This document shows, one piece after another, positions 1-33,534 of a DNA stretch of 33,534 nt. Position 1 is the first letter of the stretch; every line of letters begins with the position of its first letter. Below the pieces are notes generated by a model, which saw only the letters and a list, made by a program, of their open reading frames with translations, did no database searches and was not told the DNA's origin. Source of the stretch: a virus; the IMG/VR virus record IMGVR_UViG_3300009024_000043, positions 1 through 33,534 of that record. One strand, 5' to 3'. A program made the position numbers and the translations under genes.

Positions 1-7
1 GGAATCG

Positions 8-16
8 CGATATATA
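8..16 (+). promoter_or_regulatory. Late-promoter-like element, CGATATATA
   Basis: This 9-mer is a variant of the AGATAAATA element seen before many genes in this window. It is followed by an A-rich stretch, and its first base lies 27 bases before the ATG at 35, inside the 20-32 base range of the other sites. It resembles the T4 late promoter TATAAATA. The spacing supports position 35 as the gene start. Confidence 0.45.
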
Positions 17-34
17 AAATAAAAAAGAATTATA

Positions 35-595
35 ATGGGACATCATAAACAAAAAAACTATATGTTTTTTAAGAATTTGCAACAAATAATGAGACAAGCA
101 ACTTTGCTTTATCAAATGGATCCTGATATGTTAGATGATATATTACAACAAGGCCATGATTGGGCAGATGATCATGTATCGGTAGCTAAAGAAAATATGG
201 ATCAAGTATTTGATTTTATTATGAATACAACAAAGGAGGTTCCTGTACCAAATAATGATATGCAAACTGATAGTATTTCAAAAAATTTAGATTTTGATTT
301 TATGGCATCTGAAAGTGTAGTAGTTGGCTTTAACGATTTTATAAAAGTAAATGAGAAAAAAAAACTAGAATTTCATCATTCTGATGCTCCGGATGCCAAT
401 GGAAAATTTAAAAAACTAGGAATAAAAGCATTAGCTGAATGGTTGATTAAAACAAGAAAAGGTGACATGAGAAAAATAACCGGAAGTCTTAATCAACAAA
501 TAAACTTTAATAAAAAGTCAGATCCAGCATATGCTAAAAAGATGGAAAAAGTTAGAGATAAAGTCTTGATTTTATTAAAAAAAGATAAAGATTAA
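35..595 (+). CDS. Hypothetical phage protein, 186 aa
   Basis: I do not recognise a named family. The N-terminal half (about residues 10-65) is predicted helical and acidic. Residues 70-100 look like a linker. The C-terminal part (about 118-180) is a compact Lys-rich helical segment that looks like a folded unit. A second in-frame ATG lies at 62, but the promoter-like element at 8-16 fits the start at 35 better. It leads the plus-strand group at 35-3858, with the next gene 4 bases away, so it is probably expressed late with the putative internal head proteins. Unlike those, it has no clear capsid-targeting N-terminus. Confidence 0.75.
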   Translation: MGHHKQKNYMFFKNLQQIMRQATLLYQMDPDMLDDILQQGHDWADDHVSVAKENMDQVFDFIMNTTKEVPVPNNDMQTDSISKNLDFDFMASESVVVGFNDFIKVNEKKKLEFHHSDAPDANGKFKKLGIKALAEWLIKTRKGDMRKITGSLNQQINFNKKSDPAYAKKMEKVRDKVLILLKKDKD

Positions 596-599
596 AGAT

Positions 600-1370
600 A
601 TGGAACGAATTAAAGATTATAATGAGTACTTAAAAGAAGCACACCCAACTGAATACAAGGCCCCTAAAGGAAGCTCCAGGGATGCTAAATTAAATAAAGC
701 TAAGAAACTATTAAAGGGATCTGAAGCCGATAAGAAAAAAGCTTATAAACTTAGAGATGAGATGGAAGCTGAAGAGAGAACAAATGAAACAATAGACCCT
801 AAGGTGGATTTAAAAGAATTCGCTGAAAAAAGAGGAGACGGAGCAAAAAGCACAGTGGATAGCTCTAAAGAAAAAGGAGGCCTTTCAATGCTTTCATATG
901 ATCATTTTAAAGTTAAACTTCCATATTATAAAAAAGCAGCTAGTGGAAAATTTGATATGTCAGATTTTAAAGATGAATATGATGAATTATTGAACGAACT
1001 AATAGAAGCTACTTCTAAAGATATGAACATTACCCAAAAGAAATTTCAAGAAATAGTAGGTAAAATAGAAGTATTAGGAGAACTTTGTATAAGAAATAAA
1101 GACACTGAACCTATTAATGAAGCTAAAAAAGCAAAGAAAAAGAAAAAGACTTTAAGTAAAGCAACTGAAGCAAAAATAAGAAAAGTCGCAAATAAAAAAG
1201 GATATACCTTTGGTAGTTTAAGAGCAGAGTACATTAAGGGCCTTGGAGCATTTTACAGTTCTGGGTCAAGACCAGGCATGACTGCACATGGATGGGCAAT
1301 GGCTAGAGTAAATAAAGCAACACCTAGTAAACCATGGGCAAACGTTAAAAAAAGTAAATCTAAAAAGTGA
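600..1370 (+). CDS. Putative internal head protein with DUF5824-like C-terminus
   Basis: A 256-aa, very Lys-rich protein. Its N-terminus MERIKDYNEYLKEA aligns with the T4 capsid-targeting sequence MKTYQEFIAEA, with Glu13-Ala14 in the place of the gp21 protease cut (after L/I-x-E). A Lys/Glu-rich linker follows, then a helical segment (about 97-170), a run of lysines (about 175-187), and a C-terminal module (about 196-250) with the core GSRPGMTAHGWAMARVNKA. That core recalls the short DUF5824-type domain of phages and algal viruses; this match is from memory. It shares a GTGA overlap with the NUDIX gene downstream. I infer it is packaged in the head and matured by the prohead protease. Its biochemical role is unknown. 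Confidence 0.7.
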   Translation: MERIKDYNEYLKEAHPTEYKAPKGSSRDAKLNKAKKLLKGSEADKKKAYKLRDEMEAEERTNETIDPKVDLKEFAEKRGDGAKSTVDSSKEKGGLSMLSYDHFKVKLPYYKKAASGKFDMSDFKDEYDELLNELIEATSKDMNITQKKFQEIVGKIEVLGELCIRNKDTEPINEAKKAKKKKKTLSKATEAKIRKVANKKGYTFGSLRAEYIKGLGAFYSSGSRPGMTAHGWAMARVNKATPSKPWANVKKSKSKK

Positions 1371-1867
1371 AAACCTTCAAAAATTTAAAATCTATATTGA
1401 ACGAAGAATGGAAAGATGTCATTGATTCATTAGAAAAAAAGGTAGCGGGCGTGTGTATAATATATGAAAATAAAATATTATTAGTTCACCCAACAAACGC
1501 GAGCTGGCAAAAAAGAACGTTAGGCATACCTAAAGGAAAAGTAGAAACTGGAGAAGATGTTTTAACAGGAGCAATTAGAGAATTGAAAGAGGAAACTGGA
1601 ATATCACTGAATCCTTCTATTCTATCTAGATCTGAGCCATATGTATGTAACACCTATAATAAAAAAGGAGATATAGAAAAGCAACTTATTTATTTTTTAC
1701 ATGAAGTAACAAGTCTGTCTGAAATAGGAATGACGAGTTTAAGAATATCAAATGATAACTTACAAAAAGAAGAAATAGATTGGGCAGGTTTCTTAAGTGC
1801 AGATGAGGCCTATCCAAAAATAAGTAAGTGGCAGTTAATAGTTTTAGATCGTCACCTGAACAAATAA
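1367..1867 (+). CDS. NUDIX hydrolase with capsid-targeting-like N-terminus
   Basis: A 166-aa protein with a complete NUDIX box (Gx5Ex7REUxEExGU): Gly57, Glu63, Arg71-Glu72, Glu75-Glu76, Gly78, Ile79. All metal-binding glutamates are present, so it should hydrolyse a nucleoside diphosphate linked to another group. The substrate cannot be read from sequence; T4 NudE.1 acts on ADP-ribose and Ap(n)A. The start is GTG at 1367, overlapping the upstream TGA. Unusually, about 25 residues precede the fold, beginning MKTFKNLKSILNEE. This resembles the T4 capsid-targeting signal, with possible cleavage after Leu11-Asn-Glu13. If so, the enzyme would be packaged and injected rather than made after infection. 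Enzyme family is near certain; packaging is inference. Confidence 0.93.
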   Translation: MKTFKNLKSILNEEWKDVIDSLEKKVAGVCIIYENKILLVHPTNASWQKRTLGIPKGKVETGEDVLTGAIRELKEETGISLNPSILSRSEPYVCNTYNKKGDIEKQLIYFLHEVTSLSEIGMTSLRISNDNLQKEEIDWAGFLSADEAYPKISKWQLIVLDRHLNK

Positions 1868-1881
1868 ATAACTATAATATT

Positions 1882-3858
1882 ATGAAATCTTTTAAGGACA
1901 TATTAAACGAAGACTCAATTGAAGGAAAACCAGATCAAATGGCTGTTCCGTATGCAGATACTCTCGCACAAAATGTAAATGTAAGAGAAATACCGGCCGG
2001 ATCAAATAGAAGCCCTGAAATAGACAGATATTTTGATTTAGTAGGATTGAACAATAGAAAAAAAGGAAAGAATGGTTATCCATGGTGTGCTGCTTTTGTT
2101 TACGCAATGTTTGATGATTTTTGTAAAAAACTAGGATTAAAAAATCCAGTTATTAAAACAGCCGGTGTAATGAAACACTGGAATAAGGCAGATTCTTCTT
2201 TAAAAATACCCATTGCTAAGGCTAGAAATAACCCTGGTTTAGTAAAACCTGGACAGGTTTTTATTCAAAGCAGAGATGGCGGAGGTCATACTGGTATAGT
2301 AACCGCGGTGGACTCAAAAAATAAAACTTTTACCACAATAGAAGGAAATACAAACGATAAACTTTCAGGAGAAGGTCATCGTGTAGGTAGAAATACCAGA
2401 AAACTTTCACAGGGAAGTTTAATAGGTTTCATAGATTATTTTAAAGGACATAGAAGTGAAAAATTTGAAAAGACAATATCTACTGTTGTTGCAGATGCTC
2501 CTACTGATTATTCTAGTGAAGAATACATCGGAGGTCTTTCTAAAAACGATATTAAAAAGATACAATTAGTCTTAATAAAATTAAACTACGATTTAGGCAC
2601 CTTTGGACCTAATAAGGATGGAGTCGATGGTGAGATAGGTACTAAAACAACTGATGCAGTTAATGATTGGAAATTAAAAAATAACATGAAAGCTGATTCT
2701 ATCATAGACAAAGATTTATACACTTTAATGACTAAGGATAGTAAATTTAAAGATAAGTTAACATCAGGTGGAAATAGACAAATTGACATAGGATTAGATA
2801 ATTATACAAGCCCAGTGCAAAAAATGGTTAATAAACCTATCAAAGTGATAATGCCGGGTTTATTTCCAAATAAAATAATAACAGTTGATGCTACCAATGT
2901 TTCAAAGGATCCAGACCTCGTAATAAAACGAGCTATTATAGAGAATACAGGAACGGCTAGTAAATTTTCTGATTTGATTCTTGAAAGGAACATATTTAAG
3001 AGAATACGAGATGCTAAAAGAGCAAATGATACAAAATTAGCCGATTATTACAGAGATGGTAGAGTAAAAACCAGTCCAATAGATGGGACTGGACCATCTA
3101 ACACGGCTGATATCAAGAACATAGTTAGTTCTAAACCTGAAGTTGATATAATTTATAACAAAGAATTAAACGTTTTTTATCTAAAAGCCTTTAATTCAAG
3201 CGCAATAGAGGCTTTAGGAACAGCTGATATTATTAAAATGGAGCCTAAGGATTTTAAAGAATTACAAATCGCATTTAAAGATGCGGCACCTAATAAAACG
3301 CAGACACCTAGTCCTGAAGCAAATACACTAACTGCTAATGTAAATTCTACATTATCGAGCGTTAAGTCTATTCCAATGAACGATAGAGAAAAAACAATTA
3401 AAGGAGCGGCTATAGCCAATGCTTTAGTAAAAGACTTAAATGTTACTAAAGAAGTTGCAGCAGGTGTGGTTGGAAATTTATGGGCAGAAAGCGGACTAAT
3501 ACCGGATAGAATACAAGGATCCGGCGTAAAAAGAGGAACTCTTCCTCAAGCAAATAATGGAGGTTACGGATGGGCTCAATATACTCATCCTAGTTTAAAG
3601 ACTGACTTAATAGCGTTTGCTAAGAAAAAAGGAGTAGATCTAAATACCCAACCGATGACAGATGAATTAAATTATGAATATTTGAAACATTGGATATCTA
3701 AAAACAGCAGTAAATTCTCTACGCTAAAATCGCAATCTGATGTTAGAAACGCAACTAATTATTTTTTAACTAAATATGAAAGACCTGCTGATCAATCTGA
3801 AAGAGCCTTGGATAAAAGAGCAAATTTCGCAAACACTGTCTATTCAGAAATGGCTTAG
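1882..3858 (+). CDS. Three-domain peptidoglycan hydrolase (CHAP-like, PG-binding, Phage_lysozyme2-like)
   Basis: A 658-aa protein. The frame is open back to 1828, but the ATG at 1882, 14 bases after the NUDIX stop, yields MKSFKDILNE-D, which aligns without gaps to the T4 signal MKTYQEFIAE-A. Residues about 60-188 form a CHAP/NlpC-type domain with Cys69 (WCAAF), His136 (GGHTGIV) and Glu154/Asn156 (EGNTN) as likely catalytic residues. Residues about 218-285 look like a peptidoglycan-binding (PGB_1) repeat with the signature FGPNKDGVDGEIGTKT. Residues about 500-658 match the phage tail lysozyme family (Phage_lysozyme2), with Glu536 in NLWAESGL and GGYGWAQYT near 560-568. Two cleaving activities on one chain suggest a virion-borne wall-penetrating enzyme. 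A baseplate location or a lysis role remain alternatives. Confidence 0.88.
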   Translation: MKSFKDILNEDSIEGKPDQMAVPYADTLAQNVNVREIPAGSNRSPEIDRYFDLVGLNNRKKGKNGYPWCAAFVYAMFDDFCKKLGLKNPVIKTAGVMKHWNKADSSLKIPIAKARNNPGLVKPGQVFIQSRDGGGHTGIVTAVDSKNKTFTTIEGNTNDKLSGEGHRVGRNTRKLSQGSLIGFIDYFKGHRSEKFEKTISTVVADAPTDYSSEEYIGGLSKNDIKKIQLVLIKLNYDLGTFGPNKDGVDGEIGTKTTDAVNDWKLKNNMKADSIIDKDLYTLMTKDSKFKDKLTSGGNRQIDIGLDNYTSPVQKMVNKPIKVIMPGLFPNKIITVDATNVSKDPDLVIKRAIIENTGTASKFSDLILERNIFKRIRDAKRANDTKLADYYRDGRVKTSPIDGTGPSNTADIKNIVSSKPEVDIIYNKELNVFYLKAFNSSAIEALGTADIIKMEPKDFKELQIAFKDAAPNKTQTPSPEANTLTANVNSTLSSVKSIPMNDREKTIKGAAIANALVKDLNVTKEVAAGVVGNLWAESGLIPDRIQGSGVKRGTLPQANNGGYGWAQYTHPSLKTDLIAFAKKKGVDLNTQPMTDELNYEYLKHWISKNSSKFSTLKSQSDVRNATNYFLTKYERPADQSERALDKRANFANTVYSEMA

Positions 3859-3864
3859 TAAAGC

Positions 3865-5544
3865 TTATGTATGAAAAGGCTTAATGTACTTTAGTTTATT
3901 TGAATAAGAAATGCTTTCTAAAGCAGAAGAACCTGATCCTTGTATTCCCATTATTTCATTATACTTTTCATCTGATATTTGATGATTAGTGTATAATTCT
4001 TGAATTTCCCTTTCATTTTCTTCTTTAGCTCTAGCATATACATATGCAGGAAAACTAGGAAGACCCATTCGTTCAGCGTTGTAATTTAAATGTCTTTGTA
4101 AATCGTACACTAACTCGTCTTCTTTTAATTCAGTTTCAGGCCTATCCTTTAACTGTTGATCTATATAAGGTACGTCTATAACTGAACCTTTTCTTTTCCT
4201 TTCATTAGACGAATGTTCTTCCATTCTGTCATTTAGTTCTTGAGTAGATATGAGATCTTCTATGCCTTCTTTTTCGAAATCCGAGAGAGCATCAGCTGAA
4301 GATCCTAGTAATTTAATTATTTGTTTAGCTATGAAAGAACTGAATTTACCGAGAACAAGCCCTCTCATTATAACAACACCAGAATTCTTCTTTAGGAATT
4401 TTCTAGCCTGCCCTCCTCTTTTAGATATAAACGTGTAGTACGTAGCTAAATCATCTGAATTTTTTAGAACGGACTTCATTGGCCCATTTGGAAATTTTGC
4501 AGATATATTAGAAAACGTAGATAAATCTGCTATTGGTATTTCTTTAATTACCTTTCCTCCTTTTTTAATTATTAACTTATCTCCTTTTTTAACAACTTTT
4601 CCACCTGCTTGTAAAGTTTCTTCCATTAACTTAAAATTCTTAGCTGCCTTTTTAGAAATAGCTTGAGCTATAGGTTTATCTACTTCTTTAGCGAATACTA
4701 ATAAGTTGTCAGCTACGTTTTTTGCCATGTCAGCTATTTTAGTCAAAAACTTTCGTAAAGGTTTTCCGATAAAAGGAACCCAACCAACTGCTTTACCTAC
4801 AACGTCTTTCAATAGAAAAGAAATTACACCAGTTATAGAAGCTGCTATTTTGGCAGCTGATTTCTTGATAAATTCTAGAAACCTTTTACTTTTACTGAAT
4901 GTTTTTCCTTCCTGTTTCATTAAAACCTCAGCTGACTCTTTTGCTATTGTTTTACCAGCTCCTTTTGTTGCTATTTTTGAAAATGGTTTTGAAAAATTAT
5001 GAGCCACACCTTTAAAGCCTTTTGCAACGTCTCCTCCAAAAGGAATCATTGCAATCAAAGATATCAAACCTAATATGTACTTTCCTCTGAACATGTATAT
5101 GATACCGTTTATTAAATCGGCAGCCATCCCAAGAGGAATACCTACTACTAAAAAAGCATCTCCAACAATACCTATGAAATCTAAAACCAACTGAAGTATT
5201 CCAATAGGCGAACCTCCTTCTGTTAATGAACTTAATAGACTTTTCAACATGCCTAATATACCTCCATCCGGGGCCGGTAGGATACCTGCTCCATCTACTA
5301 CACTATCGATTGCCGAAGCATCGGAAGCAATAGCGGCTTCGGCCTGTTCATTTATAACTGCCACTTCTCTTCTAAGTAGAGGGCTTTGAAAAAATTCTTT
5401 TTCGGTTAAAGATCGTATATCAGGTATTAGATTATCGAAATCTAAAGCTTCTTCTAAAACATGCATTTTGTTTTTTAAAGCTTCTAAGATCATTAAACCT
5501 TCTTTAGATCTTAAATCATTTTCATATTGTATTGATAAATCCAT
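3865..5544 (-). CDS. Hydrophobic virion-type protein with pre-toxin-like core
   Basis: A 559-aa protein led by its own late-promoter-like element. After an acidic helical N-terminus (1-80), residues 113-178 are strongly hydrophobic and follow the pattern IPLGMAADLINGIIY...IPFGGDVAKG. This resembles the glycine/aspartate segment before the toxin domain in many polymorphic toxins (pre-toxin PT-TG type) and in some phage virion proteins. A second hydrophobic stretch lies near 232-268, followed by a Lys-rich region (about 285-345). The C-terminal 130 residues are charged and soluble, with no toxin domain that I recognise. It may be a membrane-inserting injected protein or an internal structural protein. 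It ends 6 bases from the convergent peptidoglycan hydrolase gene. Confidence 0.75.
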   Translation of the reverse strand: MDLSIQYENDLRSKEGLMILEALKNKMHVLEEALDFDNLIPDIRSLTEKEFFQSPLLRREVAVINEQAEAAIASDASAIDSVVDGAGILPAPDGGILGMLKSLLSSLTEGGSPIGILQLVLDFIGIVGDAFLVVGIPLGMAADLINGIIYMFRGKYILGLISLIAMIPFGGDVAKGFKGVAHNFSKPFSKIATKGAGKTIAKESAEVLMKQEGKTFSKSKRFLEFIKKSAAKIAASITGVISFLLKDVVGKAVGWVPFIGKPLRKFLTKIADMAKNVADNLLVFAKEVDKPIAQAISKKAAKNFKLMEETLQAGGKVVKKGDKLIIKKGGKVIKEIPIADLSTFSNISAKFPNGPMKSVLKNSDDLATYYTFISKRGGQARKFLKKNSGVVIMRGLVLGKFSSFIAKQIIKLLGSSADALSDFEKEGIEDLISTQELNDRMEEHSSNERKRKGSVIDVPYIDQQLKDRPETELKEDELVYDLQRHLNYNAERMGLPSFPAYVYARAKEENEREIQELYTNHQISDEKYNEIMGIQGSGSSALESISYSNKLKYIKPFHT

Positions 5545-5567
5545 TATTTATAGATGTTTCTTTTTTT

Positions 5568-5576
5568 TATATATCT
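5568..5576 (-). promoter_or_regulatory. Late-promoter-like element, AGATATATA
   Basis: AGATATATA followed by eight A residues; its first base is 32 bases before the start at 5544. A second TATAAATA string touches that start codon but leaves no room for a leader, so this upstream copy is the better candidate. Confidence 0.5.
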
Positions 5577-5605
5577 ACAAAATATAGCTTATGTTTACGT
5601 ACTAT

Positions 5606-5950
5606 TTAAAAGGGTAGGTCTGAGCCATCGCCTGTCATGTCAATAGGTTCTTTTACTTCCTCAGTATTTATCTTGACTGATATTGCTCTAACATCATTGA
5701 TATAAACTGTTTCGTTTTCAGGATTAACCCATTCCCTAGCTTTTACTTCATATGAAACATTTAAATTATCATTTATTTCAAATGAATCTATTTTAGAACA
5801 CCCTTCTTGAACCAAAGAGAATTTTAAATATTCATTGGCTCCAGAATATCCTTTAGATGAAAGTTCTATTACGAATTCTCTTTTTTTAAACTTATCTGTT
5901 ATTTGAATGGTGTCGTATTTCTTTACTAATTTTCCTAACTGAGTATTCAT
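5606..5950 (-). CDS. DUF3127 OB-fold protein with SSB-like DLPF tip
   Basis: A 114-aa protein matching the DUF3127 family (common in Bacteroidota). Diagnostic features are FKKREFVIELS near residue 22, a strand-rich middle, and KAREW near residue 70 followed by ...NDVRAISVKI. The family is predicted to adopt an OB fold. The last residues form an acidic tail ending GDGSDLPF, closely resembling the C-terminal tip by which bacterial SSB recruits repair and replication proteins. It lies 3 bases downstream of the glucosyltransferase gene and is surely co-transcribed with it. I infer a single-stranded DNA-binding or DNA-metabolism role; DNA binding itself is not shown. Confidence 0.85.
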   Translation of the reverse strand: MNTQLGKLVKKYDTIQITDKFKKREFVIELSSKGYSGANEYLKFSLVQEGCSKIDSFEINDNLNVSYEVKAREWVNPENETVYINDVRAISVKINTEEVKEPIDMTGDGSDLPF

Positions 5951-5953
5951 ATA

Positions 5954-7378
5954 TTATATGTTTTTTAATTGATTCATTAATGACTCATAGTCTGCACTAT
6001 CATTATCTGTTTTTCTAAGTTCGTCTTGTGTTGTCTCCTTTGGTTTTTCCTTTACTTCAGGTGTATCTTCTATTTCATCGAAAATACTCAATTGATTATC
6101 ATCTACTATTGCATTAGATGATGCTTGTGCACCTATCTTTCCGTTCTCAATAATTATATTTTCTAAATTTGTAATTATTTCATTTGTACATATATCGGCA
6201 TTTGAATGCTTTTTCCAATATGTAAATGCCATTTCTCTCCATTCGTCTCTCATTACTGGGTCATTTGACAATTTGACCATTAATTTTTTAGTTTCTTCAA
6301 AGTTAGTATGATCTAAACCAATAGTTCCGCTATGGGAATCCTTAGTCACAGGATTACCTGTTATTCTATGAATTACATTATCACAAAAGTGTTTATGAAA
6401 AATAGGAATGGTACCTGAAGCAACAACTTCGGCGTGACAGTTTTCTATATTATTACCATACATATGAGCCTTTAAGTGATATAGATCAGAACCAAAAGCA
6501 CTTTTAGCCATTCTTTCCATACAGTCTACGTTAGTGTAAGGTGGATACAAATAAGAACCTGATCCAGGAGTTTCTTTTCCATGTAAATCTTCTGTAAATT
6601 TTACCTCATTTAATTCTTTTCTAGGTCTAAAATGATTTACTATTTCATGATCTTTATAGAAAGGCTTTCCATTTTTATTATCTCCTTTTTCATATAAGAT
6701 ACCTGCCCATCCTATGCTTGCTTCTAATCCTTCAAGAATAGTTATGTAATTTTCTTCCATCAATTGTTGAGCATGGAAATCCATCATTAAATTAGGACCT
6801 TTCCAACCTGATAGTCTACCTATCCATCTAACTGTTTTATGATCCTGTTCGTCTATAGGCAACCAATATTTTTCACGATGATCATCATATGTAAAACCTA
6901 ACGCCATTTTCTTGAAAGGAGTATTTACATTCTCTCTTTTAGCCCATCTAGTAAAGTCTGATTCTAATGAATGAGTCATCAATACATCTACACTATTACA
7001 TATTTCATCAAATTTACCATTTCTACTTAGAGATTGCATTTTATGATCTAATTGAACAATAGCTTTGGGTAAAGTAATACCTTGTACAAGCTTAACAAAG
7101 TTGATTTGACAATCTTCTGGATGCTTTTTAGAAGGAACAGAATAGACAAGAACCATATCAAAGTTTTCATTTACTTCATCCAAAACTCTGGTCATTTCTT
7201 CAGATTTTCCACAAGTAAACTCATCTTTATCAAAGACCATAGTGTCTCTACGAGCCCATTTCTTATCTAAAGTTGCAAATATTTTAGTATTAGGTGTTGC
7301 TTTTTGAAATTCTACAGCACATCTTGTTACGCCACAGCCTTCTACTCCTCTGCCTAATATTATAGCTATCTTTTTCAT
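5954..7378 (-). CDS. agt: DNA alpha-glucosyltransferase, T4 Agt homologue
   Basis: A 474-aa GT-B glycosyltransferase resembling T4 alpha-glucosyltransferase along its length. The N-terminus ILGRGVEGCGVTR parallels T4 MARGLEGCGVTK. RWIGRLSGWKG (185-194) parallels RWIGRTTTWKG, EGLEAS (216-221) parallels EGLERS, and MERMAKSAFG (287-296) and ASGTIPIF (320-327) match LERMSKSGFG and ACGTIPVF. The T4 enzyme transfers glucose from UDP-glucose to 5-hydroxymethylcytosine in DNA. T4 Agt is about 400 aa; this one has an acidic tail of roughly 60 residues after position 415 containing Gln429-Leu-Ser-Ile-Phe433, a near-perfect bacterial clamp-binding motif. Comparisons are from memory of the T4 sequence. 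The acceptor base is not shown here, as no hydroxymethylase gene is in the window. Confidence 0.92.
   Translation of the reverse strand: MKKIAIILGRGVEGCGVTRCAVEFQKATPNTKIFATLDKKWARRDTMVFDKDEFTCGKSEEMTRVLDEVNENFDMVLVYSVPSKKHPEDCQINFVKLVQGITLPKAIVQLDHKMQSLSRNGKFDEICNSVDVLMTHSLESDFTRWAKRENVNTPFKKMALGFTYDDHREKYWLPIDEQDHKTVRWIGRLSGWKGPNLMMDFHAQQLMEENYITILEGLEASIGWAGILYEKGDNKNGKPFYKDHEIVNHFRPRKELNEVKFTEDLHGKETPGSGSYLYPPYTNVDCMERMAKSAFGSDLYHLKAHMYGNNIENCHAEVVASGTIPIFHKHFCDNVIHRITGNPVTKDSHSGTIGLDHTNFEETKKLMVKLSNDPVMRDEWREMAFTYWKKHSNADICTNEIITNLENIIIENGKIGAQASSNAIVDDNQLSIFDEIEDTPEVKEKPKETTQDELRKTDNDSADYESLMNQLKNI
6080..6094 (-). other. Codons for a clamp-binding-like motif, QLSIF
   Basis: These five codons encode Gln-Leu-Ser-Ile-Phe in the disordered C-terminal tail of the glucosyltransferase. 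The bacterial beta-clamp consensus is QL(S/D)LF. T4 Agt is reported to interact with the gp45 clamp, so a clamp contact here is plausible. Confidence 0.6.
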
Positions 7379-7406
7379 ATTTTATTTTTAAATTTTTGTT
7401 TTGTAT

Positions 7407-7691
7407 TTAATCTTTTCTTTCATTCATATAGTTTTCTAACCCCTGTATGTAAGATATAGCATCTAATAAGTTATCTTTTTTATGGTTATAAGACTCTCTT
7501 GAAAACTTTAAAGCTATCATTGCTATAAACATTTCTTTACCTGATATGTTTAAACCAGACATTCCGTTGAATATACTAGCTGCTCTATCCATACCTTCGC
7601 TAAAGGGTCCATACATTCTTTCTTTTTCCTCATCTCTTTCATTTACTATAGAGTGAGCTTCTTGAGAAATAGATTTTTTATTTTTATTCAT
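7407..7691 (-). CDS. DUF6378-like phage protein
   Basis: A 94-aa protein matching the pattern of a small family (DUF6378) frequent in phages: an N-terminal helix with ERMYGPFSEGMDRAASIF, then MFIAMIALKFSRESYNHKKDNLLDAISY. Function is unknown; the His/Asp/Lys-rich RESYNHKKDNLLD segment is the most conserved-looking part. An upstream ATG at 7712 in the same frame would add seven residues. I prefer 7691 because it overlaps the stop of the 43-aa gene (ATGAATAA), a typical coupled start. It lies 28 bases before agt in the same transcription unit. Confidence 0.8.
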   Translation of the reverse strand: MNKNKKSISQEAHSIVNERDEEKERMYGPFSEGMDRAASIFNGMSGLNISGKEMFIAMIALKFSRESYNHKKDNLLDAISYIQGLENYMNERKD

Positions 7692-7815
7692 GATTAGACT
7701 TTTTAAATTCATTTGGATATTTGTTTTTAAGGTATTTTATCCAGTGTTTTTGTTTTCTTCCATTTACAAAAAACCAGCCTACTTTTAAATCCATCCATTT
7801 TATTATACTGCGCAT
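7684..7815 (-). CDS. Small 43-aa protein upstream of the DUF6378 gene
   Basis: A short frame encoding a basic, aromatic-rich protein with the core MDLKVGWFFVNGRKQKHW followed by IKYLKNKYPNEF. Codon use and composition look protein-like, and its TAA overlaps the start of the next gene by 8 bases. It begins 36 bases after the first base of a GTATAATAT element and just downstream of a terminator, so it would be first in the DNA-metabolism unit. An internal Met8 is an alternative start. Function unknown; the size and charge suit a nucleic-acid-binding or host-takeover peptide, but this is inference. Confidence 0.65.
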   Translation of the reverse strand: MRSIIKWMDLKVGWFFVNGRKQKHWIKYLKNKYPNEFKKSNHE

Positions 7816-7842
7816 TGCGGTTAAGTTTAAGATTATTCTAAT

Positions 7843-7851
7843 ATATTATAC
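7843..7851 (-). promoter_or_regulatory. Host-type promoter element, GTATAATAT
   Basis: GTATAATAT contains a TATAAT -10 hexamer, immediately after the terminator at 7853-7890 and 36 bases before the 43-aa gene. The same 9-mer precedes three other genes in the window. I see no convincing -35 box. It probably starts the 43-aa, DUF6378, agt and DUF3127 unit. Confidence 0.45.
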
Positions 7852-7852
7852 T

Positions 7853-7890
7853 AAAAAAATCCATTAAGTTCACTAAATGACCTAATGGAT
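7853..7890 (-). terminator. Intrinsic terminator after the KOW-like frame
   Basis: On the minus strand ATCCATTA pairs with TAATGGAT (8 bp) around a 16-base loop, followed directly by a run of seven T. It lies 24 bases after the stop at 7914 and just before the next promoter-like element, so it cleanly separates two units. Confidence 0.7.
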
Positions 7891-7913
7891 TTTAAAATTT
7901 AAAAATATATTTA

Positions 7914-8189
7914 TTATTTGGCTTTACCTAGAAAAGATTTCTTTTTAATCTTCTTTTTAAGTTTAGTATTAATTCTTTTCTTTTTAAGTTGTTTGATTTC
8001 TGATATATCGTCTGCTTTATATGACTTAGATATTCCATTTATCATTATTTGATACTCGTTGATAGCGGTGTTTATACCTATTATAGTTCCTATTTTTTCC
8101 TTAATAGAAACCCGCTGACCTATTTTATAGGAGCGGGTATTCTTATAATTTCCATCAAAGCTTTCGCGTATTAAGCTATTTCTTTTTTT
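7914..8189 (-). CDS. KOW-like basic domain, probably a -1 frameshift extension of the upstream gene
   Basis: This 91-codon open frame has no ATG, GTG or TTG before its core; its only ATG is near codon 49. It encodes YKIGQRVSIKEKIGTIIGIN, a KOW/SH3-like strand pattern, then a Lys-rich tail ending KKKSFLGKAK. It lies in the -1 frame relative to the 525-aa gene upstream, and the two frames overlap at a run of nine A residues. A -1 slip there would give a continuous protein ending ...DLKKKRNSLIRES and so on. Possible explanations are programmed frameshifting, a homopolymer sequencing error or mutation, or initiation at a rare codon. The frame is certainly protein-like. How it is expressed is unresolved. 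Confidence 0.65.
   Translation of the reverse strand, partial: KKRNSLIRESFDGNYKNTRSYKIGQRVSIKEKIGTIIGINTAINEYQIMINGISKSYKADDISEIKQLKKKRINTKLKKKIKKKSFLGKAK
8110..8138 (-). other. Strong 12-bp stem-loop inside the KOW-like frame
   Basis: On the minus strand ACCCGCT pairs with AGCGGGT and CCTAT with ATAGG, with a 3-base AAA loop and a 2-base TC bulge. It is unusually GC-rich for this genome and begins 44 bases after the nine-A run. Confidence 0.6.
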
Positions 8190-9748
8190 TTAAGATCTTT
8201 TTCTACAAATTCCTCTCTTAACGAGTTTATTTTAATTTCTAATTGTTCTTTAATATCTTCTAGTTGGCTGAAAAACTTGGAGTCTATATCTCCTGATTCT
8301 AAGTTTGTATTTATTTTAGTTACTTCATTTTCTAACTTAGTGATATTTGTTTCTATTTCAGACTTTCTTGAATCTAGAGCGGCAATAGATGCAGTTTGTT
8401 CATCAATCTTAACTTGAAAAATAGAGCTAATATCATAATTAAAGTTTTCTAAAATATAATTATGTAATTTGTATTCGTTTATATCATTCTTCCAAACTCT
8501 TTCTACTTGATTCAACATTTCACAGATATGATAATCTCCTTCTAATTCTATTACCATTACTTTTTTTCCGGTATGGTCATTTGTTAAAGTTTTCGCAAAT
8601 TCTAAATTAAAAATACTAGATGTTTCATTTAAAACTTTACTAACGTCTGTTTTAACAGTGTTGCTTTCTAAAGTAAGTATTTCACTAAAATTAAATTTAG
8701 AAGGCTCTTTAATTAAACTTTCATTTATGTATATATCTAATTTTCCAAATTCATCTGATCTAAACTCTAATACTAGATTCCTAAGGGATGTTGATTTAAT
8801 ACCATGTTGAGATTTAACAAATCCTAATTTATAAAAAGATTCACATAGCGTGTAATACGAGTTATATTTTTCTTTAACATAATTAGAATCCATTTCATAC
8901 AATTTGGAAGATTCAGATTCAGATAATAAAGATCCTTTATTCAAGTCCTTAGTACTAATTGCTATAAACTTGTTATCTATAAAACTTAATACTGTATTCT
9001 TACCGGTTTTTAAAGTAGGAGTGATTGTATTATCAATAGTACATGTAGCTCCGCCTTGTCCTAAAGTAAAAGAAGAAGAATTTCTAGACTCAACTACTGA
9101 TAATCTAGTATAAAGATTCTTAAGAATAGGCAATTCTCCATTTAATCTATGTTTAATAGCCTCGCTTGAATAAGATTCTGAAATTAACATTTTACTAAGG
9201 CCTTCTATATCTTTTTCATAGCCTTTAGCGCTTTTCATTGAATTTATAGAATCTAATACCATTAATTTTTCAGTATTATTATTGATGTAGTTTAATATCC
9301 TATCAACTGACTCTTTAACTACACTGTCGTAATTAAATTCTTTAAATGAATCTACAAATTTTCCATATAACACAAATTCAGGATTATTACGTAATGATTC
9401 TTCTAAAACTATTACTCTTTGGAGAACTACTGGATTAGAATAAGAATTGCTTTCTTTGATGTTATTTAATTCAGATAAAAGATTAGCTTCTTTATTCATC
9501 TCGTCTATTAAATTACTATCTGAATATTCAAATTTTTCAAACTGTTCTAGTATATTTATTATAGTTTCATTTTGTAAATGGTTGTTTAGTTCAACCAATC
9601 CACTTTTTAGTGAGTTATATGTCGAAGATACACCAGTATTTGCTTTCAAAGCATTTTTAGTGGATTCAGTTAGTATTTTTACTAATGAATTATTAGAAAC
9701 GTCACTATTAGATAACGTGTCAAGTGTTTTATTTATAAAAGTCTTCAT
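8171..9748 (-). CDS. Late structural-type protein, 525 aa, with C-terminal coiled coil
   Basis: I do not recognise a family. The N-terminal two thirds are mixed helix and strand, with a central part (about 225-345) that looks beta-rich. Residues 447-520 form a clear heptad-like coiled coil (IAALDSRKSEIETNITKLEN and onward). The gene is led by a textbook late-promoter-like element, followed by the KOW-like frame and a terminator, so it forms its own transcription unit. The coding end is DLKKKEIA, with KKK encoded by nine A residues. If the ribosome slips -1 there, about 90 basic residues replace the last few. N-terminal MKTFINKTL begins like the capsid-targeted proteins but lacks the expected Glu; an I-L-T-E-S site at 25-29 is possible. 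Confidence 0.8.
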   Translation of the reverse strand: MKTFINKTLDTLSNSDVSNNSLVKILTESTKNALKANTGVSSTYNSLKSGLVELNNHLQNETIINILEQFEKFEYSDSNLIDEMNKEANLLSELNNIKESNSYSNPVVLQRVIVLEESLRNNPEFVLYGKFVDSFKEFNYDSVVKESVDRILNYINNNTEKLMVLDSINSMKSAKGYEKDIEGLSKMLISESYSSEAIKHRLNGELPILKNLYTRLSVVESRNSSSFTLGQGGATCTIDNTITPTLKTGKNTVLSFIDNKFIAISTKDLNKGSLLSESESSKLYEMDSNYVKEKYNSYYTLCESFYKLGFVKSQHGIKSTSLRNLVLEFRSDEFGKLDIYINESLIKEPSKFNFSEILTLESNTVKTDVSKVLNETSSIFNLEFAKTLTNDHTGKKVMVIELEGDYHICEMLNQVERVWKNDINEYKLHNYILENFNYDISSIFQVKIDEQTASIAALDSRKSEIETNITKLENEVTKINTNLESGDIDSKFFSQLEDIKEQLEIKINSLREEFVEKDLKKKEIA

Positions 9749-9770
9749 CTATTAGATAATTATTTTTTTT

Positions 9771-9779
9771 TATTTATCT
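9771..9779 (-). promoter_or_regulatory. Late-promoter-like element, AGATAAATA
   Basis: Exact consensus followed by a run of A residues; its first base lies 31 bases before the start at 9748. It would drive the 525-aa gene and the KOW-like frame. Confidence 0.6.
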
Positions 9780-9818
9780 TAAAATATGTATTTAAATTCT
9801 ACAATTTTAGAGTATTAG

Positions 9819-11810
9819 TTAGCTATTATTTCTATTTGTTGTTATTTTAGTGGAGTCTTTCACACCAAACGTATTAACAGTAGATACGGATTTAGATTCT
9901 TTTCTATTTACATATCCTGGTATTCTAGCTTTTTTAGATACAAGGCGAGGTCTTTTTCTAGCTTGCTTTTCAGCTAGCCCTTTATATTTGTCTACTATTT
10001 CATTTATTTTAGAAGTAGTTTTATTCTGAGCTTCAGCCTCCGCTTTAGCCTCAGCAATAGCTGCATCTACATCAGATTGTTCAGATGTCTTCCTCCATTC
10101 TCCATTGTACATCAGTGTTTCTGTTCCGTCTTTAGCAACCGATGTTATATAAAAACTTTTATCAGTTGATTGTAATATACTTTCGCTACTTTCAGTGGGT
10201 ATATTAAACACAATTTCACCAGATGATAAATTTTCTTTAGACTGATCGTTTAAGTTGTCTATTTTTATTTTTCCGCTAGACGTTTGAAAAACAGCTCGAT
10301 AAATGGCATCGCCTATATTTAAATCCAATGCCGTTGTTTTATTTTTAACTTCAGTGTAAAATTTAAACTTTAAATAATTATCGAATGGAGATATTACAAA
10401 TTTTAATTTGCCATCTTTAAATACAACCTCATCTTGATCGTTATTTTCTTTGACAATTGAGCTTTTCTTTGAGACTGATATGTTTGACTTAGTAAAAAAG
10501 ATTGGAACATATTGAGTTGAACTAGACATGGTAGATGATGTAACTATACTACCTATAGACTTAGTTACGTTTTGAGCAGGGTCTATGAATAATTCAGTTG
10601 CTTCAAAATTATTTTTATATATTTTATTTATTATATTTTGAGATTGAGGCTTATCTTCCAATTCTAACTTTAGAAGTGTTTTTCCATATTTCTTAGGTGA
10701 AGTTACTATCAAAGAACCTTCTCTAATAACTTGATCTCCATTTAATCTATTAATAAGTCTAACAATATAATCAATTGACATTGTTATTGCAGTATTCGCA
10801 TTTTTTAAGACCGGCCTAAACAAATTAGGTTCATCATAATCTTTATCTTGAAAAAAGGCTAATCTTGAGCTTTCAACAAAGGAAGATCCTATTTGTTCAA
10901 AAATAGTTAGTTCATGTGCTATGATATAGTCATTCAATGGGTTCCTTCTATTTAATATAGATATTAATTCTTCTGGAAAACCTCCATTGTATGTTAAAAA
11001 GAATTCAATAAAGTCACCTTGACTAGATTCTTGTACATATGCTCCTACTGAATCAAACTCATTACTTTGAGATACAACCGCTTCGTAATGTTCTGTAATT
11101 TCAAAAGTATCATATTCTACGCCAACTGGTGTATCTAATTTATCTTGAGTTCCACATTCATCTAAAGATACTATAATAGGATTATTTGTTATAAAACCTG
11201 TATATGAACCATTGTTAGGAGTAATATCTGCTGCAAAAGTAGAAGCTGGAGTAGGAGAAGTGTCAAATTCTTCATTTATATTTTTTATAGAAGGAACATA
11301 TACGTCTATGTATCTATCGTACATGGCATTGGTTATGTACAATGGTTTCGGATTAAATGAAAGTATAGTTGATTCAGTATCTTTACTAAAAAGAATGTTT
11401 GCGAATATATTTGTTTTTTGATCATTTTCTATATTTCTTACACTAAGAACAAGTGCTCTAAAACTATCAAAATCAAACCCAGAAATAAAATGAAATCTTA
11501 CTTTGTCTAAAGTTACATTATTTCCTGATATAGTGGTTTCAGTTATTTTATCATCGTAGTCTATATAATTAGGAACCTTTTCACTATCTAAGTATACATA
11601 CCTGTTTCCATCTATTGAAGTAACGGTTATATCTTGTATATTCCTAGTTTCACTAAACGAACCATCGTTGTTGAATATCTGATGAGCATCTATATGATCG
11701 TTTTGTAACAATTTAAAATCATCATTTGTATAGTCTAAAGATCCTAGGTCTTCTAGCATATACTCAACTATGCAATAATTGGTTAAGTTTACAAATCTAC
11801 TTTCTCTCAT
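9819..11810 (-). CDS. Probable virion (tail or baseplate) protein, 663 aa
   Basis: No family recognised. The protein is strand-rich over residues 1-570, with repeated short beta segments and few cysteines, as expected of a baseplate or tail component. Residues about 580-620 form an Ala/Glu-rich helix (DVDAAIAEAKAEAEAQNK). The last 45 residues are basic and Ser/Thr/Asn-rich. It is the last gene of the unit starting at 14614, 17 bases after the membrane-anchored 279-aa gene. Its position in the same cluster as the gp26-like hub gene is the main argument for a tail or baseplate role, so the exact part it builds is unknown. Confidence 0.75.
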   Translation of the reverse strand: MRESRFVNLTNYCIVEYMLEDLGSLDYTNDDFKLLQNDHIDAHQIFNNDGSFSETRNIQDITVTSIDGNRYVYLDSEKVPNYIDYDDKITETTISGNNVTLDKVRFHFISGFDFDSFRALVLSVRNIENDQKTNIFANILFSKDTESTILSFNPKPLYITNAMYDRYIDVYVPSIKNINEEFDTSPTPASTFAADITPNNGSYTGFITNNPIIVSLDECGTQDKLDTPVGVEYDTFEITEHYEAVVSQSNEFDSVGAYVQESSQGDFIEFFLTYNGGFPEELISILNRRNPLNDYIIAHELTIFEQIGSSFVESSRLAFFQDKDYDEPNLFRPVLKNANTAITMSIDYIVRLINRLNGDQVIREGSLIVTSPKKYGKTLLKLELEDKPQSQNIINKIYKNNFEATELFIDPAQNVTKSIGSIVTSSTMSSSTQYVPIFFTKSNISVSKKSSIVKENNDQDEVVFKDGKLKFVISPFDNYLKFKFYTEVKNKTTALDLNIGDAIYRAVFQTSSGKIKIDNLNDQSKENLSSGEIVFNIPTESSESILQSTDKSFYITSVAKDGTETLMYNGEWRKTSEQSDVDAAIAEAKAEAEAQNKTTSKINEIVDKYKGLAEKQARKRPRLVSKKARIPGYVNRKESKSVSTVNTFGVKDSTKITTNRNNS

Positions 11811-11827
11811 TTAATGTTTAATGTTTT

Positions 11828-12667
11828 TTACCATTGCAAAAATTTAGGAGAATAATTTAAGCCCAATCCGAAGTATGGTGAAGTAGATATATTATTACCA
11901 CTTACACTTATGCCATACCCAACTTGAAAGCCTAGACTCCAATTTTTTCTAAGTTCTCTTAATGCTTTTTTATTCTTAGGATTATCCAATATGCTAGCTC
12001 CTTCTATTTGAGTAAAACTAACTCCTGGGTAATCTGTATCTACTAGTATATTTATCTTTTTAGTTTCTCTATCTTTAACTAGTGCTAAATCTAAATTCAT
12101 AGCTAATTCTAAAGAAAAATTACCCATACCTGGAATAACTTTAGGAATAGTATCAGTGGTGTCTACTGTAAATGGAATAATACCTGATAATATTCTGTAA
12201 TTATTTTTACTATGATTCAAACTATCTAAAAAGGATAATTTATTTCCAGAACTATCAGCTATTACTAATACAGGTACTTGTGTTAAAATTTCTTTAACTA
12301 CATATTCTGTTTTAATAATTACCTTTGGCAGTTTATTTTTTTCAATTGTTAATTTTCCTAGTAAACTATTATATTCTGTCTTAAGTTCACTTATTGTCAA
12401 TTCATAACCCTGTTTTTCAGACCTCATTGTTTTATTATCTAAGGCATAAGTTTTTATAGAATCATTAGACGCTTCATAATTGTTCTTTACCCTGACAACT
12501 TGCTCTTTAACTTTCTTTGTTTCTATTTTTGCCTCGCTGGTTTTACCACATTGTCTAAATAATAATAGTATTAATATAACTATTGACCCCAACAACAACA
12601 TTCTTGTATTTTTAGGATCGGTTATGAATTTTATTACACTACCTAATATGTTCATTATATTTATCAT
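11828..12667 (-). CDS. Membrane-anchored coiled-coil protein, DUF6808-like
   Basis: A 279-aa protein with one N-terminal membrane segment (about 23-38) followed at once by Cys40, then a coiled coil (about 45-120), a middle segment (about 120-230) and a C-terminal strand-rich end (GFQVGYGISVSG...YFGLGLNYSP) resembling an outer-membrane beta signature. This arrangement recalls DUF6808-type proteins of Bacteroidota phages, though I cannot verify the match. Anchoring in the inner membrane with a long periplasmic part ending in an outer-membrane-like tail would suit a spanin-like lysis role. Its start overlaps the previous gene's stop by 4 bases (ATGA). Confidence 0.72.
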   Translation of the reverse strand: MINIMNILGSVIKFITDPKNTRMLLLGSIVILILLLFRQCGKTSEAKIETKKVKEQVVRVKNNYEASNDSIKTYALDNKTMRSEKQGYELTISELKTEYNSLLGKLTIEKNKLPKVIIKTEYVVKEILTQVPVLVIADSSGNKLSFLDSLNHSKNNYRILSGIIPFTVDTTDTIPKVIPGMGNFSLELAMNLDLALVKDRETKKINILVDTDYPGVSFTQIEGASILDNPKNKKALRELRKNWSLGFQVGYGISVSGNNISTSPYFGLGLNYSPKFLQW

Positions 12668-12879
12668 ATATAATCTGTTATATTTAGTTTTTCTCCAGTT
12701 TCTTGCTCTATATTATTTATTATTTGTTTTTCTCTTTCTCGAATTGAATCTAATTTATTTTTCAAATCATTATGTATAGACATCTGTTGGACTATTTGTT
12801 TTTCAAGAACATTTAAACCATGATGAACTTCTGAGTATTCTTTTAATAATGTGCTTAATTCTATTTTTAAATCTTTCAT
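12664..12879 (-). CDS. Small coiled-coil protein, 71 aa
   Basis: An almost entirely helical, charged protein with heptad-like leucine/isoleucine spacing (IELSTLLKEYSEVHHGLNVL and onward). It has no membrane segment. It lies 1 base after the 577-aa gene's stop and overlaps the next gene by ATGA, so the three are translationally coupled. It could pair with the coiled coil of the membrane protein encoded next. Function unknown. Confidence 0.72.
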   Translation of the reverse strand: MKDLKIELSTLLKEYSEVHHGLNVLEKQIVQQMSIHNDLKNKLDSIREREKQIINNIEQETGEKLNITDYI

Positions 12880-12880
12880 T

Positions 12881-14614
12881 TTAATTTTTAATTTTAACCT
12901 CTAAGGGTCCCATTAGTAATATTTCAATGTTTTTAAGTCTTTTTTCTAATGCAGCAGTATCGTTATTTACACTTACGCTGCCTTGTTTTTCATTTTTAGA
13001 ACCGCTTTGTGAAACAGGAGATTCGCTTGAACTAGAAGAAGAAATATCGCCTGAATAAGAAGATTCTGGCATATTGTTTTCTTGAGAAGTAGTTGTTGCT
13101 TCCATAGTAGAAGAAAAATCATCTGATATGTTTTTTCCAACAGAATCTATATCCTTTTTTGTTATAGGATCAGGTTTTATTAAAGAAGATTTTTCAAAAG
13201 AACTAAAGTTAGAACTAGTCTGTAAGTCATTAGTCACATTTTTAACTTTATCTAAGCCTTTAGACAGGCCTGAGGGTACACCAGGTATATCATTTATTTG
13301 ACTTATATTAGTTACATTAAGATCAGTACTAACGTCCCCTAGAGCATCTCCAAGTTGTGTATTGGCTTGATTACTAATATCTCCAGTATTATTGACATTA
13401 TTTATAGTAGATTCTTGCGAACTGTTTGTTAAAGTGTTAAGTTCATCTGTACTTAAACCCGTCATGCTACTTAAAAAGCTTGTTATAAAACTATCACCTT
13501 GGCTTTTTTTACCACCGCTATTGGCAACACCTTTAGAACCAGCTACCTGGTTATTTATAGAATTGTTGTTTTCAGTAGATGTATTATCGTTAACACTTTC
13601 ACTCGTGTTAGTTATATTATTTACTACACTAGCTGATTGGTTATCTTGAATATCATTTTCACTAGAAGACTCTTCATCTAAAATATCCTGATTAGATTCA
13701 ATAGAAATAGTGTCTTCGGTAACATTAGGTTTTTCTATTTCATCTTTACTTTCGCTAACTGTGTTTACAGTTGATGTTGCTGTTGTTTCTTCTTCCGGTT
13801 CAGCCGGTTCTTCTTCAACTTCTTTATTTATTGAAAGAGAAGCTAACGGATCTTTTTCTGGAATTTCTAAAGCATTTGATGTTTCTACTTCTATTTCAGA
13901 AAAGTCTTCATCCTGTTCGATGGGCTCAGCTAACTCAGAAGATTCTTCTTCTTGGGTTTTATCCTCAGTTTCTTTATTTATGGGAGAAGTTTCTTCTGAA
14001 TCATCGCTTTCAGATGATTCGGCATCTTCTGAAACCTTGCCGTCTACCATCTCTTTTAAAACCGCAAACGTAATGGGATTAGTTTTAAGCCCGCTAGGCC
14101 CATCTACTTCAACAGCGGCATACTCTATTAACTCATCATATGTGTCCTGATCTTCAAAAGCTTTTATAGCACCTGCACCTAAGCTAGATGCTTTAGAAAG
14201 TCTACTCATTAGTGCCATATAAAGTTCACCTAAATACTCTTCAGGATCTCTAACATATAAATCAGCTTCTGCATATTCTAAATATTCCTCTGCTACTTTT
14301 AACCTGCTAGGTGCCCTATCTATCTTATTAAATGCTTTAAGTTGCTTTGAATCATCTACAGATTCAAGCATACTAGAATAAGTCATTATATCAGCTTGAG
14401 AAAAGATTGGACCTTCGCCATTTTCTGGAAAAAGTCTTTCGAAGTCTTCTAGAAAACCAAGAGTTTTGAGCTCTTCTAAAAGAGGAGGTCTCAGCGCATT
14501 AAATGATTCAAGTTGGCCCTGTCTTTTTTCAAGGTTTTTAGCTGCTTTATCCAGTGATAATTGCGCCTTTTCCTTGTATAAAGAGATAAATGAGTTTAAA
14601 TATTCGGAAGCCAT
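12881..14614 (-). CDS. Large mostly disordered acidic protein, 577 aa
   Basis: Residues 1-190 form a helical domain (starting ASEYLNSFISLYKEKAQLSL). The rest is low-complexity: about 193-320 is rich in Glu, Asp and Ser, about 320-560 in Ser, Asn, Thr and Gln. A short helix closes the protein (about 555-577, ALEKRLKNIEILLMGPLEVK). This looks like two folded ends joined by a long flexible tether, with no enzymatic motif. It leads the unit carrying the coiled-coil, membrane and 663-aa genes, directly after the baseplate hub pair. A tail or assembly-scaffold role is possible, but I cannot assign one. Confidence 0.78.
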   Translation of the reverse strand: MASEYLNSFISLYKEKAQLSLDKAAKNLEKRQGQLESFNALRPPLLEELKTLGFLEDFERLFPENGEGPIFSQADIMTYSSMLESVDDSKQLKAFNKIDRAPSRLKVAEEYLEYAEADLYVRDPEEYLGELYMALMSRLSKASSLGAGAIKAFEDQDTYDELIEYAAVEVDGPSGLKTNPITFAVLKEMVDGKVSEDAESSESDDSEETSPINKETEDKTQEEESSELAEPIEQDEDFSEIEVETSNALEIPEKDPLASLSINKEVEEEPAEPEEETTATSTVNTVSESKDEIEKPNVTEDTISIESNQDILDEESSSENDIQDNQSASVVNNITNTSESVNDNTSTENNNSINNQVAGSKGVANSGGKKSQGDSFITSFLSSMTGLSTDELNTLTNSSQESTINNVNNTGDISNQANTQLGDALGDVSTDLNVTNISQINDIPGVPSGLSKGLDKVKNVTNDLQTSSNFSSFEKSSLIKPDPITKKDIDSVGKNISDDFSSTMEATTTSQENNMPESSYSGDISSSSSSESPVSQSGSKNEKQGSVSVNNDTAALEKRLKNIEILLMGPLEVKIKN

Positions 14615-14634
14615 TGCACTACGCGTGTTTTTAT

Positions 14635-14643
14635 TATTTATCT
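14635..14643 (-). promoter_or_regulatory. Late-promoter-like element, AGATAAATA
   Basis: Exact consensus overlapping the end of the 67-aa gene; its first base lies 29 bases before the start at 14614. Placing a promoter over the stop codon of the upstream gene fits a compact phage genome. Confidence 0.55.
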
Positions 14644-14841
14644 ACCTTGTTTTAGATTATCGGGTATTCCAAGTTTAGTAGGTTTACTATTGTCAAAATG
14701 TATAGTATCAGTAGCTTTGGCATTTTCTTCGTTTTTCTTTATAATTTTTCTTTTTATAGAAGCGACTAGCATAGAATATTCTAAAAAGTCTAATTCATAA
14801 AGGGTATCAAAGCTTTGGTTAAGCTTCACCGCTAATTCCAT
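14638..14841 (-). CDS. Small helical protein next to the hub gene, 67 aa
   Basis: The frame is open back to 14952, but the upstream part would overlap the hub gene by about 100 bases and encodes an unlikely Phe/Leu-rich stretch. The ATG at 14841, 7 bases after the hub stop, gives MELAVKLNQSFDTLYELDFL, a neat acidic helix followed by KRKIIKK and a short polar tail. In T4 the gene after 26 is 51 (baseplate hub assembly). Position is the only link to gp51, since T4 gp51 is longer and I see no sequence match. Confidence 0.68.
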   Translation of the reverse strand: MELAVKLNQSFDTLYELDFLEYSMLVASIKRKIIKKNEENAKATDTIHFDNSKPTKLGIPDNLKQGR

Positions 14842-14848
14842 GTTTATA

Positions 14849-15850
14849 TCAAATAAGATCTCTAAGTCTAGTTGAAACAATGAAAATATCTTTTGCAGTG
14901 AAGCTTCCTCCCAAAAAAATTGAAGAAGCCATTTTAGTACTACATTTTTCACAAATTCCTAAGACTTTATTCTTTGAATTTTTTTCAAGCATTTCGCATG
15001 CTTTATGTAAAAAAATAAATTTATTTTCATGCCATCTAGAAGCTTGACTTCTTAAGTCTATAAGGTCGTTTGCTCCAAATTCTCTCCAATTAGGTACAAG
15101 GTACGGGGCTATTTTATTAAATGCTTTATCCTCACCTATACCTCTTCTTTTACAGAGAGCATTGTAATCATTCATTATTTTAGTAGTTCCAATAGTTGGA
15201 AGATATATTTTAAATGTTTCCATTAATTTTTCAGAAGCAATTACAAAACATTTTTCTTCTTGAGAGTACCATTCCATTAACTCTTCTGGAAAATCAAACC
15301 CTTTAAGGTTAGTGTCGCTTACTGGAACATGATTAACATGACCACACTTTTTATTTGAACATTTAATATTTGCTTTTAAAGTGTTTTCGTTATTTGGAAA
15401 AGTCAACCTGTGTATTTTAAATAATATTTGATATTTATCAATCTCTAATATGTCATTAGAGTTTAAATTTTTAATTACACCTTTTACGTTTAATCTACAA
15501 CAAGAGTCTGTTATAAATGCTATTTTATCGGAAACATCTATTGGATCATATTCATCTATAGTAGACCAATGACGTATTTCTTTTGTTTTGGCTGATTTTA
15601 TTAAAATTTCAATATTATCGTCGTATAATAAACCGTTAGAAGGTAGCGTATTAAGAGCCACTAATTTCCAACCAGATTCATTAGCCATTGTATCCACGGT
15701 TTTTGAAGTAGAAGCTTTTCCTAAACTAGTTTTCTTCTTAGGTTCTTCTGTTTGTTCTTCTGTTTGTTCTTCAGATTTATCATATTCTATTTCACTATTA
15801 GATTCAATGTGATTTAACGCATCTTTAAATGCTTCATCTTGATTGTTCAT
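14849..15850 (-). CDS. Baseplate hub protein, T4 gp26-like, with four-Cys zinc site
   Basis: A 333-aa protein. Residues 1-58 are acidic and disordered, with a repeat EEQTEEQTEEP. From residue 61, ALNTLPSNGLLYDDNIEILI and the following KEIRHW...YDPIDVSDKI...CCRLNVKG fit the pattern of the T4 gp26 family, in which a short LPS-x-G-x-Y motif precedes a strand-rich domain. Cys164, Cys169, Cys300 and Cys303 form a C-x4-C plus C-x2-C set, likely a zinc-ribbon. T4 gp26 is 208 aa, so the N-terminal extension and C-terminal part are additional. Two promoter-like elements lie upstream, and the 67-aa gene follows directly. Assignment is by motif memory, moderately sure. Confidence 0.72.
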   Translation of the reverse strand: MNNQDEAFKDALNHIESNSEIEYDKSEEQTEEQTEEPKKKTSLGKASTSKTVDTMANESGWKLVALNTLPSNGLLYDDNIEILIKSAKTKEIRHWSTIDEYDPIDVSDKIAFITDSCCRLNVKGVIKNLNSNDILEIDKYQILFKIHRLTFPNNENTLKANIKCSNKKCGHVNHVPVSDTNLKGFDFPEELMEWYSQEEKCFVIASEKLMETFKIYLPTIGTTKIMNDYNALCKRRGIGEDKAFNKIAPYLVPNWREFGANDLIDLRSQASRWHENKFIFLHKACEMLEKNSKNKVLGICEKCSTKMASSIFLGGSFTAKDIFIVSTRLRDLI

Positions 15851-15864
15851 ATTTAAGCGTTTTT

Positions 15865-15873
15865 TTATTATCT
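15865..15873 (-). promoter_or_regulatory. Late-promoter-like element variant, AGATAATAA
   Basis: A shortened version of the consensus followed by T-free A-rich sequence, with its first base 23 bases before the start at 15850. It shares the region with a GTATAATAT element on the same strand, so the hub gene may be transcribed in two phases. Confidence 0.4.
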
Positions 15874-15879
15874 ATAAAG

Positions 15880-15888
15880 ATATTATAC
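15880..15888 (-). promoter_or_regulatory. Host-type promoter element, GTATAATAT
   Basis: Same 9-mer as before the sigma-factor operon and the agt unit; its first base is 38 bases before the hub gene start. No clear -35 box. Confidence 0.35.
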
Positions 15889-15915
15889 AAAAATGATTAG
15901 GTAAAGTTTTTGCTA

Positions 15916-15924
15916 AGATATATA
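15916..15924 (+). promoter_or_regulatory. Late-promoter-like element, AGATATATA
   Basis: Divergent from the hub-gene promoter; its first base is 23 bases before the start at 15939. It gives the lone plus-strand gene its own late-type start. Confidence 0.5.
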
Positions 15925-15938
15925 AACATATACATTAC

Positions 15939-16748
15939 ATGAAATATATTAGAAAAATATTTGAAGAAAGTAAACCGCTTTCTAATGCTTGGAAAACAAA
16001 TTGTATTAAGTTTTTAAAAAGAGGAGATACAGTAGATTCAGGAGAATTATCTAAGATGGGTAAAAGAGATGTTATATTGAAACATTTTCCAATGGCAGAT
16101 CCTAATTTTAGTAACTTTAAACCATCCGATGTTGGTAGATATTTACAAAACAATCCTGGGCTAATGGAATCTGTTAAAAACAATACTAATATATTATTAA
16201 GTAAAAAAACTCCTAAAACTGTTGTTAGTAATAGACATAGTAAGAAAGTAAACGTGGCAGGCTTCGACGCTGGTTATCTAAATATAGATTATAAAGCTAT
16301 TTTAACAAAGGCTAAGCTTTTATCCTTTGGAGAAAAAAACGTAAAAGGAGAAGCTAATTTTAAAATTTCATGTTCTATACCGGACGGTGTATTCGATGGA
16401 GCATCATTAAGTATTAATGTAAATGCTAAATTTGTAGCAAACTATACTATTTCCTTGAATGATAAAGAAGCAGTGATTAATATAGTTCCAAAATCTATCG
16501 TTCTAAATAGCCCTTCTTATAAAATAGGAGCAAGAGTCAGAATACAAATAGTTAATAATAAGGTAAAGATTCATTGGGGAACCTATATGAACAACCCTTT
16601 AGGAAGCAGTGTCATCTATACTATAAAACCCTTAAGTGAATTGAAAAAAGTGGCAGGTTCGGATATAAGTTTTGTAATCCCTAGAGAATCGTTAAGAATA
16701 TCAACAGTTCCTTTAAACGCTGATCAAATTAAAAAAGTAATAGGCTAA
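15939..16748 (+). CDS. Unknown protein with capsid-targeting-like N-terminus, 269 aa
   Basis: A basic protein, the only plus-strand gene between two long minus-strand blocks. Its N-terminus MKYIRKIFEE-S aligns position by position with the T4 capsid-targeting signal MKTYQEFIAE-A. Residues about 12-75 are helical. From about 100 on, the sequence is strand-rich (for example ANFKISCSIPDGVFDGASLS and KIGARVRIQIVNNKVKIHWG), suggesting a beta-sandwich or barrel. No catalytic motif is visible. Its own late-type promoter fits a virion product, and I infer a packaged internal protein. The stop codon overlaps the stop of the convergent gene. Confidence 0.75.
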   Translation: MKYIRKIFEESKPLSNAWKTNCIKFLKRGDTVDSGELSKMGKRDVILKHFPMADPNFSNFKPSDVGRYLQNNPGLMESVKNNTNILLSKKTPKTVVSNRHSKKVNVAGFDAGYLNIDYKAILTKAKLLSFGEKNVKGEANFKISCSIPDGVFDGASLSINVNAKFVANYTISLNDKEAVINIVPKSIVLNSPSYKIGARVRIQIVNNKVKIHWGTYMNNPLGSSVIYTIKPLSELKKVAGSDISFVIPRESLRISTVPLNADQIKKVIG

Positions 16749-17242
16749 ATATTAGATATAAAAGATTCGAAATCAGGTATTAATCTAGAATAAGTAGGTG
16801 TGTATTTTGAATTTTCCATTAAACGTTCCATTGTATCTGGATACACTTCTTTAGTCTTTAATGTAGACGGATCTTTTACAAAAGCTCTAATTTGTTCGTT
16901 TTTATAATCTACTTTAATCTTATCAAATTTTCCTACTACTTGAGTTCCATCTTCATTCCTATCGCTTAGCATAGAATTCATCTCAATACCTCTTATTCTA
17001 TCTCCCGGTTTAAACATATTATTAATAGTATTTACATACTGTCTAAAATCAGTTACACCTACATCTGCGTTTCTAGATAGATCGCTAAGAGGAAGTATTT
17101 TAATAGATATACCTGGCGTAAACTGGCTTCTACCCATTACAAAATTAAAGTCTCCCTTTTCTCCGTAAAAAGGTAAACCTTTTGAGAAGTTTCTGTGCTG
17201 TGCAGCAGTCATCACTATGTTATTTTCGTATATAAAGTCCAT
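16745..17242 (-). CDS. Hypothetical protein, 165 aa
   Basis: No family recognised. Strand-rich middle section (ISIKILPLSDLSRN, FKPGDRIRGIEMN, VGKFDKIKVDYKNEQIRAFV), no membrane segment, no cysteines. The start overlaps the upstream stop (TAATG), so translation is coupled to the lamin-tail-like gene; a second Met at residue 11 is possible. It is the last gene of the sigma-factor operon, and its TAG overlaps the stop of the convergent plus-strand gene. Neighbours suggest a virion component. Confidence 0.75.
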   Translation of the reverse strand: MDFIYENNIVMTAAQHRNFSKGLPFYGEKGDFNFVMGRSQFTPGISIKILPLSDLSRNADVGVTDFRQYVNTINNMFKPGDRIRGIEMNSMLSDRNEDGTQVVGKFDKIKVDYKNEQIRAFVKDPSTLKTKEVYPDTMERLMENSKYTPTYSRLIPDFESFISNI

Positions 17243-18225
17243 TAGTAATTAATAGGATGTTTTATTTTTTTATATCCAGTTATATTGTAAAACTGACGTG
17301 TATCTACTCCTTCACCGTTGATATCAACAAATTGAAGCTGTTTTAAATATATATCTAGAATAGGATGCTCTAAAAGGTATGTTAGTGGAAATATTGGAGC
17401 ATCTTCGCCTTCATTACTTATTCCCCATATTTTTATACCCGTTATGCCGTCAGTTGATAAGTCGGATATGTTATCGAAGGAAACTCGATAGACGGGAGAG
17501 TAAGTAACTCCATGCTGTATAGTTGATCCCGTTTGCCAGTACCCAATTGAAGTACTTTCTCCTCGTTTATCCGTGCTTATCCATGTTGGAATATAATCTA
17601 TGGTATCTATTCTTTCAATAGAACTATTAGAATTTTTAGGAGTAGGAACAGCGTTGCTTAAGAAGTCATCTCCAGATTTATCAGTTTGATAGCCATTTCC
17701 TTGTCCTTCTACATATCCCGAAGAATTACTTTTTCTTTTTAAAGATCGCCCAGCCGATACATCAATAGCAAAGCTAGTCCCAGGGTTTCCAGTATTATCA
17801 GGTAAGTTATTAGTATTAGGAGAATCATATAATAATGTATCTACTATTTGATCAGATGAATCTAATATTCTAATACCATCAGTTGAGGATCCTCCGTTTT
17901 GAAAGTCCATTGCTCCTGTTACAAAATCTGCATTGATTCCGGAACCTGTTAAAGTCTCTGCTATTAAAAAATAAGAATAGGGTTTTATTGAATTATTAGA
18001 AGATATGATACTTTGAGTATTAAAAGAAGATCCGGCAGTTTGAACTTTATAATTAGATATATCAACTGTTGTGTTAGTTGGGTTGTATAAAACTATCCAT
18101 TCTAAATTAGTATCAGTACCTACTGCATCATATAATACTTCCGCAATAACTAAATTAGAAGAAGTACCCTGGTTCGCAGGGATTGGGTTTAAACTAATTA
18201 ACTCAGAGGCAGATTTGCTTATCAT
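17242..18225 (-). CDS. Surface-type protein with inserted lamin-tail-like domain
   Basis: A 327-aa protein in three parts. Residues 1-12 (MISKSASELISL) match the start of the next paralogue. Residues about 24-200 form a lamin-tail-like (LTD) immunoglobulin fold: VIAEVLYDAVG, then LEWIVLYNPTNTTVDISNYK, and a later NTGNPGTSFA...AGRSLKRKS, typical of the family in bacterial surface proteins. Residues 208-327 (YIPTWISTDKRGESTSIGYW and on) are homologous to nearly all of the 145-aa gene at 18241-18678. LTD modules occur in extracellular adhesin-like proteins, so this is probably displayed on the virion, possibly binding host surface glycans. Ligand and location are inference. Confidence 0.82.
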   Translation of the reverse strand: MISKSASELISLNPIPANQGTSSNLVIAEVLYDAVGTDTNLEWIVLYNPTNTTVDISNYKVQTAGSSFNTQSIISSNNSIKPYSYFLIAETLTGSGINADFVTGAMDFQNGGSSTDGIRILDSSDQIVDTLLYDSPNTNNLPDNTGNPGTSFAIDVSAGRSLKRKSNSSGYVEGQGNGYQTDKSGDDFLSNAVPTPKNSNSSIERIDTIDYIPTWISTDKRGESTSIGYWQTGSTIQHGVTYSPVYRVSFDNISDLSTDGITGIKIWGISNEGEDAPIFPLTYLLEHPILDIYLKQLQFVDINGEGVDTRQFYNITGYKKIKHPINY

Positions 18226-18240
18226 ATTATTAATCTTATT

Positions 18241-18678
18241 TTAATAGCTGATAGGCATTGACTTTTTCTTACAGCCTATGATAGAATAAGTTCCTCCAGG
18301 AACTACCACATTTCCCGTTGCGTCTGTAAATTCAAATTTATTTAAGTAAATATCAAGAACAGGATTACCATGATTAGGCGCTACTGATCCTTTAAAAAAG
18401 TTTATTGGAAAAATAGCGGCATCGTCAGTGGTATTACTTATTCCCCATACTTTTACATGAGTCGCAGTGACTAATGATAAATCAGCAAATATAACCTTGT
18501 ACACTGGAGAATATGTGAGACCTTGTTGGTTTGTTGAACCTATCTGCCAATAGCCAATCGATGTACTGTGACCTCTTTTATCTGTGCTTATCCAGGTTGG
18601 GATATAATCAACATTTGCTCCTCCTGAACTATAGTGTTCTAATTGTATTAATTCTGTTGCGCTTTCTATAGATACCAT
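18241..18678 (-). CDS. Short paralogue of the lamin-tail-like protein, 145 aa
   Basis: This protein has a short leader (MVSIESATELIQL) and then the same C-terminal domain as its downstream neighbour: YIPTWISTDKRGHSTSIGYW, LTYSPVYKVIF, VKVWGISN, ILDIYLNKFEF-type strands and a closing IIGCKKKSMPISY. The shared domain is roughly 60% identical by eye. It lacks the lamin-tail insertion. The two genes lie in tandem, 15 bases apart, and look like a duplication. The domain is strand-rich and probably a virion surface or attachment module; I do not know its family. Confidence 0.8.
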   Translation of the reverse strand: MVSIESATELIQLEHYSSGGANVDYIPTWISTDKRGHSTSIGYWQIGSTNQQGLTYSPVYKVIFADLSLVTATHVKVWGISNTTDDAAIFPINFFKGSVAPNHGNPVLDIYLNKFEFTDATGNVVVPGGTYSIIGCKKKSMPISY

Positions 18679-18693
18679 TTACTTAATATTTTT

Positions 18694-19254
18694 TTATAAC
18701 GTACTTGTTTTAGTATAGATTAAAAGAGCGTCTACTTTAAAGCTATATCTAGTACTAGGGTTACTAATAACTATTTTATTTATAAAATCAGAAGGGTCAT
18801 TAGTAACAGGGTTAGTAAAGATACTAAAGAAATTATATAAAGGGTACGTAGATTCTTTACCAGATGCATCTGTAATAGTTATATATGACTTTTTATATTT
18901 CAAAGGCACTTCTTCTAAATTTTCATCTTCATGTTCATACATTACTTTTAATACAATACCTCTTACGTAAGAAATATTAGGATCTAAATCTTCAGAAGGA
19001 GATGCTAGTATTATTTTATTATCAAATAAAGTTAACGAATTCCACTCAGCTCCAACTTCAGCTTTAGGTATTTCAAGTTGCATGCACTGTTTTCCATCTA
19101 CTGGATATGCAAAATCATCTAAGCATATTTTACCTATTGTTTTTTCACAATCTCCTATTGCAAAACAACTATCCTTTAATGTAAGTAAAGCCTTAGTTGC
19201 AACAGTTGAACATGCACATAAACCATTGACACAATCTCCTTTACAGTTACCCAT
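18694..19254 (-). CDS. Cys-rich N-terminus, strand-rich protein, 186 aa
   Basis: Eight cysteines fall in the first 57 residues (Cys4, 8, 13, 15, 30, 36, 44, 57), starting GNCKGDCVNGLCACS, and none in the remaining 129. The rest is strand-rich and soluble (EWNSLTLFDNKIILASP, YVRGIVLKVMYEHED, RYSFKVDALLIYTK). The Cys spacing suggests metal clusters or disulfide bonds formed after release. It lies between the membrane-protein genes and the paralogous surface genes, 15 and 11 bases away, in one operon. Probably a virion component; no family recognised. Confidence 0.77.
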   Translation of the reverse strand: MGNCKGDCVNGLCACSTVATKALLTLKDSCFAIGDCEKTIGKICLDDFAYPVDGKQCMQLEIPKAEVGAEWNSLTLFDNKIILASPSEDLDPNISYVRGIVLKVMYEHEDENLEEVPLKYKKSYITITDASGKESTYPLYNFFSIFTNPVTNDPSDFINKIVISNPSTRYSFKVDALLIYTKTSTL

Positions 19255-19265
19255 TAGTTACTATT

Positions 19266-19994
19266 TTATTTTCCCCAATTCTTTTGAGGACGTTCATCTG
19301 ATTTTTTATGAGTACCTTTAGATACTTTTAAATCATGATCCGTTTTATTTATATATCTGTTTGGATCCGATACATTGCTAGTTTCAAATAAAGTATCTTC
19401 ATATTGTTTTTTAGATGAAACTTTTTCTGTAACTTCAGCATGCAAATTGGAGCCAGACGCTAGATCTGTGGTTTCATCGGGTTCTGATTCTTCTGTTTTA
19501 GACAGATTTGATTCTTCGTCTATTAAATTGTCTTTATCTTGAATGTTTTCATTAAATTGTATATAGAAATGCAAAGAGGTAAGAGACATTATAGGTAAAG
19601 TACCGCCCTGTATAAGAGCTAAAAGTCTCCTATGATCTAGTAATTCCCAATCCTCAAACCAGGGAGAAACTAATTCAACCCATGATAGAAAACCAGATTC
19701 ATTTAACGATATTTCCTTAAACTCATAAAACACATTTCCAATGATTTGAATTAATGTAACCATTATAAACAAAAACCATATGCTTCCTTTGCTAATCTTA
19801 ATAGACGCAGCAGATACTGACGCAAGCGCAAAAATTTCTATAGCAACCGATAGATAAATGGCCCATGATAAAGGATTACCTATGTCATACCAACTTACGA
19901 CATGACTAATAGACATTATAACTACAAGTAATATAGGTAGTAAAAAGGAATTTCTAATTAACGTAATTTTATTATTTTTAATCCATTCAATCAT
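19266..19994 (-). CDS. Four-pass membrane protein with acidic tail, 242 aa
   Basis: Predicted membrane segments at about 16-34, 42-64, 71-91 and 123-147, followed by a hydrophilic tail (150-242) rich in Glu, Asp and Ser. The tail carries no motif I recognise. Its start overlaps the preceding gene by 8 bases. Together with the two upstream membrane proteins it forms a run of three consecutive membrane genes after the sigma factor. A holin-like or host-envelope-remodelling role is possible, but four segments and a long tail are atypical for a holin. Function unknown. Confidence 0.75.
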   Translation of the reverse strand: MIEWIKNNKITLIRNSFLLPILLVVIMSISHVVSWYDIGNPLSWAIYLSVAIEIFALASVSAASIKISKGSIWFLFIMVTLIQIIGNVFYEFKEISLNESGFLSWVELVSPWFEDWELLDHRRLLALIQGGTLPIMSLTSLHFYIQFNENIQDKDNLIDEESNLSKTEESEPDETTDLASGSNLHAEVTEKVSSKKQYEDTLFETSNVSDPNRYINKTDHDLKVSKGTHKKSDERPQKNWGK

Positions 19995-20310
19995 TTAATT
20001 CTATCTTATTTTTTATTTCAGATAGGCTTGTTTTTCCTTTATCTAAATCATCTTCATATATCAAATAGTCTAACATTACACTTTCCATAATATTTGTTAC
20101 TTCTTTTTTAGTAGCAGATGACCCCTTAAGATTTCCTATTTCAGTAGTTAAAGAGTCTACTGAGTTTATCAATTCAAGATTAGTTTTATCTATTTTAGAA
20201 TTAACTTTAGATATTTTTTTACTAGTACAGCCTTTGCCTAAATATAACATTACAAATAAAATAGTTAGTATTTGCCAAATCCATTTAGAAACAATTTCCT
20301 TAATTTTCAT
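19987..20310 (-). CDS. Single-pass membrane protein with coiled coil, 107 aa
   Basis: One membrane segment (about 11-27) is followed by Gly-Cys-Thr-Ser-Lys-Lys and a helical coiled coil (about 34-65, ISKVNSKIDKTNLELINSVD). The layout mirrors the 279-aa membrane protein at 11828-12667: membrane helix, Cys, coiled coil. The Cys context (LGKGC) is not a good lipobox. Upstream is a third membrane gene. An inner-membrane spanin-like or scaffold role is plausible but unproven. Confidence 0.7.
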   Translation of the reverse strand: MKIKEIVSKWIWQILTILFVMLYLGKGCTSKKISKVNSKIDKTNLELINSVDSLTTEIGNLKGSSATKKEVTNIMESVMLDYLIYEDDLDKGKTSLSEIKNKIELND

Positions 20311-20327
20311 ATTAATATTATTTATTT

Positions 20328-20852
20328 TTATTTATTAAAAAAAGAGATCACGTATTCATAGATAAAATTGTAAGGAAGCATAAAAAGAATTAATGTCCAT
20401 AATATTATATGAAAAAATGTTCTTAGAAAATTATATAATGAAGCGTTTTTCCAATTAAAGGATATTTCTACCATATATCCATAGAAATCGCTATCTTTTA
20501 CCCTAACAGCTTTGGTTTTTATTAATTCTATTATGTCAGCTTTAATAAAAATATCATTATGTTTAGAAATTTCTCTACTGATAAAGCTTAATTCTAGTTT
20601 TTCAAGTTCTTTTTTTTGATCTTCTTCTAATTCTTCGTATGGTTTATTAACTAGTGATAGAGTTTCTGCTTTCAAATTAATAGCTTTTACATAAGAAAAC
20701 CAAGAGTACTTAAATATTTTATTACTAACGAGTTCACTTTCTATTTTCTTTAACTTTCTTATGTAGAATATAAACAGATAGAATTCTTTAATCATGTATA
20801 TGATTCTACGTATTATATTAATCGGACTTATGCTTATTATTATATTTTTCAT
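20328..20852 (-). CDS. Membrane protein, 174 aa
   Basis: An N-terminal hydrophobic stretch (about 13-33) and a strong C-terminal membrane segment (about 143-165, FFHIILWTLILFMLPYNF) flank a charged, helical middle (35-125) with EELEEDQKKELEKLELSF. No family recognised. It overlaps the sigma-factor stop by ATGA, so the two are translationally coupled. Coupling a membrane protein to a sigma factor recalls bacterial anti-sigma pairs, but I see no anti-sigma signature, so this is only a thought. Confidence 0.73.
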   Translation of the reverse strand: MKNIIISISPINIIRRIIYMIKEFYLFIFYIRKLKKIESELVSNKIFKYSWFSYVKAINLKAETLSLVNKPYEELEEDQKKELEKLELSFISREISKHNDIFIKADIIELIKTKAVRVKDSDFYGYMVEISFNWKNASLYNFLRTFFHIILWTLILFMLPYNFIYEYVISFFNK

Positions 20853-21514
20853 TTTGATTTTATTTTAAAGTCAGGTAAAGAATCTGATAATTTTCTGTTT
20901 ACGTCTGGATCTTTTTTAATTACTGATTTTCTTATTTCGAACCTAGCTTTTCTAAGTTTGGTCTTTACTGTGTTTTCTGGCATATCATATTTTAAAGCTA
21001 TTTCTTTAACCTTTGTATTGTTTACCATTTTATCAATAGCTATGTTCTTTAGAAGTTCATCTTCTAAATTAAATATTTCATTTATAGTTCTATTAAAGAT
21101 TTCAGTAACTTCGTTTTGACTATTCACTTTGTCAGTTACCGATAGAGAATCGTTATAATTATTGTCTTCATATAAGGAAGATATTTCAATGTATCTTGGG
21201 ATATCTTTATATTTTCTATCTAAGTAATACAAAGTTTCATTTCTAGCTATTGTAAAAGCCCATGTGGTAAATCTACCTGAACCTGGATTGTATTTTTCCA
21301 TGTTATTGAATATCTTTACTAGAGTAAAATGAAGAGCTTCTTCTGTATCTAAGTCGTTTTTGCAAAATTTCCAAATGTGATATTTTAATTTTGGGTATAC
21401 TAGTTCGGCTATTTCTTCATATTCCCTATTAGTATGTTCTTTTCTATATATTAGTACAGCTATTTCTTGTATTCGGTTGTTTATTTTTTTATTGATCTCA
21501 TCAAAAGCAGGCAT
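20849..21514 (-). CDS. ECF-like sigma-70 family factor, candidate late sigma factor
   Basis: A 221-aa protein. Region 2 spans about 37-103 with YPKLKYHIWKFCKNDLDTEE, ALHFTLVKIFNNMEKYNPG and RFTTWAFTIARNETLYYLDR. Region 4 spans about 145-198, with a helix-turn-helix at about 166-190 (KVKEIALKYDMPENTVKTKL). Spacing and length fit ECF-type factors, with a longer linker between the two regions. T4 uses the small sigma factor gp55 for its TATAAATA late promoters. Here an equivalent role is likely, because the AGATAAATA element recurs in front of structural genes. The leader upstream carries a short AAC/CAA repeat. No anti-sigma factor is seen. Confidence 0.9.
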   Translation of the reverse strand: MPAFDEINKKINNRIQEIAVLIYRKEHTNREYEEIAELVYPKLKYHIWKFCKNDLDTEEALHFTLVKIFNNMEKYNPGSGRFTTWAFTIARNETLYYLDRKYKDIPRYIEISSLYEDNNYNDSLSVTDKVNSQNEVTEIFNRTINEIFNLEDELLKNIAIDKMVNNTKVKEIALKYDMPENTVKTKLRKARFEIRKSVIKKDPDVNRKLSDSLPDFKIKSK

Positions 21515-21563
21515 ATTTATGTTTATTTTTGTTGTTGTTGTTATGTTAGGTAAAAAGTATTAT

Positions 21564-21866
21564 TTACTGTTTAAGAAGTTCATTAATGATGTTTAGACAT
21601 CGTTGGCATTTTTCATATTCTTCGATTTCAGGTTTTTTAAAATAATTAATTGCTTTTTCAAGACCTTTGACCCAATCTTCTCTAGCTAACGTTATATGTG
21701 TTGTATCTTCGGTAGCGTTTATTTGTAGAATATCAACTGCGAGTGAAGTTTTATTTAGATATTCTTTTTCTATAGAGTCTAGAAGAGCCGTGTAAACAAC
21801 ATCTTTATTTTGTACTAAGAAATCTCCTAGGGTTTCATCTAATTCTGATAAAATTATTTCTTTCAT
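21564..21866 (-). CDS. Hypothetical small protein, 100 aa
   Basis: Acidic, helical protein (MKEIILSELDETLGDFLVQ) with a Cys pair in KCQRCLNIINELLKQ at the C-terminus (C-x2-C). No family recognised. It is the first gene of the sigma-factor operon, 49 bases before the sigma start, with a GTATAATAT element upstream. This position suggests an early or middle product. Confidence 0.68.
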   Translation of the reverse strand: MKEIILSELDETLGDFLVQNKDVVYTALLDSIEKEYLNKTSLAVDILQINATEDTTHITLAREDWVKGLEKAINYFKKPEIEEYEKCQRCLNIINELLKQ

Positions 21867-21900
21867 GTGGGTTTATTTTTAATTATGTTTAAATATAAGA

Positions 21901-21909
21901 ATATTATAC
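21901..21909 (-). promoter_or_regulatory. Host-type promoter element, GTATAATAT
   Basis: The first base lies 43 bases before the 100-aa gene, which heads the sigma-factor operon. TATAAT is a -10 hexamer; no clear -35 box. It makes sense for a phage sigma factor to be driven by host polymerase. Confidence 0.45.
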
Positions 21910-21919
21910 TTAATTAACG

Positions 21920-23884
21920 CTAAGAATTATAAAAATTTTTTGAAATTTTATTAATTTTATTTAAATGATTTACGTCAAATACACTTTTTTTATCGGAAGC
22001 TTTAAATTCTTTAGGGTTTAATTGATTATTTAGATCGTTTAGTCTGTCAAAATCAAAAGCCTTTTTTTCTGTTTTTACGTCTAATACTTTTTCGTAAAGT
22101 TCATTTTTATACTCTTCTGATGTATTTTCGTATACTTCTCCTCCTATTTCCCAAAACTGAGGTGAATCAAAAAGAGGGGAAGTATTTACGCATGTCATAG
22201 CTAAGTCATCGTTTCCGCTTTGGCATCTATAAGAACCTCCTCTAGTTCTTCCAAATGAAGATAGTTCTAAATAAGTTTCATAACAAGTAATCAATATTTT
22301 ATTAATTGATACGTAATATCTAAATTTTTCACAGTACTTTAATTTGTTAGTTGGTCCTAGTCTTACTCCGGCCTTTATGTTTTTAGAAAGTTCTGTATGT
22401 TTAGTGTGAACCATTTGACCCCACCAATACTGTTCATTTAAAGAGAATCTATTATGTAAAATATCACCTTTATGATTTAGTTCTAAAACAATACGCACCT
22501 TTTCTGGATTAAATATATCGTATATTATTTTTTCACATGTTATAGAGAAATCATTAATGTTTAATGTGTTAGACCTAAATTTACCTACTTGAACCATAGA
22601 CACGCAATCAAGTTCACTTTTAATATTATTTTTATGCTTGATTAGGTCTTTAATAGGTAATGTTACTATTTTAAAGATATTTAACACTGAGTAATCTTGA
22701 TCCATTCCATCGGCTGTATCTATTGAAAACACATAATATGAAGGATCATTTTTAAAATCACTAAGTGTAAAATCTTTATATTTCTTATGAAAGCTTAGAA
22801 AATCATTTATATAAAAATCTTCTTCTTCTAAGTCTAGACTAGTATTGACATAATTAGATTGAAATGTTTCTAATTTTTGAAGATCATTTGAAGATAGTAG
22901 AAGCTGATCTGATGAAAAGAACTGTAAACCATATTCCTGATTGAAGTCTGTTTCAGATCCCATATTCGCTATGGTTTTTTTCTTCCAATCCTCGTCTCTT
23001 CCGGGTACTTGCCACCAATCTACTCTCATGGGGCTGTAGTCATTTTCTCCATCCACTGCATCTGACCATATATCCCAGAATTTGTTTCTTCCATTTGGAG
23101 TAGACGTTATGACTACTTTTGCGTAAGGATCTTCCGTTATAGTAGGTAAAATAGCTCTATAAAACTTATCTAAGTTAGATTCAGATATATGAGCAAATTC
23201 ATCTATATACAAAAAGTTTACTGTCATACCAATACCAGATTTTTTAGTAGTTGTTCTAAGAACTAATCTACAATCATTATCTAGCCTAATAGAAGACTCG
23301 TTTATTTTAACTATTCCAGGTTTCATAAAGAAAGGCAGATTATCTAAAACTATTCTTAGTTTCTCCATTATCTCCTTAGTGGTTGTCATATTATCGGCAA
23401 CCATTAGTACGTTCTTTTCTTTATTAAACAATAAAAACCATACTATGTATATAGCAGTCGTTACTGTTTTACCTATCTGTCTACTAGCCATTAATATGTT
23501 AAACTTGTTGTTGTGCATATTCTTAACTAATTGCTCTTGAAAATCTCGCAACCCTCCTGCGTCTTCGACTGACATGTCACCTTTCGGGGTTCTAATGAAT
23601 GCAAACTTTTTAGAAAAATACATTGGGTCTGATTTGCACTTTTGCATTTCTTGCCATTCTTCTTTAGTGTATTCAAAAGGTAAATTTGCTCTTTTTAATA
23701 AAATATCGTTTTCTTTAAATGGAGTATTTTGCATTCCACGTATGTCCATTCCTTCTTGAGAAACTTTATGTATAATATCATTTACTTTTTTAGAATTCCA
23801 TACATGATTATTATTGCCTTCTGAATTGAGACTAGATAGTTTCAAGGAAGTAAAACCTCCTCCTTTTGATAATGGGTTTTGCAT
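21920..23884 (-). CDS. terL: Terminase large subunit, T4 gp17-like
   Basis: A 654-aa two-domain packaging motor (T4 gp17 is 610 aa). The ATPase domain has Walker A MASRQIGKT (132-140), Walker B LYIDEF (225-230) and a coupling motif VITSTPNG (258-265). The nuclease domain begins near FSIDTADG (Asp389) with a second acidic patch at Asp395/Asp397, and a late GNDDLAMTCV supplies the last acidic residues. It cuts concatemeric DNA and pumps it into the prohead through the portal. The probable small subunit lies 5 bases upstream. All key motifs are intact. The N-terminal 60 residues are extra and poorly conserved in appearance. Confidence 0.97.
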   Translation of the reverse strand: MQNPLSKGGGFTSLKLSSLNSEGNNNHVWNSKKVNDIIHKVSQEGMDIRGMQNTPFKENDILLKRANLPFEYTKEEWQEMQKCKSDPMYFSKKFAFIRTPKGDMSVEDAGGLRDFQEQLVKNMHNNKFNILMASRQIGKTVTTAIYIVWFLLFNKEKNVLMVADNMTTTKEIMEKLRIVLDNLPFFMKPGIVKINESSIRLDNDCRLVLRTTTKKSGIGMTVNFLYIDEFAHISESNLDKFYRAILPTITEDPYAKVVITSTPNGRNKFWDIWSDAVDGENDYSPMRVDWWQVPGRDEDWKKKTIANMGSETDFNQEYGLQFFSSDQLLLSSNDLQKLETFQSNYVNTSLDLEEEDFYINDFLSFHKKYKDFTLSDFKNDPSYYVFSIDTADGMDQDYSVLNIFKIVTLPIKDLIKHKNNIKSELDCVSMVQVGKFRSNTLNINDFSITCEKIIYDIFNPEKVRIVLELNHKGDILHNRFSLNEQYWWGQMVHTKHTELSKNIKAGVRLGPTNKLKYCEKFRYYVSINKILITCYETYLELSSFGRTRGGSYRCQSGNDDLAMTCVNTSPLFDSPQFWEIGGEVYENTSEEYKNELYEKVLDVKTEKKAFDFDRLNDLNNQLNPKEFKASDKKSVFDVNHLNKINKISKNFYNS

Positions 23885-23889
23885 AGTTA

Positions 23890-24597
23890 TTAAATTATTT
23901 CAGTAACATCTATGAAATCTGAATCTCCACTTTCTTCTTCTATTTCTATGTTATTTTCTTTCATTAATTCTGTCTTTTTAGAAGGGTCTATTAAATCTGT
24001 ATCTATTTCATATTCTTCAGAGGATTCAGGCAAACTTTCTACCATTGTTTTTGTTCCAACCGATATGAAGAATTCTCCTTCTTGATTTGAATTATTCAAT
24101 GTATTATTAGAGTTTTTAGGATCTTCGTTATTTATTTTTTTGTAAGTTTCTTCTAGAAATAACATATGATTAGCCTGCGTTTGAACAAGGGTTTTTAATT
24201 TATCCTGTAATTGTCCAAATACTTCCATTAACCTAGGAGCAGTGTTACCTGTTGTTATCTCCTCCATTATTTTAGTTATAGTAATCTTTAAAGTTTTTAT
24301 CTGAAAGAAAATGTTTGACATATTAACTGTGTCCATTTCTTTTTTCAGTTTTATGTAATTGTTTTCTTCTAATACACCTAGTTCTACATAATATTCAAAC
24401 AAAGAATCTGTTATGTCCTTTGCTTTTTTATTGAACTCTCTAGTCATTTCATCAAAATCGTAAGGACTTTCAGGTTTAGTTTCTTCAAGTAATTCTGAAT
24501 CTACGTTTAAATCATTATGTTCTTCGTGATTTATTCCACTTAACAAGTTTTCTATTTCGCTTTTTAAAGCTTTTCTATTCTCTTTGTCTTTGAGCAT
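23890..24597 (-). CDS. Probable terminase small subunit, T4 gp16-like by position
   Basis: A 235-aa acidic protein lying directly upstream of terL (5-base gap). Residues 1-45 are Glu-rich, 50-150 form long helices (EFNKKAKDITDSLFEYYVEL; FFQIKTLKITITKIMEEITT; LMEVFGQLQDKLKTLVQTQ) fitting the central oligomerising helices of gp16, and 160-235 are acidic and disordered. T4 gp16 recognises DNA and stimulates gp17. I rely on position and helical layout; no sequence identity to gp16 is claimed. Confidence 0.68.
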   Translation of the reverse strand: MLKDKENRKALKSEIENLLSGINHEEHNDLNVDSELLEETKPESPYDFDEMTREFNKKAKDITDSLFEYYVELGVLEENNYIKLKKEMDTVNMSNIFFQIKTLKITITKIMEEITTGNTAPRLMEVFGQLQDKLKTLVQTQANHMLFLEETYKKINNEDPKNSNNTLNNSNQEGEFFISVGTKTMVESLPESSEEYEIDTDLIDPSKKTELMKENNIEIEEESGDSDFIDVTEII

Positions 24598-24614
24598 ATT
24601 TAAATTTTAATACT

Positions 24615-24860
24615 TTATTTTATATCCCTTTCGTACTTATCTAAGGCAGGATTTGCAAATACTTTAATGGTTTTTACAGCTTCTATGTTTTCATACACGA
24701 TATCATTTACGTTTTCTAAAAAAGTATCTAAAGTATCGTTTACTCCATACATTTGACTAGATAAAGTATTTTTTAAAATAGTATCCTTGTATTGATACCC
24801 TTTATTAATTAATTTCTTTTTTCTATTATACGCTGCTCTATATATGCTATCTTTAGTCAT
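24615..24860 (-). CDS. Small hypothetical protein between gp6 and terS, 81 aa
   Basis: Helical, basic at the N-terminus (RAAYNRKKKLINKGYQYK), ending PALDKYERDIK. No motif recognised. Its start overlaps the gp6 stop (TAATG), so translation is coupled. Structural or assembly role inferred only from neighbours. Confidence 0.68.
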   Translation of the reverse strand: MTKDSIYRAAYNRKKKLINKGYQYKDTILKNTLSSQMYGVNDTLDTFLENVNDIVYENIEAVKTIKVFANPALDKYERDIK

Positions 24861-26521
24861 TAGTTATCAAAGGGCCTAGGCACTATTTTTTTAATTTGTA
24901 TATTAATCGAACCCAATGCCTGATCAGATATACCTTGTGAATATTCATTTCCATACCTGTCTTTAAATCCTCCTTGTATAATAGGGAGTTCATATTCTTT
25001 TATTATTATATCGTTAAATTCGTCTAGTCCTATTAATTCAGAATTAGGATTATCCATAACTGCAATTTCATTAGCTTCTGAAACTATGTTTACATTAACA
25101 GAATCTATTCCATTAATGTCTTCTAATGTTCTTATTAAATCGCTTTTAGGTATTCGGTTCCTTCTTTTATTGGAAATAAAATAGTTTCCTAGATTATTGT
25201 AAATATCCCGTTTTATTATTTCAGTGGATACATCATCAAATACAATAGTGTTTATATTAAGTACGTATTTTTTTATTAGCGGATCTACTATTCTGGTATC
25301 GGTTGATATTAGTTTAGAGCCAGTCATATTTAAATATCTTAATATTTCATTCTTTCTGAAATCGCTTAATATGAATTTAGAGGAGCTAACGTTAAAATAA
25401 TCTTGACCTGTGTTAAATAAATTATTGATATCAGGCACTAAAAATAGATTTAATAATCGATTATCGTTAGTATCCAAAAATACGTTTATAATAGAAAATA
25501 TTTTAAGCCTAGTTAAAACAGCTATATAATGATCTATATTAACTAAAGCGAAACTTTTAGACTGCTTTGGTGCAATAAGTCTAGTTAATTCTGAATCTTC
25601 AGGATTTGCTCCAAACTGTGGAGAGTTAATCGTATTAATTGCAATATACTCATTTAAGTCAACTTCATTTCCTACTAATGTAAAACCAGTGTCTGCCCAT
25701 TCAAATAAGACCTGTGAAGTTTGTTCTGTTGTTATGTTTCCAGAAGCTCCACTGTTTACTAAATATTGAACTTTTATCTCAGAGCCTTCTACGGGAATTC
25801 TTCCAAAGAAATTGTTTCCAAAGAATACATCAACTCCGGTAGTGATTCCTGTTTTTACAATATATCCTTTTTCACCTCTAGGTATATCTAATATAGAATT
25901 AAATTTTTTCCACTTTTCTCCATTTACATATACGTCAACTAAGTAATTATCAACTAGAAAATTCTGAGCTGAGTTAATAGAAAAACTTTCTATTTCTTCG
26001 CCTTTAGCCACTAATGTTTGTGTTTCAATATTACCTTGAAGTATTTTCATGGAGAGACCGTTATTAACTCCTTTCATTGAAAACTTAATATCATCTTGTG
26101 AAAGGCTTAATACATACATTAGCCCGTTATTGTTAGACTTTATTTTTGTTAAGTTTGGAATTATCACAGTATCAAAATCGGCAGTTGCTGATTCTGAGGT
26201 AGTAGATATACTTATCTGTCCACTTGCAGATATAGCTCTACTTGGACTATGTCCAGCTAGTGTAGCTAAAGAATAAATGGAAGATACCCTGGTTGCTTCT
26301 TCCATACTCAATTCAGTTATAGCATCTTCTATGTAATAAAAAATCATTTGACTTAAATTTTCTAGAACTAAAAGAAGCTGCCCAAAAGGACTGGCCGCGG
26401 TAAATACCTGTAGACTTTGACTAAACTTAGTAGAAAGATATTCTATAGTTTGCTTAAGCATTAACTGTACAGAATAATCTAATGATTTAAATATTTTCCA
26501 ATTCGATGCCGTTGTAGCCAT
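24860..26521 (-). CDS. 6: Baseplate wedge protein, T4 gp6-like
   Basis: A 553-aa protein with the gp6/J family layout. An N-terminal helical part (1-80, YSVQLMLKQTIEYLSTKFSQ) is followed by the core: VYVNGEKWKKFNSILDIPRG and GVDVFFGNNFFGRIPVEGSE, then VQYLVNSGASGNI, characteristic of this family. The middle carries a strand-rich segment (100-200), and the C-terminus (440-553) has RDIYNNLGNYFISN and SDLIRTLEDINGIDSV. In T4, gp6 forms the ring that joins the six baseplate wedges. It opens a unit of gp6, the 81-aa protein, terS and terL, with a good late-type promoter upstream. Confidence 0.9.
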   Translation of the reverse strand: MATTASNWKIFKSLDYSVQLMLKQTIEYLSTKFSQSLQVFTAASPFGQLLLVLENLSQMIFYYIEDAITELSMEEATRVSSIYSLATLAGHSPSRAISASGQISISTTSESATADFDTVIIPNLTKIKSNNNGLMYVLSLSQDDIKFSMKGVNNGLSMKILQGNIETQTLVAKGEEIESFSINSAQNFLVDNYLVDVYVNGEKWKKFNSILDIPRGEKGYIVKTGITTGVDVFFGNNFFGRIPVEGSEIKVQYLVNSGASGNITTEQTSQVLFEWADTGFTLVGNEVDLNEYIAINTINSPQFGANPEDSELTRLIAPKQSKSFALVNIDHYIAVLTRLKIFSIINVFLDTNDNRLLNLFLVPDINNLFNTGQDYFNVSSSKFILSDFRKNEILRYLNMTGSKLISTDTRIVDPLIKKYVLNINTIVFDDVSTEIIKRDIYNNLGNYFISNKRRNRIPKSDLIRTLEDINGIDSVNVNIVSEANEIAVMDNPNSELIGLDEFNDIIIKEYELPIIQGGFKDRYGNEYSQGISDQALGSINIQIKKIVPRPFDN

Positions 26522-26538
26522 TAGAGTGTATTTTTTTT

Positions 26539-26547
26539 TATTTATCT
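26539..26547 (-). promoter_or_regulatory. Late-promoter-like element, AGATAAATA
   Basis: Exact consensus followed by a run of A residues; its first base is 26 bases before the gp6 start at 26521. It shares a 63-base divergent region with the elements of the opposite-strand gene at 26585. Confidence 0.6.
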
Positions 26548-26561
26548 TTATTTTTTATTTA

Positions 26562-26573
26562 GTATAATATATA
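26562..26573 (+). promoter_or_regulatory. Overlapping host-type and late-type elements
   Basis: GTATAATAT (26562-26570) overlaps a TAATATATA late-type variant (26565-26573), starting 23 and 20 bases before the ATG at 26585. This small gene could be read both early and late. Confidence 0.4.
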
Positions 26574-26584
26574 AAAGTTTTAAA

Positions 26585-26809
26585 ATGAAAATTATAATAA
26601 AAGATTATTCTAATAAATTAGATACGCTTCCTGAATTAATAGTTAAGAAAGAATTTGAATTCGCTTGGAGATATGAAACAGGTGTTTATCAGTTAGCAAA
26701 CTATCCAACAAAAACACATTTATACGATATACTAGACGAACAGGCTTTCGTGTCAGGTAAAGAAGTATGGATTCATAAAGATGAAGTGTCTATACAAATA
26801 GTTAATTAG
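26585..26809 (+). CDS. Hypothetical small protein, 74 aa
   Basis: Compact alpha/beta-looking protein (MKIIIKDYSNKLDTLPELIV, EFAWRYETGVYQLANYPTKT, WIHKDEVSIQIVN). It has no motif that I recognise. It is divergent from the gp6 unit and separated by 45 bases from the amidoligase-like gene, which has its own promoter-like element, so it may be a single-gene unit. Confidence 0.72.
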   Translation: MKIIIKDYSNKLDTLPELIVKKEFEFAWRYETGVYQLANYPTKTHLYDILDEQAFVSGKEVWIHKDEVSIQIVN

Positions 26810-26819
26810 CAAAAAAAAT

Positions 26820-26857
26820 CACGAGAATAGGATAAATAATAAAAAACATTACTCGTG
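26820..26857 (+). other. Inverted repeat enclosing the next gene's promoter-like element
   Basis: CACGAG (26820-26825) pairs with CTCGTG (26852-26857), extended by AAT/ATT past a bulged A, around an AT-rich loop that contains GGATAAATA. The right arm includes the GTG start codon. Eight A residues lie just left of it, so on the minus strand the hairpin is followed by eight T, like a terminator. Confidence 0.45.
26830..26838 (+). promoter_or_regulatory. Late-promoter-like element, GGATAAATA
   Basis: GATAAATA followed by ATAAAAAA, first base 25 bases before the GTG at 26855. The spacing supports that GTG as the start of the amidoligase-like gene. Confidence 0.5.
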
Positions 26858-28183
26858 TATAATAATATAGAAAATAAGTTTCTTTTTGATAATACTAATG
26901 TAGGATTTACATTTCAATTTTTCTCACCTTTATCTAGAAAAAAGATATCTTCTAAATTAGGAAAATATCTAGGTAAGAACGTAATATCTTTAGATAACAA
27001 ATCTAAAATAAGATTTGTAGATGAGACTATTTATATATCACCTGACTTTGAAGGAGGACATAGGATGAATAGAATAGATACAGATCTAATGCCTTATCAT
27101 GAGGCCGTTCATATAATGTTAAAATGTCTTAATTTTATAAATGAGAATGGGTTTACAAACAGTAGATCTAATATGAATATCAAGGTTTCATTAAACGAAA
27201 TGGACTTAAATCTTGATAATAAATTAGAAACATTAAATAAATTCAAATATATATTAAACATAAACGAAAAAAACATATTTGACATGTGGCCAGAATCTTC
27301 ATCTGAAAAGCAAAAGATTCATCAAAGTAAAGCCATTTTTGTTTATCCAAAGGAGTTATACGCAAGTAGACTGACGGGATCTCTTTTAGAGAAAGCTAAT
27401 CCTATGGAATATAACTTTCCAAGGTCATCTAATTTTGGAACAGATTTTTCTAAAATACAAGAAGGTTATCTGTCAATAAAATATGCTGGTGGAAAAAATT
27501 ACCAAAGAAAGAAGAAAGAGTCTGTTAAATTAATAAATTACACGGCTGAGCATTTATATGAAACTTTAAAAAATAACTTTTCTTTTAACATAGATGAAAA
27601 GAGAAAAATTCAGAAATTACTTGAAAGATATCAAAGAGTAATCGACAACACTAAAACGTATGATACTTTTAAACATAATTATCCGGACATACATTTAGTA
27701 GTTGATTTGACTAGACATTCTTTTTTAGTAGAATCTAATTATCCGGTTATTAGAAACAAGTTATTTGAATTGATATCATGCTGTGAAATGAATAAGGCTA
27801 TCATAAATTTTGACACAGCTAGAAAAAGAGTCCAAGTAAAAGATGCTAGGATAAAAAAAGGTTTTTCTTTATCTAATATGGACTTTTTTAACTGTCATAT
27901 AGAAGCTGATTTAGAAGACTGTTTATTTGAGCAGTGTATTATTAGGAATTCTAATATAAAAGAAAGTAATTTACATTCAAATAACGATATAAAATATTCT
28001 AAAATATTCGACTGCACATATGGAGGATATTTAAATGAAATAAAGTCTTCATCAATATATAGTAATTTAGATAATATAATAAATGCCGATTTAGAGAATT
28101 GTGTAGTTTTCGATGGCAATTTCTCTAAAGAGTCTCGAATAGACGATAAAACAGAGTTAATAAATAAGTCTCGCAATAATTAA
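26855..28183 (+). CDS. Degenerate amidoligase-like protein with pentapeptide-like C-terminus
   Basis: A 442-aa protein starting at GTG. Residues about 16-240 follow the amidoligase (GCS-like) fold found in some phages: VGFTFQFFSP at 16-25 in place of the usual G-x-E-x-E-F-F, then MPYHEAVHIMLKCLNFINEN with FTNSRSNMNIKVSLN, and EGYLSIKYAGGKNYQRK (203-219), the last close to family members. The glutamates expected at positions 19 and 21 are Thr and Gln, and the E-x-V-T-G-P segment reads RMNRIDTD. Catalysis is therefore doubtful. Residues about 336-425 show pentapeptide-like spacing (SLSNMDFFNCHIEADLEDCL), suggesting a small beta-helix. A structural virion role is inferred. Family assignment is moderate. 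Confidence 0.72.
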   Translation: MYNNIENKFLFDNTNVGFTFQFFSPLSRKKISSKLGKYLGKNVISLDNKSKIRFVDETIYISPDFEGGHRMNRIDTDLMPYHEAVHIMLKCLNFINENGFTNSRSNMNIKVSLNEMDLNLDNKLETLNKFKYILNINEKNIFDMWPESSSEKQKIHQSKAIFVYPKELYASRLTGSLLEKANPMEYNFPRSSNFGTDFSKIQEGYLSIKYAGGKNYQRKKKESVKLINYTAEHLYETLKNNFSFNIDEKRKIQKLLERYQRVIDNTKTYDTFKHNYPDIHLVVDLTRHSFLVESNYPVIRNKLFELISCCEMNKAIINFDTARKRVQVKDARIKKGFSLSNMDFFNCHIEADLEDCLFEQCIIRNSNIKESNLHSNNDIKYSKIFDCTYGGYLNEIKSSSIYSNLDNIINADLENCVVFDGNFSKESRIDDKTELINKSRNN

Positions 28184-28195
28184 CTATGTATATTA

Positions 28196-28204
28196 TAATA
28201 AATA
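28196..28204 (+). promoter_or_regulatory. Late-promoter-like element, TAATAAATA
   Basis: Near-consensus followed by eight further A residues; its first base is 32 bases before the ATG at 28228. Confidence 0.5.
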
Positions 28205-28227
28205 AAAAAAAATAGTAGGACTGATAA

Positions 28228-29967
28228 ATGGCTATATATTCTAAACTTTCAAATATAAGAAAATTAACTAATTCAAGCTTAGGTTCAATTGTAGAGGTTT
28301 CTAACCTTAATTTTAATGACTTGTCACTTGCGTTACTTGAGTTTTTAAATAACGTTTCATATAACGAAAAAACTAATGTTATAGAAGACATAGATGGTAT
28401 TAATGTTAAACAAATCAATGTTAAAAATAATTTTAGTTTAAAATTAAACGGAGCAACTACATTTAATATAGATTCTCAAGGTAGAGCTGAGGGTAATTCC
28501 TTTTTAGTGGAAATAGCTGAAGCTAAGCGGTATAGACATACTGACTTTATAAACTGGCCCGATGTAGGCATACCTGGAGAAATAATATACACAGGTATTC
28601 AAAATCAAAAGCCTGCGTTTGGAGAAGACTTCATAGGCTACTTAGATGGAAAAGGCTGGGTAAGCTTAACAGGCGAAGGAGGAGCCTCATATGCTCTTAC
28701 GTTATTACAAAACACGGGTAGTCCAGGTTTACCGCCAACGCCATCTACTGGATCAGGCATTGTATGGATTGGAGACCCAGGTTTAGCAACTACATATACA
28801 CCAACTACACAAGATTTATATTTTACAGATGAAAGTGGTGAAATATTTAAACTCACATGTTGCGACGGAAGTGGCGGAGGAGGTTCGGTAACTACCAAAG
28901 ATATGCTATGGGGACTAATTACTAATTTCGCAGTTGGATCAGTTCCTGAATATGTAGATTGGGCAGGTACTTTAAGTCCTACCGGAACACATAATTCAGT
29001 ACTGCCTATTCCTTTTGATTTAAAAATAAAAGGTATAGTTTTAAAATACTTAGATACAACAGCGGCTAGTGTAGATGCTTTATTTGACTATGACGTAAGT
29101 ATAGGTAAATTAATCGACCCAAATGGCGTAGCTGACGATACTAATTATGTTGACTTAGTAGGTGGTTCTAATGTTTTAACGTTAAATACGGCTAATGTTG
29201 ATGGAAATCACTTTCTTATAGAAACAAGTGGATTAGATATAGATGTCAGTAGCGGAGATATTCTTGTAGTGAAAGGTACCGTTTTAGCAGGAAGCAGTAC
29301 AGGTGGATCAAATGAAGAAATAATGGTATCTTTAGAATATGAAAAAACATATTCAGGAGGAGGAGGAAGCACTGAAAACGTATCTTATGTAGAAATAACA
29401 AATTTTAACGCAAATATAACTAAGACTATAACACATGGATTAGGAACAAATGCAGTTGTCGTAGATTTAATAGATACAGTAACCGGAGATAGAATAGATG
29501 GTGATATAGATGCGTATGGAGTAAACTCTATAGATATAACTTTTACTCAAACACTATCTAGTGTAAGAATAGTTGTAGTATCTGCTGGAGGCTCTATTAT
29601 TTCACCTAGTGCTACTTATACATATAATTCAGCCGATATACTAGCAAACAATACAGTAGATTTACTACCCGCTCCTTTATCAAATGAGTACTATGAATTC
29701 GAAATTACATGGGAATACCATTTTGGAACTACTGCATATATTGTAGGTGGAGGAATTGGGGCTGGAGGTTTTCAAGTACCTAGTTCTCAACAAGTTTTTG
29801 TTTCAGGAATCATGTCAAGCGGAGGTGCAGATGCAATAGTAGGATACGCTACAGGTACGAATAACTTAGGTTCTGCTTTACAGTTTCAAATGTGGCCAGG
29901 AACTGCATGTACTGGAGGAGATGGGCAATTGGTTATTAAAATTAGCTACAATACAATTACATTTTAA
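28228..29967 (+). CDS. Tail-fibre or virion appendage protein, 579 aa
   Basis: Residues 1-110 are helical then strand-rich, probably the virion-attachment end. Glycine/serine linkers (near 210-222 GSGGGGSV and 373-381 SGGGGSTE) separate repeated beta modules, as in modular fibres. The middle holds GIPGEIIYTGIQNQKPAFGE and GDPGLATTYTPTTQDLYFTD, resembling small fibre repeats. The last about 115 residues (from YTYNSADILANNTVDLLPAP) form a distinct C-terminal domain, a candidate receptor-binding tip. Assignment rests on composition and modularity, since no named family is recognised. Its own late-type promoter and the two fibre genes downstream support an adhesion role. Confidence 0.75.
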   Translation: MAIYSKLSNIRKLTNSSLGSIVEVSNLNFNDLSLALLEFLNNVSYNEKTNVIEDIDGINVKQINVKNNFSLKLNGATTFNIDSQGRAEGNSFLVEIAEAKRYRHTDFINWPDVGIPGEIIYTGIQNQKPAFGEDFIGYLDGKGWVSLTGEGGASYALTLLQNTGSPGLPPTPSTGSGIVWIGDPGLATTYTPTTQDLYFTDESGEIFKLTCCDGSGGGGSVTTKDMLWGLITNFAVGSVPEYVDWAGTLSPTGTHNSVLPIPFDLKIKGIVLKYLDTTAASVDALFDYDVSIGKLIDPNGVADDTNYVDLVGGSNVLTLNTANVDGNHFLIETSGLDIDVSSGDILVVKGTVLAGSSTGGSNEEIMVSLEYEKTYSGGGGSTENVSYVEITNFNANITKTITHGLGTNAVVVDLIDTVTGDRIDGDIDAYGVNSIDITFTQTLSSVRIVVVSAGGSIISPSATYTYNSADILANNTVDLLPAPLSNEYYEFEITWEYHFGTTAYIVGGGIGAGGFQVPSSQQVFVSGIMSSGGADAIVGYATGTNNLGSALQFQMWPGTACTGGDGQLVIKISYNTITF

Positions 29968-30061
29968 ATAAAGTTTAAACTATATCTAATTTAAACGTTA
30001 GTATTATGTCATAAACTTTAAAGGCATATTTAGATAAATAAACTAAATAAGTCTTATACGT
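29968..30061 (+). other. Intergenic spacer with weak hairpin
   Basis: The 94-base gap holds a 7-bp inverted repeat (GTTTAAA at 29973-29979 and TTTAAAC at 29990-29996) with a 10-base loop. It lacks a T tract, so it is a poor intrinsic terminator. A late-type element follows at 30032. Confidence 0.35.
30032..30040 (+). promoter_or_regulatory. Late-promoter-like element, AGATAAATA
   Basis: Exact consensus; the first base lies 30 bases before the ATG at 30062, where the first large fibre gene begins. Confidence 0.6.
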
Positions 30062-30260
30062 ATGCCAGCTAAAATCACTAGAAAATACATAAATCTATCG
30101 GTAGATAAACTAACCATTGGAAATGGAGCATTTACTTTGCCTATAACTGATGGAAGTTTAGGTCAAATTTTGGTAACAGACGGAGTTGGAAACTTAACAT
30201 GGGAAAATGCATCCAGTTCTTTTCAAAGTTTAGAAGACACATTAACTATAGGAAACATAA
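30062..30260 (+). repeat. N-terminal fibre module, copy 1
   Basis: Bases for the first about 65 residues of the 821-aa fibre closely match those at 32570-32768 in the next gene. A second shared block lies at about 30577-30710 and 33061-33190. Confidence 0.8.
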
Positions 30261-32527
30261 CTGGTGCTCAAGACATTGACATATCACTAGGAACAGAAAT
30301 ATCATTTGACGGAGGCCCTGTTAAAATTTATAGAGACACCGACCCTGCATTAAACATATTAAATTTAGAAGGAGCAAAAGAGATTAATGCGACCACATCA
30401 TTGATTTCTCTAGTATTAGGCGTTCAAGCTAATTTTAGAGATGATTCTTCACCGACAGGCCATCGTATAATGTTAGAAATGATAGGAGCTACTGGTCCTT
30501 TCATAAGAGGTGTTAATGGAACCACTGGTTTTCAAGGAAGACTTGAATTAGCACAATCAACATCTCCTTATGATCTAACTGCTAATAGAAGATGGTACAT
30601 GCCAGACGAAAACGGAACAGTGATGGTTGGAGAAGCTTTTAATACACTAGTTGCAAATCCAACCTCTTCAGAAAACGGATATTCTTTAATTTGGAATGAT
30701 TCAGCAGGTGAATTTACTTTAGCGAACGTTTCAGGTGGAGGATTAGTTATAGGAAGCACTATAACAGGTGGTACAGCTAACTCTGTTTTATTCGTAGGAG
30801 CAATGGGAGAGCTGCAACAAGACAATGCTAATTTTGCATATAACGATACTTTAAATAGATTGGGTGTTGGAACAAATACGCCTCAACAAGAAGTTCATAT
30901 AAAAGGGGATTCGGCCATACTTAGATTAGAGACAGTGAGCACGTTAGGTAAAAATTTCATAGACTTTTATGATAACGTTGGTGAAAAAGGATATATTGGG
31001 TATGGAAGTACCGTTAACGATAATTTTGTAATAGCTAATAAAGAAAACGGAGGAAAAATTCAATTTCTTAGCACAGATGCTTTAGGATCAACAAGTACCG
31101 GGCTAGTAATAGATGAAGATAGTGAAATTGAAATGTCAGCGCTCTCAGGGATAGGAACTAGAATGGTAACAGCAGATGCAACCGGTATTCTTTCAACACA
31201 AGCAATACCGTCGGGAATTGCTATAGGAGATTTAGTATCTGGAAGCAATCAATTAAGGAACCTTACAATAGATACAAGCAATAACCTAGCAGTAGGCCGT
31301 TTAATGGACAATGGATCAACGTTAGGTATAAACAGTTTAGCCAGTAACATTTATTTTTTAATAGCAAACAATGGACAAGTAGACACAACCATGCAGCTAA
31401 GTCAAAATTCTACTATAAGCACTGCGAATAGTGTAGGTTTAAACGTATCTTCTAATGGAATTAGTTCTACGTCAATGACTGGTATAAAAATTGGATTACA
31501 TGGAAATGCAAATGTTAATAACTCCGATATAGGCTTACTTAGTTGTATACAAAATCATCCTAATAATAAAACATCAAGCGCTGGAAACTGGACAATTATG
31601 AATAATGCTACTAATGTAAGCAATAAATCAGGTTCAATAATTCAATCAGGCGGTACTCACGTAACAAGTGGAAGTTTACCAAAAGTATACGGAATACAAG
31701 CAGCAATAAACGATATAAACACAACATCTTTATTTGGATCGCTTATTACTGTTAACGGAGATGGTGTAAATAACACTGGATCTAGAATTTATATGAACCC
31801 AGGGTCTACTGGAACTAATATGACAGGTACTGAAACTGAGTTAGTAAGCACTAGCGGAGCTTCTTTAACAAGTGTATTAGGTGGAAATATTGCTATAAAT
31901 ACAAATTCTACCCTTAACATTGGAATGAAAATAAATGTTCAAGGAGGATCTAACAATTATTCTTTAAAATTAGAAGATGGAAAAGAAGGAAGTGGTAAAA
32001 TTCTTACGTCAGATTCTCAGGGTAACGCTAGTTGGGAAAGAAATAAAGGGTTAATATCAACGATAGGAATAGAAATATGGCAAGGAAAAAAGATAAGTTA
32101 CGCAGGCACTGGTCGAATATTTTTTATAAACTACACAATACCCGCTGATATAACGATCGCTACTGCTAAAATGGCATTTGCAGTTACCGGAAATGGTATC
32201 ACATGTTGTGCAATATATAGAGGATCAGGACCGACTGCTGTGTTAGTAGGACAGAGCAATCAAGTAACTAATCCCAATGATGTGCAATCATATACAATGA
32301 CAGCTGAAGTAGGACAAAACCTATCATTTACCGGAGGAGAAGATGCGGTATTAGCAGTTTCATTAGACTCAAATGTTTCTACGCCATATGGTATAGAGTG
32401 TCCAGATACCCTTTCAGTAGCATGGTTTGAAGAAACAGAAGTAATTAGTGGAGGATCTTTTCCAGCAACAGCTTCACAGCAAGATGGGGAAATAGACGAA
32501 ATGCCAGTTATACAATTTTTTGCTTAA
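30062..32527 (+). CDS. Large tail-fibre protein, 821 aa
   Basis: Residues 1-60 (starting [20 protein letters not shown]) are nearly identical to the next fibre gene. The middle has typical fibre repeats: DRRWYMPDENG-like [17 protein letters not shown] (about 178-194), ENGYSLIWNDSAGEFTLANV, and RLGVGTNTPQQEVHIKGDSA, a motif common in head/tail fibre proteins. Residues about 385-650 are Ser/Asn/Thr/Gly-rich beta repeats. The C-terminal about 150 residues (from IGIEIWQGKKISYAGTGRIF) look like a distinct globular tip. It probably forms a trimeric shaft ending in a receptor-binding domain. The shared N-terminus suggests both fibres dock on the same virion part. Confidence 0.85.
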   Translation: MPAKITRKYINLSVDKLTIGNGAFTLPITDGSLGQILVTDGVGNLTWENASSSFQSLEDTLTIGNITGAQDIDISLGTEISFDGGPVKIYRDTDPALNILNLEGAKEINATTSLISLVLGVQANFRDDSSPTGHRIMLEMIGATGPFIRGVNGTTGFQGRLELAQSTSPYDLTANRRWYMPDENGTVMVGEAFNTLVANPTSSENGYSLIWNDSAGEFTLANVSGGGLVIGSTITGGTANSVLFVGAMGELQQDNANFAYNDTLNRLGVGTNTPQQEVHIKGDSAILRLETVSTLGKNFIDFYDNVGEKGYIGYGSTVNDNFVIANKENGGKIQFLSTDALGSTSTGLVIDEDSEIEMSALSGIGTRMVTADATGILSTQAIPSGIAIGDLVSGSNQLRNLTIDTSNNLAVGRLMDNGSTLGINSLASNIYFLIANNGQVDTTMQLSQNSTISTANSVGLNVSSNGISSTSMTGIKIGLHGNANVNNSDIGLLSCIQNHPNNKTSSAGNWTIMNNATNVSNKSGSIIQSGGTHVTSGSLPKVYGIQAAINDINTTSLFGSLITVNGDGVNNTGSRIYMNPGSTGTNMTGTETELVSTSGASLTSVLGGNIAINTNSTLNIGMKINVQGGSNNYSLKLEDGKEGSGKILTSDSQGNASWERNKGLISTIGIEIWQGKKISYAGTGRIFFINYTIPADITIATAKMAFAVTGNGITCCAIYRGSGPTAVLVGQSNQVTNPNDVQSYTMTAEVGQNLSFTGGEDAVLAVSLDSNVSTPYGIECPDTLSVAWFEETEVISGGSFPATASQQDGEIDEMPVIQFFA

Positions 32528-32541
32528 ATAATAATGTTATT

Positions 32542-32550
32542 AGAAAAATA
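32542..32550 (+). promoter_or_regulatory. Late-promoter-like element, AGAAAAATA
   Basis: One mismatch from the consensus; the first base is 28 bases before the ATG at 32570. Confidence 0.4.
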
Positions 32551-32569
32551 AATTAAATGAATTTTAAAT

Positions 32570-32768
32570 ATGCCAATCAAAACAACTAGAAAATACATAA
32601 ATCTATCAGTAGATAGATTAACTATTGGAAATGGAGCATTTACTCTACCTATAACCGACGGAAGTTTAGGTCAAATTTTAGCAACTGATGGAGCAGGGAA
32701 CGTAACATGGGAAAATGCGTCCGGTGCTTCTCAAAGTTTAGAAGACACTTTAATTATAGGAAACACAA
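32570..32768 (+). repeat. N-terminal fibre module, copy 2
   Basis: Partner of the copy at 30062-30260: the same start ACTAGAAAATACATAAATCT-type sequence and the same protein core. Divergence is mostly third-position. Confidence 0.8.
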
Positions 32769-33534
32769 CAGGTACTCGAAATATTGATATTTCAACAGGA
32801 ACAGAAATATTATTCAATGGAGGCCCTGTTAAAATTCATGAAGATATAAGCTCTGTTTTAGAAAAATTATACTTAGAGGCTCCGGAAGCAATTGAGATGC
32901 TCTCTAGATCAATGCTTCTAGAGGATACTTCAATTGGAGGTCATCGTATAATGTTTGGAGTAGAACAAGGTACTCATACTCCTTTCATACAAAGTCGCAA
33001 TGGAGCAACAGGTTTTTCAGGAACTATAGATTTAGCACAAGGAGCATTTCCGTATTATTTAACTGCTAATAGAACATGGCGCATGCCTGATGAAAACGGA
33101 ACAGTAATGGTTGGAGAAGCATTTAATACATTAGTTGCAAATCCTACTTCTTCGGAGGACGGGTACTCTTTAGTCTGGAATAATTCAGCAAGCGAATTTA
33201 CTCTAGCAGCAACGTCTATTGGAGCACAAGGCGCAACTGGTATTCAGGGAATAATGGGAAGTCAAGGCGCAACTGGTATTCAGGGAATAATGGGAAGTCA
33301 AGGTACAACTGGTACTAATGGAGCTCAAGGTACTACAGGTGCTAATGGTTCTCAAGGTACAACTGGTACTAATGGAGCTCAAGGTACAACTGGTACTAAT
33401 GGAGCTCAAGGTACTACAGGTGCTAATGGAGCTCAAGGTACAACTGGTACTAATGGAGCTCAAGGTACAACTGGTACTAACGGAAGTCAAGGTACTCAAG
33501 GTACTAACGGAAGTCAAGGTACTCAAGGTACTAA
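32570..33534 (+). CDS. Fibre protein with collagen-like repeat, 3' end outside window
   Basis: A 321-codon partial gene starting [20 protein letters not shown], paralogous to the 821-aa fibre up to about residue 205 (including [20 protein letters not shown]). Instead of the same shaft it switches to a collagen-like Gly-x-y repeat from about residue 218: [15 protein letters not shown], then repeated GTTGTNGAQ units to the window edge. Phage collagen-like regions form triple-helical stalks in fibres. The reading frame is open to the last base, so the tip is not visible. Paralogy suggests two fibres with a common base but different shafts. Confidence 0.88.
33227..33298 (+). repeat. Two exact 36-base repeats
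   Basis: The unit at 33227-33262 is repeated exactly at 33263-33298; it encodes 12 residues of the collagen-like region ([12 protein letters not shown]). Confidence 0.9.
33299..33534 (+). repeat. Collagen-like tandem array of 27-base units
   Basis: Eight full units of 27 bases (33299-33514) and a partial ninth encode 9-residue blocks, mostly QGTTGTNGA. Units differ by a few bases, with two alternating types (acaactggtact and actacaggtgct). The last full unit and the partial one change to QGTQGTNGS. The window ends inside the array. Confidence 0.9.

Follow-up and report, generated by a model that had tools for sequence, protein, structure and literature searches.

The closest described parallels to the N-termini considered here are those of the phage T4 internal proteins IPI-III and Alt, which are processed by gp21 and which resemble the tags in our sequence in their N-terminal place, their length (about ten residues) and their residues at positions 4, 7, 8 and 10. 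As in our set, the T4 internal proteins have unrelated bodies with only the tag in common, and the predicted cut falls past L/I-x-E. Mutations in the T4 capsid-targeting sequence have been reported to affect targeting when they fall at residues 4 and 7 and processing when they fall at residue 10. At least ten internal proteins are reported in relatives of T4, and the T4 internal proteins are reported to protect glucosylated DNA.

The ejection proteins of SPN3US and phiKZ likewise belong to phages with large heads and a gp21-like protease and are cut past a short x-x-E. In the available accounts, eight of approximately 50 SPN3US head proteins are cleaved, at A-x-E, unlike the proteins studied here; the propeptides given are mostly long (111 to at least 161 residues, with one of 20), and a short tag on dozens of genes is not described for either phage. 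The N-terminal 30 residues of P1 DarB are reported to be enough to bring a reporter into the capsid, in which they resemble the tags; there the available accounts demonstrate a single cargo, unlike the dozens proposed here. A search of the open literature, whose coverage leaves out most subscription journals, found no report of genome-wide tags or of a tag-like scaffold array.

The window, by which we mean the whole 33,534-nucleotide stretch of marine phage DNA that was analyzed, had been proposed in a sequence-only reading to encode four proteins sharing a T4-like capsid-targeting tag, and the N-termini beginning at 600, 1367, 1882 and 15939 were all confirmed in the translations. Two of them (1882 and 15939) do align at equal length with the T4 signal, and three (600, 1367 and 1882) are indeed consecutive neighbors on the same strand. 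Scored by a matrix whose training used other phages exclusively, with a threshold of 6.75, these three took ranks 1, 2 and 3 among the 33 listed N-termini of the window, with scores of 16.1 (gene 1882), 12.7 (gene 600) and 10.5 (gene 1367); the next best score was 5.2. Gene 15939 scored -1.9, so that the shared tag stands for three of the four proteins.

The first putative cargo gene (600-1370, plus strand) encodes a protein of 256 residues with a Lys-rich DUF5824 domain at its C-terminal end. Its tag, MERIKDYNEYLKE-A (600-638; the hyphen marks the predicted cut), has Tyr at both T4 positions 4 and 7 and LKE at positions 8-10. A further conserved [LI]NE-AKK site lies immediately ahead of the basic DUF5824 region. 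The AlphaFold model is helical (pLDDT 63), and its best match in the PDB reached an E-value of only 2.5. The gene upstream (35-595, plus strand) contains a tag-like GFNDFIKVNE that is internal here; its C-terminal half is a gene of its own in the related record G003, with the tag-like N-terminus MKLLNFKNFVLNE.

The second putative cargo gene (1367-1867, plus strand) encodes a NUDIX hydrolase by Pfam match (51.1 bits, cut-off 21.1), and the Nudix box GKVETGEDVLTGAIRELKEETGI is recognizable in the translation. Its GTG start overlaps the gene 600 stop in GTGA (1367-1370); in G003 and G005, too, the start codon is not ATG and the overlap is four bases. The tag is MKTFKNLKSILNE-E (1367-1405), with Leu and Ile at T4 positions 4 and 7 and LNE at positions 8-10.

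The third (1882-3858, plus strand) encodes a 658-residue peptidoglycan hydrolase with a PG_binding_1 domain and with CHAP (42.8 bits, cut-off 26) and Phage_lysozyme2 (84.5 bits, cut-off 28.2) domains above the Pfam cut-offs. The open reading frame list gives a GTG start at 1828; the G003 and G005 orthologues begin MRSF or MKSF, which argues for the ATG at 1882. The tag, MKSFKDILNE-D (1882-1911), has Phe and Ile at positions 4 and 7 and LNE at positions 8-10. The NUDIX and hydrolase tags thus have Leu or Ile in place of T4 aromatic residues; the NUDIX orthologues of G010 and G012 have Phe at both positions.

The motif was derived by expectation maximization on 812 N-termini from G010, G012 and G013. 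Of three starts, two tag-shaped and one uniform, the uniform one gave the best likelihood, with the motif K-x-[FIL]-K-[QD]-F-L-N-E. After refinement on G010-G013 and G016, the motif (KxFxQFLNES) was found in the held-out records G001, G003, G004 and G005 at 34 of 363 N-termini versus 43 of 3328 internal windows, an approximately sevenfold enrichment (Fisher p 2e-15). At scores of at least 12, nine records, five of them training records, had 95 hits among 1505 N-termini versus 1.1 expected. The sequence-only reading had called for a search for the motif across the genome together with the prohead protease gene. In G001, a near-identical record of 125 kb, 19 of 185 N-termini are tagged versus 12 of 1297 internal windows, a broader pattern than that reading had noticed; the protease was found only in relatives. 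T4 has three internal proteins, whereas 22 of 211 (G010), 41 of 311 (G012) and 42 of 306 (G013) N-termini exceeded the 1% background level here. Further differences from T4 are the NUDIX and wall-hydrolase enzymes among the putative cargo and, in relatives, the fusion of the protease to a scaffold rod in which the tag recurs.

Shared N-termini could also be caused by codon or composition bias past the start codon in AT-rich genomes, rich in Lys, Asn, Phe and Ile, with no signal involved. The N-termini are rich in Lys, and a motif built from G001 alone was weak and drifting, as this explanation would predict. We nevertheless consider it very improbable. Shuffles that preserve composition gave 2.4 hits versus 19 in G001, 3.7 versus 41 in G012 and 3.2 versus 42 in G013; the tags also have a fixed spacing, contain Glu and resemble the T4 signal. 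Enrichment was not clear in PTm1 (recorded host Tenacibaculum; 4 of 291 versus 1.7 at score 8) or in Lak-A1 (recorded host Prevotella; 2 of 162 versus 1.1). The tag dialect was not clear in the phage immuto (5 of 217 versus 2.0 in shuffles), and G003 had 4 hits among 104 N-termini versus 1.5 in shuffles, none scoring 12 or more. Cyanophage S-SM2 has three strong tags (17.0, 16.4 and 14.4).

Strict regular expressions alone undercounted the tags, and the matrix was used instead. A second unsupervised motif proved to be mixed, and the held-out data supported it moderately (8 of 185 N-termini versus 12 of 1297 internal windows in G001). The bare core [LIV][FWY]E showed no more than mild enrichment over shuffled N-termini, as in G001 (13 versus 5.0), and none in T4 or immuto.

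The known T4 signal served as a control. When the 250 T4 proteins were scanned with the motif, IPIII ranked first, IPII second and IPI fourth, behind Soc, and the three most informative columns correspond to T4 residues 7, 4 and 10. A scan of six head proteins of T4 gave the complete aromatic pattern in gp23 alone, as FGSFLTE-A ending at residue 65; the reported length of the gp23 propeptide is 65 residues.

At scores of at least 8 the tagged proteins number 159, in 98 families with unrelated bodies, against a background expectation of 8.9. Members scoring at least 12 occur in 62 families, two of which were omitted from annotation since their genes cross piece borders. Sixty family representatives had a mean column identity of 6% in alignment, and the N-terminal element is common to otherwise unrelated proteins. 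Chance and whole-gene duplication were rejected as the origin of the shared tags on the basis of the N-terminus shuffles and the unrelated bodies. Some of the hits probably belong to ordinary genes, such as DNA ligase and head closure genes, as their native N-termini. An Acb1 (anti-CBASS) assignment for one tagged G012 protein was dropped, the match being under the Pfam cut-off.

The NUDIX protein is above threshold in five of the six records possessing one, with varying letters (MLRFKDFLNE in G010, MKIKAFSEFLAE in G012), and under it in G013. Hydrolase relatives begin MRSFREILSE, MKSFREILNE and MKLIKDFNQFITE; four of six family members are tagged, one from G012 has a tag only behind an inner Met, and one from G013 scores 3.1. 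In the gene 600 family four of eight members are tagged, the untagged four being from G010, G012 and G013.

The window, G001 and G003 yielded neither a PF03420 protease nor a capsid gene, one of the PF03420 searches having had no positive control. These three are fragments without a head module, which by synteny with G010 falls into a gap between the sampled pieces, so the protease of the window phage itself probably lies in that gap. No locus among L081-L176 overlapped G001 or G003 with high identity, the best value being approximately 72-76%. PF03420 is present in all 11 relatives, five of which were retrieved via the protease and six via the capsid protein. The only profile match of this protease was 5jbl, T4 gp21 (E 4e-5), its top three Foldseek matches were also 5jbl (E 4e-7), and H84, S139 and S140 are invariant in 18 sequences. 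By these sequence and fold comparisons, the relatives' enzyme is a gp21-type S77 prohead protease.

In these relatives a scaffold-like rod is fused to the protease; along it (I)NYSEYLAE recurs about ten times, every 14 residues, and this repeat closely resembles the T4 capsid-targeting sequence. Six records contained 59 copies, spaced by 14 or 28 residues, with the consensus I-N-Y-S-E-Y-L-A-E-K, although the search pattern itself fixed Y/F/H twice and the E. The AlphaFold model of the fusion shows the repeats as long helices at low confidence; pLDDT rises above 70 only within the protease domain and in stretches of the C-terminal third. The capsid proteins have [VLI][FN]E at one position in all 23 aligned (of 72 loci). 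Among the phages examined, those with the array have many tagged N-termini and those without it few or none; the array-bearing phages are related, and this co-occurrence may partly reflect descent. PTm1 likewise has a gp21-type protease, whose C-terminal extension is long but contains no Y-x-x-Y array. At least three array carriers occur among the 30 listed of 843 protease-matching phage records; all three are uncultured and one array is degenerate. Array-bearing relatives reach 636 kb, and we suspect that Bacteroidetes are their hosts.

That genes 600, 1367 and 1882 carry a capsid-targeting sequence is strongly supported: the motif finds the T4 internal proteins, its columns fit the T4 mutational map, and relatives have a gp21-type protease with the tag repeated in its scaffold part. 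We give a probability of about 0.8 to these three proteins being head cargo with a T4-type N-terminal capsid-targeting sequence of 10-13 residues, and our best reading is a T4-like capsid-targeting system that has grown to serve dozens of cargo families. The tag could instead be a protease site or docking signal for another structure or for activation, such as loading of the hydrolase into the tail or baseplate. The Phage_lysozyme2 (tail lysozyme) domain would fit such a role, and the hydrolase could be a tail or lysis protein, yet this explanation of the tag seems unlikely: the tag is common to the NUDIX protein and many unrelated proteins, it agrees with both the repeat of the head-core scaffold and the signal of the T4 internal proteins, and to our knowledge the tail lysozymes known so far do not require one.

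Another candidate for a prohead-core or internal protein is encoded at 8171-9748 on the minus strand (525 residues, without a family match). It has nine [LIV]xE[SA] sites versus 1.9 in shuffled sequence, and the first, LVKILTE-S at residue 28, is conserved in five of five aligned orthologues. The richness of this protein in predicted cut sites is consistent with the tagged proteins being mainly assembly or core factors that are then broken down or lost and of which little would reach the host, as T4 gp22 and gp67 are reported to be core proteins cut to fragments (PMC9026906). We regard this fate as improbable for the tagged proteins. The NUDIX protein and the hydrolase retain recognizable enzyme domains and have no internal [LIV]xE[SA] sites, though background predicts only about 1.7 for the 658-residue hydrolase. 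A T4-type DNA alpha-glucosyltransferase is encoded nearby by family match (5954-7378, minus strand).

Gene 15939 (15939-16748, plus strand; 269 residues, without a family match), which begins MKYIRKIFEE-S, is a doubtful fourth cargo, for which the capsid-targeting reading is not established. We lean slightly toward an accessory gene with a fortuitous resemblance to the tag. With own-genome motifs in a leave-one-out analysis, 258 or 92 of 1297 internal windows scored equally high, which is without significance. It is a single plus-strand gene amid minus-strand genes, is absent at the corresponding G003 position, and has only two relatives in the viral collection, each 100% identical. On the other side, it falls in a looser KxIxxLFE class enriched at N-termini elsewhere (11 of 311 versus 0.1 expected in G012), a class written post hoc after gene 15939 was seen. 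With this class included, G001 has 22 of 185 tagged N-termini and seven adjacent pairs versus 2.5 expected.

The common motif, its enrichment, its match to the T4 signal, and the relatives' protease fold and matching array are evident from the sequences. From these we infer docking, cleavage, virion incorporation and injection of the tagged proteins. The two hydrophobic or aromatic residues of the tag, at T4 positions 4 and 7, would associate with the prohead core; since the repeats of the protease-fused rod share the tag's Y-x-x-Y-[LIV]-x-E face, cargo may dock by its likeness to them. The protease would cleave the scaffold, the tags and the major capsid protein alike past [LIV]-x-E, freeing mature cargo, and DNA would be packaged around it. 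The DUF5824 protein, NUDIX protein and wall hydrolase would then exit with the DNA, opening the wall and acting immediately on nucleotides, DNA or defenses. We see an even chance that this large-phage lineage turned the T4 trick into general delivery of tens of pre-made enzymes; the 14-residue repeat of the head scaffold would then serve for docking as well as cleavage, and a one-repeat N-terminal copy would make injected cargo of any gene. The candidate delivered enzymes, as evenly balanced, are NUDIX proteins, wall hydrolases, and RNA ligase-like, 2H phosphoesterase-like and endonuclease-like proteins.

Given the array and the matching tags on dozens of proteins, many ready-made enzymes may enter the bacterium with the DNA. 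If so, a ten-residue motif would tell from sequence which genes of large phages, among the hundreds without known function, are injected at the first moment of infection, the stage at which IPI-III of T4 and similar anti-defense proteins act. A tag that imitates a scaffold repeat would offer a testable mechanism for recognition of capsid-targeting sequences by the prohead core, and large phage heads could possibly form the basis of a delivery system.

A motif common to N-termini was sought by expectation-maximisation on 812 N-termini from three related viral records (G010, G012 and G013), with two tag-shaped starts and one uniform start. The uniform start reached the top likelihood, and the motif was K-x-[FIL]-K-[QD]-F-L-N-E. 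Genes in nine records (G001, G003, G004, G005, G010, G011, G012, G013 and G016) were called by a simple longest-ORF procedure, the first ATG being preferred where more than 60% of the frame was kept. The matrix was then trained further on G010-G013 and G016, and its threshold was set so that 99% of internal 21-residue windows fall below it. In the held-out records it marked 19/185 N-termini in G001, 4/104 in G003, 7/44 in G004 and 4/30 in G005, a total of 34/363 versus 43/3328 internal windows (Fisher p 2e-15). Counts in the training records were 22/211 (G010), 13/155 (G011), 41/311 (G012), 42/306 (G013) and 17/159 (G016); shuffled N-termini gave a mean of 0.7-3.7 matches per record. Across the nine records, five of them used in training, 95 of 1505 N-termini scored at least 12 (1.1 expected) and 53 at least 16 (0.1 expected). 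G003 is a weak case, with zero N-termini at 12 or above. Judged by sequence, unrelated proteins share a common, spaced N-terminal motif, here called the tag, which resembles the T4 capsid-targeting sequence.

Applied to T4, this matrix put 7 of 250 ORFs above threshold (2.0 in shuffles), IPIII and IPII ranking first and second (17.9), Soc third and IPI fourth (9.5). The signal in the T4 record is K-T-Y-Q-E-F-I-A-E-A. According to passages of a review (PMC9026906), residues 4 and 7 of the IPIII signal serve targeting and residues 8 and 10 processing, and gp21 cuts after L/I-x-E. Information in the matrix peaks at positions 7 (2.76 bits), 4 (2.14) and 10 (1.43); position 8 carries less (1.14 bits), yet 75% of its residues are L, I or V. 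FGSFLTE|A in T4 gp23 (the bar marks the predicted cut) ends at residue 65, the propeptide length given in a passage of PMC5694885. The full pattern was not found in the T4 gp20-region core proteins gp67, gp68, gp21, gp22 and gp24.

The sequence-only reading had picked out four capsid-targeting-like N-termini in the window. All four are present, and the matrix supports those of genes 1882, 600 and 1367 (plus strand), which rank first, second and third among 33 window N-termini (next-best score 5.2), but not that of gene 15939 (plus strand; score -1.9). Gene 1882 encodes a hydrolase with CHAP, PG_binding_1 and Phage_lysozyme2 domains, the gene 1367 product matches NUDIX (PF00293), and the gene 600 product ends in DUF5824. 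Orthologues back the ATG start at 1882 and the GTG start at 1367, the latter overlapping the gene 600 stop as GTGA. In close orthologues of all three the signal is retained despite drifting letters. Relatives of the hydrolase carry MRSFREILSE, MKSFREILNE and MKLIKDFNQFITE (4/6 family members tagged), NUDIX orthologues are above threshold in five of the six records having NUDIX (the exception is G013), and gene 600 orthologues carry IKSYTEYLKE, IKNYSNYLKE and ITSFDNFLNE, the tag being on only 4/8 members of the wider DUF5824 family. Gene 600-1370 (plus strand) has a second conserved site, [LI]NE|AKK, at residues ~170-183, directly before the Lys-rich DUF5824 part; it is kept in 5/5 aligned orthologues and could free the basic domain. 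In window gene 35-595 (plus strand) a tag-like stretch is internal, past an inner Met at residue 90; its counterpart in G003 is a split gene whose second half begins with a tag-like N-terminus.

Gene 15939 had no match in PHROGs or Pfam and no significance against leave-one-out motifs built from G001. A looser pattern, KxIxxLFE, devised only after 15939 had been seen, occurs at 11/311 N-termini in G012 (0.1 expected) and 5/306 in G013 (0.3 expected). That gene 15939 encodes a tagged protein is unproven.

The window is part of the genome of a T4-like myovirus, with genes for a gp17-type terminase (21920-23884), a gp6-type baseplate wedge (24860-26521), a sigma factor (20849-21514) and SSB (5606-5950). 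It is near-identical to part of G001 (IMGVR_UViG_3300024346_000014; 125,649 bases), at offset 91,717; an ungapped comparison gives 30,532 identical bases out of 33,534, and three proteins show 100% identity. Also related are G003 (105 kb), G004 (43 kb) and G005 (21 kb). The head module is absent from G001 and G003, and by synteny with G010 that of the window phage probably falls in a gap between the sampled pieces. Elsewhere in the window, 17242-18225 (minus strand) encodes a Lamin tail domain (LTD) protein and adjoins 18241-18678, a shorter gene whose product is similar in its C-terminal part; a tail-fibre-like gene at 33200-33532 has collagen-like GxxGxx repeats and an N-terminus matching that of gene 30062-32527.

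G004 encodes a 662-residue protein with the gp21-type prohead protease family PF03420. Scans with this protein gave 24 loci and with the G004 capsid protein 72. PF03420 was present in 11/11 records tested, five found via the protease itself and six via the capsid protein, within a frame of 662-676 residues. H84, S139 and S140 are invariant among 18 aligned proteases; the sole PDB match of the profile was T4 gp21 (5jbl, E 4e-5), which also took the top three Foldseek places (E about 4e-7). The middle part of the fusion is an array of I-N-Y-S-E-Y-L-A-E-K whose copies stand 14 residues apart, or 28 where a copy in between departs from the search pattern. Six records together have 59 copies, found with a pattern that by itself requires Y, F or H twice plus E. 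AlphaFold gave long helices of low confidence for this region. At the sequence level, the relatives of tag-bearing phages have a protease-scaffold that repeats the tag-like unit. The PTm1 protease-scaffold (locus L239, 4019-5788) has another, ELSEGIEKWIK-like repeat in place of the YxxY array. Among the 72 capsid loci, 23/23 aligned proteins have [VLI][FN]E at one place, presumably their cleavage site.

Gene 8171-9748 (minus strand) encodes a 525-aa protein with no family match and an unusually high density of predicted prohead-protease sites, nine [LIV]xE[SA] in all (1.9 in shuffles; 0/1000 reach nine). Among proteins of at least 200 residues in nine records, places 1-7 by site count were taken by protease fusions and by the G010, G001 and G003 members of this family. 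The family's protein has seven sites in G013 and just five in G012, and the first site is retained in 5/5. As a lead, the product may be a core or scaffold protein of the prohead that is fragmented in the manner of T4 gp22 or gp67.

In genomes with the array many N-termini are tagged: G004, G010-G013, G016, LR745206 (23/191 at score at least 8; 0.8 expected) and LR756504 (14/185; 1.6). LR756500, with a degenerate array (four strict copies on the 14-residue register), has 16/207 (1.0). Without an array, counts were 4/291 in PTm1 (1.7), 2/162 in Lak-A1 (code 15; 1.1), 4/227 in S-SM2 (0.3; three of them strong), and 7/250 in T4 and 5/217 in immuto (each 2.0 in shuffles). For four huge phages, slices of 160-200 kb were covered. 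Array and tags co-occur; since the phages with the array are relatives of one another, the cases do not count as independent. Other N-termini, MKKSQLRxIIKE and NFDLKKFLVENKLT, recur in immuto (locus L079; 10010, 10596, 11522, 20904, 25347, 26348) and may belong to a second tag dialect; the immuto protease begins PFKGLLTE|S.

Pfam matches among 60 representatives of tagged families included NUDIX, CHAP, Phage_lysozyme, RNA_ligase, DUF5824, a TnsA-like endonuclease N-domain, nucleotidyltransferase, cytidylyltransferase-like and others, each with one or two members; at least 42 of the 60 had no match at E 0.001. One protein matched both 2'-5' RNA ligase and Acb1, both below cut-off. DNA ligase and head-closure proteins also match the motif, probably as native N-termini that resemble it. 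In G012, a tagged 183-aa protein (196983-197534, plus strand; 16983-17534 of locus L202) has weak, sub-cut-off matches to 2H phosphoesterase and anti-CBASS Acb1. A 1383-aa protein of G001 (26626-30777, minus strand; 6626-10777 of locus L062) starts MKYLLKLNEYVQE, lacks a Pfam match and is a possible large cargo.

The known kind for tagged proteins is the T4 internal proteins. By analogy, tagged proteins would dock, be cut, be packaged and then be injected. Passages on Bacteroidetes phages that are probably related (PMC9723584, PMC12619734) name the prohead protease and make no mention of tags (see also passages of PMC9024508, PMC7411985, PMC3012670, PMC7824862 and PMC2993671). Judged by searches of the open literature, what is new is the scaffold array, together with how many putative cargo proteins there are and of what kinds. 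According to a passage of PMC12373910, the injected internal proteins of T4 keep type IV restriction from acting on glucosylated DNA. The window phage has a T4-type DNA alpha-glucosyltransferase (5954-7378, minus strand), which suggests glucosylated hydroxymethylcytosine DNA; anti-restriction cargo would therefore make sense in this phage.
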